Notes under the pieces: model-generated | Seen by the model: the letters and a program-made list of their open reading frames with translations, nothing else | Told to the model about the DNA's origin: nothing | Database searches by the model: none | From: Colwellia sp. | GTDB lineage: Bacteria > Pseudomonadota > Gammaproteobacteria > Enterobacterales > Alteromonadaceae | Length of the DNA stretch: 63,262 nucleotides | Direction: 5' to 3' | Assembly: GCF_013215345.1 (NCBI RefSeq) | Contig: NZ_JABSOV010000016.1 | Location: 1-63,262 of the forward strand | Made by a program: the position numbers and the translations under genes | In this document: positions 1 through 63,262 of the stretch, piece after piece | How positions within the stretch are numbered: the first letter of the stretch is position 1 | Layout of the letters: every line of letters starts with the position of its first letter

Positions 1-1812
1 CGGATGCTCATTCGAGGTTAACAAGGTCACTATTTCATTGGCACACCAGTTAGCCAACATAGGACGAGACCCTTGGCTAACCTTGTCATTTTTCTGGTCA
101 CTTTCGCCGTTATCGTCAGTGAAGTGAATAAACTGCAGTGCTTTATCACTGTCTTGCAGCACTTGTCCGCTCTCAGGATTTTCTAGGTTTACATTAGACG
201 GTTTTTTTCCGGCCAGTACCGGTAAATAAGGAATACCAAAACCAAAGACACTCTCACTGACTTTACTGACGGCGCCTTCAGCAGTGGCTTCATTAGCGTT
301 TTTATCAAAGAGTCGATTATAGCCAGCAATCATTTCGGGCGTGGAGCGCCAATTGGTATCCATCAACCAATGATAATCACAGCCACTGCGGGCATTTAAG
401 TAGGCAAAAATATCACCACCACGAAAACCGTAAATAGCTTGCTTAGGATCGCCAATGAGAAACAAGCCGGCATTCGCTTTTACCGCGCTATTGCCATAAT
501 AGATAGCTTGTAAAATACCAAACTGTTTAGGGTCGGTATCTTGAAACTCATCAATTAATGCCACTGGATATTGCGCCAGTAACTGCTTAGCTAATTGGTT
601 CGAATTCTCATCGCTTGAACTTTCACCGTTGGAACTATTATCACTCAAACAAGCTGGGCTAAGACAATAGGCTAAGGTATTAATAAGGTCGTCGAAATCG
701 AGTAAGTTAAGCGCTTGTTTTTGTTCAATCACTTGCTGCCTGATACTGTAAATAGCTGATTTAACAATGGCGTAGGCTTTAGCTTTATTAATATTGTTGG
801 CTAATTTCTTAACTTGCTCTTTAACTTCTTTTACCGCTGAAAACGCCTCAAGTAGCTCCGTTTTATAAGTGGATCTGGCATAGCGTTTACCATCAAAAAA
901 ACCATCGGGCATTTTTACTTTACCCTGACCGACATCCATCAGAGATATTTCTTCACTGATAATGCTTTCAAGCCATGATAGTAGCTGAGCTAGTTCGCTG
1001 CGCCTTTTATCTTGCTCGGCGCCCTTTTTCACCAATATTAAGGCATTTTCAAATAAATCACTGTTCGCCGTTAAGTTCTGCTGTGCTAGACGTACCAGCG
1101 CGATAAATTCAGCGCCAATACTTTCAACATCAACAACAGATAATGTACTGGTGTGTCCTATAGCCTTGCTAAAACTGGATAGAAAGCTTTGGGGTGTTGC
1201 CCAAAAACTCGCCAGTAACATAAAGCTGTCATCATCTGACTTGGCTAAACTACGATACCAATCTTGGCAAACTTGTAAGATTATCTCAGTAGAGTTTGCA
1301 GCCATGTTGGCATTAAAAGGTAAACCACTGGTAAAGGCATATTGATTTAAAACCCGTTGGCAAAAGCCATGAATAGTAAAAATTGCTGCTTCATCTAAAA
1401 ACAGTAATGCGCGTTTTAATAAAAACTCTCGCTTCGTTTTTTCAATACGTGTATCGAGTACGGCAAAATAAGCGTCATCTTCACACAAGCGATCCCAGTC
1501 ACTTAACGCTAAGCGAATAAAAACATCAATACGACCACGTAACTCTTGTGTGGCATCCTTGGTGAAGGTCATTAACAATATTTGCTCTACCGTTAATTCG
1601 CGTTCAAGCAATAAACGTAAATAGATACGGGTGATATTATAAGTTTTGCCGGTTCCGGCACTGGCTTCGATCAGATGTTTTCCACTTAAGCTAATGGAGG
1701 CGGCATCAAGGTTTTTCAGCGTTAGTGTTTCGCTGGCTACCTTGTTATCTAGGCTGTTAACTACCTGTTTATTAGATATTTGGTTAGCGTCAGGAGTATT
1801 AACTTGTGTCAT
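1..1812 (-). CDS. recB: RecBCD nuclease/helicase subunit RecB, N-terminal part (cut by window edge)
   Basis: The reading frame is open from its ATG at 1812 to the first base of the window, giving 604 codons of the N-terminal helicase half; the C-terminal nuclease lies outside. UvrD-like superfamily 1 motifs are visible: Walker A EASAGTGKTY near residue 55, DEFQDTDP (motif II) near residue 430, and GDPKQAIYGFRGGD (motif III) shortly after. RecB is the 3'-5' motor and nuclease subunit of RecBCD, which processes double-strand ends for recombination. The start ATG shares one base with the recC stop (TAATG), so the two genes are translationally coupled. recD would be expected beyond the window edge. 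Confidence 0.95.
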   Translation of the reverse strand, partial: MTQVNTPDANQISNKQVVNSLDNKVASETLTLKNLDAASISLSGKHLIEASAGTGKTYNITRIYLRLLLERELTVEQILLMTFTKDATQELRGRIDVFIRLALSDWDRLCEDDAYFAVLDTRIEKTKREFLLKRALLFLDEAAIFTIHGFCQRVLNQYAFTSGLPFNANMAANSTEIILQVCQDWYRSLAKSDDDSFMLLASFWATPQSFLSSFSKAIGHTSTLSVVDVESIGAEFIALVRLAQQNLTANSDLFENALILVKKGAEQDKRRSELAQLLSWLESIISEEISLMDVGQGKVKMPDGFFDGKRYARSTYKTELLEAFSAVKEVKEQVKKLANNINKAKAYAIVKSAIYSIRQQVIEQKQALNLLDFDDLINTLAYCLSPACLSDNSSNGESSSDENSNQLAKQLLAQYPVALIDEFQDTDPKQFGILQAIYYGNSAVKANAGLFLIGDPKQAIYGFRGGDIFAYLNARSGCDYHWLMDTNWRSTPEMIAGYNRLFDKNANEATAEGAVSKVSESVFGFGIPYLPVLAGKKPSNVNLENPESGQVLQDSDKALQFIHFTDDNGESDQKNDKVSQGSRPMLANWCANEIVTLLTSNEHP

Positions 1813-4800
1813 TATTTTTTCTCCTGAGCAGCTTTAGTAGCTGTTTTTTTAGCTGCTGGTTTACTTGGTTTTTTGGCTGCTTGTTTAACGACCACTTGAT
1901 ATAAATCCTGATAAATAAATTCAATGTCAGCTTGATGCATAGCGTACTGCGGGCACTCTGGCCAAAAGTAACTCAGATAATCATCATCACTTAAACCGCG
2001 TGTACTCATATCCCCTAACCAAATGCCTTCAAAACGAGCTTGGGTCATTTCCGTTAGTTGACCTCGTTTTTTAGTAAATACCTTCTCTGCCAATTCGCCG
2101 TTTAACAACAAGGGTTGGTGTTGGCCTTTAAAGAACATCGTTATAAGGTTAACCAGCTTTGTTTTTGCATCATTAATATTAGCGACAGCAAACTGCTCTA
2201 CTTTCTGCACTTTGGTATTAAAATATAAGCCAATAGTTTCAGTGACTTGTTGTAATTTTTTCCCATCGCTGTCTGCAACACCTTTATCATTTGGACTCGT
2301 TAGTTCATTAGCAATAAGTTGATCTTGCCAAACCTGTACCACGAGTTGATTGAAGTACATGGTGAATTTATCTTTAGCTTTAGCACTGGAACTACGATAG
2401 TGCACCAACAAATTATGCTTAACGGCTAATTGGCAGGTTAAAGCGACAGTTACTCTATCGCTACCTATGCCATCAACAGTAAGGTCTAAAGTACAGTTAA
2501 TGATCTCCGGGTTATCACAGCTTAGTTTGTTTATTTCAGCGCTAAACTGCTGCACATCTTGCTGATAATCATTAAATAGCGTTGCTGTTGTCGGTAGATC
2601 GGGGAATTTACCCGATAACTGCGCCCGGGTTAATGCCTCAGCAGATTCCTCGCCTTCTAATTCGGCTTTGAGTAAGTCTTGGCGTAATAAGTAGCTTTGC
2701 AAGTGATTAACACTAAAAGGCTCAACATCTTCGAGTAAACTATGATCATTATCGAAATATAAATTAAACTGCTGTTGAGCAAACATTTTTGTCGGGTGCT
2801 GATAAAAACGGATTAATTGCTGGCCAGATAAACTCAGCTCTGTCGGTCTTTCTGATGTTTGCATGGCTAGCTGTGCAGAGTCATTGCCTGAGCTATAATT
2901 AACAGCCGAACTGTCTTTATCAGCTTTGCTTTGTCCAAGTGCTAACCAATTGGCATCAAAACTTGGCCATTTACCTTGATAGTTGTCGACACTAAATGCT
3001 TGCATGGCTAATTGGTAGATACCCTGGGGCTGAACACCGCCATCACTACTGTTGTCTAACTTGTCGGCATTTTCGGTATTGCCTTCTGAGAAATTCCAAT
3101 CGTAGCCTTGGGCTAAATACTCCATCAACTCTTTTACTACCAGTGACGGTTGTTTCTCACTATTATTTTTAATATTTCGCCCTTGATAGCTCAGATATAA
3201 CGAATTTCTAGCGGAAATAATCGCTTCAAGGAATAAGTACCTGTCATCACCGCGGCGTGACCTATCGCCCAATTGAGCCTTAGAAAGCGACATAAGATCA
3301 AAGCCTAACGCTTGGCGTTGCCGAGGAAAGTGACCATCATTTAAACCTAATACCGCGATAACTTTAAAAGGAATACTGCGCATAGGTAACATAGAGCAAA
3401 AAGTCACCTGACCGACCATAAACTGCTTACTGGCATCACCTTGACTAAAGTGTTGGCTTAAATAATCAACGACAATTAACAAGGAAATGTCATCTTCAAA
3501 ATGCGCATGGTGACAATGTTCAACCAGACCAGAAATGGCTTGTTCAATCACCATCAGGCTATTTTCATTGCTAACGTTGTCGACATCAACTCGACTAAAT
3601 AAGCTATTCAATTGCTCAAGCAAAAAGCTTTGCCATTGTATAGCGGTGCGAGAGCGCTGCAGGTTTTCACTAAAATAATGTAATTGCTCGATAAAGAGCA
3701 TCAACTGACCCAGTAACACGCCATCACTGCCTTCAACATTACTCAACAACAATTGTTCTTGATAAATTTGTTCGCTGTCGGCATAAGCAAAGCCACGTAA
3801 TAAACGTGACAAACCTTGTTGCCAAGTAAAAGCAGCGTTGGCTTGTGGTCCCAGCAATGATTGCTTGTGAGTTAAGTCTAAACCCCAATGCACCGTTGCT
3901 TGCTCTAGCCAAGCAGTGATCTTAACTAAGTCTTCACCGTTAATAGCAAAGTTGCTCGCCATGGCTGGTAAGCGTAAAAACGCTAACAATTGTGAAACAC
4001 CAAATCGGCTGTCGGGTAAGCTTAGTAACTCAGTAAAAGCGGCAACTAATGGATCGCTATCTTTAGCGCTACGGTCCGCAATTGAACAAGGCAGTGGCGG
4101 TACTTCACCGGCTATATCTTGCCAACCACGGGTGAACACAGCATTAACATAGGGTGCGTATTCTTCAATTTGTGGGCACATCACCAAAATATCTTTGGGT
4201 GTTAAGCTTTTATCGTCGTTAAATTGATGCAATAAGTAGTCGTGTAGGGCTTGGACTTCCCGTAAGGCGCTATGACAACTGGTGATAACAATGGAGTCGT
4301 CTTGGCCAGTAGTTCTCTTGGCTTCATTTTCATCATTACTAACATCATTTTGTTCGTCATTTCTGGAGTAACTTCTGGCATCAGAGAGTGAGAGAATATC
4401 ATTTTGCAGCTGATGTAAAACACTGGTCTTTTCAGCAAGTTCATTACTTGGTTGAGCACTTTTAGCTTGCTCAAATAAATCAATATCTATAGTACTGTAA
4501 TTTTGCAGCATTGAGATAAATTCACGACCCTGCTGGCCTAAATTAGCCAATAGTGGATTACCGACAAAGTTTTGTACATCACTCTCATCTGCTGAAACAC
4601 CATCCGACCATTGTGATAACTTATTCAGCGCATGCTTTGCAGTCATTGCTTGTTTATCGGTAATGATGTCTCCCCAATAAGAGAAACACGGATTAAGGTG
4701 AAAAAAGTGGACTTCAACATGTTCACTCAAGGCATTAAGAAAATCTAACCACATTGGTGCCATAGTATTCAGACCAAAGAAACTAATGCGTGGCGGAATA

Positions 4801-5459
4801 AGGTCTTTTTTGTTGGCTATATTAGCCATAGCATCATTGAGTAATTCAACCGGATTATAAGCTAGCTGGTCAATTAACAAGCGCCATAATTTGCCTTGCC
4901 ATTTGTGTTCACTGCTAGCTACTTTTTCTAAACCTTTAAGCTCAAAAATACCTTTTTGCCAATTGTCTAACCACTGAGGTCTGAAAATTAAATACTGCTC
5001 ATATAGATCGGCTAATTGTGTCGCTAGTTGATAGCGTTTTAACTGGGCATGTTTACTTTCTTTATTTGCGATATTACCACTAGTCTCTGCTGAGTCTTCA
5101 CCACGCCAATAGTGGGTAGCTTGGCTGAAATCTTCATCCTCAACCACAGAATCTAAGGCTAAAAGTGCATGGATACGCCAACAAAGCACCTCTCTTGAGT
5201 AAGGTGACTGATCAGGCACCTTATCTTCGCTAGCTAGCGAGCGTATTAACTTCCATAAAAACTGCGCCGGTAACGCGTAACGCATATTCATGCTAATACC
5301 CCGTTCTTTGGCAATAGCTAAGTTAAGCCAATGCTGCATACCGGCATTTTGCACAACAATGACTTCTTGATTAAATACACCTAGGGGGGAAAGTTGCGAT
5401 ATTTTGTTGAGCAAGAGCAACAAATTTTCCATTTTGTTGGCAGGATAAAGATGGATCAA
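1812..5459 (-). CDS. recC: RecBCD enzyme subunit RecC
   Basis: A 1215-residue protein, somewhat longer than E. coli RecC (about 1120). The N-terminus (IHLYPANKMENLLLLL, then VQNAGMQHWLNLAIA) has the RecC pattern, and Chi recognition and strand separation are the known roles of the family. The start is a TTG at 5457-5459 with AAGG about seven bases upstream; the first in-frame ATG would cut the conserved first strand. The last 25 or so residues are a Lys/Ala/Pro-rich tail (KKPSKPAAKKTATKAAQEKK), which I do not associate with typical RecC. The gene order recC-recB with a one-base overlap is standard for gammaproteobacteria. Confidence 0.95.
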   Translation of the reverse strand: MIHLYPANKMENLLLLLNKISQLSPLGVFNQEVIVVQNAGMQHWLNLAIAKERGISMNMRYALPAQFLWKLIRSLASEDKVPDQSPYSREVLCWRIHALLALDSVVEDEDFSQATHYWRGEDSAETSGNIANKESKHAQLKRYQLATQLADLYEQYLIFRPQWLDNWQKGIFELKGLEKVASSEHKWQGKLWRLLIDQLAYNPVELLNDAMANIANKKDLIPPRISFFGLNTMAPMWLDFLNALSEHVEVHFFHLNPCFSYWGDIITDKQAMTAKHALNKLSQWSDGVSADESDVQNFVGNPLLANLGQQGREFISMLQNYSTIDIDLFEQAKSAQPSNELAEKTSVLHQLQNDILSLSDARSYSRNDEQNDVSNDENEAKRTTGQDDSIVITSCHSALREVQALHDYLLHQFNDDKSLTPKDILVMCPQIEEYAPYVNAVFTRGWQDIAGEVPPLPCSIADRSAKDSDPLVAAFTELLSLPDSRFGVSQLLAFLRLPAMASNFAINGEDLVKITAWLEQATVHWGLDLTHKQSLLGPQANAAFTWQQGLSRLLRGFAYADSEQIYQEQLLLSNVEGSDGVLLGQLMLFIEQLHYFSENLQRSRTAIQWQSFLLEQLNSLFSRVDVDNVSNENSLMVIEQAISGLVEHCHHAHFEDDISLLIVVDYLSQHFSQGDASKQFMVGQVTFCSMLPMRSIPFKVIAVLGLNDGHFPRQRQALGFDLMSLSKAQLGDRSRRGDDRYLFLEAIISARNSLYLSYQGRNIKNNSEKQPSLVVKELMEYLAQGYDWNFSEGNTENADKLDNSSDGGVQPQGIYQLAMQAFSVDNYQGKWPSFDANWLALGQSKADKDSSAVNYSSGNDSAQLAMQTSERPTELSLSGQQLIRFYQHPTKMFAQQQFNLYFDNDHSLLEDVEPFSVNHLQSYLLRQDLLKAELEGEESAEALTRAQLSGKFPDLPTTATLFNDYQQDVQQFSAEINKLSCDNPEIINCTLDLTVDGIGSDRVTVALTCQLAVKHNLLVHYRSSSAKAKDKFTMYFNQLVVQVWQDQLIANELTSPNDKGVADSDGKKLQQVTETIGLYFNTKVQKVEQFAVANINDAKTKLVNLITMFFKGQHQPLLLNGELAEKVFTKKRGQLTEMTQARFEGIWLGDMSTRGLSDDDYLSYFWPECPQYAMHQADIEFIYQDLYQVVVKQAAKKPSKPAAKKTATKAAQEKK

Positions 5460-5586
5460 GATAATGCCTTAATTGTAAATGACTCTGCTTGCCAGTGGCG
5501 AAAAAACACTGAGGATGATATAAGAAAACAAGCAATAAAATTACCTTAAATTTAACCATAAGGCGTTAAAGAATACGAGTTAAATC

Positions 5587-5849
5587 ATACCAATTCCAAT
5601 AAGTTTCTTCTCACTCAGCGAGAGTTAAAAGTCTTAGAGGCAAGGCATTGATTGTAGAGAATGGTTATTCCCTTCTCAAAGTCAATAACGCTGCGTATAA
5701 GTCTGTTAAACTCGCCCTTTGGGAGCTTAACAGTGATTCGATAACCGCACAGAATTCATTTCATATAGAGTGACTATATGCAAAAAATTCTATTTGTTCT
5801 CAAAACGCTGGCAAGCTCTGAGTGGGAACAAACTTAATGGACTTGGTAT
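5587..5849. repeat. MITE-like inverted-repeat element
   Basis: This 263-bp non-coding element has imperfect terminal inverted repeats. The left arm is 5587-5618 (begins ATACCAATTCCAATAAGTTT) and the right arm 5818-5849; by eye they match at 28 of 32 positions. The flanks GAGTTAA and TTAACTC extend the symmetry. No open reading frame of note lies inside, so it would need a transposase in trans if mobile. A second copy begins at 63188. It fills most of the recC-adenylation enzyme gap (5460-5931), in which I see nothing else except a possible promoter zone after 5850. Confidence 0.75.
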
Positions 5850-5958
5850 TAACTCTTTATCTAAGGAAAAAAATGCTTTTATTTCGCGCTAGATTACACT
5901 TTTTGACAAAATCACACACTGTTTCGACATTTTGTTAACAAAACAGTCACCGAAGAAA

Positions 5959-7872
5959 ATGCGCTTATTGGTTACATTAGCTTTCATCAAATCTGCTGCC
6001 AAACGACAACTAATGAATTTATATCAAGCAAGCTTTGCAACATCCGCAAAGCAGTTCCCCAATAATATCGCACTTTATGTTGAAGCAAGTGCAACAATAA
6101 ATAACAGTGTAAGAGCCAATAAAGTACAAGTAAAAACTTTTACTTACCAAGCTTTATTTGAACTGAGTCAACAATGGGCAAAAAGCATTAGTTATTTTAA
6201 TAATGGACATTGCCCAGTGGCTATTTATGGTGGCCGACAATGGCAGATGTACGCCGGCATACTAGCCATTCTTGCGAGTGATAACGCCTATGTTCCGCTA
6301 AATATCAAACAACCGGCTAAGCGTAATAACAAGGTATTATCTGAAATTAATAGCCAAGTACTTTTGGTTGCTGATAACGAAGACCCAACCGAGATATTGC
6401 AACAGATTGAACAGCCATTAGTTGTGCTTTATTTAGGAACAGATACACCTAGTTGGTTAACTAATAACAAACATCATCAGTGTTTTAATATTGACGATGC
6501 TAACTTAATCACAGCCAACTCAATGACACCCTCTTCAGTAATAGATACACCAATGCCTGCTGCCATCAATAACACTGATTTAAGCCCGATTACCTCTGCA
6601 GCAGCTGAATCAACTAAATCAACTAAATCAACAAATGAGAAAAATAAGCCACTAACTCAGAACCCCTATGCTTATATCTTATTTACCTCTGGCAGTACCG
6701 GAACACCAAAAGGCATTGCCGTTAGTCATCAAAATATTATCAATCATCTTCATCGCCTCGATAAGTTATTAAAGTTAACAGCAAAAGATAAAGTCAGTCA
6801 GTTTTTTGAATTAACCTTTGATTTATCCGTGCATGATATGTTCAGTTGTTGGCACAAAGGTGCTGCACTGTATATTATTCCAGCGGAGCAGCTTATCTGT
6901 CCTATGGCATTTATTCAAAAACACCAATTAACTGTTTTTTCTGCCGTTGCTTCAGCTTTATCTTTTATGGATAAAATGCGTTTACTAAAACCACAGCAAT
7001 TACCTAGCCTAAGACTAAGCTGCTTTGGTGGTGAAAAGTTGCTCACCAACCAGGCGCTAAAGTGGCAAAAGTGTGCCCATAAAAGCCGAGTAATTAATCT
7101 CTATGGACCAACTGAGTGCACAATTACAGCCACTTACTTTGAATTGACGAATAAGAAAAAAATCACCTCTGCATCGGTACCCATTGGTCAAGCGCTGCCT
7201 GGATTAACGGCGATATTGGTAACGGACAACAAAAAGATCACTACCAGCAACTCCTTAGCCGAGTTGTATCTAGCAGGGGATCAGCTTGTTGCAGGTTACT
7301 ATCAAGACAAAGAGAAAACAGCTCAAGCTTTTATCTCCCTATCAAGCCCGTTAACGCAGACACCAACACGTTTCTACCGTACCGGCGATATAGTCTATTA
7401 TGACGAGCAAAAAAACATTGTTTTTCATGGCCGCAATGATCACCAATTTAAAGTATCAGGTCACCGTGTCGAAGCCGCTGAGATTGAGACGGCCATTGTT
7501 AGCTTTTCCAACGATATATCTTGGTGTGTTGTTGCTGCACAAACTGAACAGAGCGGTAATACCAAGATCATAGCTTTCATTGAATACAAGCGACACTCAC
7601 CCTCTTGTTCAGCGTCGAGTTCAAGTCCAAGTTCTAACTTAGGCTTAGGCTTAGGCAATCACCAAGACACTATTAGCGAACTAAGAAAACATTGTTTACA
7701 ACATTTACCTGCTTATATGGTGCCTGATGAGTTTAATCTCCAGCAGATTTTACCGCGTAATATCAGTGGCAAAGTGGATATCAAAGCATTACTGAGTGGT
7801 AACCATAATGACGACAATAATTACAACAAAAGTTACACCAATAACAGCAGCAAGAATAAGGAGACAATATAA
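5959..7872 (+). CDS. Stand-alone amino-acid adenylation enzyme (AlmE-like)
   Basis: An ANL-family adenylation protein of up to 637 residues. NRPS core motifs appear in order: A3 LFTSGSTGTPKGIAVSH, A4 FDLSVHDMF with the Asp that normally binds an alpha-amino group, A5 NLYGPTECT, A7 YRTGDIV, A8 GRNDHQFKVSGHRVEAAEIE and A10 NISGKVD with the catalytic Lys. It has no condensation, carrier or thioesterase domain. It should activate an amino acid with ATP and load it on the carrier protein that overlaps its stop codon. My by-eye pocket code is D-L-H-S-S-F-L-I-T-K, which I cannot assign to a substrate. The start is uncertain: TTG 5932, ATG 5959 or ATG 6013, where homology begins. A low-complexity insert (about residues 195-235) precedes A3. 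Confidence 0.9.
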   Translation: MRLLVTLAFIKSAAKRQLMNLYQASFATSAKQFPNNIALYVEASATINNSVRANKVQVKTFTYQALFELSQQWAKSISYFNNGHCPVAIYGGRQWQMYAGILAILASDNAYVPLNIKQPAKRNNKVLSEINSQVLLVADNEDPTEILQQIEQPLVVLYLGTDTPSWLTNNKHHQCFNIDDANLITANSMTPSSVIDTPMPAAINNTDLSPITSAAAESTKSTKSTNEKNKPLTQNPYAYILFTSGSTGTPKGIAVSHQNIINHLHRLDKLLKLTAKDKVSQFFELTFDLSVHDMFSCWHKGAALYIIPAEQLICPMAFIQKHQLTVFSAVASALSFMDKMRLLKPQQLPSLRLSCFGGEKLLTNQALKWQKCAHKSRVINLYGPTECTITATYFELTNKKKITSASVPIGQALPGLTAILVTDNKKITTSNSLAELYLAGDQLVAGYYQDKEKTAQAFISLSSPLTQTPTRFYRTGDIVYYDEQKNIVFHGRNDHQFKVSGHRVEAAEIETAIVSFSNDISWCVVAAQTEQSGNTKIIAFIEYKRHSPSCSASSSSPSSNLGLGLGNHQDTISELRKHCLQHLPAYMVPDEFNLQQILPRNISGKVDIKALLSGNHNDDNNYNKSYTNNSSKNKETI

Positions 7873-8102
7873 TGTCAATACAACAAAGTATCATTCAGTT
7901 CATTGAAGAAAAGACCCATAGCCCGTTAATAGATCTAACTGACAACTTACTCGGCACAATAAAATCATTCGATTTCATGATGCTTATGCTGGAACTCGAA
8001 CAGAAATTCAAGCTGAAACTGCCCTTTGAGCAGGCACTTAGCACTAACTTAAGACAAATAGATGAGTTTATCTGTTGGGTTGAGTTGCACCATGAAAGTT
8101 AA
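7872..8102 (+). CDS. Small acyl/aminoacyl carrier protein (AlmF-like)
   Basis: A 76-residue acidic helical protein of the ACP/PCP fold, partner of the adenylation enzyme (TAATG overlap) and of the acyltransferase downstream. The likely phosphopantetheine site is Ser32 in GTIKSFDFMMLMLELEQKF, followed by the usual helix II. The residue before the serine is Lys rather than the usual Asp or Gly, so the modifying transferase may be specialised. By analogy with AlmF of Vibrio cholerae it would carry an aminoacyl thioester. DltC-like or fatty-acid carriers are alternatives, but the neighbours favour the first reading. Confidence 0.85.
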   Translation: MSIQQSIIQFIEEKTHSPLIDLTDNLLGTIKSFDFMMLMLELEQKFKLKLPFEQALSTNLRQIDEFICWVELHHES

Positions 8103-9027
8103 CAACGCCAGCAAGTCTACAACCACAGATATAACAAACTCAAAACGAAGCTTAATAAAGCAGAAAACAATTAGTCTTGGCATAAGATTATTAGTGAGTA
8201 CTTTATTGAAGTTAACTAGAAACCGAAGAAAAAAATTGGTCCAAAACATTGGTAAAACAATATTACGTTTTGCCAATAAAACGAGAAAACGAGCGATAAA
8301 CAATATTATTAACGCTATGCCAGAATTCAGTATCAAAGAAGCAACTGACTTGGCCTTTGACGCTTATGGTAATTGTGCCTATGGCGTGGCCGAATCATTT
8401 TGGTTATCACAAATTGAACCAGATATTTTTTGTGATGAAGAAACCTTACAAATTTTACAATCAGGCACAGGTGCTTGCATTGCTACCATGCATATAGGCT
8501 GCTACGAAGCAGTTCCGCTTGCGGTGGCTAAATTTGCTAAGCAATCCGTTACCTTAACTAACATCCCTGATTTTTTAGCGGATACAATGGACTTTTATTC
8601 TGAGGTTAATATTACCGCCATCAACAAAAAGTCTGAAAATGCTTTTAGCGAGTTAGTAACAAGGGCAGGAAATAATGCGTATATTTCTTTGCATTGCGAT
8701 CTTTATGCCAACCAAACTGAAGTAACCTTTTTTGGACAAAAAACTAAAGCGCCCTCAGGCGTAGTTTTACTCGCAAAATTGACTAAAAAACCATTATTAC
8801 TTGCCTATGCGGTCTATCAAGACGATGGCCAAGTACAAGTTTTTTTTGAAACGTTAACAAGTGATAAATTGGCCGAACAAAATACTGAGCAAGAAACAAC
8901 GCAAGAAAGTGAGCAAACTGTTGAGCAAGTGATGGCACAAATTTACCAACGCTTCGAGCAGATAATTAGACAATACCCAAGTCAATGGTATTGGTCATAT
9001 AACCGATGGAAAAACTACTCATCATGA
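8092..9027 (+). CDS. LpxL-type lysophospholipid/lipid A acyltransferase family protein (AlmG-like)
   Basis: A 311-residue protein of the LpxL/HtrB (LPLAT) family. The family's upstream pattern R-x2-NNIINAMPE is present near residue 70. The catalytic HX4E box is HIGCYE near residue 142, and the closing motif PSQWYWSYNRWK matches the family's PxQWxWxHxRWK. The ATG at 8092 overlaps the carrier stop; an in-frame ATG at 8062 would add ten residues. The N-terminus is basic with a possible membrane-anchoring helix. With an adenylation enzyme and carrier protein upstream, the likely job is moving an aminoacyl group from the carrier to a lipid, as AlmG does with glycine on lipid A. N-acylation of an amino acid is the main alternative. 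A Glu/Gln-rich stretch precedes the C-terminus. Confidence 0.85.
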   Translation: MKVNNASKSTTTDITNSKRSLIKQKTISLGIRLLVSTLLKLTRNRRKKLVQNIGKTILRFANKTRKRAINNIINAMPEFSIKEATDLAFDAYGNCAYGVAESFWLSQIEPDIFCDEETLQILQSGTGACIATMHIGCYEAVPLAVAKFAKQSVTLTNIPDFLADTMDFYSEVNITAINKKSENAFSELVTRAGNNAYISLHCDLYANQTEVTFFGQKTKAPSGVVLLAKLTKKPLLLAYAVYQDDGQVQVFFETLTSDKLAEQNTEQETTQESEQTVEQVMAQIYQRFEQIIRQYPSQWYWSYNRWKNYSS

Positions 9028-10844
9028 TAAGCAATATAAATAGTTTAGAGAAATCATCAAATAAGTCTGCAAGCAACACTGTAAATACTATTTCAAGTAA
9101 GGCTTCAAATAAGGCAGAAAAAAAAAGCGCTATATTATATCGCCGATTACTGTCTTATTATCTAGTACATAAAAAGCTTATTTTCATTGCCTTGCTGGCC
9201 TTGTGTTTATTTAGCTTGGTTGATGCTGGCATGATTTATTTCATCAAACCTCTAATTGATCAAGGCTTAGGAAAAGCCAATAGTAATACCTTACAACTAG
9301 GCGCTTTATTAGTCATAGGCATTTTTTTGTTACGTGGTTTGGCAAGTTTTAGCTCTAACTATGCAATTGCCTATGTCAGCAGCAAGGTGACTTATCGAAT
9401 AAGGCAACAAGCTTTTAATAAATTATTATATTTACCCAGAGCATTTTTTGATAACAATAGCCGTGGCAGTCTTATTGCCAAATTAATCTATGATAGTGAG
9501 CAACTAGCTCAAGCGTTTTCCAGTGCTGTAGTTATTGTCATCCGAGAGTCTGTCATTATCTTAGTATTATTAACTATGATGTTTTACAACAGTTGGCAAT
9601 TATCGTTAACGTTCCTTGTTATAGCCCCGATAATAGCGTTGATTATTAAGAAGGTATCCAAGCGTTTTAAAATTATTAGCCGCAGATTACAAAATAGTAT
9701 GGGAGACGTCAGTAAAGCAACAGAGCAAGCAATTGTAAACCAACAAGAAATAATACTATTAAATACTAGCGGTCAAATAAGCAGTCAATTTGAGAAAATA
9801 AATAATCATAACCGCCAACAAAACATGAAGTTACAAGCGACAACTGCAGTAAGTAACCCGGTAATTCAACTTATTGCCTCGTTTGCTATTGCTGCGGTAC
9901 TACTACTTGCCAGTAATGAGCAAGTACTTAATCAATTATCCCCTGGCACGTTCACCCTCGTTTTAATTGCCATGGCTTCATTGCTCAAACCATTAAAGCA
10001 ATTAAGTAATATTAATCAACACTTGCAAAAAGGTTTAACTGCAGCAAGCAGCTTATTCAATTTTCTAGATGAAAAAGAAGAACATGATACTGGCAGCACG
10101 CCATTATTAGCACCATGTTCAAACATCACTTTCAAGAATGTATCTTTCACCTATAAAGGTAAAAATCAACCGGCATTAAAACAGTTTTCAGTAAATATAA
10201 AAGGCGGTACCCGTGTTGCCTTTGTTGGTGAATCTGGCAGCGGTAAAAGCACCCTAGCCCGCTTATTATTACGTTTATATCAATCTCCCCAGCAAAGCAT
10301 TTTCATCAATGGTATTGCCATTGAAAAATATAGCTTAGCTTCACTTAGAGCACAGTTTGCTTTTGTATCACAAGATATTGTTTTAATAGACGACACCCTA
10401 GCAAACAATATCCGTTTTGGCTGTAATCGCCAGGTATCAAACGAAGAAGTTGAGCAAGCCGCAAGAGATGCAAATGTGACAGAATTTGCTGAAGAGCTTG
10501 CCTTAGGGATGAATACACCCATAGGAGAAAATGGTCGCAATTTATCGGGCGGGCAACGACAGCGTATTGCCATAGCTCGTGCGTTTTTACGTGATGCTAG
10601 CATTATCATCTTAGATGAAGCGACTTCTGCCTTAGACAACCATAGTGAACAACATATACAACAAGCTTTTACTCGTCTTAGTAAAGGCAAAACCTTACTG
10701 ATTATTGCTCATAAGTTATCAAGCATCAAAAGTGCCGATGAAATTGTTGTGCTCAACAAAGGGGAATTAGTGGAACAAGGCACTCATATAGAGCTACTCG
10801 CTAAAGCAGGCTATTACCAAGCATTGCACCAGAAAAATGATTGA
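9024..10844 (+). CDS. MsbA-type ABC exporter, fused membrane and ATPase domains
   Basis: A 606-residue half-transporter. A membrane domain (residues about 40-330, helices such as IALLALCLFSLVDAGMIYF) is followed by an ATPase with Walker A GESGSGKSTL, signature LSGGQRQRIAIARA, Walker B IIILDEATSALD and the switch His in IIAHKLSS. Size and layout match MsbA-like lipid flippases. I chose ATG 9024, which forms an ATGA overlap with the acyltransferase stop, over the ATG at 9006. Its place at the end of the adenylation/carrier/acyltransferase operon suggests that it moves the aminoacylated lipid across the inner membrane. It is probably a paralogue dedicated to this pathway rather than the housekeeping MsbA, because lpxK is absent next to it. 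Confidence 0.9.
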   Translation: MISNINSLEKSSNKSASNTVNTISSKASNKAEKKSAILYRRLLSYYLVHKKLIFIALLALCLFSLVDAGMIYFIKPLIDQGLGKANSNTLQLGALLVIGIFLLRGLASFSSNYAIAYVSSKVTYRIRQQAFNKLLYLPRAFFDNNSRGSLIAKLIYDSEQLAQAFSSAVVIVIRESVIILVLLTMMFYNSWQLSLTFLVIAPIIALIIKKVSKRFKIISRRLQNSMGDVSKATEQAIVNQQEIILLNTSGQISSQFEKINNHNRQQNMKLQATTAVSNPVIQLIASFAIAAVLLLASNEQVLNQLSPGTFTLVLIAMASLLKPLKQLSNINQHLQKGLTAASSLFNFLDEKEEHDTGSTPLLAPCSNITFKNVSFTYKGKNQPALKQFSVNIKGGTRVAFVGESGSGKSTLARLLLRLYQSPQQSIFINGIAIEKYSLASLRAQFAFVSQDIVLIDDTLANNIRFGCNRQVSNEEVEQAARDANVTEFAEELALGMNTPIGENGRNLSGGQRQRIAIARAFLRDASIIILDEATSALDNHSEQHIQQAFTRLSKGKTLLIIAHKLSSIKSADEIVVLNKGELVEQGTHIELLAKAGYYQALHQKND

Positions 10845-10883
10845 GTTAGGTATTACTGTAAAAGCGGAATAAAGTTGGAACCT

Positions 10884-10903
10884 TCTAAATAAAGATGGAA
10901 ACT
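10884..10903. repeat. Dispersed 20-bp motif, copy 1
   Basis: TCTAAATAAAGATGGAAACT here is the reverse complement, with one mismatch, of 48598-48617. It lies in the 241-bp gap between the ABC exporter and the AraC gene, next to a similar direct repeat (GGAATAAAGTTGGAACC at 10866). It may be an end of a lost insertion sequence; nothing coding is seen. Confidence 0.4.
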
Positions 10904-11085
10904 GACAATTTTATGTATTAAACGAAAGTTACCTTTCTTTAGGTAAACTGATCGCTAAAAGAAGAGATTGATGGGTGAATTTTAATTCCTACTTTTTATT
11001 GCAAGGGATAGCTGACATTCGGATATATACTCTATGGCGATTTCGACCCAGTTGCGTGATAGAGCTGAACAATTCCAACACGACT

Positions 11086-12045
11086 TTAACGCTTCGTTTG
11101 AGATGGTAGTTCGCCAAATCTTTCTCTATAGTACTTTGCCAATCTCCCCGGATGGTTTAACCCTAACTTTATCGCCATTACCAAAATATTTTGATTGGCT
11201 TGAGATTGTTTAATTTCTTCGCGCAACCTTTCCAAACGCAGCCCTAATAAATAAACCATCGGGGTATCGCCAGTAGATTTTTTAAATTGATAAATCAATA
11301 TTCTTTTACTGGCATTGCTTGCTTGGCACAAATTATCAAGAGTAATGACTTCGCCAATGTTTTCTAGCATAAAACGTCTTGCCTCCCTGACAACCAAAGG
11401 TAATGACTTGCTATGGCTTAAGTGTAATAAACTGGTGAAACTGTTATCTATAAGCGTCAGTAACAAGGTTAATAAGTATGATTGGGCTTGCTTTAAATGT
11501 ATTTCTTTTACACTTTGTTTGGTAATGAGTTTGTTATTAGCCAAAATACTTAATATTGAATCGCAAATACTGACCACCACTTCTTCAGGATGACCCGTTA
11601 AAGGGAAAACTAAATCAATTGCAGGTTGATGCAGTAATACCTCTCGGGCAAAGTTAACTAAGTATTTAGCTTCTATATGGATAATGAGCACTTTGACCCC
11701 TTCTGGGATGCTAAAATGGGGGGCATCATTAGGTGACAAGATAAACATTTGTCCCGGACTAACTTGTTTCACTTCAAGCCCTGATTTAACCAGAACCCTC
11801 CCCTTGAGAGGAAAGTGAAAAATATAAGCATCCCCAAGGGAATAGTGCTCTACCGATAGTTCACCCATCAGCGTATATTCGAAGAGTGACAAGTTCGCTA
11901 AATGCAGCGTATTTTCTATAAAGTAAAAGTTCGTTTGATCAGAATTGACTAAGCGATGGTAACCAAAATACGATCTGATTTTTTGGCTCGCCTGAAAGAG
12001 ATCTTCAGTTTCAAAAAATTCTTCATTCTTTTTATCTTTCATCAT
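11086..12045 (-). CDS. AraC-family transcriptional regulator
   Basis: A 319-residue protein with an N-terminal cupin-like ligand domain of the AraC_binding_2 type (residues about 20-190, including FHFPLKGRVLVKSG and SPGQMFILSPNDAPHF) and a C-terminal double helix-turn-helix (about 225-319, ITLDNLCQASNASKRILIYQFKKSTGDTPMVYLLGLRL). The closing LGLNHPGRLAKYYRERFGELPS is the usual AraC second HTH. It is divergent from the RND efflux operon with a 217-bp spacer and is probably its local activator, although the inducer cannot be read from sequence. Two ATG codons in tandem serve as start. Confidence 0.9.
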   Translation of the reverse strand: MMKDKKNEEFFETEDLFQASQKIRSYFGYHRLVNSDQTNFYFIENTLHLANLSLFEYTLMGELSVEHYSLGDAYIFHFPLKGRVLVKSGLEVKQVSPGQMFILSPNDAPHFSIPEGVKVLIIHIEAKYLVNFAREVLLHQPAIDLVFPLTGHPEEVVVSICDSILSILANNKLITKQSVKEIHLKQAQSYLLTLLLTLIDNSFTSLLHLSHSKSLPLVVREARRFMLENIGEVITLDNLCQASNASKRILIYQFKKSTGDTPMVYLLGLRLERLREEIKQSQANQNILVMAIKLGLNHPGRLAKYYRERFGELPSQTKR

Positions 12046-12262
12046 TCCTGTAAACCAGATGTCGTTATATGTATCCTTATGTCTATTTTAGGATATAAAT
12101 AGCTAGTTCTTCAAGCGTAAACTAGTCCATCTAAAAAATAATGGATGATTTAGCCACTGAGTGTTACATCGGAATTCTAAATTTTCCCGTTTGATAAAAG
12201 TTCAATTAGTAACCTACTCTATAGAGAAGCGGCTAATTAGACCTTAATGTGAGGAACAACAT

Positions 12263-13384
12263 ATGATTAAAATACACAATAAGAAAAAACAACTACTAGC
12301 CCTTGCTGTCTTATTAACCCTATTATCAGCTTGTCAACCCGCTCAGCCGGAGGCGGAAAAAATTGTCAGGCCTATAAAAGCGTTAACTATAGGGGATGCT
12401 GACATTCTTGCTGGCAAGGATTTTCCCGGCGTTGCTAAAGCCACCCAAGAAGTTGATTTATCGTTTAGGATTGCCGGTGTATTGGCAAAAATGCCAATCA
12501 AGGTTGGACAAAAAGTCCGCTTAGGTGATGAACTAGCGCATTTAGATCCCAGAGACTTTGAAGTTGAGCTTGCTAACGCCAGGGCCAGCATTGCCAGTGC
12601 CAAAGCCCAATTGGCCAATGCAACAGTCGAATATCAACGCGTAGTCAAGGTACAAAAAAACAATCCCGATGTGGTAAGCAAATCCACTGTTGATTTGCTC
12701 CTAGCCAATTTTGCACAAGCCAAAGCAGCATATGCCTCATCCCAAGCGCTAATGGATGCAGCCAAAGACAGATTAAGTTATGCAACCCTTAAGGCGCCGT
12801 TTGACGGTATTATCGTACGCCGTTATATTGAGAATTTTCAAGATGTCATCCCCAATAAGGCTGTTTTTAGATTAGTCAATATATCAAAAATTGAGATGGA
12901 TATTCATATCCCTGAAAATTTGATTTCCAATTTACCCTACGTCAGAAATATTCGCGTGATTTTTGAGTCATTTCCCGAGATAACCATTCCTGCCGAAATA
13001 AAAGAAGTCAGTAATGAAGCGTCTTTATCAACCAGAACTTATCAAGTAAGACTGATTATGACTCCCCCTAACGGTATTAAAGTATTACCCGGCATGACCG
13101 GACGCGCTTATGGGGACGTTATAAAGGACAACATCAAGGCAAGTAACATCATTATTCCTGTATCGGCTGTTTTTAGCTCTTCGGATGCTAAATCAACCTA
13201 TGTTTGGAAATATAATGCGAAATTACAAACAGTTAATAAACACAAGATAGGAAAAGGAGTTTTAGTCGATCAAGGTTTAGTGATAACAAAGGGCCTTCAC
13301 TATGGCGATATTATTGCTATAGCAGGCATACACATACTCACAGAAGGGCAAGCGGTAACATTATTGGCTAACGGGAGTAAGTAA
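12263..13384 (+). CDS. RND efflux periplasmic adaptor (membrane fusion lipoprotein)
   Basis: A 373-residue HlyD/AcrA-type adaptor. The N-terminus is a lipoprotein signal with lipobox LLSAC (Cys about 24). The biotinyl-lipoyl half-motifs frame a coiled-coil hairpin rich in Ala (residues about 95-160), and a beta-barrel domain follows. SD GAGGA lies eight bases before the ATG. It ends one base into the start of the RND pump gene, so the two are coupled. No outer-membrane factor gene is present, so a TolC-like protein encoded elsewhere is needed. Confidence 0.92.
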   Translation: MIKIHNKKKQLLALAVLLTLLSACQPAQPEAEKIVRPIKALTIGDADILAGKDFPGVAKATQEVDLSFRIAGVLAKMPIKVGQKVRLGDELAHLDPRDFEVELANARASIASAKAQLANATVEYQRVVKVQKNNPDVVSKSTVDLLLANFAQAKAAYASSQALMDAAKDRLSYATLKAPFDGIIVRRYIENFQDVIPNKAVFRLVNISKIEMDIHIPENLISNLPYVRNIRVIFESFPEITIPAEIKEVSNEASLSTRTYQVRLIMTPPNGIKVLPGMTGRAYGDVIKDNIKASNIIIPVSAVFSSSDAKSTYVWKYNAKLQTVNKHKIGKGVLVDQGLVITKGLHYGDIIAIAGIHILTEGQAVTLLANGSK

Positions 13385-16300
13385 TGAACCTAACTGAACT
13401 TGCTATCGAAAATAAAGTCGTCACCTATTTTACTATTGTCTTACTAAGTCTAGCCGGTACTTTCGCCTTTTTTTCTTTAGGACAACTCGAAGATCCTGAG
13501 TTCACGGTAAAAAATGCGCTAGTACTCACTATGTATAACGGGGCAACTGCACAGGAAGTAGAACAAGAGGTTACCGACCGCATTGAAAATGCCTTGCAAG
13601 AAATGCCTGAGCTTTCTTCATTACATTCTCGTTCAACTCCCGGATTTTCACTGATCAAAGTAGAAATTAAAGAGGAGTATTGGGCAGATCGCTTACCACA
13701 AGTGTGGGACAAACTAAGACGTAAAGTCGGTGATGTGCAGCGAGAATTACCTTACGGGGTAAGTGAAACCCAAGTGGTTGATGATTTTGGTAATGTCTAT
13801 GGCTTAATGCTCGGCATCACTGGCGATGGATTCACCTATGCGGAAATCGATGACTATGTAAGAATGCTGCAAAAAAAGATCAGTTTACTCAAGGGGGTTG
13901 CAAGGGTTGATCTTTGGGGAAATCAACAAGAAGCGGTATTCATTGATATTTCAGCAAGTAAAGTAGCCAATCTAGGTATATCCAATGCAACTTTAGCCAA
14001 CCTGTTAACCAGTCAAAATATGGTGGTAGATGCTGGTCATATTGAGTCGGGTAATAACCGCTTAAGGGTCAATCCAAGTGGTGATATTAAAACACCACAA
14101 GAAATAGCTGATATTGTTGTTTATGGTCAGTCATCAAATAACATGGGGGAATTTATCCGTATTGGTGATATTGCCACCGTTAATGAAGGTTATATAGAGC
14201 CAACAGATGCCCTGATGCGATTAAATGGCAAAGAAGCAATTGTATTATCAGTGTCCCCCTTAAATGGCATCAATGTGGTAGAAGTCGGCGAAAGAGTTGC
14301 CGCCAAACTAGCACAAATAACAAAAATCTTACCTGTGGGTATCGAAATAAACCAAATTCATTGGCAATCCGATGTGGTTAATGAATCCGTCAACGCATTT
14401 TTAATTAACTTTGTCGAAGCGGTATTAATTGTCTTGGTAATTCTTACCTTGGCTATGGGCTGGCGTATTGGCATTGTTATCGGTACTGCTTTGATTTTAA
14501 CTATTTTAGCTACCTTTATGTTGATGGCAGTTTTTGGCATTGATTTACACCGCATGTCGTTAGGCGCATTAATCATAGCATTAGGCATGATGGTTGATAA
14601 TGCCATTGTGGTCGCCGAGGGTTACGTGGTAAAAATTCAAAATGGTTTGAGTAAAAAAGACGCGGCGGTGCAATCAGCTAAAGCCCCGTCGATGGCATTA
14701 TTAGGTGCAACGATTATTGCAGTGATGGCGTTTTACCCTATTTTTGCTTCCATTGAGAGTGCCGGTGAGTATTGCCGTACTTTATTTATTGTCGTTGCCA
14801 TATCCCTAATGGTAAGTTGGCTAGTATCACTGACTATTACCCCTTTACAATGCATGTTCATGTTAAAGGTTGAAGCCAAACAAAATGATAAAGAAAGCAA
14901 GTTATTATCACTTTTTCGCCTGAGTTTAGAAGGGGCGTTAAAACATCGAGTATTAACTATAATCGGGGTTGTGACCTTACTGGTAATATCTTTAGGCACT
15001 TTCTCCAACGTGAAACAAATCTTCTTTCCTAGCTCTGCAATGACAAAAATCACCATAGATTATTGGGCGCAAGAAGGCATGAGAATTCAAGCAACTTCTG
15101 AGGGACTAAAAAAAATAGAAGAAAAGTTACTGTCTGATGAACGAGTCAACACAGTATCTACCTTTATAGGCAAAGGCTCACCACGATTTTATTTACCGGT
15201 TGACCCTGAAAACCCCAATCCGGCCTATGGACAAATTATTGTCAATATGCAAAGTTTCGACGATATAGATACCATGGTCAATGAATTGGAAGTGTGGCTC
15301 GCTAAAAATGTCACCGAAGCGATGACCCGAGTAAGAAAATATTCCGTTGGCCCAGCAATTACTTGGACCTTTGAAGCTCGGTTTATTGGCCCGCCAGATG
15401 CAGATCCCGCAGTGCTTAGAACTTTAGCCGTGCAAGGTATGGATATATTACATCGCAACCCTTTGGCAAAAGAAGTATCTACCGATTGGCGCCAACAAGT
15501 ACTGGAAATTGTGCCCGAGTATAATCAAGTCAAAGGTCGACAAAGTGCTATTCTTCCGGTAGATCTTGCTACCACCACCAAACGTCTATTTGATGGTTAC
15601 ACTATTGGTGCTTATCGAAAAGGCGATAAACTGTTACCTATTATCGTGCGTGAAAAAGATGAATCTCGCACCATTAGTAGCTTGGAATCTTTACAGATCA
15701 CGCCCTCAGGAAGCAGCAGTCCCATTCCTTTAGGGCAAGTGATAGATAAAATATCTACTCAATGGGTTAATCCTATAATTTGGCGCTATAACAGGCACAG
15801 AGCTATTACTGTGCAAGCCTCCCCAGTGGGAGTCACTATCGCTAAACTTAGAGCATCAGTGGTGGAAGAGTTTGAGCAAATAGCATTGCCTGCAGGTTAT
15901 GAACTAGTATGGTTTGGCGAGCACAAAAACACCATTGACTCGCAAGATTCGTTAATTCCGGGTGTGCTACCCGCCTTAGCGATTATCTTATTTATTCTGG
16001 TGGCATTATTTAATGAAATACGGCCTATGATCATCATCATGTTGATCATTCCGTTTGTCATGATTGGCGTATCATTTGGTTTGCAAGTCAGTGGCGCTGC
16101 CTTTGGTTTTGTTACCTTATTAGGGGTAATGAGCTTGTCAGGCATGATGATAAAAAATGCCATTGTCTTGGTAGATCAAATTAATATTGAAAAGCTCGCG
16201 GGCAAAAGTGTCTATCAAGCCATAGTGGATGCAACCATTTCTCGCATTAGGCCAGTGTTTTTAGCGGCTGCTACCACTGTGCTTGGCGTGGCCCCACTAG

Positions 16301-16428
16301 TACCTGATGTATTTTGGCAAGGATTAGCCATTGCCATTATGGCTGGTTTAACTTTTGGTACCCTGCTTACCATGATTTTATTGCCCGTATTATATTCAAT
16401 ATTTTATCGAGCCACACCGAGCAAGTAG
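13384..16428 (+). CDS. RND-family efflux pump inner-membrane transporter
   Basis: A 1014-residue protein with two repeats of one helix, a large periplasmic loop and five helices, as in AcrB/HAE1 pumps. Family motifs include GQLEDPEFTVKNALV after helix 1, the GALIIALGMMVDNAIVVAE helix 4 with Asp residues of the proton relay, and MSLSGMMIKNAIVLVDQIN in helix 10. A shorter-than-AcrB loop fits the heavy-metal-free HAE1 subset of Alteromonadales. Substrates are unknown. It is co-transcribed with the adaptor and probably controlled by the divergent AraC protein. Confidence 0.93.
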   Translation: MNLTELAIENKVVTYFTIVLLSLAGTFAFFSLGQLEDPEFTVKNALVLTMYNGATAQEVEQEVTDRIENALQEMPELSSLHSRSTPGFSLIKVEIKEEYWADRLPQVWDKLRRKVGDVQRELPYGVSETQVVDDFGNVYGLMLGITGDGFTYAEIDDYVRMLQKKISLLKGVARVDLWGNQQEAVFIDISASKVANLGISNATLANLLTSQNMVVDAGHIESGNNRLRVNPSGDIKTPQEIADIVVYGQSSNNMGEFIRIGDIATVNEGYIEPTDALMRLNGKEAIVLSVSPLNGINVVEVGERVAAKLAQITKILPVGIEINQIHWQSDVVNESVNAFLINFVEAVLIVLVILTLAMGWRIGIVIGTALILTILATFMLMAVFGIDLHRMSLGALIIALGMMVDNAIVVAEGYVVKIQNGLSKKDAAVQSAKAPSMALLGATIIAVMAFYPIFASIESAGEYCRTLFIVVAISLMVSWLVSLTITPLQCMFMLKVEAKQNDKESKLLSLFRLSLEGALKHRVLTIIGVVTLLVISLGTFSNVKQIFFPSSAMTKITIDYWAQEGMRIQATSEGLKKIEEKLLSDERVNTVSTFIGKGSPRFYLPVDPENPNPAYGQIIVNMQSFDDIDTMVNELEVWLAKNVTEAMTRVRKYSVGPAITWTFEARFIGPPDADPAVLRTLAVQGMDILHRNPLAKEVSTDWRQQVLEIVPEYNQVKGRQSAILPVDLATTTKRLFDGYTIGAYRKGDKLLPIIVREKDESRTISSLESLQITPSGSSSPIPLGQVIDKISTQWVNPIIWRYNRHRAITVQASPVGVTIAKLRASVVEEFEQIALPAGYELVWFGEHKNTIDSQDSLIPGVLPALAIILFILVALFNEIRPMIIIMLIIPFVMIGVSFGLQVSGAAFGFVTLLGVMSLSGMMIKNAIVLVDQINIEKLAGKSVYQAIVDATISRIRPVFLAAATTVLGVAPLVPDVFWQGLAIAIMAGLTFGTLLTMILLPVLYSIFYRATPSK

Positions 16429-16447
16429 TCTAAATAAGTAACATTTA

Positions 16448-16490
16448 GCTATAACAGCCTGTAATTACAAAGGTTGTTATAGCGCAATTT
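16448..16490 (+). terminator. Probable rho-independent terminator of the RND operon
   Basis: Arms GCTATAACAGCCT (16448-16460) and AGGTTGTTATAGC (16471-16483) pair over 13 positions with one G-U, with a 10-base loop and a short T tract (ATTTT) after it, 19 bases past the pump stop. Confidence 0.65.
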
Positions 16491-16530
16491 TATAACATAA
16501 ATAGTATTGATGTTAGAAAATTAATAGAGA

Positions 16531-17519
16531 CTAAAGCCAATCAGTTAATTTTACCCCAATGCCTAATCGTTCCGAGTGATGATTATAATAAATGAGACTC
16601 TCGCCATAACCATTGAAATATTGAACAGAGCCCCTCAAATTTTTGGTCAAGGGGAAAGACCAACCTAACATAACTGAGCTTTTATTATCACTACGCCGAT
16701 TATTACGTAACTGTATATCTACATTATGACCATCAGCGATTTTCCATAGAGAAATAAGTTCACCATAGCCGATATAATCTTCGATATTAGGGGTATCATC
16801 TCCTGTCGGATCTAACTCATATGATTTTTGCTCTTCTGGGATTCGCCACCATGCTCTTACTCCCCAAACAAAATCACCGGTGTTGAAAATTAAACCACCG
16901 ATAACCCTATTCCAACTGCGCGATAAACTATCAGCTTGACCATTTTATTGATGGTTCAAAGAAATATAACTTTTCTCTACTGGTAAGCCCCAAAGAGACC
17001 AAGGTTGTTGGTAAGTAACATGAGTTCAGGCTCATAAATGGTTTCTCTAAATGGCGTAGATATATCAGTATTATAGGCTTGCCACCGCCTGGTAACCGTC
17101 AATGCAAATTCCAAATCATTAACGAATAAATTTTCTATCGCTATATACTTTATTGAAACTTGAATTTTTATTTCTGTATCGCTGAGTTCCCTCCCGTCTA
17201 ACAGTTCCTCATAAGGCTCTCTGTTTATTTTTGAATAGGTGAAAGGCAATATATAATTGGGCTTATATGGCACTATTGCAAAAGGGTTGGATGCGACACT
17301 TTTCTCTAATGCCCGTCTTTCCCCTATTAAAGTATGCTCTTTATCCTGACAAAGTTTTCTTATTTCACCAATAGTTTGTTCATTAGCAGCTAGTGTGCTT
17401 TCTCTGGCTATACAGACATCAACAACAATATTTCCAACCTGATCCGTAGCATAAGAAGATGGCCAATATAAGATTGATACAAGTACTAGATTAACTATTT
17501 TATTGTTCATATACACCAA
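16531..17519 (-). pseudogene. pldA: Outer-membrane phospholipase A1 (pldA), inactivated
   Basis: Joining frames gives a complete PldA: signal peptide, the SNPFAIVPYKPNYILPFTYS strand, PFRETIYEPE, then NHQ-stop-NGQADSLSRSWNR, and a C-terminus GYGESLIYYNHHSERLGIGV. Two lesions are visible. A frameshift lies near 17020 just after ETIYEPE, where the first frame runs into a stop at 16977. In the second frame, codon 16945-16947 is TAA exactly where the family has the catalytic serine of NHxSNGR; TCA to TAA is one base change. The catalytic His and downstream SRSWNR are intact, so the decay is recent. PldA normally hydrolyses misplaced phospholipids in the outer membrane. Confidence 0.9.
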
Positions 17520-18166
17520 ATTTTTTATTTATTATCAATTTATTAAATTAAAAATATTTTATGAAATAGCCTCTGTTCAATATAACAAAAGTTCACTCAA
17601 TGGCAGACATACTAATGAGCTTAAATTGATAAAAAACTCGATAAAATTCCGTTTTAATTTTTAATTAATCTTTTTAAATTTCGTAAATAATAATTGAGTG
17701 TGAAGAGTTTAGAGTATAAATTTTACGTTTGGCGTACCAAAATGCGTACCCTACTTTAATATAACAATAAAATTTTAAAGGACTATATAATAAAACCTTT
17801 AGCTGTAACAAATAGATCAAGCGGTTAATAAATTAGTTGAATAGACCACATAAGTCAGCTAAACACTGCACTTTAACTCATTGTTTTAGCTTGTAGATAA
17901 ATCAAAATATAAATTATTCAAAGTTAAAGTTTCCTCTTACTTCACCCTACTATTATGCCCTTCAGGTTAGAATTAAAATATGTAACCTAAGTCGCTTACG
18001 CCTCCTGAGCGAAACAAAAAAGTCAATATAATTTTGGGTAATGGGTTTACAAAACAAACTTTCGTTGGTTTCCATTAGACTCATGAGTAAGCACTCTTAG
18101 ATGAAATGAACTTATTGTCCTACAGAGACAATTCTTTTAATTATATAACTAAAGGGTGTAATTGAT
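17520..18166. other. Intergenic region upstream of the catabolic island
   Basis: No gene is seen in these 647 bases. They separate the pldA pseudogene (minus strand) from the aldehyde dehydrogenase (plus strand) and are very AT-rich up to about 17900. The only clear signal is the palindromic operator at 18053-18070. The promoter of the five-gene operon must lie here or close to it. Confidence 0.6.
18053..18070. promoter_or_regulatory. Palindromic operator, site 1 (aldehyde dehydrogenase operon)
   Basis: AACAAAC-TTTC-GTTGGTT, an 18-bp near-perfect dyad 96 bases before the aldehyde dehydrogenase start. The same motif occurs at 28332, 29726, 29814, 42958 and 46257, each near the start of a transcription unit of the same catabolic island. 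Confidence 0.75.
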
Positions 18167-19600
18167 ATGAGTGTAAAAGTTGATCGAAATAGTATGTTCA
18201 CGTTACTTAGTCAGCAGCAAGAATCTTTTAAAAAGGCAGGTTACCCAGATTTAGAAATCAGAATTAGCCGACTTGATCGCCTACTGGCAATGCTAAAGAA
18301 ATACGACCGTCAAATTTGTAAAGTTGTTGCAGAAGATTTTGGCACTCGCCCAGAAGAGTTAACTCTTCTGGCTGAAGTTTATGCAACAATAGAGCACGCC
18401 AAAGATGCCATTATTAATGTAGAGCAATGGATGTCTCCTGAGCAGCGTAAAGCAATGTCACCCGGTTCAGACGCAGGAGCTACTGCCCAGATACGTTTCA
18501 TGCCTAAAGGGGTTGTCGGTATTATTGGCCCTTGGAATTTCCCAGTACATTTAGTCATTGCGCCATTAGTTTGCGTGTTAGCTGCTGGTAATAGAGCAAT
18601 GATTAAACCTTCTTCTGTAACACCTAAAACTGCAGAATTAATTGGCGAAATGATTGCAGAATTTTTCGATCCAACAGAGGTTACTGTCATATCGGGCAAT
18701 AATGTTTCAGATAAATTTACCAAACTACCTTTCGATCACATAGTCTTTACAGGTTCAACGGATAATGGCCGACATGTAATGCGAGCTGCTGCTGATAATC
18801 TTACACCTGTCACTTTGGAGCTGGGTGGTAAATCTCCGGTAATAATTGATAAATGTGCTGACTTATCTGTTGTTGCTTTGCGTATCATAACCGGAAAACT
18901 ATTTAATTCAGGACAAGTTTGTGTATGTCCAGATTACGCATTTGTACCAGAAGCAATGTTGCCTGCTTTACTCATCGAGTTAGAAAATGCAGTCAAAATT
19001 TTATACCCAACCATTGAAAATAATCCTGACTATACCTCAATCGTTAACCAGAACCATTTTCGTCGAATACAAAACCTACTTGATGATGCAAATGAAAAAG
19101 GCGTAGAAATTGTAACATTCAACCCAGCAGACGAAAATTATGATGAATCAGTAAATCGCAAGCTATTACCACGAGTACTAGTGAATCCTTCGGATGAAAC
19201 AGCGGTGATGAAAGAAGAAATTTTTGGCCCCCTACTTCCGTTAAAAAGCTACAACCAACTTGATGAAGTAATCGAATATTTGCATACAAAAGATCACCCC
19301 TTAGCGCTTTATTATTTTGGCGAAAATGAGACAAACAAAGCGCTATTGCGTGACAATATATTATCGGGTGGCATGACTGTCAACGATGTTGTTGTGCAAG
19401 TGATCTGTGATCAACTACCGTTCGGTGGTGTCGGTGCTAGTGGTATGGGTCGCTATCACGGTATTGAAGGCTTTATTGAATTTTCTCATTTAAAAGGGGT
19501 TTATACACAAACGCCTTCTGAGGAAATAGCCGGATTTATGCGACCTCCTTATAACGATACTATACGTGACATGCTAGAGAAAAACATTAGCGAAGCTTAA
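18167..19600 (+). CDS. Aldehyde dehydrogenase (class 3 / coniferyl-aldehyde dehydrogenase type)
   Basis: A 477-residue NAD(P)-dependent aldehyde dehydrogenase. Motifs are GPWNFPVHL near 121, the general base Glu218 in TLELGGKSP, the nucleophile Cys252 in FNSGQVCVCPDY, and EEIFGPLLPL. The short length and the GPWNFP motif fit the group that includes coniferyl-aldehyde and long-chain aldehyde dehydrogenases. It opens a five-gene operon (spacers 53-114 bases) behind an operator, and probably oxidises the aldehyde made by the zinc alcohol dehydrogenase at 28441 to an acid for CoA activation. The exact substrate is inferred. Confidence 0.93.
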   Translation: MSVKVDRNSMFTLLSQQQESFKKAGYPDLEIRISRLDRLLAMLKKYDRQICKVVAEDFGTRPEELTLLAEVYATIEHAKDAIINVEQWMSPEQRKAMSPGSDAGATAQIRFMPKGVVGIIGPWNFPVHLVIAPLVCVLAAGNRAMIKPSSVTPKTAELIGEMIAEFFDPTEVTVISGNNVSDKFTKLPFDHIVFTGSTDNGRHVMRAAADNLTPVTLELGGKSPVIIDKCADLSVVALRIITGKLFNSGQVCVCPDYAFVPEAMLPALLIELENAVKILYPTIENNPDYTSIVNQNHFRRIQNLLDDANEKGVEIVTFNPADENYDESVNRKLLPRVLVNPSDETAVMKEEIFGPLLPLKSYNQLDEVIEYLHTKDHPLALYYFGENETNKALLRDNILSGGMTVNDVVVQVICDQLPFGGVGASGMGRYHGIEGFIEFSHLKGVYTQTPSEEIAGFMRPPYNDTIRDMLEKNISEA

Positions 19601-19653
19601 TCATATTTACACGAATTAGTTCAAATTTAATTTTCATTTAGGAAGTAATTAGT

Positions 19654-20622
19654 ATGACATTGCCTATTTCATTATCAGATAACATATCTCTACCTGTTGT
19701 AGCAGCACCAATGTTTATTCTTTCAAATCCAGACCTAGTCATTGCTCAATGCAAAATGGGAATTGTAGGGTCTTTTCCTGCTCTCAATGCCCGACCTGCT
19801 GAAGAGCTTGAAGTTTGGTTAGAGAAAATTAGCAGTGCACTGGAAAAACACAATGCATCAGATCCTCAAAGACGTGCGGCTCCCTTCGCTGTAAATCAAA
19901 TTGTCCATAGCTCCAATGATCGGTTAGAACACGATCTAGCTCTGTGCGTTAAATACAAAGTACCCATTGTAATTACGTCACTAGGGTGCAAGCAATTCGT
20001 CATTGATACAATACATTCATATGGTGGATTAGTTTTTCACGATGTGATCAACAACGACTTTGCAAAAAAAGCGGTATCTAAAGGCGTAGATGGACTTATT
20101 GCTGTTGCCGCTGGCGCAGGAGGTCATGCAGGCACGACCTCTCCTTTTGCTCTCATACAAGAAATCCGAGAGTGGTTCGATGGACTTTTATTATTATCAG
20201 GTTCCATTGCTACAGGTAATTCAATACTAGCTGCTCAAGCGATGGGGGCAGATATGGCTTATATGGGGTCAACCTTTATAGCCACTAAGGAGGCAAATGC
20301 AACCAATGAATATAAACAAGCGGTAATAGATCATTCGTCTTCAGATATTATTTACACTAATTTATTCTCTGGCATCCACGCCAATTACCTAGGTCCTTCC
20401 ATAGAAGCTGCAGGTCTAAACCCTAAAGATTTACCAGAAAGTGATCCATCAAAAATGAACTTTGGTGTCGATAATAAAGCTACTTCTGTAAAAGTCTGGA
20501 GGGATATATGGGCTTGTGGTCATGGAATAGGTGCTGTCAAAGAACTTCTTTCAACCGAAGATGTCATATCGAGGCTAGAACATGAATATTACGTAGCACA
20601 AGATCGATTGTTAGGAAAGTAA
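19654..20622 (+). CDS. Nitronate monooxygenase-family FMN protein
   Basis: A 322-residue TIM-barrel flavoprotein of the 2-nitropropane dioxygenase/NMO family: LPVVAAPMF at the N-terminus, the GVDGLIAVAAGAGGHAG motif with the family's catalytic His, LSGSIATGNSILAAQAMGADMAYMGSTF for phosphate binding, and a C-terminus WACGHGIGAV. Many family members in lipid or terpenoid clusters act as flavin oxidoreductases or enoyl reductases rather than on nitronates, so the chemistry here is open. It is second in the operon with an SD GGAAG before its ATG. Confidence 0.88.
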   Translation: MTLPISLSDNISLPVVAAPMFILSNPDLVIAQCKMGIVGSFPALNARPAEELEVWLEKISSALEKHNASDPQRRAAPFAVNQIVHSSNDRLEHDLALCVKYKVPIVITSLGCKQFVIDTIHSYGGLVFHDVINNDFAKKAVSKGVDGLIAVAAGAGGHAGTTSPFALIQEIREWFDGLLLLSGSIATGNSILAAQAMGADMAYMGSTFIATKEANATNEYKQAVIDHSSSDIIYTNLFSGIHANYLGPSIEAAGLNPKDLPESDPSKMNFGVDNKATSVKVWRDIWACGHGIGAVKELLSTEDVISRLEHEYYVAQDRLLGK

Positions 20623-20678
20623 GTAAATTACTGACTTTATCCTAATAAAATTATTATAAAAATAGAGAGTGAAAAACT

Positions 20679-21578
20679 ATGAATACAACAGCACAAAACT
20701 CACATATACCTAGTAAAGATGAATATTTTCAAAAACTTAAAAGAAGTCCTATCTTTTCATTACCAGCATTTTTTCTATTCGTACTTGGAATGACCATTTT
20801 AGCTGGCGGTACGTATTTGTCCATTTCAGGTGAAATACCAGTATGGGCTGCGACTGTGGCAAATGGATTCGGAATCTATTTTCTTTTTTCTATAGCACAC
20901 GAATCTATGCATCGCTGTCTTTCTAGTATAGCCCCTATCAATTCATTTCTAGGCCGTGTATCCATGTGGATACTTGTACCTGCAGCCCCTTATGAAATTG
21001 CACGTTGGGCTCATTTACAGCATCATAGATTTACCAACGGTCCAAAGGATCCTGACCGCTTTATTCATCATGGTAAATGGTGGACCATGCCTTTACGCTG
21101 GGCAAACTTTGATATGAACTACATGTATATCTTTTTTAGAGATGGTGGAGAACACAGAAAACGCCATGCAATACCACTGGTTATTTCGGTTAGCATTTTT
21201 GCAGCTATAATTGCAACATTGACCTATTTTGGCTACGGCATGGAAGTACTATTTTACTGGTTTTTACCTTCACGTATAGCGCTAGCAATGATAGCTTTTG
21301 TGTTTGTGTTTTTACCCCATTACCCTGGAGTGACTTCGGCAGATGAAAATCCTTATCATGCGACAACAACTAGACTTGGTTTCGAATGGCTTTTAACACC
21401 TATTATGCTTTATCAAAACTACCATCTTATTCATCACCTTTATCCGAATGCCCCATTTTATAATTATATAAAAATCTGGCATCTAAAATACGATGAGATA
21501 GTAGAACATAACCCTGCAATTCAAAAACCTTTTAGTCTTACACCGGTTAATGTCATTACTCAAGAAACACCTTCTTAA
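20679..21578 (+). CDS. Membrane di-iron fatty acid desaturase/hydroxylase family protein
   Basis: A 299-residue membrane protein with about four to five hydrophobic segments and three His boxes: H74ESMH78, H112LQHH116 and H249LIHH253, plus H214 in FLPHYPG. This is the fatty acid desaturase/carotenoid hydroxylase superfamily. It is about 100 residues shorter than AlkB and lacks the NYxEHYG motif, so it is not a classical alkane hydroxylase. The fused rubredoxin/reductase encoded nearby is the obvious electron donor. I infer that it introduces oxygen or a double bond into the hydrophobic substrate of the island; which of the two cannot be decided from sequence. Confidence 0.85.
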   Translation: MNTTAQNSHIPSKDEYFQKLKRSPIFSLPAFFLFVLGMTILAGGTYLSISGEIPVWAATVANGFGIYFLFSIAHESMHRCLSSIAPINSFLGRVSMWILVPAAPYEIARWAHLQHHRFTNGPKDPDRFIHHGKWWTMPLRWANFDMNYMYIFFRDGGEHRKRHAIPLVISVSIFAAIIATLTYFGYGMEVLFYWFLPSRIALAMIAFVFVFLPHYPGVTSADENPYHATTTRLGFEWLLTPIMLYQNYHLIHHLYPNAPFYNYIKIWHLKYDEIVEHNPAIQKPFSLTPVNVITQETPS

Positions 21579-21692
21579 GCACGGTAAAATAACACCGTTG
21601 AATATCCTACATATATTAAGAGAGGGGTCTTAACATACCTCCACTCCTGAATCACAAGAGTGATTTATAAATAGCTAATTTAAGGACTTATT

Positions 21693-22459
21693 ATGAAATT
21701 AAATAAAAAAGTCGTCAAAGTAACAGGTGGTGCTTCAGAATTCGGTTTCGTAACTTGCCAAGAATTATCTAAACAGGGTGAAAAAATTGTAGTTTTTGAT
21801 TTAAACGAAGATGCAGGAAAATTACTTGTTACGGGTTTAGGTGATAATGTCATTTTCGCCAAAGTAGGTGTTACCGATGAAACCCCTATTGCCAAGGGCA
21901 TACAACAAGCTATTAATACCTTTGGCAGCATTCATGTTTGCATCAACTGCGCTGGTATTATTTCAGGTGGCAAAACCGTTGGTCGTTTTGGTGCTTTAGC
22001 TTTAAACATATTCGCTCAAGTTATTAATATAAACCTAGCTGGAAGTTTTAATGTACTGCGTTTAGCCGCAGAACAAATGGCTAAAAACGAACCAGACGTT
22101 AAAGGTGATCGTGGTGTTATTATTAATACGGCATCAGTTGCAGCATTCGATGGTCAAATAGGTCAAGCAGTTTATAGCGCAAGTCGAGGGGGATAGCAGC
22201 GATGACCTTACCAATTGCCCGAAACCTAGCCCCACTTGGCATCCGTATCATGGCCATTGCCCCTGGCATTTGCGATACGCCGATGAGGAAAGGGTTGAGT
22301 AATGAAGTCCATGACCCTTTCCTCAAAAGGGTACAAAACCCTAAGCGTTTTGGTGACCCTATTGAGTATGCTGAATTAGCGTCACATATAATTACCAACA
22401 GCTATCTCAATGGAGAAGTTATTCGTCTAGATGGCTCCATTCGGATGGAACCTAGGTAA
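21693..22459 (+). pseudogene. HSD17B10-type short-chain dehydrogenase, frameshifted
   Basis: Two adjoining frames (21693-22196 and 22202-22459) make one SDR of the 3-hydroxy-2-methylacyl-CoA dehydrogenase (HSD17B10) type: [20 protein letters not shown], then YSASRGG, then IAAMTLPIARNLAPLGIRIM, ending NGEVIRLDGSIRMEPR. The break falls in a run of five G at about 22188-22192; one more G restores the frame. Key residues have also drifted: the catalytic Lys of YxxxK is Arg, the nucleotide motif TGxxxGxG reads TGGASEFG, and NNAG reads NCAG. I read it as a decaying gene, because a lone sequencing error would not explain the residue changes. It sits between the desaturase and the racemase. Confidence 0.85.
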
Positions 22460-22522
22460 AATCATTGTAAAACTTCCCCTATTGGGGGCTATAACTAACC
22501 TCTTTTTTCTAAGGTGCTCTCC

Positions 22523-23698
22523 ATGCTTAGTGATATTAAAATATTAGATTTATCAACCTTACTACCAGGGCCATACGCTTCAATGATGCTTGCCGATTTA
22601 GGCGCAGAAGTGTTACGTGTTGAGTCTTCAACTCGTACTGATTTATTGCGTGAAATGATGCCAAAAGTGGGTGAATCGTCTGCTGCACATCAATATTTAA
22701 ATCGTTCAAAAAAATCAATTGCTCTCGACTTAAAGAAACCCGAGGCTATTGAAATAATCAAAGCGCTTGTCAAAAAATATGATGTCGTACTTGAACAATT
22801 TAGACCCGGTGTTATGAATAGATTAGGCATTGGTTATGAAAAAATAAAAGCAATAAATCCAAGTATAATTTATTGTGCAATTACTGGTTATGGCCAAACA
22901 GGTCCATATAAAAATCGTGCCGGTCATGATCTAAACTACCTTTCAATTTCTGGTATTAGCAGTTACTCAAAAAGAAAAAAACAAGCTCCTGTTCCACAAG
23001 GGATACAAATCGCTGATGTAGCAGGAGGCTCCCTGCATAGCGTTATTGGTATATTAGCGGCCCTACATCACCGTCAAAAAACGGGTCAAGGTCAATTCAT
23101 TGATATCAGTATGACCGATTGTGCCTTTGCTTTAAATGCGATGGGCATGCCGGAAACATTGGCTAGCAATAATGCAACAAATGCCGAGTCACATTTACTT
23201 AATGGTGGGAGTTTTTATGATTATTATCCAACTAGCGATGGACGGTATATATCTATTGGAAGCATAGAGCCGAAGTTTTTTAATGGTTTGTGTAAGTTAC
23301 TTAATTTAGAGAGTTTGATACCACTCGCTAATAAAGCCTCAGCACAGAAACAGATAAAAGACAGTTTTACACAGACTTTTAAGCAAAAGTCTTTTACTCA
23401 ATGGCAAAGCATATTTGCAGATTTAGATTTATGTGTTGAACCAGTATTAGATCTTAAAGAGGCCAGTAACCATCCTCAATTAATTGCTAGAAACATGATT
23501 ATTGACGTACCACAAAAACAGAATGGCCTACAAAAGCAGCTAAGTAATCCAATTAAATTTTCAAATTATCAAGTAAAATATCAGCAAACCGGTGGTGAAG
23601 TTGGCGCCGATAGTAACGAGATACTCAGTCAACTTGGGTTTAATGCTACAAGCATAGCAATGCTTAAAAAAAATGGCGTGGTAAATAACACTAATTAA
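22523..23698 (+). CDS. Alpha-methylacyl-CoA racemase-like family III CoA-transferase
   Basis: About 391 residues of the CaiB/BaiF/AMACR fold: LLPGPYASMMLADLGAEVLRVE, the GYGQTGPYKNRAGHDLNYL block and YISIGSIEPKFF. The residues equivalent to the racemase triad of mycobacterial MCR are all present: His in AGHDLNY (about 135), Asp in QIADVAGG (about 165) and Glu in IEPKF (about 249). This favours a true 2-methylacyl-CoA racemase over a CoA-transferase. I use ATG 22523, with AAGG eight bases before it, over GTG 22514. It ends the operon, followed by a terminator. Racemisation of the 2-methyl centre is needed for beta-oxidation of methyl-branched chains. Confidence 0.88.
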   Translation: MLSDIKILDLSTLLPGPYASMMLADLGAEVLRVESSTRTDLLREMMPKVGESSAAHQYLNRSKKSIALDLKKPEAIEIIKALVKKYDVVLEQFRPGVMNRLGIGYEKIKAINPSIIYCAITGYGQTGPYKNRAGHDLNYLSISGISSYSKRKKQAPVPQGIQIADVAGGSLHSVIGILAALHHRQKTGQGQFIDISMTDCAFALNAMGMPETLASNNATNAESHLLNGGSFYDYYPTSDGRYISIGSIEPKFFNGLCKLLNLESLIPLANKASAQKQIKDSFTQTFKQKSFTQWQSIFADLDLCVEPVLDLKEASNHPQLIARNMIIDVPQKQNGLQKQLSNPIKFSNYQVKYQQTGGEVGADSNEILSQLGFNATSIAMLKKNGVVNNTN

Positions 23699-23720
23699 AA
23701 ATCAACAACGTTATTCTTCT

Positions 23721-23744
23721 AGGAGGGTAATTTCCTCCTTTTTA
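23721..23744 (+). terminator. Rho-independent terminator
   Basis: AGGAGG (23721-23726), seven-base loop, CCTCCT (23734-23739), then a T tract. It closes the 18167-23698 operon and faces the convergent regulator gene. Confidence 0.75.
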
Positions 23745-23820
23745 TTCTAGATAAAATAAATTACAGGGTATAAAAGTGTAAACAAACATGGGTTTGAAAT
23801 TAATCATTAAAAACAAAAGA

Positions 23821-26583
23821 TTATATCAGCGATAAAGAGCTTGCTTTAACTATAGCGCTTGTTCTATTTTTTACACCCAGTTTCTTATAGAGTTGATGTA
23901 TATGCCATTTAACCGTTTGCTCTGAAATAAATAGCTGGTCAGCTATACTCTTATTAGTTTCTCCCGTTTTAATAAAATCTAACATTTGCCTCTCTCGCTT
24001 GGTCATTGGTTCAAGTAAAGTTTTAACTAACATATCGTGTGCAGTTTCACTTTGTTTATTATTATTTTCTTTAAACAATAATTCATTAATTTTACCTAAA
24101 AATACAATTACAGATTCTGTTTGTTTACTCGAATAATCTTTCACGATTAGACGCAACACTTGATGTATTTCATCACCCGCATCAAGAAATAGTCGATAAA
24201 AACCACCTTTGGAGGCAATTTCTAAAGCCAGTGATAAATCAGCAACCGCATCATCAGTTCGCTTTAGAGCGTAAAATGCCTTGGCACGGCTCAGTAAGAG
24301 TTTCATTAAACGGCGATATCGTCCAATCTCTTTACACAGTAGAATTTGCGTATTTAATATACTCATCGCTTTTTTAGGTAAATGATTATGCAGATTAAGT
24401 TCTACACGAACCAGTTCTCTTATTTCTTGAAAAACCTGACGTGAATCTTGATCGAATGCTGGTGCCCGTGATTCATCAAAACCACAATTTTTAGCCACTA
24501 TTTGAGCATCTTTACCTCGGCCAGATTTTAATAAAAAATGAATTTCCAATGCACTAAGCAATGCTTTCAATCGCGGTAATTTTACCCGGTCAGCTGACTC
24601 TTGTCCTAAATGAACAATTTCTAAAGCCTCATCAAGGCCAGCCTTTAAAAAATGTAAGCTAGCCATTACTCTATAACCGGCAAAAGCGACTTCCACCACA
24701 GCTTCACTATCGATATACTCAAAACGGTTTTGCAATAGTTCTTCAGCTTTATCTAGCTCATTTTGCTCAAAATAAACTTCAGCAAGTAATACGGTATTTA
24801 ACGAGCCCATATACGAAAATTCATTTGCACCTTTGTTATTAGAGTTTAGCCCCTTAATATATTGCTCTGCCGCATTATTCAAGTTGCCCCGAATCTTATC
24901 TACCAACCCCGAAACCGTATATGTCCAAGAAACCAAGTAACCAATAGAGCATTGTTCCCCATATGCGATAGCCTTTTTCGCTGAAGCTTCTGCCAAATTC
25001 AATTCAAGTGTAAATAGTGAATTATAAGTCTGGAGTACATGGGTTATTAGTAATTCTTGATTCGTTGCTGAGGGATTTTCATGGATCCATTCTTTAAGTA
25101 ATTCTCTAGCATAAATTGAGTTATCACTGGCGGTTTCCATAAGGCATAACAGCAACTTGATGCCACTATTTATTTGAATGACTTTTTCCGGTTTGGTCTT
25201 ATCTTTATACTGTTCGCAGTATCGTTTTAGCATATTAATTTGTTCTCGAGCTACACAATATTGTCGAGAAAATACTAATGACCAGATGTAAGCTAGACTG
25301 ATTCTTGGTTTATTCAATACAAACCCACCTGGCAACTTTTGTATCCAATTCATTAGTGTCCAATTTTCACCCGATTCTAGTATCAGATCCTCAGAAATTT
25401 GACCTATGAGTTCAAGTGCTAAATCGTAATTCCCTCCTGATATTGCATAATTAATAGCCTCGTGGATCAGGCCATGTTCAACACACCATGTACATGCTCG
25501 ACGGCAAATTTTTTCTGCTATATTTGGGTATTCTTTATTTAAAACATTGCGAAGAAAGTCACCAAACAAGTGATGATAACGATACCAAGTGCGGGTTCTA
25601 TCCAAAGGAATAATAAATAAGTTTCTATCTTCTACCTGTTCAAGCATCATCTGTCCCAATTCTATATTAAGGGCATAGTTAACAAGATCAGAACACATAC
25701 GTTCTAATACTGATGATAATAATAAAAACCTCCTAATTTCATCACTTTGCTGTGCAAGTATTACTTCACCGAGATAGTCGGTAACATCTCTGTCAGTGCC
25801 AGTAAATTCATTAACAAATGTTTCATAATCATCATTTCCTATCATAGCTAGCGAAGCTAGTTGTAATCCTGCAACCCAACCTTCTGTTCTATGAGCCAAT
25901 GCAGATACAAATTTATGATTCAGCCCCAATTGCTTTGAGGCATTAAGAAACCTTTCAGTTTCATCCAAGTCAAAAGTCAAATCTTTCCTCGATAGTTGAA
26001 AAACCTCACTGCGGACCTTGACCGCATTAAGAGTCAAGTCAGGTTCATTACGACTTGCAATAACAAAAACGGTTTGCTCCGATGAATAAAGAATTAACCG
26101 ATTAAGAATACTATGAACTTCAGGGTTATTGATCGCATGATAGTCATCAATAAATATGGTGTGCTTAGATGTTTTTCTTTCTAAAATATCAGCTATATCA
26201 GCGATAATATAATCAATCGTCGCTTTTCGTTCAGAGACAAAATGGCTCGTAGTAAAATGACGTTCAAGTACATCGGGCGTGCAAATCAAGGTAATTAAAT
26301 GAGATAAAAACCTTAGGGGATCATTATCCTTATTATCAATACTTAGCCAATAACAATGATAATCTTTATTGGTCAAAGCATCTGAAGTTTGCGCTAAAAG
26401 TATAGACTTTCCATAACCCGCTGGAGCCACAACTAATGCGGCTTTAATTCCCTGAATAATCTTAGTGGATAATGTGGTGACAATTTGTCTTTGAACAAAA
26501 TTATCAAATACTCTAGGTTTGAGGAATTTTCCTCCAAAAATGGCTGGCTGACGTACAATTCTATCTTTCCTGTTTTTACTCAC
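23821..26583 (-). CDS. MalT/AlkS-type LuxR-family ATP-dependent regulator
   Basis: About 920 residues. An N-terminal STAND ATPase has Walker A VVAPAGYGKSILLAQ and Walker B-like HTIFIDDYH. A long helical TPR-like middle region follows. The C-terminal LuxR HTH is MTKRERQMLDFIKTGETNKSIADQLFISEQTVKWHIHQLYKKLGV. Size and architecture match MalT and AlkS, the activator of the Pseudomonas alk genes. The gene lies directly downstream of the rubredoxin reductase, as in alkST (order differs). SD AAAGGTGG favours GTG 26583 over TTG 26589. It is the best local candidate for sensing the island's substrate. Two long hairpins precede it. Confidence 0.9.
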   Translation of the reverse strand: MSKNRKDRIVRQPAIFGGKFLKPRVFDNFVQRQIVTTLSTKIIQGIKAALVVAPAGYGKSILLAQTSDALTNKDYHCYWLSIDNKDNDPLRFLSHLITLICTPDVLERHFTTSHFVSERKATIDYIIADIADILERKTSKHTIFIDDYHAINNPEVHSILNRLILYSSEQTVFVIASRNEPDLTLNAVKVRSEVFQLSRKDLTFDLDETERFLNASKQLGLNHKFVSALAHRTEGWVAGLQLASLAMIGNDDYETFVNEFTGTDRDVTDYLGEVILAQQSDEIRRFLLLSSVLERMCSDLVNYALNIELGQMMLEQVEDRNLFIIPLDRTRTWYRYHHLFGDFLRNVLNKEYPNIAEKICRRACTWCVEHGLIHEAINYAISGGNYDLALELIGQISEDLILESGENWTLMNWIQKLPGGFVLNKPRISLAYIWSLVFSRQYCVAREQINMLKRYCEQYKDKTKPEKVIQINSGIKLLLCLMETASDNSIYARELLKEWIHENPSATNQELLITHVLQTYNSLFTLELNLAEASAKKAIAYGEQCSIGYLVSWTYTVSGLVDKIRGNLNNAAEQYIKGLNSNNKGANEFSYMGSLNTVLLAEVYFEQNELDKAEELLQNRFEYIDSEAVVEVAFAGYRVMASLHFLKAGLDEALEIVHLGQESADRVKLPRLKALLSALEIHFLLKSGRGKDAQIVAKNCGFDESRAPAFDQDSRQVFQEIRELVRVELNLHNHLPKKAMSILNTQILLCKEIGRYRRLMKLLLSRAKAFYALKRTDDAVADLSLALEIASKGGFYRLFLDAGDEIHQVLRLIVKDYSSKQTESVIVFLGKINELLFKENNNKQSETAHDMLVKTLLEPMTKRERQMLDFIKTGETNKSIADQLFISEQTVKWHIHQLYKKLGVKNRTSAIVKASSLSLI

Positions 26584-26629
26584 GAGCAACCACCTTTAAT
26601 AAAAATTGAACTACAACTATATTCTAAGT

Positions 26630-26664
26630 AATATTTGAGCACAGCAACCTTGTGCTCAAATATT
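26630..26664. promoter_or_regulatory. Perfect 14-bp hairpin upstream of the MalT-like gene
   Basis: AATATTTGAGCACA (26630-26643) and TGTGCTCAAATATT (26651-26664) are perfect complements around a 7-base loop. It lies between the rubredoxin reductase stop and the regulator start, both on the minus strand. There is no good T tract in the transcription direction, so an operator or RNA-level control is as likely as a terminator. Confidence 0.55.
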
Positions 26665-26675
26665 ACTTTTTCCAA

Positions 26676-26705
26676 AGTTGAACAATAATTATTTATTGTT
26701 CAACT
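26676..26705. promoter_or_regulatory. Perfect 13-bp hairpin after the rubredoxin reductase gene
   Basis: AGTTGAACAATAA (26676-26688) pairs fully with TTATTGTTCAACT (26693-26705) around a 4-base loop, ten bases past the rubredoxin reductase stop. Its position suits a terminator or an mRNA-stabilising stem, but the expected U tract is missing on the minus strand. Confidence 0.5.
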
Positions 26706-26714
26706 GAGTAAAAT

Positions 26715-28136
26715 TCATCCCATTATATGCTGTGTTTTTGAACTTAACACATCTTTCTCCCCTACCGCATCACCCGTTAGAGCAAATCCAAGAAGTTTTC
26801 CTTCCGATGTGATGAAGCGAGCATGTACATTACAGCCATCCACTTTAACTAGCCATTCCCCATCAGAATCTTTTGGTGGTGGTACAACAACTACTGGGCA
26901 CAGTGTGGTTTTTATCATAATAGGCATCACACCATAATTCACTTGCGCTTGTTGACCACTAAGCACTTTTCCTAGCACTCTTGCACTTTCCATTAACGGT
27001 GAAACATAAAATAATAAATTGCCATCAACCTCAGCACAATCACCCAACGCGTAGATATTTTCTGCACTCGTTTGTAATGATCGGTCGGTCAAAACACCTC
27101 GATTTGATTTCAAATTGGCAACATTAGCTAATTTTAAGTCTGGTCGCACACCAATGGCAGATAATACGATATCTGCTTCGATAACTTTGCCATTGGTTAG
27201 AGTCGCTTCTATTCCCTTTACAGTTTTATCTATTTTTTCAACAACCGTACCAAAGTTGTATTTCACCCCTGATTTTTCAAGATTTTCTTGAACAGCAAGT
27301 GATGCTTGTTGTGGCAATAGTGTGCCTAGGACAGTAGACATAGGTTCAACGACTTCAATAGAATAGCCAGACTGAACCAAATCATTGGCATACTCAGAGC
27401 CAATCAAGCCAGCGCCAATAATTAAAACTTTTTTCTTACCCACAATTGCAGTACGAAAACGGGTATAATCCAACAAGTCATTTATATTATAAATACTATT
27501 AATGCCATCTCCCGAAATAGAAGATTCAACAAACTTAGCACCCGTTGCTAGCACCAGTTTCCCGTACTCAATAATTTCTCCATCAACTCTTAACAGCTGA
27601 CGATCAGAATATATTTCTGTAACTTTGTTAAAAATTCTAATCTCTGCTTGTAATTCATCAGCCATATCCGCAGCAGTTGCGCTAGCAAGTTGATCAGGTT
27701 GTTTACCTTTAGCAAAAGCTACAGACAACATAGGTTTAGAATATAAGCGGCCATCATCGCTGGTAATCATTATCAATGGCGTTTTCTGATCGTGTTTCCT
27801 AAACTCACGTGCTAAGTGGTAGCCAGCTAACCCTGTTCCAACAATAACCACTGGTTTCCGGCTTCTGTCAATTTCAATTACAGATGGTTTTTCAACCACT
27901 GCTGCAATTGCGGGCTCAGATTTAACACTATCAATTACTTGTTTATTTACTGCGACTGCAATTCGGCTTATTGCTACCATTTCAAAGTCTGACTTCCCTA
28001 CTCCACAATCAGGACACTCCCAATTTTCAGGAACATCTTCCCAACGAGTCCCTGCTGGTATTCCCTCTTTGGGTAAACCTTTACCTTCATCGTAGATAAA
28101 ACCACAGACCATACATTCCAAAATGTTATAACTCAT
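26715..28136 (-). CDS. Fused rubredoxin-rubredoxin reductase
   Basis: A 473-residue fusion. Residues 1-54 are a rubredoxin with Cys8-x2-Cys11-G and Cys41-PD-Cys44-G holding one iron. A linker of about 40 residues follows, then an FAD/NADH-dependent reductase like AlkT: GTGLAGYHLARE (FAD), GAGLIGSEYANDL (NADH) and IYALGDCAEV (FAD). The two modules are usually separate genes (alkG, alkT). The product should pass electrons from NADH to the membrane di-iron enzyme at 20679. SD GAGGTG precedes the ATG, and operator site 2 lies 195 bases upstream. Confidence 0.93.
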   Translation of the reverse strand: MSYNILECMVCGFIYDEGKGLPKEGIPAGTRWEDVPENWECPDCGVGKSDFEMVAISRIAVAVNKQVIDSVKSEPAIAAVVEKPSVIEIDRSRKPVVIVGTGLAGYHLAREFRKHDQKTPLIMITSDDGRLYSKPMLSVAFAKGKQPDQLASATAADMADELQAEIRIFNKVTEIYSDRQLLRVDGEIIEYGKLVLATGAKFVESSISGDGINSIYNINDLLDYTRFRTAIVGKKKVLIIGAGLIGSEYANDLVQSGYSIEVVEPMSTVLGTLLPQQASLAVQENLEKSGVKYNFGTVVEKIDKTVKGIEATLTNGKVIEADIVLSAIGVRPDLKLANVANLKSNRGVLTDRSLQTSAENIYALGDCAEVDGNLLFYVSPLMESARVLGKVLSGQQAQVNYGVMPIMIKTTLCPVVVVPPPKDSDGEWLVKVDGCNVHARFITSEGKLLGFALTGDAVGEKDVLSSKTQHIMG

Positions 28137-28440
28137 ATTTCACCTCTAAATATGTAACCCCTAATAAAATAAGTTGTTATTCCTGCTATTTCATTAAGAC
28201 CTAAATTTTAAGACACTAGTAACTCATCACTTATTAAGTCATTAAAAGGATGAACTCAATAAATCACAATGCTGCGATACATGCACCGACTGTAATTAAA
28301 AAAAATTATGTCTGAAGATAAATAATGAAACAACAAACTAAAGTTGGATATAATTATGGATAGTTTCATAAAACGCCTTAAAACAGGCTGCCATTTAAGA
28401 CGGCCTATAGAAAGAAGTAATCCCACAATGTGCGTATTAG
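28137..28440. other. Intergenic region before the rubredoxin reductase gene
   Basis: These 304 bases hold no gene. They contain operator site 2 (28332-28349) and, near 28370-28410, a weak GC-containing inverted repeat with an adjoining A tract that may terminate the alcohol dehydrogenase transcript coming from the right. Confidence 0.5.
28332..28349. promoter_or_regulatory. Palindromic operator, site 2 (rubredoxin reductase)
   Basis: AACAAAC-TAAA-GTTGGAT. It matches the motif of the other five sites except for the penultimate base of the right arm, and lies 195 bases upstream of the rubredoxin reductase start. Confidence 0.65.
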
Positions 28441-29562
28441 CTATTCCATACGAAGCACAGGCTTAATACTTTGTCCGCTTTCCTGAGCTCTAACAGCTTC
28501 ATTTAAGGCCTTGAATGGAAAGTAATCAATAAGACGATTGAAAGGGAAGCGCCCCTCATCATAATATTTAATCAATTGAGGAATAAACACCTTAGGATCA
28601 GAATCACCTTCCACTATGCCAACAATTTTTTTTCCAGTAGAGAGCATTTCCATAATATTAATATTCACTTCGGCATCAGCAGGCGCTGCACCAACCAAAG
28701 CGCAAGTTCCTAATGGTTTTAGTATGTCGACACACTGTTTGGCTACTTCAGGAAACCCAGTCATCTCTAAACTGAAGTCGACACCACCCACAATACGTTG
28801 AATTTCTTCAACAATATTTTCTACCGAAAAAGGATCTATTACATAATCAGCACCAAGTTCTAACGCCAATGATCTTCTGTCGGGTAACGGTTCAATAACT
28901 AAGATTGGAGATGCGCCTACTAATTTTGCAGCCATCAAAGCACTTAAGCCAACAGCGCCACCACCAAAAATAGCTATCGAATTAGCATCGGTAACAGATA
29001 GTGAATTTAGTACTGTTCCTGCACCAGTTTGTATGCCGCAACCCAATGGTGCCAACATTTCAAGCGGTAGATCTTTTCTCACTTTTACAGTATTTCTAAC
29101 ATTAGCAATAGCCATTGTTGCGAAGGAAGATTGACCGAAAAAATTTGCATTCACTTGTTCGCCATTTTGTTCCATAGTACCTGAACCATCACTACGGCCA
29201 CCGCTAAAATTATTTACCAAAAAATTATAACAATAAGAAGGTAATTCATGTTCACAGGATGGACATTCACCACAGGAATTAAACGATAAAACAACATGAT
29301 CACCTAGCGACAAACCTTTTACCGCTCTCCCTGTCTCAACAACCACTCCAGCCCCTTCATGTCCCAATACAATAGGCATTGGAACGGGTAAAATCTGATG
29401 CATGCAAACCAAATCGGTATGACAAAGACCAGAGGCAACAATTTTAATCAATACCTCATCTTCTCTAAGAGATTGCAATGTGACTTTTTCAAATGTTAAT
29501 GGTTCAGAAGAGCCTCGGGCAATTGCTGCTGTCGCTTCATATTTATTATCTTTACTAATCAT
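28441..29562 (-). CDS. Zinc-dependent alcohol dehydrogenase (aryl/terpenyl alcohol type MDR)
   Basis: A 373-residue medium-chain dehydrogenase. Catalytic zinc ligands are in ASGLCHTDL and GHEGAGVV, the four structural-zinc cysteines in CGECPSCEHELPSYC, and the NAD motif in IFGGGAVGLSALMAAK. The GRSDGS loop and overall pattern resemble the XylB/benzyl alcohol and geraniol dehydrogenase branch, which suits a hydrophobic primary alcohol. I use ATG 29562, with AGGTG nine bases upstream, instead of the GTG at 29574. It is divergent from the DUF1302 operon and shares that promoter region, which carries operator sites 3 and 4. It likely oxidises the alcohol made by the di-iron enzyme. Confidence 0.92.
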   Translation of the reverse strand: MISKDNKYEATAAIARGSSEPLTFEKVTLQSLREDEVLIKIVASGLCHTDLVCMHQILPVPMPIVLGHEGAGVVVETGRAVKGLSLGDHVVLSFNSCGECPSCEHELPSYCYNFLVNNFSGGRSDGSGTMEQNGEQVNANFFGQSSFATMAIANVRNTVKVRKDLPLEMLAPLGCGIQTGAGTVLNSLSVTDANSIAIFGGGAVGLSALMAAKLVGASPILVIEPLPDRRSLALELGADYVIDPFSVENIVEEIQRIVGGVDFSLEMTGFPEVAKQCVDILKPLGTCALVGAAPADAEVNINIMEMLSTGKKIVGIVEGDSDPKVFIPQLIKYYDEGRFPFNRLIDYFPFKALNEAVRAQESGQSIKPVLRME

Positions 29563-29725
29563 AGTTAATCGCACCTATTGTTTGAGTCAAACTGACTTTA
29601 ATTATTTAGGGTAAGGAGTATCTCCTTGGCACCTGCTATAGCTACGTCCTGATAATCGTACTTAATGTTGTTATCACGACAATAGCCATTTACTGTAAAA
29701 CCTATCCAAGCTTACAAGCCGATAC

Positions 29726-29743
29726 AACCAACTTTCGTTGGTT
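29726..29743. promoter_or_regulatory. Palindromic operator, site 3 (alcohol dehydrogenase / DUF1302)
   Basis: AACCAAC-TTTC-GTTGGTT, with perfectly symmetric 7-base arms. This is the best-formed site of the GTTGGTT type, 164 bases from the alcohol dehydrogenase start. Confidence 0.75.
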
Positions 29744-29813
29744 TTCCCTAAGTAACAAATTCATTTAAAAATTAATCCTCTTTTATTTTGCAAACCCATC
29801 ACTTTTAATTTCC

Positions 29814-29827
29814 CCAACTTTGGTTGG
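29814..29827. promoter_or_regulatory. Palindromic operator, site 4 (DUF1302 operon)
   Basis: CCAAC-TTTG-GTTGG, the core of the motif with symmetric 5-base arms, 189 bases upstream of the DUF1302 start. The outer pairs are lost. Confidence 0.6.
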
Positions 29828-30016
29828 CTATTCAAGTAAAAAAGGATCCTTTAGGGTGATGTTATCCAATGCACTCAAAATTCGAATGACTGTAATTTTT
29901 ACTGTTCAGGATAGGATTCAAAATATATGAATATGTTGGTAATGCACAATAACTAAAAAATTTAATTTTCTGTTGTAAGTAGACTAAATAATAAAAACTA
30001 CAGGTAGAAGATAACT

Positions 30017-31636
30017 ATGAATATTATCGAAAAAACTATCGTTAAAGCACGTATCAAAAAGCCATCTTCAGCTGGATTTATACACCAGCCTGTTATAGCT
30101 AGTTATTTACTAGCTATAACTATTAACCAAGCGAATGCGTTGGAGTTCACGTTAGACAATGGGGTTACAATAGACTTAGATACTACTTTAACCTACGACG
30201 CTCAGTGGCGACTAGAAAGCATTGATAACACTATCCTCGATAATGGCGGTGGCGGTCTCCCAGGCTTTTTGACCGATGATGGTAATAGAAATTTCGAAAA
30301 AGGTGATATTACTCAGAATCGACTAAGCTTCAGTTCTGATTTTGATATTAACTATGACTCTGGCGGAGTTTTCCTTCGAGTTCGTGGCTGGTACGACGAT
30401 GCCTATAACAATACAACTCTTACGGGTACCAAGAGCTTTCAGCAAGACGGTATCGACATGCATAAATCAAAGGTTGAATTACTCGATGCCTTTATTTATC
30501 ACGACTTCGATATCGGTGAGCGAAACTTAAACCTACGTGTGGGTGAACAGGTAGTTAACTGGGGAGAAAGCTTGTTTGTATTTGGCGGAATATCCTCAGC
30601 TCAAGGGCCTATTGATGCAACCAAAATCAATGTTCCAGGCGTTGAACTAAAAGACATTTTTATACCAATCGGGCAAGTATACGGTGAGATAAATATCACT
30701 AAAACAATCTTCTTAGCAGCTTATTATCAGTACGATTGGGAAGAGGTCAGAATCGATGCCCCTGGCACATACTTCAGTGCCACTGATGGTTTGGGCCAAG
30801 GCTCCGTCGGCGACACACTGGATCTAAAAGGTTTGCCAATTACAGAAAAAAAAACTGATGAAGGACAATGGGGGGTTGCAATACGTTACTTGGCTAAACA
30901 GCTAAACTACACAGAATTTGGCTTTTACTTGCTAGAATACAATGATTTCGTTCCTACGCCAGAGCTACTACCGCCATTTTTTGGACCACAACTCTCCCAT
31001 CAATATTTTGAAGATATCAAATTGCTCGGTGCGAGTTTTAGTGCCGTATTTGGCGATACCAATGTGAGCGGTGAAATCACCTACCGTGACGGCCAACCAG
31101 TACAACTAAAAGTTCCAGGCGCCTTTTATTTTAGTGAAGCTGAAACATTCCAGGCTCAAGTTTCATTAATACACTTGATCAGTACAACAGTTATTGCTGA
31201 CAGTATCACTTTAGTGGGGGAAATAGGCTACAACAATGTACTGAGTATTGATGCTGAGGACACTGCTCAAGCCTTAGGGATAGATGTCAATAATATTGAT
31301 GCCTCATTGGATAATGATCGTAGTGCCGCTGGTGCAACTATCAGTGTTAAAGCCGATTACTTTAACATTTCAAATGGTCTAGATCTGGCTGTTAGCGGTA
31401 TTTATAGAAACGACTTTGATGGTGTATCTTCAGTAGGTTTTACCTTTACAGAAGGAACAAAACAACTATCAATTAAAGCTGACTTCAATTATCTCAATAA
31501 TCACAGTTTTGGTCTTGCCTACGTAAACTTCATAACAGACCCCGATGATATTATCGCTAATGCTGGTGCGTTAGAACTTGGGCATTTAAATGCTGACCGT
31601 GACTTCACAGCCTTGTACTACAAGTATCGCTTCTAA
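30017..31636 (+). CDS. DUF1302 outer-membrane beta-barrel protein
   Basis: A 539-residue exported protein. After a signal-like segment (LLAITINQANA) come many alternating amphipathic strands. The family-like YDAQWRLESIDNT, GEQVVNWGES and final DRDFTALYYKYRF with a terminal aromatic fit an outer-membrane barrel. DUF1302 genes are commonly paired with DUF1329 and MMPL/YCF48 genes in clusters for steroid, terpenoid or ester degradation. The likely role is uptake or export of the hydrophobic substrate or its products across the outer membrane; this is inferred from context. It opens the operon, with SD AGG before ATG. Confidence 0.88.
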   Translation: MNIIEKTIVKARIKKPSSAGFIHQPVIASYLLAITINQANALEFTLDNGVTIDLDTTLTYDAQWRLESIDNTILDNGGGGLPGFLTDDGNRNFEKGDITQNRLSFSSDFDINYDSGGVFLRVRGWYDDAYNNTTLTGTKSFQQDGIDMHKSKVELLDAFIYHDFDIGERNLNLRVGEQVVNWGESLFVFGGISSAQGPIDATKINVPGVELKDIFIPIGQVYGEINITKTIFLAAYYQYDWEEVRIDAPGTYFSATDGLGQGSVGDTLDLKGLPITEKKTDEGQWGVAIRYLAKQLNYTEFGFYLLEYNDFVPTPELLPPFFGPQLSHQYFEDIKLLGASFSAVFGDTNVSGEITYRDGQPVQLKVPGAFYFSEAETFQAQVSLIHLISTTVIADSITLVGEIGYNNVLSIDAEDTAQALGIDVNNIDASLDNDRSAAGATISVKADYFNISNGLDLAVSGIYRNDFDGVSSVGFTFTEGTKQLSIKADFNYLNNHSFGLAYVNFITDPDDIIANAGALELGHLNADRDFTALYYKYRF

Positions 31637-31693
31637 CAAAGAGCAATAAATAAAAAACATCATAAAAACTTTTAAGATTTTAGGAACTAAATA

Positions 31694-33061
31694 ATGAAAA
31701 ATATAATTTTTACTGTTTCAGTCGCATTAATAGCACTGCATTCGACTGGCTCACTTGCTAAGTCTTCTGAACAAGAAGTAGCAAAATTAACTGCTGAACT
31801 AACACCTGTGGGCGCTGAACGCGCTAGTAATGCTGACGGAACTATTCCTGAATGGACTGGAGGCATGACTACCCCTCCTGCTGGCTATAAAGGTGAAGGT
31901 ACTACCCGTATTGACCCATTTGCCAATGAGAAGCCCATTTTTACTATAGATGCCAGTAACTATAAACAGCACGCTGAAAAACTCAGTGCTGGGCAACAAG
32001 CATTATTTGTAAAGTACCCTGAAACTTTCTATATGCCAGTTTACCCAACTCACCGTACTGCAGCTGCTCCTCAGTGGATATACGACAACACCAAAAACAA
32101 TGCGTTAAACGCGCAATTAAAAGAGGCTGGCAATGGTGTAATTAATGCCTATGGTGGTTACCCTTTCCCTATCCCTCAAAATGGGCATGAAGCTATCTGG
32201 AATCACCTCCTGCGTTGGGTTGGCCAAAGTGAGGAGTATAGTTTTCGTAGTGACACTGTTTACCCTAACGGTGAAAGAACTGTAGGTGGAGGTATCGTCT
32301 GGCAGAGTTACCCTTACTACAACCCCAATAAAGATGCTAGCAACTATAACGGTAATATTTTACAGCTACTCGCTGAATACGACACACCAGTACGACGTAA
32401 AGGTGAAATAATATTGTTTCGTGATGCCGTCAACGCGGCCGAAACGCCACGCCAAGCTTGGCAGTATATACCGGGTCAACGTCGAGTGCGCAGAGCGCCT
32501 ACAATAGCCTTCGATACACCTAACGCTCAGTTCGCAGGGCAAAGTATTTATGACGAAGTGTTCATGTTCAACGGTTCGCCTGAACGTTACGATTGGAAGC
32601 TAATCGGTAAGAAAGAAATGTACATTCCCTATAATAATAACGGACTAATAGCGGCTTTTGAAAGTAAAAATAATAAGCTAGAGGATATCGAAACACCGTT
32701 TCATTTAAACCCTAAATATGCTCGCTATGAATTACACCGTGTATGGGTAATTGAGTCTACTTTAGCTGAAGGTAAACGTCACGTTTATGGTAAAAGAACT
32801 TTCTACCTTGATGAAGATACTTGGGCAGCAGTTATTTCAGATAACTACGACGGCCGTGGAGAGTTGTGGCGTGTAGGCATTGCTAGCTTGTTGAATGCCT
32901 ATGATATACCAGTGACAAGCTTACGTGTGATCTCCCATGTCGATCTTCAAAACAACAACTATGTAGTTAACGTAGTCGACCGAGCACCTGTGAGAATTTA
33001 CGAAGGTGAAGATGAAAAATTCCATACTCCTGCTCAGGTACGAAAAATGAGTCGACGTTAA
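31694..33061 (+). CDS. DUF1329 exported protein
   Basis: A 455-residue protein with a signal peptide cut after about residue 22 (STGSLAK). The family pattern is clear: GAERASNADGTIPEWTGG near the N-terminus and PGQRRVRRAPTIAFDTP in the middle. Family folds are LolA/LolB-like lipid-carrying barrels, so a periplasmic lipid or hydrophobic substrate carrier is plausible. It follows DUF1302 by 57 bases and is followed by a strong hairpin. Confidence 0.9.
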   Translation: MKNIIFTVSVALIALHSTGSLAKSSEQEVAKLTAELTPVGAERASNADGTIPEWTGGMTTPPAGYKGEGTTRIDPFANEKPIFTIDASNYKQHAEKLSAGQQALFVKYPETFYMPVYPTHRTAAAPQWIYDNTKNNALNAQLKEAGNGVINAYGGYPFPIPQNGHEAIWNHLLRWVGQSEEYSFRSDTVYPNGERTVGGGIVWQSYPYYNPNKDASNYNGNILQLLAEYDTPVRRKGEIILFRDAVNAAETPRQAWQYIPGQRRVRRAPTIAFDTPNAQFAGQSIYDEVFMFNGSPERYDWKLIGKKEMYIPYNNNGLIAAFESKNNKLEDIETPFHLNPKYARYELHRVWVIESTLAEGKRHVYGKRTFYLDEDTWAAVISDNYDGRGELWRVGIASLLNAYDIPVTSLRVISHVDLQNNNYVVNVVDRAPVRIYEGEDEKFHTPAQVRKMSRR

Positions 33062-33073
33062 ATTAGAATCAAT

Positions 33074-33109
33074 AAAGGTAAGCTAGTTATTATGACTAGC
33101 TTACCTTTT
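33074..33109 (+). terminator. Strong hairpin after DUF1329
   Basis: AAAGGTAAGCTAGT (33074-33087) and ACTAGCTTACCTTT (33095-33108) pair perfectly over 14 bases with a 7-base loop; the trailing tract is TTTTGTGCTTT. It may be a partial terminator or processing site, lowering expression of the YCF48-MMPL genes relative to DUF1302/DUF1329. Confidence 0.65.
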
Positions 33110-33194
33110 GTGCTTTACACGCTGACGATAATTTCAAACTAACAGTACAACCTAATAAACAATCCCATTCATTATGACCATGAGAATATAACGT

Positions 33195-34355
33195 ATGATG
33201 AACATCTATCGCTACTTAGCTCCACATCAAGCACAGCGCTATTTCACTGCTTTAGCTCTCACTGCCTACTTGTGTCTTAACTCAGTAACAACATTTGCCC
33301 AAGACGACGCATTAACAGACATGTCATTGCCCAGCTCACTAACACCACACAGCTTTTTACTAGATTTGGAGCAAGTCGGTAACAAGTTAGTTGCCGTTGG
33401 TGAACGAGGTCATATCTTAATATCTGAAGACGAGGCAATCAGTTGGCAACAGATGCAGGTGCCTGTGCGAGTTACTTTAACAGCAAGCTATTTTATTAAT
33501 AAGAAACAAGGTTGGGTTGTTGGTCACGATGGTGTAGTTCTAAATACGCTAGATGGTGGTATCCACTGGCATAAACAGCTAGATGGAGAACAAGTCAATC
33601 AGCTGATGAGCGAACATGCACAATCAGTGCTAACTAATGCTGAAATTGCAATTAAAACAGTCGCCCTAGAACAGCGTAATCAGTTAGAGATGGAATTAGA
33701 GGAGCTAATTATCGCTGCTGGAGATACTGACAGGTTTCTCGGTGAAGGCGCTAGCCGTCCTTTTCTAGATGTATGGTTTCGAAATGAACTTGAAGGTTTT
33801 ATTATTGGTGCATATGGACTGTTCCTACACACTACAGATGGAGGAAGAAGCTGGCAACCTTGGACTAGGCATATAAATAATCCCGACCTTCTTCATTTAA
33901 ACGCAATTAGCCCCGTGGATGATAGTATTTATATTGCCGCTGAAGCAGGTTTTTTATTTCGTTCAGACGATAATGGTGAAAACTGGATTTCATTAGAAAG
34001 TCCTTATGACGGAACCTTCTTTGGATTAATAGGTGCAGGTGATCATGCTTTAGTTGCCTATGGCTTACGCGGCAATGCCTTTATTTCTTTTAACAAAGGT
34101 GATACATGGAAAACTATTAACACCGGTATTGATGCAAGTTTGTTTGGCTCTACTCGTTTAGCCGATGGTTCTATAGTGTTGGTAGGAGATGGTGGCTTCT
34201 CAATCCAGATCAACCCCATAGGAAAAGTGACTCACCTAAAGCAAACCATTAGAAAACTACCGCTCAGTGCCGTAATAAACAAAATTGATAACAGCCTATT
34301 ATCTGTTGGCTTGGGTGGAATTCACCCCCTACCCATACACAACAATAAGTCCTAG
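33195..34355 (+). CDS. YCF48-like BNR-repeat exported protein
   Basis: A 386-residue exported beta-propeller. The signal peptide ends near TTFAQ, followed by BNR-type blades: VGERGHILISEDEAISWQQM, VGHDGVVLNTLDGGIHWHK, GAYGLFLHTTDGGRSWQPW and FRSDDNGENWISL. Named after the photosystem II factor, the family in heterotrophs sits next to MMPL exporters, as here with 12 bases before the MMPL ATG. It probably acts as a periplasmic accessory of that exporter. Confidence 0.9.
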   Translation: MMNIYRYLAPHQAQRYFTALALTAYLCLNSVTTFAQDDALTDMSLPSSLTPHSFLLDLEQVGNKLVAVGERGHILISEDEAISWQQMQVPVRVTLTASYFINKKQGWVVGHDGVVLNTLDGGIHWHKQLDGEQVNQLMSEHAQSVLTNAEIAIKTVALEQRNQLEMELEELIIAAGDTDRFLGEGASRPFLDVWFRNELEGFIIGAYGLFLHTTDGGRSWQPWTRHINNPDLLHLNAISPVDDSIYIAAEAGFLFRSDDNGENWISLESPYDGTFFGLIGAGDHALVAYGLRGNAFISFNKGDTWKTINTGIDASLFGSTRLADGSIVLVGDGGFSIQINPIGKVTHLKQTIRKLPLSAVINKIDNSLLSVGLGGIHPLPIHNNKS

Positions 34356-34367
34356 AGGGAAAACCTT

Positions 34368-36824
34368 ATGAGCACTATAAATACCCAATTAAAACAGTCG
34401 TTGCTCAAACCATATATTGTTGGTCAACCAATCATTGAACGATTATTTTTTAATCACCGATCTATCTGGTTAGTGCTATTTGTATTTTTGACATTATTTT
34501 TCGGTTATCAAGCTAAGCAGATTCGACTAGAGGCTAGCTATGAGAAAATGATCCCTACCCTTCATTCTTACATTACTAACTATTTAGATCACAAAGATGA
34601 TCTTAAAGGCTTAGGCAGTGCCGTAAGAATTTCAGTGGAAACCACAGAAGGTGATATTTTCACCAAAGAATTTCAAGAAGTACTAAAACAAGTCCACGAT
34701 GAAGTGTTCTACATTTCAGGTGTTGATCGAACCGCAATGAAATCAATTTGGGCCTCTGCCGTTCGCTGGAACGAAGTCACCGAAGATGGTTTTTCTGGCG
34801 GCCCATTGATAGCAGATACCTATGATGGCTCCCCAACAGAGATAGAAAAACTTAAAGCTAATATTTTTAAATCGGGGCAAGTGGGTGCTTTAGTGGCTAA
34901 TAATTTTAAATCTGCAATGGTGTACGCCCCATTAATGGAAAGTGATCCTGAAACCGGTAAGCCTATAGATTATCAAGCATTATCCCAAAAACTAGAAACA
35001 TTAATACGCAATAAATACCAAACAGACACAATTAAAATTCATATTACAGGTTTTGCCAAGGTCGTTGGGGATTTAATCGAAGGTGCCAACCAAGTGGTTA
35101 TTTTCTTCGTCGTAGCACTGTTGATCAATTTTGTAATGTTATATACCTATGCTCGTTGTCTACGAAGTGCAATCATTCCAATACTATGCTCTGTAATCGC
35201 CGTTATTTGGCAATTAGGGCTTTTAAAAACACTTGGATACGGTTTAAATCCCTATTCCATGTTAATACCATTTCTTGTGTTCGCTATAGGTATAAGTCAT
35301 GGGGTGCAAATCATCAACGCGATCGCTCATGAAAGTAGCACTGGGTCTGATAAAGAACTTGCTGCTCGCCGAGCCTTCCGCTCTCTTTATATTCCTGGTT
35401 GTATTGCATTAGTCAGTGACGGTGTTGGTTTTGCTACGCTGATGGTTATTAACATTCCTGTCATTCAGGATCTAGCTATTGCTGCCAGTTTAGGGGTGGC
35501 AGTCATCATTTTAACCAATCTGATTTTGTTGTCGATATTAATGTCTTATGTAGGGGTAAGTCAATCGTCAGTCAACAAAAAACTCTATGTAGAAAAACAC
35601 AGTAAACACCTATTATGGCATTTTTTATCCCGCTTCACGCAACGAAAGAATGCTTGGTTCATACTTGTTATAGCTATACTAATAGCAGCGTTTGGCATAT
35701 ATCAAAGTCAAGGGCTGAAAATTGGTGATTTAGATGCTGGAGCGCCCGAATTACGACCTGACTCTCGTTACAACCTCGATAACGCTTTTATTACCAGCAA
35801 CTACACCACCAGTGCGGATATCTTTGTGATAATGGTGCAATCAGAGAAAGAAAAGTGCTCTGACTACCGTACACTCGACGCTATTGATCAGTTACAGTGG
35901 CGAATGCAGCAGTTACCAGGGGTACAGTCAGGCCATTCGCTTGTGGATCACACGAAACAGATGATGACTGGTTACAATGAAGGAAACATCAAATGGTTAG
36001 CGCTAAACCGCAATCAACCGCTGTTGGATCAAGCCTCTGTTACAGCCAGCCCTGGCACCTTCAACGTTGATTGTAGTTTAACCCCAGTGTTTATTTATCT
36101 CAATGACCATAAGGCGGAAACACTCGAAGCTGTAGTGGCCAAGGCGGAAGCCTTCATCAATGAATTTAAAGAGGTAAAGGGGTTAACGTTTAAACTTGCC
36201 GCGGGTAATGCCGGTATTGAAGCGGCTACCAATATAGTGATCAAAAAAGCACAGTATCAAATGCTATTCTGGGTATATGCAGTAGTAGGGCTCCTTTGTT
36301 TAATTACTTTCCGTTCAATTCGCACTGTCATCTGTATTTTGTTACCACTGGCATTAACATCACTGCTTTGTCAGGCATTAATGGCTTATTTAAATATTGG
36401 CGTTAAGGTAGCCACATTACCAGTAATAGCACTCGGTGTGGGTATTGGTGTGGATTACGGTATATACATTTACAGTAAACTAGCAACTTATTTAAATGCA
36501 GGTATGAACCTCAAAGATGCTTATTTCAATACACTAAAAACTACAGGTAAGGCGGTTGCCTTTACTGGGTTAACATTAGGGGTTGGTGTAGGTACTTGGG
36601 TGCTATCACCGATAAAATTTCAAGCCGATATGGGGATCTTACTAACCTTTATGTTTATCTGGAATATGATTGGCGCACTGGTTTTTCTACCAGCTATTGC
36701 CAGTTTATTACACAAAAAAAACGCGCCATTAACATCCACTAAAACATCAAGCCCTGGAGTTGATGTTGTTCAAATGACTATATCTAACCATTCTCGAGAG
36801 GGAGATAATAAACATGCTGTGTAA
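34368..36824 (+). CDS. MMPL/RND-superfamily hydrophobic-compound transporter
   Basis: An 818-residue membrane protein with the twofold arrangement of one helix, periplasmic domain and five helices. The sterol-sensing-like helix bundles include LIPFLVFAIGISHGVQIINAIA and VIALGVGIGVDYGIYIYSK, with the Asp/Tyr of the MMPL proton relay. It belongs to the exporter group that moves lipids and other hydrophobic molecules, and partners with YCF48 and DUF1302/1329. Uptake versus efflux cannot be told from sequence. Its last four codons overlap the universal stress gene. Confidence 0.92.
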   Translation: MSTINTQLKQSLLKPYIVGQPIIERLFFNHRSIWLVLFVFLTLFFGYQAKQIRLEASYEKMIPTLHSYITNYLDHKDDLKGLGSAVRISVETTEGDIFTKEFQEVLKQVHDEVFYISGVDRTAMKSIWASAVRWNEVTEDGFSGGPLIADTYDGSPTEIEKLKANIFKSGQVGALVANNFKSAMVYAPLMESDPETGKPIDYQALSQKLETLIRNKYQTDTIKIHITGFAKVVGDLIEGANQVVIFFVVALLINFVMLYTYARCLRSAIIPILCSVIAVIWQLGLLKTLGYGLNPYSMLIPFLVFAIGISHGVQIINAIAHESSTGSDKELAARRAFRSLYIPGCIALVSDGVGFATLMVINIPVIQDLAIAASLGVAVIILTNLILLSILMSYVGVSQSSVNKKLYVEKHSKHLLWHFLSRFTQRKNAWFILVIAILIAAFGIYQSQGLKIGDLDAGAPELRPDSRYNLDNAFITSNYTTSADIFVIMVQSEKEKCSDYRTLDAIDQLQWRMQQLPGVQSGHSLVDHTKQMMTGYNEGNIKWLALNRNQPLLDQASVTASPGTFNVDCSLTPVFIYLNDHKAETLEAVVAKAEAFINEFKEVKGLTFKLAAGNAGIEAATNIVIKKAQYQMLFWVYAVVGLLCLITFRSIRTVICILLPLALTSLLCQALMAYLNIGVKVATLPVIALGVGIGVDYGIYIYSKLATYLNAGMNLKDAYFNTLKTTGKAVAFTGLTLGVGVGTWVLSPIKFQADMGILLTFMFIWNMIGALVFLPAIASLLHKKNAPLTSTKTSSPGVDVVQMTISNHSREGDNKHAV

Positions 36825-37659
36825 TAATAACATTCAATTCAATAGGCATATTCTCGTCATCATCAACCCTAATATAGACGAACAAATAGCGCTTAATAAA
36901 GCTGTTCGTCTCGCCGAGCAGTTAGGGAGCACTATTACCGCATTAATTAGAAAAAAGCATGCCATCCCAAAGCTGATGGCGACCCTTAATAAAAAATTGA
37001 GCGTAGCTGCAATAAAAGGTATCGCTATATCCATCGAAATCAGCGATGAAAATAACTTACTACGAGCCATATTACGTGCTCAGCATGAACACGGATTCGG
37101 TTGGTTAATAAAGCAACCTCATCAACCCAGTTTAACTGATCACGTTTTTCTATCCGATGACTGGAAGTTATTACGCAACAGTCGCTGCCCGGTGCTCATG
37201 GTAAATGCAAATAATAATTGGGAGGATGGTGGCCCATTTTTATGCTGTGTTAATGCTAATTCAAACGACAGTGAACATCAAGTTCTCAATGCCCATGTAA
37301 TTAAAGTCGGCCTTTTACTTGCCAAAGTAAGTAATGGTCAGCGTCATTTAGTGAGTGCCTACCCATCGATAATGCAAAGTGGCTCAGAAAGTGATCAAGT
37401 TCCAACTTTATTAGAGTCAGATTATCGTAGTGCTTGTCACAAAATGTTAGGGAACCATGAGATCCCTGATAGCCAAATTCATATCGTTCAAGGTCCACCT
37501 GAGTTGCTTATTCCTCAAGTCGCAGAGAAAATCAAAGCGAAAATGGTCGTTTTAGGTACAGTTGCACGCTCAGGGTTACAAGGGATTTTGCTAGGTAATA
37601 CGGCCGAACAAGTCCTAACTCGGCTAAAAACAGATATATTAATTTTACCTCCTGAGTAA
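36814..37659 (+). CDS. Tandem universal stress protein (UspA family)
   Basis: A 281-residue protein with two Usp domains. The second has the ATP-binding G-2x-G-9x-G signature in LGTVARSGLQGILLGNTAEQVL; the first has a weaker HVFLSDDWKLLRNSRCPVLMV segment. The ATG follows SD GAGAGGGAG and overlaps the MMPL end by 11 bases, so the two are coupled. Its presence here suggests a stress or membrane-energy link to the exporter; function is otherwise unknown. Confidence 0.88.
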   Translation: MLCNNNIQFNRHILVIINPNIDEQIALNKAVRLAEQLGSTITALIRKKHAIPKLMATLNKKLSVAAIKGIAISIEISDENNLLRAILRAQHEHGFGWLIKQPHQPSLTDHVFLSDDWKLLRNSRCPVLMVNANNNWEDGGPFLCCVNANSNDSEHQVLNAHVIKVGLLLAKVSNGQRHLVSAYPSIMQSGSESDQVPTLLESDYRSACHKMLGNHEIPDSQIHIVQGPPELLIPQVAEKIKAKMVVLGTVARSGLQGILLGNTAEQVLTRLKTDILILPPE

Positions 37660-37688
37660 CCCTTTACTTTTGGGATTACTATATACCT

Positions 37689-37730
37689 GTTACCAATCAA
37701 AGTTTCAGACACTTTGATTGGTAACATTTA
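37689..37730. terminator. Long inverted repeat ending the DUF1302-Usp operon
   Basis: GTTACCAATCAAAGT (37689-37703) pairs perfectly with ACTTTGATTGGTAAC (37711-37725) around a 7-base loop, followed by ATTTATT. A 15-bp perfect stem 30 bases after the stop is most likely a terminator. Confidence 0.7.
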
Positions 37731-38151
37731 TTCGACTTCTAAGATGGTTTTAGTGAGTTTAAAGACTTACATGTAGCGATATTAATTTTGAGAAAATAAA
37801 TACGATCTTCTTTTTAAAATGGCTAACTCATTCGTGTAGGGCTGATGGCCTCGGCTTATTTATAACAGAAATACCTTGAGCCAACTATCCAAGCTTAGGA
37901 CAAAATCAACTAACATTAAGCTAGGTATGTATCGCTTAGCCAACAGAAAGGAAACCAGCCTACAGAGGCTACTTTAACCTAATTTTACGCCACATAGTTA
38001 CTGCGAGCAGAAAACAGAGAACCTTACTCGCAGTAACTGCGCCTATGGCCAACAACCAATACATCCTGACCGGAAAAATACAAGCCAGACATTTGCACCT
38101 TAAGGTGGTTTAGGTATTGTTTGACACTTATCACAATAGTTATGATAAATA
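37731..38151. other. Intergenic region with an 11-bp inverted repeat
   Basis: No gene is supported. An isolated perfect inverted repeat, GTTACTGCGAG (37997-38007) and CTCGCAGTAAC (38027-38037), encloses a 19-base loop; its role is unknown. The remaining sequence shows nothing I can name. Confidence 0.4.
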
Positions 38152-38495
38152 TCATTCTCGCATCAAGGGAAATAAAGGGAAAGCAATTGCAACACTTAAG
38201 GTTAAGATAAGATATAGCCACCAAACTTTCATATTTATTCGCTTTGCTTCAAAGTACGACAAAAAAAAGAAAGTAAATACACAAACCCACAGAACATTTC
38301 TAATAGACGCTGAACAGAATTTACATAGTTGTCTGCAAAAAATTGGCTAATAGAAAACGCTTTATAGAACATCATAAAACTAATGTTAAAATACCAGGTA
38401 CTTAAAGCACCTGTTATTGCTGCAAGTGCATATACACAATGACAATTTTTTGAGAAAATCACGTCAAACATCTCAGCTTTATAGAAAGGTTTCAC
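38152..38495 (-). pseudogene. DUF2834 small membrane protein, degenerate
   Basis: Read across frames the minus strand gives CVYALAAITGALSTWYFNISFM, FSISQFFADNYVNSV, then FLFFVVL, and finally RINMKVWWLYLILTLSVAIAFPLFPLMRE before a stop at 38152-38154. That is the pattern of the DUF2834 family (about 110 residues, three helices). At least two frameshifts are needed around 38260-38310, so it is dead. It lies downstream of the acyl-CoA dehydrogenase, separated by a terminator. Confidence 0.7.
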
Positions 38496-38509
38496 TTTAT
38501 TTTTTTTGC

Positions 38510-38543
38510 AATAAAATACGGGCTACCTATTAAGTTACCCGTA
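38510..38543 (-). terminator. Probable terminator of the beta-oxidation operon
   Basis: On the minus strand TACGGG (38543-38538) and CCCGTA (38522-38517) form a stem followed by TTTTAT, 27 bases after the acyl-CoA dehydrogenase stop. Confidence 0.6.
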
Positions 38544-38569
38544 AATAAAGTTTGCAAATACAGAATGGA

Positions 38570-39709
38570 TTATTCAAAAATAGATCGAGCAATGATCAAC
38601 TTCATAATTTCTGACGTTCCTGCAAATATTCGGGTAATTCGCGAATCAGTAAAAACGCGAGAGATAGGATACTCATCCATATACCCCGCCCCACCATGTA
38701 ATTGAACCCCTTCATCAGCAACATCACATAATAACTCACTGGTCAGTAATTTTGCTTTTGAGGCGGCAACAGAATCATGTTCCCCCCGGTTAGTGTTACT
38801 AACTATTGCATCAACAAAGGCCTGTGCCATATCAATTCGTGCCCGCAGTTCAGCCATCTTGAACTGTGTATTTTGCATTTGTGAAAGTGGCTTACCAAAG
38901 ACTTTACGATTACTAACAAACTCTTTCGTTAATTTAAAAGCATATTCCGCCATTCCGATATTCTGAATAGCACAGATCAAACGCTCTTTGGATAACCCTC
39001 CCATTAAATATTTAAAACCTTGGTGCGCTTCACCAATCAGGTTTTCCTTGGGCACTTTGACATTATCTAAAAACAGCTCAATAGTATCCTGAGATTTCAT
39101 CCCCATCTTTTTGAGCTTTGCACCAACCCTTACGCCATCCCAATTGCTTTCAACAACAAACAAACTGATTGCGCGAGGCTTTTCAGGGTTGGTTCGTGCT
39201 GCTACAACAAAAAGATCACCACAGATTCCATTAGAGATATAAGTTTTATTGCCATTCAACAAATAATGATCCCCCTTATCGACCGCGCAGGATCGTAAAC
39301 CAGCCAAGTCACTACCAGCATCAGGCTCCGTCATTGCGACAGAAAGAATGTACTCGCCAGTGATCGTTTTTGGAATATACTTTTCTTTAAGGTAATCACT
39401 ACCATGATTAAGAATATACGGGGCGATCATCGTACTGTGAAGTTGTGGCATAAATCCTGTTTCACCACATAAACCAATCTCTTCTGCGACAATCTGCTGG
39501 AAACGAAAATCATCAATGCCAACACCTCCCAGAGATTCTGGTGCTTGAGGTATCAGAAAACCATGTTCACCGGCTTTAAAATACACTTCTCTAGGCACTA
39601 GCCCTGCTTCTATCCATTCATCTCGAAAAGGGACAACTTCTTGCTGTAGAAACGATCGAAATGCCTCTTGGAACATTATATGCTCATGCTCGTAACAATA
39701 ACGTTTCAT
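38570..39709 (-). CDS. Acyl-CoA dehydrogenase
   Basis: A 379-residue FAD enzyme. Family signatures are AMTEPDAGSDLAGLRSCA (residues about 130), the YISNGICGDLFVVAART substrate/FAD segment, QLHGGAGYMDEYPISRVFTDSRITRIFAGTSEIM with the Glu of GTSE near the flavin, and the ATP-free fold of ACADs. It should form the 2,3-double bond of the CoA thioester and pass electrons to ETF. SD GAGGAG precedes ATG. It is last in the five-gene operon after the split hydratase, thiolase and SDR. Confidence 0.93.
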   Translation of the reverse strand: MKRYCYEHEHIMFQEAFRSFLQQEVVPFRDEWIEAGLVPREVYFKAGEHGFLIPQAPESLGGVGIDDFRFQQIVAEEIGLCGETGFMPQLHSTMIAPYILNHGSDYLKEKYIPKTITGEYILSVAMTEPDAGSDLAGLRSCAVDKGDHYLLNGNKTYISNGICGDLFVVAARTNPEKPRAISLFVVESNWDGVRVGAKLKKMGMKSQDTIELFLDNVKVPKENLIGEAHQGFKYLMGGLSKERLICAIQNIGMAEYAFKLTKEFVSNRKVFGKPLSQMQNTQFKMAELRARIDMAQAFVDAIVSNTNRGEHDSVAASKAKLLTSELLCDVADEGVQLHGGAGYMDEYPISRVFTDSRITRIFAGTSEIMKLIIARSIFE

Positions 39710-39764
39710 AACGACTCCTCATTTTTAATTAGTATTTAACTATACTGCTATCACAATACAGTCT

Positions 39765-40166
39765 TTATAAGGCAACAACTGCCTCACCTATTAGCGTGCG
39801 AACATCATCTTGATTAACCGCCACAATTTCTAATCGAGCACGCTGTTCACCACCCTCTTCAAATAATTCAACTACCGTACCACTACAGGTGATCACATCT
39901 TGCAATTGGGTTATTGTTGCGAAGCGATTACTAAATTTACGTAGTTGAGATTGAGGCTTCCAGTTGGTTAACATACGCCCCAAATAAGCCATAGATAACA
40001 TGCCATGGGCAAAAACATCAGACATACCCGCTTTTTTAGCAAAATCACTATCAATATGTATAGGGTTATGGTCTCCAGAAGCACCTGCATATAACGCCAA
40101 TGTAGTACGAGAAATCGACGGTAGTGTTAATGATGGGATTGCAGTTCCTATTGTAATATCAGACAT
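39765..40166 (-). CDS. MaoC-type (R)-enoyl-CoA hydratase, catalytic subunit
   Basis: A 133-residue hotdog protein carrying the hydratase 2 motif LYAGASGDHNPIHIDSDFAKKAG, with the catalytic Asp and His, and the AHGMLSMAYLGRML helix. The ATG at 40166 has SD GAGGAAG; the longer TTG start at 40181 is less likely. It probably pairs with the adjoining 149-residue MaoC-like subunit in a heteromeric hydratase, as ChsH1/ChsH2 do in cholesterol side-chain degradation. Confidence 0.9.
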   Translation of the reverse strand: MSDITIGTAIPSLTLPSISRTTLALYAGASGDHNPIHIDSDFAKKAGMSDVFAHGMLSMAYLGRMLTNWKPQSQLRKFSNRFATITQLQDVITCSGTVVELFEEGGEQRARLEIVAVNQDDVRTLIGEAVVAL

Positions 40167-40177
40167 TCTTATCTTCC

Positions 40178-40627
40178 TCAAACACTTGGATTACGATAAA
40201 CCAGTGAATTAATTGCTCTTGCAACCAAGTCACCATTTTGATTTGTGTAAGTGCTTTCCAACACAACAAATTCTAGCGCTCCAGACTTTTTGTCAAACAT
40301 ATCTTTAATCTTGGAGGTTACTGTGATGTTATCACCTGCGTAAATCATGCCTAAGTATTCAAACTCCTGAGAACCATGAAGAAGTCGGCTAATATCCATA
40401 CTTAAAAAGTTCAATACGGGCAATAATTCCGGCCCTTCCATATCTAATGGAAATGGAAAGGTTGGTGCTGCTAGCATCGCTTTATATCCAGCATCATGTG
40501 CGGCCGTTTCAGAGAAATATACGGGATTAGTTTCACCTATCGCCTCAGCAAAAAATTTCAGTCGTCCTTTCTCAATATCAACATTGAATGAGTCAAATTC
40601 ATGGCCAACTTTACTGCGATCTAACAT
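40178..40627 (-). CDS. MaoC-like dehydratase, non-catalytic partner subunit
   Basis: A 149-residue hotdog protein of the FAS1-type dehydratase N-terminal group: FAEAIGETNPVYFSETAA lies where the hydratase motif would be, but Asp and His are replaced by Glu and Tyr/Phe. It ends 11 bases before the ATG of the catalytic subunit. By family analogy it forms the substrate-binding half of a heteromer. SD AAGGA precedes ATG. Confidence 0.88.
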   Translation of the reverse strand: MLDRSKVGHEFDSFNVDIEKGRLKFFAEAIGETNPVYFSETAAHDAGYKAMLAAPTFPFPLDMEGPELLPVLNFLSMDISRLLHGSQEFEYLGMIYAGDNITVTSKIKDMFDKKSGALEFVVLESTYTNQNGDLVARAINSLVYRNPSV

Positions 40628-40642
40628 AATGTAATCCTTCTT

Positions 40643-41821
40643 TTATACTTTACGGTACATAGTCACAACTGCTGCACCACCTAACCCTAAGTTATGCTGT
40701 AATGCCACGCGAGCACCCGGCACCTGTCTGTCACCCGCTGCACCACGTAGATGCCAAACCAGCTCAGTAGCCTGTGCTAAACCAGAAGCTCCTATTGGAT
40801 GACCTTTAGACATCAAACCGCCTGAAGGGTTAACAACGTATTTACCACCATAAGTATTGTCAGCATCGTTAATAAACTTCTCCGCCTCGCCTTCGCCACA
40901 TAAACCTAGCCCTTCATAAGTGATCACTTCGTTAGGAGTAAAACAGTCATGTAACTCGACCACTTGAGCTTCTTCAGGGCCCATGCCTGCTTGCTCGTAA
41001 GTTTCTTGAGCAGCCTTAGCAGTCATCTTGGCACCTATCAAGTCGATAGGATTATCCCAAGTGTCAGCTAAATCGGTTGCCATCGACTGACCAACAATCT
41101 CAACATCAGCAGTTATACCGTGTTTTTTAGCAAAAGCTTCACTACAAACGATAACCGCTGCTGCACCACAAGTGGGAGGACACGCCATAAGTCGAGTTAA
41201 ATAGGGTTCAAAAATCACAGGGGCACCCATTACTTCTTCAAGCGTCAATGGATTATCAAAAAGTGAATAGGGATTCTTCACCGCATGGCTTCGTGTTTTG
41301 ACTGAAATCTTACCGAAAATGTTAGGGTTGGCACCGTATTTTTCAATGTAATGGGTGCCTGCTTGTCCGAACAGCCTTAACGCTAACGGTCCCTGGGGTG
41401 CTTCTGGTGCTGCTTTATCTAACGCTCCAAGCATACTAGAAAAAGGCGATTCACGATCTTCCCAATGACTACCCAATGCTCCGCGTTGCATCTCTTCGAA
41501 ACCAAATGCTAGTGCGCACTCAATCGCGCCTGAGGCAACTGCCTGACGAGCTAAAAACAGTGCTGTGGAGCCAGAGGAACAGTTATTATTCACATTGACT
41601 AATGGGATGCCTGTTTTGCCAACATCATAAAGACCGTGCTGTCCACAGGTACTGTCACCATAAATATAGCTGGCGAAAGCCTGCTGCACTTTATCATAGT
41701 TAATACCAGCATCAGTAAGCGCTAGCTTTATAGCTTTAGACGCCATTACGCGATAAGGTTCTTGTTTTCCTGGTTTAGTGAACTTAATCATTCCAACACC
41801 AGCGATACGTACATTTTTCAT
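40643..41821 (-). CDS. SCP-x-type lipid-transfer thiolase
   Basis: A 392-residue thiolase-fold enzyme. The nucleophile is Cys81 in VNVNNNCSSGSTAL, His291 lies in ELHDCFTPNE, His341 in SKGHPIGASG, and the C-terminus is QHNLGLGGAAVVTMYRK as in SCP-x. No SCP2 sterol-carrier domain is fused. SCP-x enzymes cleave 2-methyl-branched 3-ketoacyl-CoAs in peroxisomes; the bacterial Ltp relatives act as thiolases or retro-aldolases on sterol side chains with a MaoC/DUF35 partner. No DUF35 protein is encoded here, which favours thiolase action. Spacing to the hydratase is 15 bases. Confidence 0.9.
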   Translation of the reverse strand: MKNVRIAGVGMIKFTKPGKQEPYRVMASKAIKLALTDAGINYDKVQQAFASYIYGDSTCGQHGLYDVGKTGIPLVNVNNNCSSGSTALFLARQAVASGAIECALAFGFEEMQRGALGSHWEDRESPFSSMLGALDKAAPEAPQGPLALRLFGQAGTHYIEKYGANPNIFGKISVKTRSHAVKNPYSLFDNPLTLEEVMGAPVIFEPYLTRLMACPPTCGAAAVIVCSEAFAKKHGITADVEIVGQSMATDLADTWDNPIDLIGAKMTAKAAQETYEQAGMGPEEAQVVELHDCFTPNEVITYEGLGLCGEGEAEKFINDADNTYGGKYVVNPSGGLMSKGHPIGASGLAQATELVWHLRGAAGDRQVPGARVALQHNLGLGGAAVVTMYRKV

Positions 41822-41844
41822 TTTATATATCCTAAAAAATTGGT

Positions 41845-42765
41845 TTATTTCTTGGCATTCAAAAGATCAATACCAACATACTTACTAACAGCGTTAAAGG
41901 TATCAACAATTGACTCAGCCACATCTGCATCGGTAAAGTCACAAACTTTATCCCACTGCTGTGCAATTTGTTCGGCGCTTATTGGATTTTTTGTACCCAA
42001 TGCAAGGCCTTGTGAACGCTGATATCTAAGCTTACTAAACCAGCCTGCGCCAACTTCAATCACAGAGCCATTTTCGGTACTGTCTTGTGCACAAAGTTTT
42101 ACCACTAAAGGCACCACAAAATCTGGACTAGTCGCTTTTAATACTTCTTCTGGCCAAATGGTTTCCGTTAATCTAGAGCCTGCTATAGGGGCAATAATAT
42201 TAGATAGAATATTCTTACGTCCACCTTCAATAGCTAGCGTACGACCCAGGCCAGTCAATGCTGATTTAGCGGAACTGTAGTTTGCTTGACCAAAGTTGCC
42301 ATAAATACCTGCTGCTGAGGTGGTAAATATAATGCGACCAAAACCTTGTTTTTGCATATACGGCCATGCAGCCTTAGTGACTTTATAAGCACCATCAACA
42401 TGCACCTTATAGATGATGTCCCAATCGTTGTCCTGCATTTTGGCAAAACTAGCATCACGTAAAATACCGGCGTTATTTATCACAACATCTATACGATCGT
42501 AATTATCGATTGCGGTTTTTACGATATTCTCTCCATTTTCCACAGAGTCATAGTTAGCAACGGCTTCACCACCAAATGCTTTTATTTCGTTAACCACTTT
42601 ATCTGCAGCTGCTGAACTTGATCCTTCACCACTACCAGTACCACCAAGATCATTTACCACTACACTCGCGCCACGCTTGGCAAATTCAAGGGCATACGCA
42701 CGGCCTAAGCCACCGCCACCGCCAGTTACAATTACAACCTTTTTATCAAAACGGATATCATTCAC
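41845..42765 (-). CDS. HSD17B4-type short-chain 3-hydroxyacyl-CoA dehydrogenase
   Basis: About 306 residues of the SDR domain of peroxisomal D-bifunctional protein: VIVTGGGGGLGRAYALEFAKRGA, VVVNDLGG, INNAGILRDASFAKMQDNDWD, and the catalytic Y-SS-A-K in NYSSAKSALTGLG. The GTG at 42765 has a strong SD (AGAGGAAGA) five bases upstream and starts VNDIRFDKK like homologues; the ATG at 42801 lacks one. It is the first gene of the operon, 192 bases from operator site 5. It should oxidise (3R)-3-hydroxyacyl-CoA made by the MaoC pair. Confidence 0.9.
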   Translation of the reverse strand: MNDIRFDKKVVIVTGGGGGLGRAYALEFAKRGASVVVNDLGGTGSGEGSSSAAADKVVNEIKAFGGEAVANYDSVENGENIVKTAIDNYDRIDVVINNAGILRDASFAKMQDNDWDIIYKVHVDGAYKVTKAAWPYMQKQGFGRIIFTTSAAGIYGNFGQANYSSAKSALTGLGRTLAIEGGRKNILSNIIAPIAGSRLTETIWPEEVLKATSPDFVVPLVVKLCAQDSTENGSVIEVGAGWFSKLRYQRSQGLALGTKNPISAEQIAQQWDKVCDFTDADVAESIVDTFNAVSKYVGIDLLNAKK

Positions 42766-43202
42766 TTTTATCTTCCTCTTATTGCTAACGGAGTTATTCA
42801 TTATTAAAACTTATCTAGTTTCAGCTATAACCTTACTGAGAGACAAAGACTAAAAATCATATTTAGTTTCCTACTACTTGTTTAAAAGCATTAAGGAGCA
42901 AGTTTTAATTAGCTAAGTATTTTCAACAAAATTTTCATTCATCTGAGAAAGTCAAACAACAAACTTTCGTTGGTTTTCTGCACTAAATTAAACTAGGAGG
43001 TTATTTTTTACTGGTATATCAGACTGATTTAAAATAAATTATTTTACCTGAAAGATATTGTAAATTTATAAAACGAATTTTCTGTAAGAAAAAGAGTTCG
43101 CTGGAATAGTCATTACTCCATTAATTCCAGCATTAATGGAGTCTTTCAAGAAGATGTTCTATGACAGGTTACTTATCAAGATTTAGATTCTATAACAGCT
43201 AA
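42766..43202. other. Promoter region of the beta-oxidation operon
   Basis: These roughly 440 bases hold no gene. Operator site 5 is at 42958-42975. Around 43110-43150 lies the inverted repeat ACTCCATTAATTCCAGC/GCATTAATGGAGT, which may terminate transcription coming from the right. Confidence 0.5.
42958..42975. promoter_or_regulatory. Palindromic operator, site 5 (beta-oxidation operon)
   Basis: AACAAAC-TTTC-GTTGGTT, identical over 18 bases to site 1 at 18053. It lies about 190 bases upstream of the SDR GTG start on the minus strand. Confidence 0.75.
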
Positions 43203-43587
43203 TGTAATACCTGAGATACAAAAAATTCGTCAGCTTCATTGTTAATATGAATACCCCCAAACTTAAGTCGTATTGTCAATATGAGTGGGCCTCGCTGTGC
43301 CAATCACTTTGCCGTATTTCATTTTCTTTAGGTGATTGGTATTCATCTCAAGTCCCACACACCGCATGGTTTTTCGGCTGCTTAAGTACCTGCAATACTG
43401 CCCAAGGTTTCAGCCAGGGTGACCGGCGAACATCCATGCAGAAAGCCAATTGGTTGATGTTTTATCCACTCAACTAGCATAGTACCTGTTTTAAAATCAT
43501 CACCAATTTCGATGACTTCTATACCAAGGTATTTTCTGAAAGTTTATTAATTTCTTTAATTGTTGCCTTCTTTTTCCAAATTCTCAT
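43203..43587 (-). pseudogene. Hotdog-fold thioesterase (YdiI/PaaI-like), degenerate
   Basis: From ATG 43587 (SD AAGG) the minus strand reads MRIWKKKATIKEINKLSENT, then after a frame change IEVIEIGDDFKTGTMLVEWI, KHQPIGFLHG, LAETLGSIAG, RCVGLEMNTNHLKKMKYGKV, IGTARPTHI and NEADEFFVSQ. This is the acyl-CoA thioesterase pattern (HQPxGxLHGGxxxxLAET, with the catalytic Glu). Stops and at least three frameshifts break it. It would be the third gene of the ligase-isomerase operon, so the cluster once had its own CoA-releasing enzyme. Confidence 0.8.
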
Positions 43588-43620
43588 ATTATTACCTTAC
43601 GATTATTTCAGCTTAAAAAT

Positions 43621-44391
43621 TTATCGATCTGAAAATTCTTGAATGAGTTGTTGAGCCTGCTCAGTTCGCACTAACACTCCCTGAATTAGAGCTTCATACT
43701 CAAGCGATTCTGATAACGTAGCAGTATCTGAAAATTTTATCTGTGATTTAAGTGCCTTCAAAGCAGGAGCTGGCTGGCAAGCAATTTGACTAGCAAATCC
43801 TAAAGTTCTCGGCATTAAATCTGCATCAATTACCATTTCGTATGTAAGTCCCCATTGCTGCGCTTTTTCCGCATCAAGAAAGTCAGCTGACATGGTTAAT
43901 GCAGCCGTGCGCATAGGTCCTATTCTTCGGTTAAGCATCCATGATGCGCCCATGTCCATAGCCATACCAATTTTAGCAAAACTAAAAAAATAACGAGCAG
44001 ATTCAGCTGAAAAAACAATATCACAGGCCAGCGCAAGACTAACGCCTGCACCAGCAGCAACACCATTAACAGCAGCGATTACTACTTTGGACATTGATTG
44101 TATAAACTCTACAACTGGGTTAGCAAATTCTCTGATCCAATTTTCCAGTCTATCTGCGTTTTCTTGTAATAGACCACCGGTCAAGTCGGCACCAGAACAA
44201 AAGCCTCGACCAACACCAGTAAGTATAACTACGCGAACATCATCGTCACTTTCTACTTCCTTAAGCGTTGCTAACAATTCAACCAATAAATTAACATCAA
44301 GCGCGTTAAGCGTTTTTTTCTTAAGCATAGACAAAACAGCAACACCGTTAGGGTGACGCTCAAAACCAATTACACTATCAAACTGTGTCAT
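43621..44391 (-). CDS. Enoyl-CoA hydratase/isomerase family protein, PaaG-like
   Basis: A 256-residue crotonase. The oxyanion motif GVAAGAGVSLALACD is present. The two catalytic Glu of true hydratases are absent: the first position falls in GVSLAL, the second is Lys in SFAKIGM. The segment FAKIGMAMDMGASWMLNRRIG resembles PaaG (FSKLGLIPDCGGTWLL), keeping the Asp that serves PaaG-type isomerases. Double-bond isomerisation is therefore more likely than hydration. SD GAGGA precedes ATG. It follows the CoA ligase gene by 91 bases. Confidence 0.88.
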   Translation of the reverse strand: MTQFDSVIGFERHPNGVAVLSMLKKKTLNALDVNLLVELLATLKEVESDDDVRVVILTGVGRGFCSGADLTGGLLQENADRLENWIREFANPVVEFIQSMSKVVIAAVNGVAAGAGVSLALACDIVFSAESARYFFSFAKIGMAMDMGASWMLNRRIGPMRTAALTMSADFLDAEKAQQWGLTYEMVIDADLMPRTLGFASQIACQPAPALKALKSQIKFSDTATLSESLEYEALIQGVLVRTEQAQQLIQEFSDR

Positions 44392-44482
44392 TAAACATAT
44401 CCTCTTTAATTATGATTTTTATTTATAACCTGAGCTTTTATCAACAGGTTAAACAGTTGGTTCAAGTAAATTATTGACGTGT

Positions 44483-46048
44483 TCAAGACACCTGAGCTTC
44501 ACGATCTTTCCAATAAAATTTACGTAACTCAGCTTTAAGTACTTTACCTGCGCCAGAAATAGGTAAAGCATCAATGAAAGCAATAGACCTAGGACATTTA
44601 TATCCTGCAATATGCTCTTTACAAAAACTACGTAACTGTTTGGTTGTCAAAATTTCGCTATTTTCAACATTAGGAGCAGGTACGATAACAACATGAACTG
44701 TTTCTCCCCACTCAGCAGAGGGAATACCGATTACCGCACACTGAGCAACATATGGGTGTTGTGAAACAATGGTCTCCACTTCAGATGAATAGATATTTTC
44801 TCCGCCAGAGATGATCATATCTTTAACACGATCAACAACAAAGATATCGCCCTGTTCATCGATATATCCTCCATCTCCAGTGTGAAGCCAGCCGTCAATA
44901 ATAGTTTTTTGCGTCAATTCAGGTTTTCCCCAGTAACCCGCCATAACATTAGGCCCACGAACCGTAATTTCCCCGACAGTTCCAGCTGGTACCGGGCAGC
45001 CTTGCTCATCTACCATACGAACTTGTTGGACAAGCCCTGGAATGCCAGCACTTTTAATTTTTCCTGATTCAATTGCTTCATAAGTGTGGTGGTTTTTCGA
45101 TGAAATAGAAATTAAACCACACTCGGTCATACCATAACCTTGAACAAAACCAATTTTAGGCAATTCTTCCAATGCTTTTTTCATCGTCCCCAGAGGCATA
45201 GGAGAGGCACCATAAATAATGTTTTGCACCATCTCAAAATCATCTTTATTGAAAGATGGATCATCCAACAACATTTGCACCATGGTAGGTATAAGTAGCA
45301 TATCGCTTACACGCTTTTCTCTAATTATTTTCATCACCTCTGCAGGAATAAACGCAGGTAATATAATTTGACTTCCACCCAAAAGAAAAGACATCAACAA
45401 CATTCCAAGACCAGCTATATGAAACAGTGGTGCACAATTTAACCAACGAGGCTCAGCAGACAATCCGGTCATTTGGCTAGCTGTTAATGCAAATACCATT
45501 AAGTTGGTATGACTTAACATAACGCCTTTAGGTGAACCCGTTGTACCGCCTGTATAAAAAATTCCGGCAAGATCATCGCCATTGCGATACATATCCTCAA
45601 TCGGATCTGACTCTGCCACCAAGCCTTCATAACTGACCATACCTTCAGGACATTCACTATCCCCAGCATAAATTACACATTCTAACAGTGGTACCTTCTT
45701 TTTTATTTCTGCAACCATTGGCGCAAAAGTATCATCAACAACAAGAAACCGAGCACCAGAATCAACTAATGAGTAGGAAATTTCAGCAATACTCCAGCGC
45801 ACATTTACTAAATTGTAGAAACCTCCAGCCCAAGGGACAGCAAATAAATATTCTAAATACCGGCAAGAGTTCATTGACAATAAAGGTAAGCATTCTCCTT
45901 CTTTAAGGCCAATATTACGTAGACCACCTGCCAAACATGCAACCCGCGTCACCAGTTCACGGTAAGTTAAAGATTGGTTTTGATAACATATCGCTTCCTG
46001 CTCAGGACGAAGCAATACATTACGGTGTAAAAGCTGTGTTAGGTTCAT
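44483..46048 (-). CDS. AMP-forming fatty acyl-CoA ligase (class I adenylate-forming)
   Basis: A 521-residue ligase with P-loop YTGGTTGSPKGVMLSH, YGMTECGLI, hinge WLHTGDGGYIDEQGDIFVVDRVKDMIISGGENIYSSEVE and the C-terminal catalytic Lys in ISGAGKVLKAELRK. It should activate the carboxylic acid derived from the island's substrate. Members of this branch serve medium-chain, branched or ring-bearing acids, so the specificity is open. It is first in the operon; SD AAGG precedes ATG, and operator site 6 is 208 bases upstream. Confidence 0.92.
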   Translation of the reverse strand: MNLTQLLHRNVLLRPEQEAICYQNQSLTYRELVTRVACLAGGLRNIGLKEGECLPLLSMNSCRYLEYLFAVPWAGGFYNLVNVRWSIAEISYSLVDSGARFLVVDDTFAPMVAEIKKKVPLLECVIYAGDSECPEGMVSYEGLVAESDPIEDMYRNGDDLAGIFYTGGTTGSPKGVMLSHTNLMVFALTASQMTGLSAEPRWLNCAPLFHIAGLGMLLMSFLLGGSQIILPAFIPAEVMKIIREKRVSDMLLIPTMVQMLLDDPSFNKDDFEMVQNIIYGASPMPLGTMKKALEELPKIGFVQGYGMTECGLISISSKNHHTYEAIESGKIKSAGIPGLVQQVRMVDEQGCPVPAGTVGEITVRGPNVMAGYWGKPELTQKTIIDGWLHTGDGGYIDEQGDIFVVDRVKDMIISGGENIYSSEVETIVSQHPYVAQCAVIGIPSAEWGETVHVVIVPAPNVENSEILTTKQLRSFCKEHIAGYKCPRSIAFIDALPISGAGKVLKAELRKFYWKDREAQVS

Positions 46049-46787
46049 TTTATAACGCCTTTTTTTTTAAACTAAAGCCTGTAAAACCTTGTTCAGGTCA
46101 CAATCAGCCTAGCAAGAACATTGCTCGTTTCGCTTCAATTTTAAATAAGCATCAAACAATGTATCGATATTTTTTTGCTACAGCACATCAATAAAACAGA
46201 CGTACAAAAACAAATTTATAATAGTAGATAGCTTGCCTAGTTATAAATAAATAATGAACAAACTAAAGTTTGTTTTTATAGCAACTATGGTTAGCCGTGT
46301 GATTTATAGAGAGCATTGTTAGTTTGATTGTTGAGTTTGCTCATTGTGAGGTGCATAAAGTTCTTTCACCTTGTCACAAAATACATTTTCTTTCATATAG
46401 TACAAAGTTAAGATTAATTCTATGGCGTTATGTGCCCCATAGTCAGATAGAACTAATAAGAGTATGCCCGCTATATGATCGTAAAGTTGACGTTTGATAT
46501 TCAGACTGGTTTTATTCCGCTATGCTCACCATGAAGTCTTTAACAAAAGAGCTACTTCATTCGGAATTCACTAATTCAGTTGATGACCGATATAGGTTAT
46601 GAGTTCAACCTTAGCCCTATCTTTGAACCACTGAAATGTAATTAACTTTTTATCAAGTTAACTTAGCCTAAATGTAATATAAATCATGTCTACAATATTA
46701 CTATTAGGCTAGCATCCATGTATCGGTTAAAATGCCCCTTATACATTGCGACTGAGTCATCTCTGGCGAAACCAAAAGGTAAAAAAA
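46049..46787. other. Divergent intergenic region with operator and ORF remnant
   Basis: The 739 bases between the divergent CoA ligase and flavin monooxygenase genes hold operator site 6 at 46257-46274. A minus-strand open stretch, 46319-46519, reads IKRQLYDHIAGILLLVLSDYGAHNAIELILTLYYMKENVF across its middle and lacks a start codon. It looks like the tail of a lost gene, family not recognised. The remainder shows nothing I can name. Confidence 0.45.
46257..46274. promoter_or_regulatory. Palindromic operator, site 6 (CoA ligase operon)
   Basis: AACAAAC-TAAA-GTTTGTT, a perfect dyad with 7-base arms. Its CAAAC-N4-GTTTG core resembles the known site of PsrA-type TetR regulators of fatty acid oxidation. 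It lies 208 bases before the CoA ligase start and 513 before the divergent monooxygenase. Confidence 0.75.
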
Positions 46788-48266
46788 TTGGAAAAAACAC
46801 AGCATAATTGGACTACTTGTCAGGAGTGTCAGGGACGCGGAAAAAAAACGAGAAAGCTGCGCAAAAAAGTGAAGCTCAACTTTCAAAGAGCGTTAGCGCA
46901 CTTTGAAGAAATGAATAGCGAAGGCACGCCCCCCGTTCGACCGAAAGGTCACCTCTATGATTGTTTGAACTGTAGCGGCTCTGGCTTAGTTCAATCAGCT
47001 AGTCATCCTATAGCCGATACAGAAAGCTACCCACACGTTGCTATTATTGGTGGTGGCATAGGTGGAGTAGCTTTGGCTGTAGCATGTAAACACCGCGGTA
47101 TTCCTTTTACACTTTATGAACGTGATAGCGGCTTTGGTGCTCGATCTCAAGGGTATGGCCTCACGTTGCAACAGGCAAGTAAAGCAATCGAAGGATTAGG
47201 GATTTTATCACTAAAGCATGGCGTAATTTCTACAAGACATGTGGTACACACCACTGATGGCAAAGAGATTGGAGAATGGGGCATAAGAAAGTGGTTGCCG
47301 TCTGAGTTAAAGACCTCGGTGAAACGCACAAATATACATATCGCCCGCCAATCTTTACGCTTTGCTTTGCTTGAAGAACTTGGAGGTCATGATGCTGTTA
47401 AGTGGGATCACCAATTCGTCGATTTTAAGGAAACTAAAGGTGCCCCTGTTGATTTGAGCTTTAAAGTTAACACTAAGGGAAAGACCAAGAACGAGAGCAG
47501 CGCAGAAATAAAGCATGTTAAGGCAGACCTTGTTGTGGGTGCCGATGGTATCCGCAGTTCGGTAGGAAAATTATTGATTGGAGATGAGTTAAGACCGCTA
47601 CAATACCTAGGTTGTATTGTGATTTTAGGTATCTGTCCTTTGGCTGATCTCAACGGGCTTGAAAGCCCTTTGCTCGACTCGGCTACGGTATTTCAAACCG
47701 CCAATGGCCATGAGCGAATCTACATCATGCCTTATGATTCAGAGTCGGTAATGTGGCAACTTAGCTTCCCTATACCAGAAGAGGATGCTAAGGCCTTGAG
47801 CGCTAAAGGTCCTCAAGCACTTAAAGAAGAAGCCTCTAAAAGGTGTCAGTGGCATGATCCCATTCCTCAAATTTTATCGGCTACTAAGTCATCGCTAGTT
47901 TCTGGTTACCCAGCTTATGACCGTGAATTACTCAGTGCAGAATGGCTGGAAAAATCAGATAAAGTAACCTTGATCGGCGATGCAGCCCACCCGATGAGTC
48001 CATTTAAAGGGCAAGGGGCAAATCAAGCTCTGTTAGATGCCCTATCATTGGCTCGGGGCATATCCATAGGATGTAGACCTATGTCTCAATGGCGCGAAGC
48101 GGGTGTAAGAGCAAGTGTATTAACTGAGTTTGAAGCAGAAATGTTGACCCGCAGTGCTTCTAAAGTGAAAGGCTCAGCAGAGGCTGCACAGTTCCTACAT
48201 TCCGATGTTGTACTTCATGAAGGTGATGAGCCAAGAGGACGATGCTTACTGAAAGAAGAGTCATGA
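46788..48266 (+). CDS. Flavin-dependent monooxygenase with N-terminal DnaJ-like zinc-finger segment
   Basis: About 492 residues from a TTG at 46788 (SD AAAGGT; no ATG lies upstream of the conserved part). Residues about 9-70 hold two CxxCxGxG units, CQECQGRG and CLNCSGSG, about 50 residues apart, as in DnaJ zinc fingers. A group A FAD hydroxylase follows: IIGGGIGGVALAVACKHRG, VVGADGIRSSVGK and LIGDAAHPMSPFKGQGANQALLDAL. Such enzymes hydroxylate aromatic or polycyclic substrates with NAD(P)H. It is divergent from the CoA ligase and may belong to the island's regulon. The zinc finger may help protein or substrate contact; this is a guess. Confidence 0.88.
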   Translation: MEKTQHNWTTCQECQGRGKKTRKLRKKVKLNFQRALAHFEEMNSEGTPPVRPKGHLYDCLNCSGSGLVQSASHPIADTESYPHVAIIGGGIGGVALAVACKHRGIPFTLYERDSGFGARSQGYGLTLQQASKAIEGLGILSLKHGVISTRHVVHTTDGKEIGEWGIRKWLPSELKTSVKRTNIHIARQSLRFALLEELGGHDAVKWDHQFVDFKETKGAPVDLSFKVNTKGKTKNESSAEIKHVKADLVVGADGIRSSVGKLLIGDELRPLQYLGCIVILGICPLADLNGLESPLLDSATVFQTANGHERIYIMPYDSESVMWQLSFPIPEEDAKALSAKGPQALKEEASKRCQWHDPIPQILSATKSSLVSGYPAYDRELLSAEWLEKSDKVTLIGDAAHPMSPFKGQGANQALLDALSLARGISIGCRPMSQWREAGVRASVLTEFEAEMLTRSASKVKGSAEAAQFLHSDVVLHEGDEPRGRCLLKEES

Positions 48267-48856
48267 TATCAAACAAGCCGCATATTATTATTCGTTTGGC
48301 CATGAATTGACAGATTGGCTAGCTCGCTAAGTGCCTCATCCCGCCATAGAAGTGTGAAATATATGTCCGCTGTGTGTTCATAAAGCAGACTTTGATTTCA
48401 TCTAATTCTTTATGCCACCAGAACAAATTAAGTTTTAAAATTTATTTTTTATTAACGTCAGCTTTCGTAGCCAAAATGATCTATTCTGAGATAATTTTTT
48501 CGATGTAGAGAGGGTCTACTCTGTGGTAGATCAGCTAGTCTAAACGACAGTGAATGGCCATATATTTTATAAAATAAATTACTGGAATATTATTGCGAGT
48601 TTCCATCTTCATTTAGATTTTTGGCACATTTTTAAATAAAAAAATTTCATTGTGAAATTTATTTCTATCTTTATTTAGCTTCTACAATTACAAGCCTATA
48701 AAGTTACCTGGGTATCGCTTTATTTATAATATTAAAGTAAGGCTAAGAGCTTAGGGCAACAAGCTAATTCCCCTATGCTCTTTGGGATTTTATTGTCAGT
48801 AAGTTGTGCCAACAGAATAGCAGCTTAGAGTAAATTCATGTTGGCAAATGATAGAG
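48267..48856. other. Intergenic region at the island's right border
   Basis: No gene is seen in these 590 bases. A 20-bp motif at 48598-48617 recurs inverted at 10884, and a weaker copy lies at 48662-48678. An 8-bp inverted repeat (TGCCAACA/TGTTGGCA) lies at about 48807-48846, possibly ending the DUF4870 transcript. Confidence 0.5.
48598..48617. repeat. Dispersed 20-bp motif, copy 2
   Basis: AGTTTCCATCTTCATTTAGA matches the reverse complement of 10884-10903 at 19 of 20 bases. A related run, TTTCTATCTTTATTTAG, lies at 48662. The pair may be insertion-sequence scars. Confidence 0.4.
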
Positions 48857-49216
48857 TCACTTAATAAAGTCTAAATGTTGTTGATAAAAACCACCGAGTA
48901 AAGGAACTTTGTTTTCGAGTCCTCTAATCGCACCATAGAGTCCAACTGCCCATGCCAATAAGACGCCAATATTGAGTATCCAACCCACTAAGGGAATTAA
49001 TGACAGCACGGCGCCGGTAATAATAAGTCCTAACGATTGGCGTAGATGAAAGCTGGCTAAGGAGGATTGATGTTTATCATAGATAACCATGGCAACCACC
49101 CAACCAATTAAGGTGAAGTAACTGATGACTGCTACGAGTGTAGCCATTCTTTGTCGCTCGGCCCAACTCATTTTTTTTTCAAAAACATTTTCATAATCAC
49201 TTGGAATATGTGGCAT
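48857..49216 (-). CDS. DUF4870 small membrane protein
   Basis: About 119 residues with three hydrophobic helices (VAVISYFTLIGWVVAMVIY, LGLIITGAVLSLIPLVGWIL, LLAWAVGLYGAI) and the HLRQSLGL segment typical of DUF4870. The ATG at 49216 has GGAG about eight bases upstream, in preference to GTG 49225. It is a single gene; function unknown. Confidence 0.85.
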   Translation of the reverse strand: MPHIPSDYENVFEKKMSWAERQRMATLVAVISYFTLIGWVVAMVIYDKHQSSLASFHLRQSLGLIITGAVLSLIPLVGWILNIGVLLAWAVGLYGAIRGLENKVPLLGGFYQQHLDFIK

Positions 49217-49408
49217 AACAAACACTCCGTAATTAATAACTATTCTATTGATGATAATTCAGCCAAGTATTTTGTATTAGTATTAACTTGGTCTTACATT
49301 AAATTTAGGAAAAATATTGCCATTCAACAAGAAATATCTATCTTGTACTCTTTAAGGTAACGGCTAATTGTTTCAACTTTATGAATAAAGACGAGCGAAT
49401 TTTTATCG

Positions 49409-51637
49409 CTACTTTTTTAGTACTTGGATAAAGTGTTGATATTGTTGCTGCATTGTTAGCATCAATTTTTCTTGTTCATTTGTTGATAACGTTTGGTAGC
49501 ACAATCGATTATAACTAGCACTGAGTCGGGTAAAAACTATCGCTAATTCTGGGCATTGCTGACGAACTTCTTTGGCGAAGTCATTAACTGTCATGCTAGA
49601 AGGTTTATCCATGCCCTGCTTTGCCAATTTCGCCATCGATTTTTGGTAAAGTATTTGCCACTTAGTTAATGATTGTGGTTTTGTTTTACTACGATTTAGT
49701 AGGTGTAAAAACAACATCAGCATGGACATGCTAATAACTAAGGATACGGCAATAATCAAGGCCAATTTCCAAGAAACCATCTGACCAAACCAGTTTTTGA
49801 ATAAATCATACTGCTGCTTGGTGGTAAAACCAATAACCCAGCGGGTCCATTGATAATCAAGGGCATCAAATTGTAGGCGCAATGCATTTAGCCAAGCAAT
49901 ATTCTTCATCCGATATAAGCTAAATAAATCATTATTAAGCTCCGATTGCTGTTGTAATAACTGAGTTGACCAACCTGAGTTTACCCGCTCTGGGTCTACC
50001 GAGCTGGTTGGGTCAATACGCAACCAGCCTTTACCCTCTACCCAAATTTCAGACCAAGCATGGGCATCATATTGATAAATACTTAAATGACCTTTGTTAG
50101 CTAATTTCCCGGTATTATCACCTGTATTAGTCACGCCATTATATTCACCGCCTAAGTAGCCAGTAACCATACGTGCAGGGCTGCCTGAGGCCCGCATGAC
50201 AAAAGTAAACACACTGGCATAATGTACACAAAATCCTGCTTGGGTATCAAAAAAGAACTGATCTAAGCTGTTATTTTTCAATAATGGCGGCTGCAAAGTA
50301 TAAGAGTAATTTTCTTTATTAATAATGTTTAATACCGCTTGGGCTCGCGCCTGCACATCCACATAATTATGCTGTAACTGCAGCGCCAATTGCTCAAGCC
50401 TTGGATTACTGCCTTGTGGATAGCTCAAGTTTAGTTGCCGACTTTGCTTAGTTAATTCTAATGTTAGTGGCGCAGTTAAATAGCTAGTTAAACGATAAGA
50501 TTTAGCCTGGCTAATTATTTTGGAATTATTAAAGGTGTGATCGGCTTGTGCTTGGATACCCTTTGCATCACCCGTCACTACCGATGGTGCTAAGGCAAAT
50601 AAATATTTTTGAAAACTCGGCTCGACAAGAACCTGATAGCTTAAGGGTGAAACCCCAGTTGCACTGTTATCAAAGCTAAAGTTTTTAGCCGCTGCTGCAG
50701 TTTTATTTCGAGTGAACTTATGTTGTCTGCTCCACTGCCTACCATCGTATTCTTCTAGCACCATGGCGCGCCAATATAGCTGTGAATAGTTAGGCACTTT
50801 TTGTTGACCAAAATCAGCGCGAAAGGCCAACTTGGTCGAGCGGGTTAAATTAGCAATATCACCGGGTTTAACCGTATCTGACAAGCCTGTTTCTGCCGAC
50901 TTTGCTAACGGCACTTGCCAAAAAGGCGATAATCGAGGAAAGACTAAGAACAGTACAATAGCCAAAATCGCACTTTGGCAAAGTAAAATAACCACCACTT
51001 TGATGTTAGTAACAAAAGTTTTTTCGAAGGAGAAAAACTGCAGTAATACCGCTAAAGTCAGCACCAGTAAGGCGAAAGTTATTAAGGAAAATGCTAGATC
51101 TTGTCTAAATATGAGTGACGCCGCTAAGACAAATAATCCTAACAGCAGTAATTGATAAAAATCACTACGCGAGCGTAATTCAAAACCTTTCAGCGCATAA
51201 GAAAAACAAAGCAAATGCAGCATACTAGCTAGAATACCGACCTCTTTTGCAGTAATAACGATGGCCACACAACCTAATAAAGCAAATATGCCCAAAACTA
51301 TGGGCGAGACATTAGTACCTTGTCTACTATTCTGGCGACTATTTTGTCGATGAGTGTGGCCAGAAACGGTTTTATTTTTAGATAGGCTGTTACCCTTTTC
51401 TCGTCCTTGATGTAATAGTAATGCTTGCCATGCCAATGACAAAGCAATAATCGCTAGCATCCAAGTACTTAATTCCAACGCAATTACTGAGATATTCAAA
51501 CATTGACACAGCCAAAGTAGCCAAGCATTTTTTCGGCTTAGGTCAAAGTTGCTTTTGGCTTTACTCTTGGTCTGCATTTTAACGCCGCCGACAGCATCTG
51601 CTGACACTTTTTTACTTTTATTATTGAAGAAAATCAT
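49409..51637 (-). CDS. TgpA-type membrane transglutaminase-like protein
   Basis: A 742-residue protein: several N-terminal helices (to about residue 235), then a periplasmic transglutaminase core with Cys in TQAGFCVHYASVF, His in YDAHAWSEIWV and Asp in WLRIDPTSSVDPERV, a further helix near 625 and a C-terminal DUF4129-like part. It overlaps DUF58 by four bases (ATGA). Together with MoxR and DUF58 it forms a conserved operon; related TgpA of Pseudomonas aeruginosa is needed for viability. Confidence 0.92.
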   Translation of the reverse strand: MIFFNNKSKKVSADAVGGVKMQTKSKAKSNFDLSRKNAWLLWLCQCLNISVIALELSTWMLAIIALSLAWQALLLHQGREKGNSLSKNKTVSGHTHRQNSRQNSRQGTNVSPIVLGIFALLGCVAIVITAKEVGILASMLHLLCFSYALKGFELRSRSDFYQLLLLGLFVLAASLIFRQDLAFSLITFALLVLTLAVLLQFFSFEKTFVTNIKVVVILLCQSAILAIVLFLVFPRLSPFWQVPLAKSAETGLSDTVKPGDIANLTRSTKLAFRADFGQQKVPNYSQLYWRAMVLEEYDGRQWSRQHKFTRNKTAAAAKNFSFDNSATGVSPLSYQVLVEPSFQKYLFALAPSVVTGDAKGIQAQADHTFNNSKIISQAKSYRLTSYLTAPLTLELTKQSRQLNLSYPQGSNPRLEQLALQLQHNYVDVQARAQAVLNIINKENYSYTLQPPLLKNNSLDQFFFDTQAGFCVHYASVFTFVMRASGSPARMVTGYLGGEYNGVTNTGDNTGKLANKGHLSIYQYDAHAWSEIWVEGKGWLRIDPTSSVDPERVNSGWSTQLLQQQSELNNDLFSLYRMKNIAWLNALRLQFDALDYQWTRWVIGFTTKQQYDLFKNWFGQMVSWKLALIIAVSLVISMSMLMLFLHLLNRSKTKPQSLTKWQILYQKSMAKLAKQGMDKPSSMTVNDFAKEVRQQCPELAIVFTRLSASYNRLCYQTLSTNEQEKLMLTMQQQYQHFIQVLKK

Positions 51638-52656
51638 GAGTATAAAGCCAATGCAGTCAAACAGGCTTGTTGGTGATGAAAGCCTGAGTTTGGCGCTATG
51701 TTCATTGACTGACAGCTAAGTTCAGTGGAAAGCTGTAAACCAAAGCTTTGATTCGACGCCGTCAGCTCACCAATTAGGAAACTTAAATAGGCCAATTGTA
51801 TTTCGACATCATTACTCGGCATTTCGCTCAGTTTTAGCCAATGTAATTGACTTTGCTCTGCTTGATAGTGTTTTGAGTAATGTCCTTGTCCTTTTGCCAG
51901 TTGTTTCCAAGCCGTTCTGGCTTTTGATTCACCGCGAACAAAGCTCTTTAATTCGGAAAAATCATCAGTACCAACACTATTCGTACTTTGATAACTATCT
52001 ATACTCGGCTCATCGGCTTGCGCAGATAATTGATATTGATCGGCAATTAGGCTTTTTGCTTTAGGATAGATTATGGCGTAATGGCCAAAATCCAAAATTG
52101 ATTTACTTTTAAAAAGGCCTAAGGAATATTCACTAAAAACAGTGACTCTGCCTAGCCAGTGTTTACCACGCTGCAATGTTTTATAGACTAGCCTGAGCTC
52201 ATGACTGCCCTGCTGGCACAGTTCTATTTTCTCTACTTGGCTGTTTAACGCCTTATCAGTAAAATGAGCATTGATATCATAATGCGTTTTTTCAGTGGTT
52301 ATTTTAATGGCAAAATATAACACCTCTTCAGCATAACCTTGTTGTTTTGCCACGCTATAAAAACGCAATTGGGAAAAGTTATAAAAGCTATGCAGCATAA
52401 CACTGATAAATAAGCTGGCTAATAAATAGCTGAACAACAAAATAATATTATTTTGATAGTTAGTGCCTAATAAAAACACCAATACCACAAACCCTAGGTA
52501 CGCCAAACCAAAGCGAGTTGGGTATATCATGATGTTACGACTGTTTAGCTGATGTTCCTGCTGACTTGGGATCCTTCGCGCCAACCAACGTTCAAAGTGT
52601 TTTTGAAAAAAACGCCTAACCGGCCTAGCCAATGAAAATTTTGCAGTTGCTGCCAT
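51634..52656 (-). CDS. DUF58 protein of the MoxR operon
   Basis: A 340-residue protein with two N-terminal helices (residues about 50-90) and the DUF58 signature VGTDDFSELKSFVRGESKARTAWKQLAKG in the second half. It lies between moxR (22-base spacer) and the transglutaminase gene (4-base overlap). Its partners suggest a role in assembling or maturing an envelope complex; no catalytic site is seen. Confidence 0.9.
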   Translation of the reverse strand: MAATAKFSLARPVRRFFQKHFERWLARRIPSQQEHQLNSRNIMIYPTRFGLAYLGFVVLVFLLGTNYQNNIILLFSYLLASLFISVMLHSFYNFSQLRFYSVAKQQGYAEEVLYFAIKITTEKTHYDINAHFTDKALNSQVEKIELCQQGSHELRLVYKTLQRGKHWLGRVTVFSEYSLGLFKSKSILDFGHYAIIYPKAKSLIADQYQLSAQADEPSIDSYQSTNSVGTDDFSELKSFVRGESKARTAWKQLAKGQGHYSKHYQAEQSQLHWLKLSEMPSNDVEIQLAYLSFLIGELTASNQSFGLQLSTELSCQSMNIAPNSGFHHQQACLTALALYS

Positions 52657-52678
52657 AACTTACCCGTTACCTGCCTTG

Positions 52679-53740
52679 TTAGTAACCAAGGGGATTAAGC
52701 ACATCAACACTATTGAGTATTTGCCTAGCCACACTAGAGGACTCAAGCTGACTTGCATCTAACTGTCGGTTTGGTTGCATTTCTAATCGGTGTTGGCAAA
52801 CCACATAAAATACTGCCTGGACATCATCAGGTAAGACATAATCACGATTATCAATAAAAGCCATCGCTTTAGCGGCTTGCAATAATGCCTTGGAAGCTCG
52901 TGGTGATAACGGCTTACAGCTGATCTCGCTGGTAATTGTGTCAGTATTATTTACCGGACTAATGTGACCATTATATGCCCGTCTACTGACATGACTTAAA
53001 GCAATAATATATTCCAATACATCATTGGAAACACTCACTTGCGTGACGGCATCTTGCATCACTATAAGTTCTGCTTCGGCAATCACGCCTTCATTGTCAG
53101 CCTTACTGTTACCTTTGCTATCAGCTGAAGTTTGATTAGTCCGCTGTGAAGTATTTAATAGTATCTGTTTTTCGGCTTTTAAATCAGGAAAGCCGAGCGA
53201 TAAACGCATCATAAAACGGTCAAGTTGCGACTCGGGCAATGGATAGGTACCGGCATGAAACAAGGGGTTCTGAGTAGCAATAACAAAAAATGGCATAGGT
53301 AATTCATGGGTAATACCATCAATACTCACCTGCTGCTCAGCCATGGCTTCAAGCAGCGCACTTTGCGTTTTCGGGCTGGCTCGGTTAATTTCATCGGCCA
53401 AGACCACTTGATTAAATATCGGACCTTTATGGAGCTCAAAACGATTAGTTTCATTATCAAAGATAGAAAAGCCTACCACATCCGCGGGTAATAAATCATT
53501 GGTGAATTGCGTACGCTGATAACTTAACCCCAACGTGGTGGCTAAAACATGAGCCAGAGTTGTCTTGCCCATGCCGGGTAAGTCTTCTATTAATAAATGA
53601 CCTTGGGCAAGTAAACAAGCCAGGGCTAAGCGACATTCTTTCGGTTTACCTAATACCACTGACTCAATTTTATTTAAAATGGCAGTAATGGACTGCTGAC
53701 TGGCTTGTACGATATCGACAATTGGCGGCGTTTGCGGCAT
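52679..53740 (-). CDS. MoxR-family AAA+ ATPase
   Basis: A 353-residue AAA+ protein: Walker A DLPGMGKTTLAHVLA, Walker B VVLADEINRASPKTQSALLEAM, sensor ATQNP and the lid with SPRASKALLQAAKAMAF. MoxR ATPases act as chaperones for metal-cofactor or envelope proteins. An insert of about 40 residues (QTSADSKGNSKADNEG) precedes the sensor 2 region. The ATG directly follows a terminator's T tract and has no visible Shine-Dalgarno sequence. Confidence 0.92.
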   Translation of the reverse strand: MPQTPPIVDIVQASQQSITAILNKIESVVLGKPKECRLALACLLAQGHLLIEDLPGMGKTTLAHVLATTLGLSYQRTQFTNDLLPADVVGFSIFDNETNRFELHKGPIFNQVVLADEINRASPKTQSALLEAMAEQQVSIDGITHELPMPFFVIATQNPLFHAGTYPLPESQLDRFMMRLSLGFPDLKAEKQILLNTSQRTNQTSADSKGNSKADNEGVIAEAELIVMQDAVTQVSVSNDVLEYIIALSHVSRRAYNGHISPVNNTDTITSEISCKPLSPRASKALLQAAKAMAFIDNRDYVLPDDVQAVFYVVCQHRLEMQPNRQLDASQLESSSVARQILNSVDVLNPLGY

Positions 53741-53779
53741 AAAAAAACGTCTAATTATAAAGAGTTAATTAGACGTTTT
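53741..53779 (-). terminator. Rho-independent terminator of aroG, abutting the moxR start
   Basis: AAAACGTCTAATTA (53744-53757) and TAATTAGACGTTTT (53766-53779) form a perfect 14-bp stem with an 8-base loop. On the minus strand the T tract (53747-53741) runs straight into the moxR ATG. Confidence 0.8.
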
Positions 53780-53826
53780 AGCATGAATTGTCATTAAAGG
53801 GAATTACTAGCCCTTATATGTTTAGC

Positions 53827-54885
53827 TTAGTAGTTAATATTACGTCGGCTAACTACCGCTTCACTCAACTGACTTAATAACTGTTCGGTATCATTCCAGC
53901 CAATACAAGCATCGGTAATACTTTGGCCATAGACTGCCGCTTTACCGTTTATTAGACTTTGGTTGCCTTCAACTAAGTGACTTTCCACCATAACACCGAA
54001 GATATTATCGTTACCTTGGCTTATTTGCTCGCTAACATCTGTTGAAACCAACATTTGGTTTTCAAACTTTTTCTGTGAGTTAGCATGGCTAAAGTCAATC
54101 ATCACCTTGGTTTTCAATTCAGACGTTGATAGCTGCTCGGTTACCAATTTAACACTTTGTGCATCAAAGTTTGTGGTTTTTCCACCACGTAAAATGATAT
54201 GGCAATCGCCATTACCTGTGGTTTCAACAATAGCAGCATGACCAAATTTCGTTACTGATAAAAAGTGATGTGATGCGGCTGCTGAGCCTATGGCATCGAT
54301 AGCGATTTTTATGGTACCGTCAGTACCGTTTTTAAAGCCTACCGGGCAAGAAAGACCTGAAGCTAATTCACGGTGAACTTGTGATTCTGTAGTACGAGCG
54401 CCAATGGCTCCCCAACACATAAGATCCGCCATATATTGCGGCGTTATCATATCTAAGAATTCGCCCGCAGTAGGTAAACCGAGATCATTTAGCTCTACTA
54501 ATAACTTACGGCCTAGACGTAAACCGTCATTTAATTGAAAACTGTTATCCATATAAGGGTCATTGATCAAACCCTTCCAACCCACGGTAGTACGTGGCTT
54601 TTCAAAATAAACTCGCATGACAATTTCAAGACTACCTTTATACTTTTCACGTAATTTTACTAAGCGTTGGCCATATTCAAGCGCCGCTTTAGTGTCGTGA
54701 ATAGAGCAAGGACCAATCACTACTAATAAGCGATCATCTTTATCTTTGAGGATATTGTGTATAGCAGTTCTGCCGGCAACGACTGATTTAGTGGCTTGCT
54801 CTGACGCAGGAAATCGTTCCAATAAAGCGATTGGTGGTAATAAGTCTTTAATTTTGTTGATGCGTACATCGTCAGTTTGGTACAT
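53827..54885 (-). CDS. aroG: 3-deoxy-7-phosphoheptulonate synthase (DAHP synthase, AroG type)
   Basis: A 352-residue class I-alpha DAHP synthase, very close in pattern to E. coli AroG: LLVVIGPCSIHD with the metal Cys, EIVMRVYFEKPRTTVGWKGLINDP, GAIGARTTESQVHRELASGLSCPVGFKNGTDG, and IDFSHANS. It condenses phosphoenolpyruvate and erythrose 4-phosphate, the first step of aromatic amino acid synthesis. Which amino acid inhibits it cannot be told. An imperfect dyad, AGTACTCATTGTGCACT at 54931-54947, lies in its promoter region; I cannot assign it to TrpR or TyrR. Confidence 0.95.
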   Translation of the reverse strand: MYQTDDVRINKIKDLLPPIALLERFPASEQATKSVVAGRTAIHNILKDKDDRLLVVIGPCSIHDTKAALEYGQRLVKLREKYKGSLEIVMRVYFEKPRTTVGWKGLINDPYMDNSFQLNDGLRLGRKLLVELNDLGLPTAGEFLDMITPQYMADLMCWGAIGARTTESQVHRELASGLSCPVGFKNGTDGTIKIAIDAIGSAAASHHFLSVTKFGHAAIVETTGNGDCHIILRGGKTTNFDAQSVKLVTEQLSTSELKTKVMIDFSHANSQKKFENQMLVSTDVSEQISQGNDNIFGVMVESHLVEGNQSLINGKAAVYGQSITDACIGWNDTEQLLSQLSEAVVSRRNINY

Positions 54886-55244
54886 AGTTGGCTCTCTACT
54901 GCTCTTTCGTTACTTATTCATCACTAACATAGTACTCATTGTGCACTAATGTAGTGTTAGCATGAATGTTGACGATACTCATTGGCTTAGTTTTACTTTT
55001 CCTTCAACTTTAACAAATAGTTTAGTCTTCGCAAACTAACTGACCCTGAGTACCTATTATTAATTCCTAATTAGAATCCCAAAATCAATCTAGCAGTGTT
55101 GCTGGTTGAATACCATGAAAAATTGCTGTTCTAAGCTAGTTTTTAGAATATTTATTCTAACGCGGAAAATATCAGTAAAGACGTAGCAAATATTTAATCA
55201 ATATTTGCTACAGTTAAGATGGCTTAACACCTTCAAGTAAATGA
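54886..55244. other. Intergenic region upstream of aroG
   Basis: These 359 bases hold no gene. The aroG promoter must lie in the left part, where an imperfect palindrome sits at 54931-54947. The sequence ATATTTGCTACAGTTAAGATGGCTTAAC near 55200 precedes the DUF5062 stop and shows no clear terminator. Confidence 0.45.
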
Positions 55245-55505
55245 TTACTTAAGTAAAGCATGGCCTTCTGGTAACTGCTTGGCGATCCAAAGAGCGAGTT
55301 TATGTTTCATGTTAGGTTGGTCTTCATTGTCGACTGCTAACGGTTGAATGAGATTATCGCTGACTAATAAACGATAAAGGCTTTCGATTTTATCTTTGGC
55401 CGAATTAGTTGCCGCAAAAGCATTATAGCCACGGTTTACCGCATATTTTTCACCAATGGTTAATGCTTTCTTTAGTAATTCAGCTTCATTTTTTAATTTT
55501 TTCAT
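55245..55505 (-). CDS. DUF5062 family protein
   Basis: An 86-residue protein, MKKLKNEAELLKKALTIGEK onward, with AVNRGYNAFAATNSAKDKIESLYRLLV, matching the small DUF5062 family of marine gammaproteobacteria. The ATG at 55505 has AGGA nine bases upstream, in preference to a longer start at 55526. Function unknown. Confidence 0.8.
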   Translation of the reverse strand: MKKLKNEAELLKKALTIGEKYAVNRGYNAFAATNSAKDKIESLYRLLVSDNLIQPLAVDNEDQPNMKHKLALWIAKQLPEGHALLK

Positions 55506-55768
55506 CGAATAGTGTCCTAGTAGCAATCTTAATTGTTATTACCATGCGTTAAATGCCCAAGAAACACAAGCTTAAATACACAGACAAACACCGGCAAAGC
55601 CCTCTAAATATGACTAATAAACAATCAATTACAAATTTAATGACTTGCAGACTATTCTATTGATTTACATCATATAGACAACTTTTTAGTCTTGTATAAT
55701 TCGCCTATAAATTTATATTTTCATTTGATTTTTCCATTTAACATTACTATTTAATATCAGGGGTAACT

Positions 55769-56791
55769 ATGCCTTTATCACGTACCAAAAATTTGCAACA
55801 CAAAGCTTATATCCCTTTATCTGCTCGAGAGAATCAATACTTGATGGCTAAAATTCCTTTAACCGATGAGTTATTAGCACAATACCAAGGGCATATTGAA
55901 CAAAGCAGTGCCAGACCTTATGAGAAACTCTATCAAGACTTAGCCGACAAGTTCTTTGCTATCAATGATAGTTTCTCACTAGAGAGTACTCAGTTTATTG
56001 CCAATGATAAATTTGCTCGGGTACGCTTTAGTCCGGAAAAATTTACTGCCCAAACCAAACAGCAAGTGTTATTTTTATACAACCCTAAATATCACACCAG
56101 CCGAAATACCTTTTTCAATGGTGCCAACAGAGCTAAAAAGATAACGTTAATATTTTTAGCTAACGGTGAAGATATTCGTGGTCAATCAGCCAAATTTCAT
56201 CAGCTAGTCACTAAGGCATTAACCGCTTTTGCTAGTAAAGCTAACATTGACCTGCAACAGATTAGGGTCAGTGATCATCAACATTTAACCTATGATTTGT
56301 TTGCTAAAAATAAAGGCATTGACGGTAGTCAGGCACATAAATTTAGAGCTATTTCTGACAGATACTTAGCAGACCAATACCAATTACCAGCGCAGACGAA
56401 GGCGTTAACCTATGCGGTAGTCGATTTCCCTATTAACCGACGAGTCCGTGCCTTGGTTAGCCATGACGAAAACCCGCAAGAGCGTTATAACCCCTTATAT
56501 AACCTTATCGCTGATGCTTTTATTAGTACCGCTAAAAACCACAACTTAAATAACGGTGCTGTCGTCGCTAATGGCCTAGTACCAATTGTACGTTCGGGGG
56601 AGGATGAAAATGTGGTCACTGCTGGCGAGTTATTAATGCTTGGCTACAACCCACAACATACCAGTTGTGGTTATACCTGTAAGTGGAATTCGGCAAAATT
56701 AGTCGACAGTGTGCAACTCATTTTTGTTGCTAGTGAGCAAGAAAAAATGATGGTTCGATTGCATCAACATGTTGGCTTTCAACTAGGCTAG
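55769..56791 (+). CDS. DUF3083 family protein
   Basis: A 340-residue soluble protein that I recognise as the DUF3083 family of Alteromonadales. Notable segments are YDLFAKNKGIDGSQAHKFRA, the basic DFPINRRVRALVSHDENPQERYNPLY, and a Cys pair in HTSCGYTCKWNSAKL. SD AGGGG precedes the ATG. No function is known to me. It is a single gene. Confidence 0.8.
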   Translation: MPLSRTKNLQHKAYIPLSARENQYLMAKIPLTDELLAQYQGHIEQSSARPYEKLYQDLADKFFAINDSFSLESTQFIANDKFARVRFSPEKFTAQTKQQVLFLYNPKYHTSRNTFFNGANRAKKITLIFLANGEDIRGQSAKFHQLVTKALTAFASKANIDLQQIRVSDHQHLTYDLFAKNKGIDGSQAHKFRAISDRYLADQYQLPAQTKALTYAVVDFPINRRVRALVSHDENPQERYNPLYNLIADAFISTAKNHNLNNGAVVANGLVPIVRSGEDENVVTAGELLMLGYNPQHTSCGYTCKWNSAKLVDSVQLIFVASEQEKMMVRLHQHVGFQLG

Positions 56792-56968
56792 CTAAGTTTG
56801 CCCTGCATTTAACTCTTAGCCGAACAGAGTTAGTCTTCACTAAGTATGTTCGGCTATTTTGTAACAATCTATTTTGTTACTTTTATTAATTTCGAGTCCT
56901 TTTCCCGTCATCAATCCTAGTTAACGCTTATACTGATAACCAAGGGGTTATGCTTGCTGGAGGTTATT

Positions 56969-57184
56969 ATGTTTTTAAAAAATAGAAAGAATGGTGATAT
57001 GGTCGATGTCGATAAAATCCAAGATTTAACCAATTTGTATCATGAAAAGGTTTTAGGTAGTTATCAAGTTGGCGAAGAGGTACAAGATCCACAAGAGTTT
57101 GCCAAAGCTGAATTAACCTTTTTATCTGGTGAAGACTTACCACGCTGTTGGACCGACCCTAATTATAGAAGCCATAAAAAGTAG
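56969..57184 (+). CDS. Small conserved protein of unknown function
   Basis: A 71-residue acidic protein, MFLKNRKNGDMVDVDKIQDL to a C-terminus LSGEDLPRCWTDPNYRSHKK. SD GGAGG lies six bases before the ATG at 56969, better than the TTG at 56954. The PRCWxDPxYR ending is something I associate with a small family annotated loosely as acetyltransferase in Vibrio and Shewanella, with no fold support. Confidence 0.75.
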   Translation: MFLKNRKNGDMVDVDKIQDLTNLYHEKVLGSYQVGEEVQDPQEFAKAELTFLSGEDLPRCWTDPNYRSHKK

Positions 57185-57384
57185 CTTTGCTAAAAACAGT
57201 TTTGCTCAACAACTCGATAACAGGCACTGATACTGACATTTCTATTGGGGGAGATAATAATTAATTCTCCCCTTTTATCACCGATTAGCTCACCCATATA
57301 ATCATAAAAACACCTGCTATTAAGCAACTGTACCTTATTTGAACTAAAATAATACTAAGTGGTAATTAACTTGAGTGTTCAGTT

Positions 57385-58752
57385 ATGTTGCGCTGGTTAT
57401 TTTTCATCATACTTAGCAACCCTTTTATGCTCAGCGACTTATTAGCTGCAGAGCAGCCGCTTTCTGCCCAACCACATATCCCCGTGTTAACCATCAAAGG
57501 CGCTATTGGCCCTGCGGTGAGTGACTATATTGCCAAAGAAATTAGCAAAGCAAATCAACAGGCTCAAGCTTCGGCCATACTGCTTATTCTTGATACACCA
57601 GGAGGTTTAAGTAGTAGTTTACGCGATATAAATCAACGTATACTTGATTCAGACATTCCTCTTTTGTGCTTAGTTTTCCCGCAAGGTGCACGCGCAGCCA
57701 GTGCTGGTACTTATATACTTTATGCTTGCCATATAGCGGCAATGTCCTCAGCGACCACTTTGGGAGCAGCCACACCGGTAAATATTGGTGGGGGTTTTAC
57801 CCCAAAGCAAGAAGGCAAAGAAGCTAAACAACAAAAATCAGCCATGGAGAAAAAAGTCCTTAATGATGCCATTGCTTACATCCGCTCTTTAGCCCAATTA
57901 AGAGGCCGAAATGTGAAATGGGCAGAGCTAGCCGTGAGTGAAGGCGCCACCTTATCTGCTCAAGAAGCCTTAGCAAAAAATGTAATTAACTATTTAGTAG
58001 AAAGCCCTGAGCAATTACTACAAGCACTTGATGGCCAAACCATCATAGTTAAAAAACATCAGTACAAATTAAAGCTCGCGGGTGCGCAGTTAGACTACCG
58101 CCAGCCAGACTGGCGCAGTAAGTTTATTGCCACCATTACCGATCCTAATATTGCTTATATTTTAATGTTAATTGGTATCTATGGCATATTACTCGAATTC
58201 TATAATCCCGGCATTGGCATAGCCGGGGTTACTGGTGCTATTTCCTTGTTTATTGCCCTTTATGCTTTTCAGCTTTTACCAATTAACTACGCTGGTTTGG
58301 CATTATTATTACTGGGCATCACCTTACTTATTGTCGAGTCTATGATCCCGAGTTTTGGTGTCTTTGGCATAGGTGGCTTAATCGCCTTTGTCTTAGGCTC
58401 TATTTTTCTAATAGATACCGAGCAACAACAGTTTCAAGTATCGCTTAAGCTCATCTTTACCCTAGCTATTGCTAGTGGCTCATTTATTGTCTTTATGCTC
58501 GGATATATATGGCGCCTGCGTAATAATCAAGTCGTTAGTGGTATAGAAGCGCTCGTTGGCGCCCAAGGTACAGTACTAGAGAATTTCACTGGTGCTGGGT
58601 TTATTTTATTAAAAGGCGAGCGCTGGGCGGCAGTTAGTCCGGCACAGCTGCAACAAGGCGAGCAAGTGACGGTAAATAGCATTAAAGGTTTAACGGTTAG
58701 CGTAACAAAGTCCGCTAATCCTAAGAAAAACTCCCCAGAAATAGAGAGGTAG
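57385..58752 (+). CDS. NfeD-type membrane-bound ClpP-class serine protease
   Basis: A 455-residue protein: signal peptide, ClpP-like protease domain with [15 protein letters not shown] and the nucleophile Ser in [12 protein letters not shown], four to five helices (about 245-375), and a C-terminal OB-fold NfeD domain ([24 protein letters not shown]). It is coupled to the SPFH gene downstream, the classic nfeD-stomatin pair for membrane quality control. Confidence 0.93.
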
Positions 58753-58757
58753 TGACT

Positions 58758-59609
58758 ATGATGGAAATTTTAATTAATACCGGTATGTTGATGCCAATAA
58801 CAATCATTAGTTTAGTGTTACTGTTTGCTTTTAGTTTGTTTAGGGTTTTACGGGAGTACGAGCGTGGCGTGATATTTTTCTTAGGCCGTTTTGAAAAGGT
58901 AAAAGGACCTGGCTTGATCATAGTGATACCTATCATTCAACAAATGGTGCGAGTTGATTTACGTACTGTCGTTATGGATGTGCCCAGTCAAGATGTCATT
59001 AGTCGCGATAATGTTTCAGTGCGAGTTAATGCCGTCATTTATTTTCGGGTTACCGACCCACAAAAGGCCATCATTAATGTCGAGAACTTCTTACAAGCAA
59101 CATCACAATTAGCGCAAACAACCTTAAGGTCGGTTCTTGGTCAACATGAATTAGATGAAATGCTTGCCAACCGAGATATGCTTAATACCGATATACAAGC
59201 AATATTGGATGCTCGTACCGACGGTTGGGGCATCAAAGTATCCAATGTCGAAATAAAACATGTCGACTTGAATGAAAACATGATCAGAGCCATTGCTCGG
59301 CAAGCAGAGGCAGAGCGAACTCGGCGAGCTAAGGTCATTCATGCCTCGGGAGAAATGGAAGCCTCCACTAAGTTAGTTGAGGCTGCTAGTAAATTAGCTT
59401 TGGAGCCAAATGCTATTTTATTACGTTATTTGCAAACCTTGACAGAAATTGCCGGTGAAAAGAATTCCACCATATTATTTCCTTTGCCGATGGAATTGAT
59501 GAAGGGCATATTTAATCAAAATGCTCCGCCCGAACAGAAAAGTACTCAACACGAATCTCAACAAGGCTCCGAAAAAGGCTCCGAACAAGATAAGGCGCCA
59601 ACTAGCTAA
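58758..59609 (+). CDS. SPFH/stomatin (slipin) family membrane protein
   Basis: About 283 residues: one N-terminal helix ([18 protein letters not shown]), the SPFH domain ([34 protein letters not shown] to [15 protein letters not shown]) and a Gln/Ser-rich tail. ATG 58758 follows GAGAGG by eight bases. It probably scaffolds the NfeD protease in membrane microdomains. Confidence 0.92.
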
Positions 59610-59691
59610 GCTAGTCACTAAATCGCCATGAAGAGTAATTATTGCTTAGCTGTATTTGTTCACACTGCTGCTTAGCAATTTTATTAACTTA

Positions 59692-60663
59692 TTATCTACG
59701 TGACCAATAAGTAACCTCTTGCTCAGTCAAAAACTGCTCTGCGCCCTCTCCTTGCAACAAGGCTAGCGTCGCTAACATACCCGCTTGAATACATTGCGGT
59801 GCCAGCGTGGTGATTGACTTGGGTCCCTGCTCAATTGGCCAGCCAGTTAACGCATTAAGCACGTGACTATAACGCCGGCCATCTTTAACTAAAAAACGCT
59901 TACTATCACCACTGGTTGCTAAGGCGCCTTGATATAAAGCCACTATGGTATCTTTGTCATCTTTATTATTGTCGTTGTTTAACTTAGTTTCCTCAATTGA
60001 CTCTATGGCAACTTGCCAGGGCAGACCGTTTAGTCTTGGCCCAGTTACCGCCAAATCTCCGCCCAGATTAACCAGCACTGGTAGCTTTGTTATTTGCTTA
60101 GCTAATAAAATACCGCGGTCAACGGCATACTCTTTACCAATGCCGCCAAAATCAAGGGCCATGCCTTTGGGTAAGGTAATGCTATTTGGCTGGTAACTAA
60201 TATTTTTCCAGCCAACTAAGGGTAAAACACCGGCAACCTGCTTTGCTGAAGCGATATTACCGCTGCCATCAAAGTGCCAGACTTGATTAAGAATACCGGC
60301 GCTAATATCAAATAAGCCATCACTGAGCTGATAACACTGCTCAGCAAAGTTTAATAACAGGTAGCATTCTTCATCGATAGCAATGCTCTGCCCGGCACTG
60401 TTATTAATTTGGTAACAGACACTGTTTTTGTTATAACGACTAAACTTGTCTTCAATACGCCAAACCTCATCACTGACTGCACGGCCGACCAGCTTTGCTA
60501 AGCGTAAGTCATTTGTTTGCATCAGTACTTCACATGGGCTGGCCATGGCATCAAAAGAGAGTACATAGCCCTGCTCTTGGGCTTTGACCGACAGGATTCG
60601 CTGACTACTCTTAATCGTTTTTTTAATGGTATTGTTAATTGCTTTGTTAATTATTTTATTCAT
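59692..60663 (-). CDS. apbE: FAD:protein FMN transferase (ApbE)
   Basis: A 323-residue flavin transferase: FDAMASPCEV, LPKGMALDFGGIGKEYAVDRG, LVNLGGDLAVTG, ALATSGDSKRF and YSHVLNALTGWP with the catalytic Asp/Ser sites of the family. It attaches FMN to a Thr/Ser of target proteins. The N-terminus (MNKIINKAINNTIKKTIKSS) lacks a lipobox and looks cytoplasmic or mis-started. An Asn/Asp-rich insert interrupts it near 238. It is the last gene after DUF4266 and DUF3570; its flavinylation target is not evident here. Confidence 0.92.
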   Translation of the reverse strand: MNKIINKAINNTIKKTIKSSQRILSVKAQEQGYVLSFDAMASPCEVLMQTNDLRLAKLVGRAVSDEVWRIEDKFSRYNKNSVCYQINNSAGQSIAIDEECYLLLNFAEQCYQLSDGLFDISAGILNQVWHFDGSGNIASAKQVAGVLPLVGWKNISYQPNSITLPKGMALDFGGIGKEYAVDRGILLAKQITKLPVLVNLGGDLAVTGPRLNGLPWQVAIESIEETKLNNDNNKDDKDTIVALYQGALATSGDSKRFLVKDGRRYSHVLNALTGWPIEQGPKSITTLAPQCIQAGMLATLALLQGEGAEQFLTEQEVTYWSRR

Positions 60664-60783
60664 TGTGCTGCTAATAGCATTGTTCTTTGACCTTACTATC
60701 AGGGGAGAATTTAAGATTAACTTTCAGAGCAACATTCAAATTGAGTGCCATAACATTTTCCATATTAATTACCCTATCAAGTA

Positions 60784-62172
60784 TCACAAAAACGAATAAC
60801 TCAGCTGGAATATAACCGCTTGCACAACGGGATAAACAGTTAAGTTCGACAGTTCACTAGGCTCATCAAAACCGGCATTGCTTGGCATTTGTCGATAATA
60901 CTCTAACCTTACGGAGAAATCGTTGCCATTATTTAGACTAAAACCATACTTTACTCCAAGAGTCACAGCGTCCATTTCACCGATGCGGTAATCGGCACTG
61001 ATATAGTTTTCTTCCGGCGAGGCATGACTTTCTTGTCCAGAAAAAGTATAAGGGCGATAAAACTCGGCAGCACTTTGTTGGTAATAACGGATATGCGGCT
61101 GAAGGTAGCTTTGTTTACCGAAGCGACTAGATAGCGGCATGTACAAAGTGCTATCTAGGGTGTGCGATTTAATTTGCCAATCGTCCCACATATAACGATA
61201 TGAAATATCGAGCACACTGTTCAATAAGTTTTGGTCAAAATGGTATTTAGCTTGAGCAAAAGTACTTTGCTTATTACGTTCATCCGGCCTGTACTCATAG
61301 ATATAATCTTGCACAGTGCCTTGTTGATCTAAAACACTGACAATTTTAAAGGGATCAGTTAAATAACCTCGCACCATAGAGTAAGAATAATTAAACTGAG
61401 TGATCATCCTCCTGTTAATCACCTGGGTGAAACCCAATAACACATCACTAGTGACCTTTTTCTCACTACTTCCTATACGTGTTTTAGCAAACTCTTCATC
61501 CCAACTTACCGAACTACTATCACCAATAAGCATTTCAGCATAAGGCTTAGGTATGCCGCCCATAGGGGTAAAGGTATCTTGAAAATGACTTAGCCCTAAT
61601 GAAATAGTTGAGTTTTTCTTATAAAAATCCACCGCCAAATTACCATTAACCCCTAGGGATAAATAATCAAATTCTTTAGAGAAATGTCCGCCAATACTGG
61701 CAGTATAATTTTCAGCTAAGGGTTGAGTCCACTGAGCGTTTAACTGTACTCGAGTATCTTTGAAGGTGTCATCAAGGGGCGTTTCCCCTGCAGGGGTAAT
61801 ATATTGACCCTCACCTGAGGGGCGAGTAAATGTTTGCGCCTGCGCTTGTACCACAGCGCCATTCGCCGAAGCGCCGGTTAAAGAATCGATAGTCAATTTT
61901 AAATTTAATATTTCATCGTTAGCAAAGGTTTTGTTGCCGCTGACAATCAGCTCAGCCGCGGTTACTCGCTCGCCTTCAGAATAAAATAAAAAGGCGCTCT
62001 CAAATTGCCAATCTTTTAACACTTCAGCTTTGGCGTCATTCACTATAACACCAGTACCTAATAAAGCGCCGGCTGCCAAAGATAAAGCCATTTTGACATT
62101 AGCTTTTTTAAGCTGGCTATGCTGATTAGTTTGGCTAGGTTGCTTACTGTTTTTATTGTCTGGATAGCTCAT
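60784..62172 (-). CDS. DUF3570 outer-membrane beta-barrel protein
   Basis: A 462-residue exported protein. A helix near residues 28-45 ends at NDAKAE as a signal. Many amphipathic strands follow (YTASIGGHFSKEFDYLSLGV, NSTISLGLSHFQDTF) and the C-terminus is VVQAVIFQLSYSFL, a barrel-like ending. DUF3570 genes typically sit between DUF4266 and apbE genes, as here; the spacing to DUF4266 is 37 bases. Function is unknown, perhaps as the outer-membrane partner of the small lipoprotein. Confidence 0.88.
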   Translation of the reverse strand: MSYPDNKNSKQPSQTNQHSQLKKANVKMALSLAAGALLGTGVIVNDAKAEVLKDWQFESAFLFYSEGERVTAAELIVSGNKTFANDEILNLKLTIDSLTGASANGAVVQAQAQTFTRPSGEGQYITPAGETPLDDTFKDTRVQLNAQWTQPLAENYTASIGGHFSKEFDYLSLGVNGNLAVDFYKKNSTISLGLSHFQDTFTPMGGIPKPYAEMLIGDSSSVSWDEEFAKTRIGSSEKKVTSDVLLGFTQVINRRMITQFNYSYSMVRGYLTDPFKIVSVLDQQGTVQDYIYEYRPDERNKQSTFAQAKYHFDQNLLNSVLDISYRYMWDDWQIKSHTLDSTLYMPLSSRFGKQSYLQPHIRYYQQSAAEFYRPYTFSGQESHASPEENYISADYRIGEMDAVTLGVKYGFSLNNGNDFSVRLEYYRQMPSNAGFDEPSELSNLTVYPVVQAVIFQLSYSFL

Positions 62173-62209
62173 CTATATATTGATAGTTACTGCTTGTTTA
62201 ACCAATCGG

Positions 62210-62488
62210 TTAATTGCAGCCACAACCTCCGCCGCCAAAACTTTTACCGCCACTAGAGGCTTCTTTTGAAAAATAAATATGATCATCTAAAGCTGCATCA
62301 ACAGAGCTGGATGTTAACGCCATTGCTTTTGTCGCCAATAAGTCACGCTCCCAAGGCTCTACCCCCAAACTACTGCAAGCACTCAGGTTGACAAGAACAA
62401 CAGCTGACAGGATAAGCTTTGCTTTAGATACAGTTATAGACTGATATAGCTGCCGTAATTTTTTAATAGTAGATTGATTCGCTTTCAT
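62210..62488 (-). CDS. DUF4266 lipoprotein with Gly/Cys-rich C-terminus
   Basis: A 92-residue lipoprotein: a basic start, a helix LILSAVVLVNLSAC with the lipobox LSAC, VEPWERDLLATKAMAL, a helical middle, then HIYFSKEASSGGKSFGGGGCGCN. The ending with two Cys in a Gly run is the family hallmark and looks like a metal or modification site. It heads a DUF4266-DUF3570-apbE cluster. Confidence 0.9.
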   Translation of the reverse strand: MKANQSTIKKLRQLYQSITVSKAKLILSAVVLVNLSACSSLGVEPWERDLLATKAMALTSSSVDAALDDHIYFSKEASSGGKSFGGGGCGCN

Positions 62489-62903
62489 TATTACCTTGAT
62501 GACTTTAGCGCCTTTGCTTGCCTTGAACTCCCTTTATAAAAAGAGTGGCTATGATGATTTGTTCAACATTGAATAGCCTTTTTATACTGGCTTATTTTAC
62601 CGATAGTACAGCCACTATAGCGATATTTAATCTCGCCTTCAGCTTTTATTAACACGATTTTGCTATCCTGCTTGGTATTATTGTAGGTATCCTTGCATGT
62701 AAAGTACTTGCCTAGGATGGGTAATGTAACTATCTGATCTCATCAGCTTAGACAAGTAAGCTAAACCAAACAAAGCCAAACTTAACTAACGCTAAATTAA
62801 TAAAAAATTACAACGTTAACAATTTTGAAATCGATTAACATTTCTTTAGAACAAACTTGGGTATATACTGCGCCGCCATGGCGATGATTAATGATTTGAA
62901 ATA
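62489..62903. other. Intergenic region upstream of DUF4266
   Basis: These 415 bases between divergent DUF4266 and a small exported protein hold no gene. A run of CCAAAC/GCCAAAC direct repeats (about 62763-62782) and AT-rich stretches may be promoter elements; nothing more is clear. Confidence 0.4.
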
Positions 62904-63203
62904 ATGACTTTCAATAAGCCTTATACCTTATTGTATATTATATTATGCTTTTGCTTTATCAGCACGAGCTTTGCACAGCCATGTCACTCAGACACCAACC
63001 TAAGCAACGGCTATCATTGCCAACTTGAATTAGAAGATAATCATGAGCCCAGTGAACTATTAAGCGGCCACCTTTATCAAAATATGCTTGCAGCCACTTG
63101 GCAAGTTATTTCATATACACCAGTAGAAAATATAAACCTACAGAGCTTACCTTGCTGTAATCGTGGTCCACCCACTTACTTTACCTTATACCAATTTCAT
63201 TAA
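62904..63203 (+). CDS. Small exported protein of unknown function, C-terminus inside a repeat
   Basis: A 99-residue product with a clear signal peptide (LLYIILCFCFISTSFAQ) and three to four Cys in the mature part (QPCHSD, YHCQLE, SLPCCNRGP). I do not recognise the family. The last five residues and the stop come from the ATACCAATTTCATTAA start of a MITE-like repeat, so the original gene may have been longer. Confidence 0.55.
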   Translation: MTFNKPYTLLYIILCFCFISTSFAQPCHSDTNLSNGYHCQLELEDNHEPSELLSGHLYQNMLAATWQVISYTPVENINLQSLPCCNRGPPTYFTLYQFH

Positions 63204-63262
63204 ATTATTGCCCACTTGTGCTGGTTAAAATACTCCAAGGCGGCGTTGCTCTCAATCCCAAT
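63188..63262. repeat. MITE-like element, second copy (cut by window edge)
   Basis: From ATACCAATTTCATTAA the sequence follows the left arm of the 5587 element: both continue with a CACT block, GTTAAAA, AGGC and GTTG/ATTG. It is truncated by the window end. Confidence 0.6.

Follow-up and report, generated by a model that had tools for sequence, protein, structure and literature searches.

Oil and marine organic matter are rich in pristane, phytane, squalene and phytol chains. In animals, the peroxisomal order is AMACR, acyl-CoA oxidase, D-bifunctional protein and SCPx. Mycobacterium sp. P101 reportedly (by the title of Sakai 2004) uses an alpha-methylacyl-CoA racemase in methyl-branched alkane degradation. 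In the alkBFGHJKL/alkST system of Pseudomonas putida GPo1, the genes other than alkS supply, among their functions, a membrane enzyme of the FADS superfamily, rubredoxin, alcohol and aldehyde dehydrogenases and an acyl-CoA ligase. Its regulator AlkS is a MalT-type activator with inverted-repeat operators ahead of PalkB and alkS (PMC8784404), and AmeABCD of Castellaniella defragrans serves growth on cyclic and acyclic monoterpenes (PMC6394551). By proteomics, the marine Alcanivorax borkumensis SK2 growing on pristane expresses a P450, an alcohol oxidase and an alcohol dehydrogenase together with FadAB, and the branched alkane undergoes terminal oxidation and then beta-oxidation; the strain also carries an AlmA-type monooxygenase, and the paper mentions a racemase 0 times (PMC6850023).

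Our analysis of the window, meaning the whole stretch of 63,262 nucleotides, reveals an island that resembles each of these systems in part. It extends from about 18,033 to about 46,330, the stretch common to Pseudoalteromonas sp. NBT06-2, and we read it, with a probability of about 60%, as a catabolic regulon that spreads by lateral transfer and acts on a hydrophobic compound with methyl branches, an isoprenoid alkane, alkene or alcohol being the likeliest. A sequence-only reading had proposed peroxisome-like branched-chain oxidation here; the enzyme set and the apparent regulon bear out its pathway logic, but do not single out one of its candidate substrates. All the enzyme classes it listed are present as open reading frames in 18,167-48,266, and the span also holds a transporter cassette and a MalT/LuxR-type regulator that were absent from its enzyme list (DUF1302/1329 had been named for a synteny check only). 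The left part of the proposed span (18053-48266) holds, but not its right end: the shared DNA stops before an FAD monooxygenase gene (FMO; 46,746-48,266), which was therefore removed from the island. The host is probably a marine bacterium and, as in A. borkumensis SK2, the course we propose is terminal oxidation followed by beta-oxidation. Searches of an open-licence library turned up no earlier account of the gene set.

NBT06-2 matches the island at 85-94% DNA identity in long pieces and holds both halves, on two contigs, while hardly any of the 12.8-kb right flank finds a counterpart in that strain; lateral transfer of the island is therefore likely. The NBT06-2 island lacks about 30,308-38,269, the transporter cassette region, and retains only the start of DUF1302, the first gene of the cassette. 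The cassette thus appears to have been lost, and would be dispensable, in that strain. A 13-bp direct repeat brackets the cassette (30,183 and 37,969); we do not take it for the deletion point, since the NBT06-2 contig lacks it and equally long repeats occur in 18/2000 random stretch pairs. At the island ends, two compared 600-bp stretches share no direct repeat of at least 10 bp and only inverted pairs, the 12-bp pair being part of a dyad described below. Megablast of 18,033-42,900 against 72,556 plasmid records gave no match, and Rfam (gathering cut-offs) and tRNA scans of the whole window found nothing.

An 18-bp operator-like dyad, to which no strand is assigned, precedes each of six predicted transcription units. 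The first copy, AACAAACTTTCGTTGGTT (18053-18070), lies 96 bp upstream of the aldehyde dehydrogenase gene; the second (28332-28349, one mismatch) lies 195 bp upstream of the rubredoxin/reductase gene; the third (29726-29743) stands between the alcohol dehydrogenase (151 bp) and DUF1302 (273 bp) genes; the fourth (42958-42975) is 156 bp upstream of the SDR-thiolase-MaoC-MaoC-ACAD unit; and the fifth (46257-46274) is 208 bp upstream of the ligase-ECH unit and 471 bp upstream of the opposite-strand FMO gene. The genome holds 12 copies, 5 of them within the island's 28 kb, a statistic that is partly circular because the pattern was built from the island sites. All five are identical in NBT06-2 (90/90 bases, versus 1443/1646 for other aligned non-coding bases). 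With this dyad before every unit, the island looks like one regulon under one switch. Promoter-like sites in 28,100-46,700 are no commoner than in shuffles (40 versus a mean of 52), so no promoter is claimed. The regulator gene (23821-26589, minus strand; Pfam TPR_MalT and GerE; NCBIfam MalT 316.5 bits, under its cut-off) encodes ATPase, MalT TPR and LuxR HTH domains as in AlkS-type activators, and the protein probably controls the regulon through a putative pairing with the dyad. As in the alk system, the regulator adjoins a rubredoxin-reductase gene, and inverted repeats lie ahead of the oxygenase operon and of the regulator's own unit. Unlike the alk operators, the island dyads also precede genes of branched-chain beta-oxidation and a cassette of the AmeABCD type.

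The island shares with the alk system a membrane enzyme, rubredoxin, an aldehyde dehydrogenase (ALDH; 18167-19600, plus; Pfam Aldedh, 259.6 bits), a zinc alcohol dehydrogenase (ADH; 28441-29574, minus; Pfam ADH_N and ADH_zinc_N) and an acyl-CoA ligase (44483-46048, minus; Pfam AMP-binding; NCBIfam PRK06187, 489.7 bits, above the cut-off of 476). The membrane enzyme, a candidate di-iron hydroxylase of the FA_desaturase family (20679-21578, plus; Pfam 105.8 bits), probably shares an operon with the racemase. Nine His residues in four regions (74, 78, 112, 115, 116, 214, 249, 252 and 253) are invariant in an alignment of nine sequences; the AlkB alkane monooxygenase has nine iron-binding His spread over four motifs. 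Its only NCBIfam matches, far under cut-off, are CrtR and GntB, so that, in contrast to the alk enzyme, no AlkB-named family is matched, and sequences of solved structures gave no match up to E 1. Foldseek on a predicted model of moderate quality (mean pLDDT 71.5) returned FtAlkB with a probability of 1.00 but an E of 0.034 and a TM of 0.46; matches to AlkB 8sbb and SCD1 4ymk are weak, and the top two hits come from chains in chloroplast FtsHi motor complexes. Given this model quality and these top matches, the predicted fold supports only a superfamily placement. The rubredoxin-rubredoxin reductase gene (26715-28136, minus; Pfam) encodes both functions in one chain, again unlike the alk system, with matches of 387 bits for rubredoxin reductase and 88 bits for rubredoxin. 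The proposed driving of the membrane enzyme by this fusion is our inference from the shared dyads, the shared island and relatives in G052 and G219, where an FA_desaturase is fused to a ferredoxin domain and adjoins a triad racemase.

The membrane enzyme is rare in the host's family. Its relatives at 45-48% identity lie on sphingomonad plasmids, amid aromatic-degradation genes in 2/3 records examined (pNL1 and one Sphingobium plasmid), and no triad racemase was seen in these records; its reaction may therefore differ from the one we propose. Such neighbours, and the service of AmeABCD in cyclic as well as acyclic monoterpene growth, would suit a pathway for a cyclic or aromatic terpenoid or an alkyl-aromatic, in which the membrane enzyme hydroxylates a ring-borne methyl and the 2-methyl CoA esters left after ring opening pass to the branched-chain enzymes. 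We consider this quite unlikely, as the Pfam-scanned island proteins include no ring-cleaving dioxygenase or ring hydrolase.

The enzymes of the branched-chain set retain intact catalytic residues wherever these were checked. The CoA_transf_3 protein (22514-23698, plus) is, by its residues, an AMACR-type racemase predicted to act on 2-methylacyl-CoA. Its best solved-structure match is MCR (219.7 bits), and H138, D168 and E252 align with H126, D156 and E241, the His/Asp/Glu triad of AMACR/MCR (PMC10967716), so that all three positions are matched. The triad is kept in 12/12 fetched homologues at 45% identity or more, counting the window gene's own copy and that of NBT06-2, whereas a homologue at 32% identity shows F/D/T. 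The thiolase (40643-41821, minus; NCBIfam) lies closest to SCP2-thiolase type 1 (431 bits, versus 209 for the next other family). C81, H291 and C293 are kept in 21/21 aligned sequences; we take C81 to be the nucleophile and the HDCF motif to serve as in SCP2-thiolases, which places the enzyme near the animal SCP2 type rather than FadA. LCAD-type acyl-CoA dehydrogenases carry the catalytic Glu on the ERL helix, MCAD-type enzymes at a C-terminal position. The acyl-CoA dehydrogenase (ACAD; 38570-39709, minus; Pfam) matches LCAD at 310 bits, below an ACAD of unnamed specificity (341 bits), and is assigned to the LCAD type by its Glu position: E242 aligns with the LCAD residue for which 8w0z has Gln, and the MCAD position is A363. 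The hydratase is split into a catalytic MaoC subunit with D37/H42 (39765-40181, minus; HadB-type, 53.6 bits) and a 149-aa MaoC-like partner without the D/H pair (40178-40627, minus; Pfam FAS1_DH_region; HadA-type, weak at 28-35 bits). The SDR (41845-42801, minus; S162/Y175/K179) matches 17-beta-HSD type 4 at 377 bits, suggesting an MFE-2-type 3-hydroxyacyl-CoA dehydrogenase, and an enoyl-CoA hydratase/isomerase (ECH) lies at 43621-44391 (minus; Pfam).

Racemase, MFE-2-type SDR, R-type hydratase and SCP2-thiolase thus recall the animal peroxisomal route. In the island they are separate small proteins, an ACAD replaces the oxidase, the hydratase is HadAB-like and split, and the thiolase has no fused SCP2 domain. 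If it serves the breakdown of branched alkanes, the racemase would also parallel what is reported of Mycobacterium sp. P101, an actinobacterium. A CoA-transferase, a fatty-acid desaturase and a general thiolase could instead serve ordinary use of fatty alcohols or linear alkanes or esters: NCBIfam puts CoA-transferases first for the racemase, every score being under cut-off, and DUF1302/1329 proteins have been described as required by P. putida on Tween 20. We rejected an ordinary CoA-transferase on the triad and on the contrast with the 32% relative and two triad-less plasmid proteins; with a complete triad, an SCP2 rather than FadA-type thiolase, an LCAD-type ACAD and a recurring racemase-thiolase linkage, linear use is decidedly improbable.

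That linkage was seen in 17 genomes picked for a strong thiolase match, counting only the fetched stretches. In 11 of the 17 a racemase relative lies near the SCP2-thiolase, 10 of these relatives having a confirmed triad; none was seen in the fetched stretches of the other 6. MaoC_C recurs in 8, MaoC_N and ACAD in 7 each, ACS in 5 and the HSD17B4-type SDR in 4, versus 0/19 flank proteins of the window; island families therefore recur near the thiolase beyond chance. A triad racemase accompanies a thiolase on a Sporosarcina plasmid as well, so the core of this bacterial peroxisome-like set is not unique to the window, and bacteria too have the animal set for 2-methyl acids as a module, both chromosomal and plasmid-borne. 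Left-hand genes other than the racemase show no recurrence at 40% or more in the 17 genomes, except for NMO and for DUF1302, each in a single genome, and G030 and G052 have the right-hand ACAD-MaoC-MaoC-thiolase-SDR unit (66-81% identical) without them, the racemase of G030 being 12 kb away. This independence, and the rarity of the membrane enzyme, might suggest two unrelated operon groups merely side by side, which is most improbable when the same dyad stands ahead of all units in both halves and NBT06-2 retains both, though on two contigs.

The transporter genes encode a DUF1302 outer-membrane protein (AmeA-type; 30017-31636; Pfam 448.8 bits), a DUF1329 periplasmic protein (AmeB-type; 31694-33061; 446.9 bits), a YCF48/BNR protein (AmeC-type; 33195-34355; family match) and an MMPL/HAE3-like RND transporter (AmeD-type; 34368-36824; Pfam MMPL; best NCBIfam HAE3, 154.8 bits, under its cut-off), all on the plus strand. 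AmeABCD of C. defragrans is built from these four families in identical order (DUF1302, DUF1329, COG4447/YCF48-type, HAE3 RND; PMC6394551), and on family and order we assign the genes to an AmeABCD-type cassette, which here, unlike there, lies in a branched-chain catabolic island.

The order of steps supported by gene content is oxygenase, ADH, ALDH and CoA ligase, then racemase, LCAD-type dehydrogenase, R-type hydratase, MFE-2-type dehydrogenase and SCP2-thiolase. We postulate that the cassette deals with the lipophilic compound at the cell envelope and that the membrane enzyme, with electrons from the rubredoxin/reductase fusion, would hydroxylate a terminal methyl beside the branch. ADH and ALDH would convert the alcohol to a 2-methyl acid, the ligase would form its CoA ester, and the racemase would interconvert the 2R and 2S forms. 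ACAD, the MaoC pair, the SDR and the thiolase could then release propionyl-CoA, after which ECH and general beta-oxidation would carry on. The MalT/LuxR protein may activate all units through the dyad, its own included, as AlkS does. At somewhat less than even odds, we go further and picture a mobile AlkS/AlkT-style regulon in which one operator ties a non-AlkB FADS hydroxylase and fused rubredoxin/reductase to a full AMACR/LCAD/MFE-2/SCP2 pathway of the peroxisomal kind and to an AmeABCD cassette, giving marine bacteria a second, P450-free way to mineralise isoprenoid lipids or hydrocarbons. The racemase, SCP2-thiolase, MaoC pair and FADS-type oxygenase of this compact island can serve together as markers, and with its one apparent switch the island also offers candidate inducible promoters.

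Animals also use AMACR, HSD17B4 and SCPx on the side chains of C27 bile acids, and the island might accordingly shorten the C27-type chain of a sterol, bile alcohol or steroid via a 25-methyl acid, as in peroxisomal bile-acid synthesis. Pseudoalteromonas has been counted among predicted steroid degraders, and related clusters in G052, G205 and G202 have sulfatase and TonB-receptor genes close by (the sulfatase call being Pfam-tested in L078 and made by eye elsewhere). However, KshA_C was found neither in this genome (G000, 0/1; 95.5% complete) nor in 19 other genomes (0/19), with the only control to respond staying under cut-off, which argues weakly against full sterol degradation and weakens the sterol side chain as an earlier suggested substrate. 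According to PMC4810484, none of the Proteobacteria it covers metabolised cholesterol. The steroid retro-aldolase of Ltp2-ChsH2 type pairs a Cys-less thiolase-like protein with a DUF35-bearing MaoC subunit (PMC8399759); the island thiolase keeps its Cys and its MaoC subunit has no DUF35 match in Pfam, so that route is not indicated, and sterol use as a whole appears unlikely beside an isoprenoid substrate.

A second SDR gene, in the left unit (21693-22459, plus), is a remnant, disrupted by a frame shift in both strains and worse decayed in NBT06-2. An NMO-family FMN protein (19654-20622, plus; Pfam NMO, 74.5 bits) and a UspE-like universal stress protein (36814-37659, plus; family match) have no place in the proposed scheme; in G052, G209 and G219, NMO relatives at 48-50% identity are no more than about 12 kb away from SCP2-thiolase genes.

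An apparent alk-type regulon, a branched-chain module resembling that of peroxisomes and an AmeABCD-type transporter cassette are joined on one island (approximately 18,033-46,330) that is common to two strains, our Colwellia sp. and Pseudoalteromonas sp. NBT06-2. Every gene class named in the sequence-only reading was found in the window. Strand and spacing suggest six transcription units within 18,167-46,048: ALDH-NMO-FA_desaturase-(broken SDR)-racemase, rubredoxin/reductase-MalT/LuxR regulator, ADH alone, DUF1302-DUF1329-YCF48-MMPL-Usp, SDR-thiolase-MaoC-MaoC-ACAD (acyl-CoA dehydrogenase) and ligase-ECH. The genome is 4.24 Mb (95.5% complete), and the scanned parts beyond the island hold ordinary genes (RecC, RND pump, TgpA/MoxR, DAHP synthase, NfeD/Band 7, ApbE). 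NBT06-2 carries window positions 18,033-21,652, 21,989-23,753, 23,799-30,307 and 38,270-46,329 on two contigs; the long pieces are 85-94% identical, and short ones reach as low as 77%. A 12.8-kb stretch of the right flank has no more than three short matches (55-236 bases, 72-85%) in its genome, and the left flank, compared with the NBT06-2 island stretch alone, gave one 72-base match. Lateral transfer of the island is therefore likely; in NBT06-2 it is preceded by transposase-like ORFs (judged by eye) and followed by a TonB receptor. The SDR remnant (21693-22459) has a frame shift after YSASRGG and an altered nucleotide-binding motif, and its NBT06-2 copy is far more decayed, with stops and a deletion (between 10901 and 11501 of the fetched stretch L002). 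Directly left of the island, a phospholipase A1 gene (16531-17519) is apparently in pieces, the Pfam match of the larger ORF covering positions 4-111 of 257 and the short tail ORF being judged by eye. Beyond the shared island on the other side lies a FAD_binding_3 monooxygenase-like gene (46746-48266), whose N-terminal stretch has two CxxC pairs.

Comparison of the island ends gave a common inverted 12-mer, and widening it to the 18-bp dyad AACMAACTWWMGTTKGWT gave five sites, at 18053, 28332, 29726, 42958 and 46257, ahead of every predicted unit. Each of the six units has a dyad 96-273 bp ahead of its first gene; the one at 29,726 is shared by ADH and DUF1302, which are divergent. With one mismatch allowed, the pattern AACMAACNNNNGTTKGTT has 12 sites in the genome, five of them in the island; of its six perfect sites, four are island ones. 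A reversed control pattern gives eight genome sites. An even spread of the 12 sites would place 0.08 in the island (Poisson P 2.6e-8, which exaggerates the clustering, the pattern having been drawn from island sites). In NBT06-2 all five dyads are unchanged (90/90 bases), against 1443/1646 of the other aligned non-coding bases of those gaps, and only two dyad sites at one mismatch occur in 813 kb of sequence from the other loci fetched. The invariance in NBT06-2 and the scarcity in other loci are independent support for one regulon. The sole regulator gene of the island, of MalT/LuxR type, lies behind the rubredoxin/reductase gene. This recalls Pseudomonas putida, where alkS shares the operon name alkST with alkT, the rubredoxin reductase gene: the island likewise combines a MalT/LuxR-type regulator, a rubredoxin reductase gene and inverted repeats. 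AlkS is described as a MalT/LuxR activator that acts on an inverted repeat preceding both the oxygenase operon and alkS itself (PMC8784404), and by analogy the island protein may act on the dyad.

Among solved structures the racemase is nearest to MCR (219.7 bits), CoA-transferases following at 183 bits or less, and its His, Asp and Glu align with H126, D156 and E241, the reported catalytic residues of MCR (PMC10967716). This triad is kept in 12 of 13 fetched homologues (the window's own and the NBT06-2 copy included, a contig-cut piece from G223 left out); the one at 32% identity has F, D and T. The whole genome has no CoA_transf_3 match besides the racemase. The thiolase matches SCP2-thiolase type 1 with 431 bits (next other family, 209), scores 636.9 for PRK08256, a lipid-transfer family with a curated cut-off of 436, and shares Cys81, His291 and Cys293 with 21/21 homologues. 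The HSD17B4-type SDR scores 377 bits to 17-beta-HSD type 4 and 528 bits in all to the two-domain (3R)-hydroxyacyl-CoA dehydrogenase 2et6. For the ACAD, an ACAD of unnamed specificity is the best match (341 bits) and LCAD the second (310 bits). In the alignment Glu242 of the ACAD falls on the LCAD residue that entry 8w0z has as Gln, and Ala occupies the MCAD position. Glu at the LCAD position occurs in 18 of 22 ACAD homologues of the fetched loci, the other four having the opposite pattern. Of the MaoC pair, one subunit resembles HadB (53.6 bits) and the other has weak similarity to HadA-type subunits (28-35 bits); the Asp/His pair is present in the HadB-like one only, where it is kept in 9/9.

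At the oxygenase front end, the fusion protein (26,715-28,136) matches two P. aeruginosa proteins, the rubredoxin reductase of 2v3a with 387 bits and the rubredoxin 2 in 2v3b with 88 bits. The membrane enzyme (20,679-21,578) falls in the FA_desaturase family (Pfam, 105.8 bits); its best curated match, beta-carotene hydroxylase CrtR, is far below the cut-off. Nine aligned membrane-enzyme sequences have nine His in common, spread over four regions (HxxxH, HxxHH, one lone His, HxxHH), and nine His from four motifs are reported to bind the irons of FtAlkB (PMC10110569). A fold search with the predicted model (mean pLDDT 71.5) put two FtsHi-complex chains on top (E ~2e-4), followed by FtAlkB (prob 1.00, E 0.034, TM 0.46) and SCD1 (prob 0.84, TM 0.36). 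From the His pattern and fold matches, the enzyme belongs to the right superfamily, and we infer hydroxylation as its reaction. It is rare, being matched at <=1e-40 in 1/39 genus genomes (our own) and 2/196 of a family draw (our own, and G164 at 41%).

Does the rubredoxin fusion serve this enzyme? In two relatives (G052, G219) an FA_desaturase and a C-terminal 2Fe-2S ferredoxin domain form one protein (L043 9751-11676 and L063 17919-19850), with a triad racemase 0.9 and 2.7 kb away; the intervening region has no Pfam match at 1e-6. Another electron carrier thus adjoins the same two enzymes, which supports the pairing without proving it. Sphingomonad plasmids count against it: in the stretches read (3 of 14 plasmid records with a membrane-enzyme match, 24.8 kb each), relatives of the enzyme (45-48%) had no triad racemase, no rubredoxin appeared among the tabulated entries or in a BLAST search, to which a small rubredoxin on its own would be invisible, and one stretch had a 27% relative of the rubredoxin reductase.

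The island cassette has the same order as AmeABCD of Castellaniella defragrans: DUF1302, DUF1329, YCF48-type and HAE3-type RND. Deletion of ameABCD there reportedly lowers monoterpene tolerance and yield (PMC6394551), and P. putida is described as needing one DUF1302 and one DUF1329 protein on Tween 20, modelled as a transport complex (PMC10866462). With these precedents, the cassette speaks for a lipophilic substrate, not specifically a branched one. In the otherwise colinear NBT06-2 island, 30,308-38,269 (most of the cassette and Usp) is absent, and the first ~290 bases of DUF1302 stay, with an insertion; since this start persists, the cassette was probably lost in NBT06-2, not gained in our strain. 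NBT06-2 has a second such cassette elsewhere (L077, 30-46% identity). On either side of the cassette, at 30183 and 37969, lies the 13-bp direct repeat CTACTTTAACCTA; 18/2000 random stretch pairs had a direct repeat as long.

In the proposed pathway, the branched end would be hydroxylated, oxidised to a 2-methyl acid and converted to the CoA ester. The racemase would supply its 2S form, which would be dehydrogenated, R-hydrated, oxidised and cleaved by the thiolase to propionyl-CoA, in the reaction order established for these enzyme families. NMO and Usp have no place in this scheme. A racemase is needed only for a 2-methylacyl-CoA of the wrong hand, so we favour isoprenoid chains as substrate, and in Mycobacterium sp. 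P101 AMACR reportedly has a role in degrading methyl-branched alkanes (Sakai 2004). The sequence-only reading of branched-substrate degradation is partly supported and sharpened, while its alternative of a sterol side chain is now less likely, since KshA was not found in our genome or 19 others (no control genome scored above the cut-off). Alcanivorax borkumensis on pristane is reported to express a P450, alcohol oxidase, alcohol dehydrogenase and FadAB, with an AlmA-type enzyme also present (PMC6850023), and the island would therefore be a different solution.

Linkage of racemase and thiolase extends to relatives. The thiolase is matched at 1e-80 in 11/39 genus and 8/196 family-draw genomes, our own included, and we took all 17 others (<=1e-80), fetching 20 kb per side in seven family genomes, ~10 kb (less at contig ends) in ten genus genomes, and three more G052 stretches. 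A racemase relative (>=40% identity) occurs in the fetched stretches of 11/17 genomes; DUF1302 does so in G052 only and DUF1329 in none. The triad was confirmed in 10 of the 11, the G223 racemase being cut by a contig end; that of G052 turned up 18 kb off a thiolase copy, in sequence retrieved because of its membrane-enzyme match. At the same cut, NMO was confined to G052, and four genomes had the HSD17B4-type SDR; ALDH, membrane enzyme, regulator, rubredoxin fusion, ADH, YCF48, MMPL, Usp, ECH and the 46,746-48,266 monooxygenase were absent from the 17 genomes' stretches, as were all 19 flanking window proteins. In six genus genomes the racemase adjoins the thiolase gene, five of them with MaoC pair, SDR and ACAD in the same run, and the complete ACAD-MaoC-MaoC-thiolase-SDR unit is present in G030 and G052 (66-81%). 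Beyond the family, 3 of 87 plasmid records with a thiolase match were read: that of Sporosarcina combines a 66% thiolase and a 39% racemase with the triad, together with MaoC pair, ACAD, ligase and ECH; those of Pseudosulfitobacter and Rhodococcus have a 60% thiolase among beta-oxidation genes, the former with a CoA_transf_3 relative lacking the triad.

Five same-genus stretches (L059, L060, L061, L056, L057) share a conserved run with a divergent regulator (AraC-type in L059, Pfam), ordered MaoC pair-SDR-ACAD-(TonB receptor, L059-L061)-racemase-SCP2 thiolase-GMC oxidoreductase, the last assigned by Pfam in L059 and by eye in the other four. With a sulfatase upstream of the run in L078 (Pfam) and L079 (by eye), this is perhaps a pathway for a sulfated branched alcohol. 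NMO-family flavoprotein genes lie near SCP2-thiolase genes in the window (19654-20622) and in L066 (16478-17461), L081 (1355-2356) and L082 (16927-17928). Because in G052, G209 and G219 such relatives (48-50%) and thiolase genes are no more than ~12 kb apart, NMO may belong to the pathway. A 49% NMO fragment also stands behind the thiolase genes of the Sporosarcina plasmid (L095 14838-15185). MalT-like genes with 21-31% identity to the island regulator likewise occur near NMO-family flavoprotein genes.
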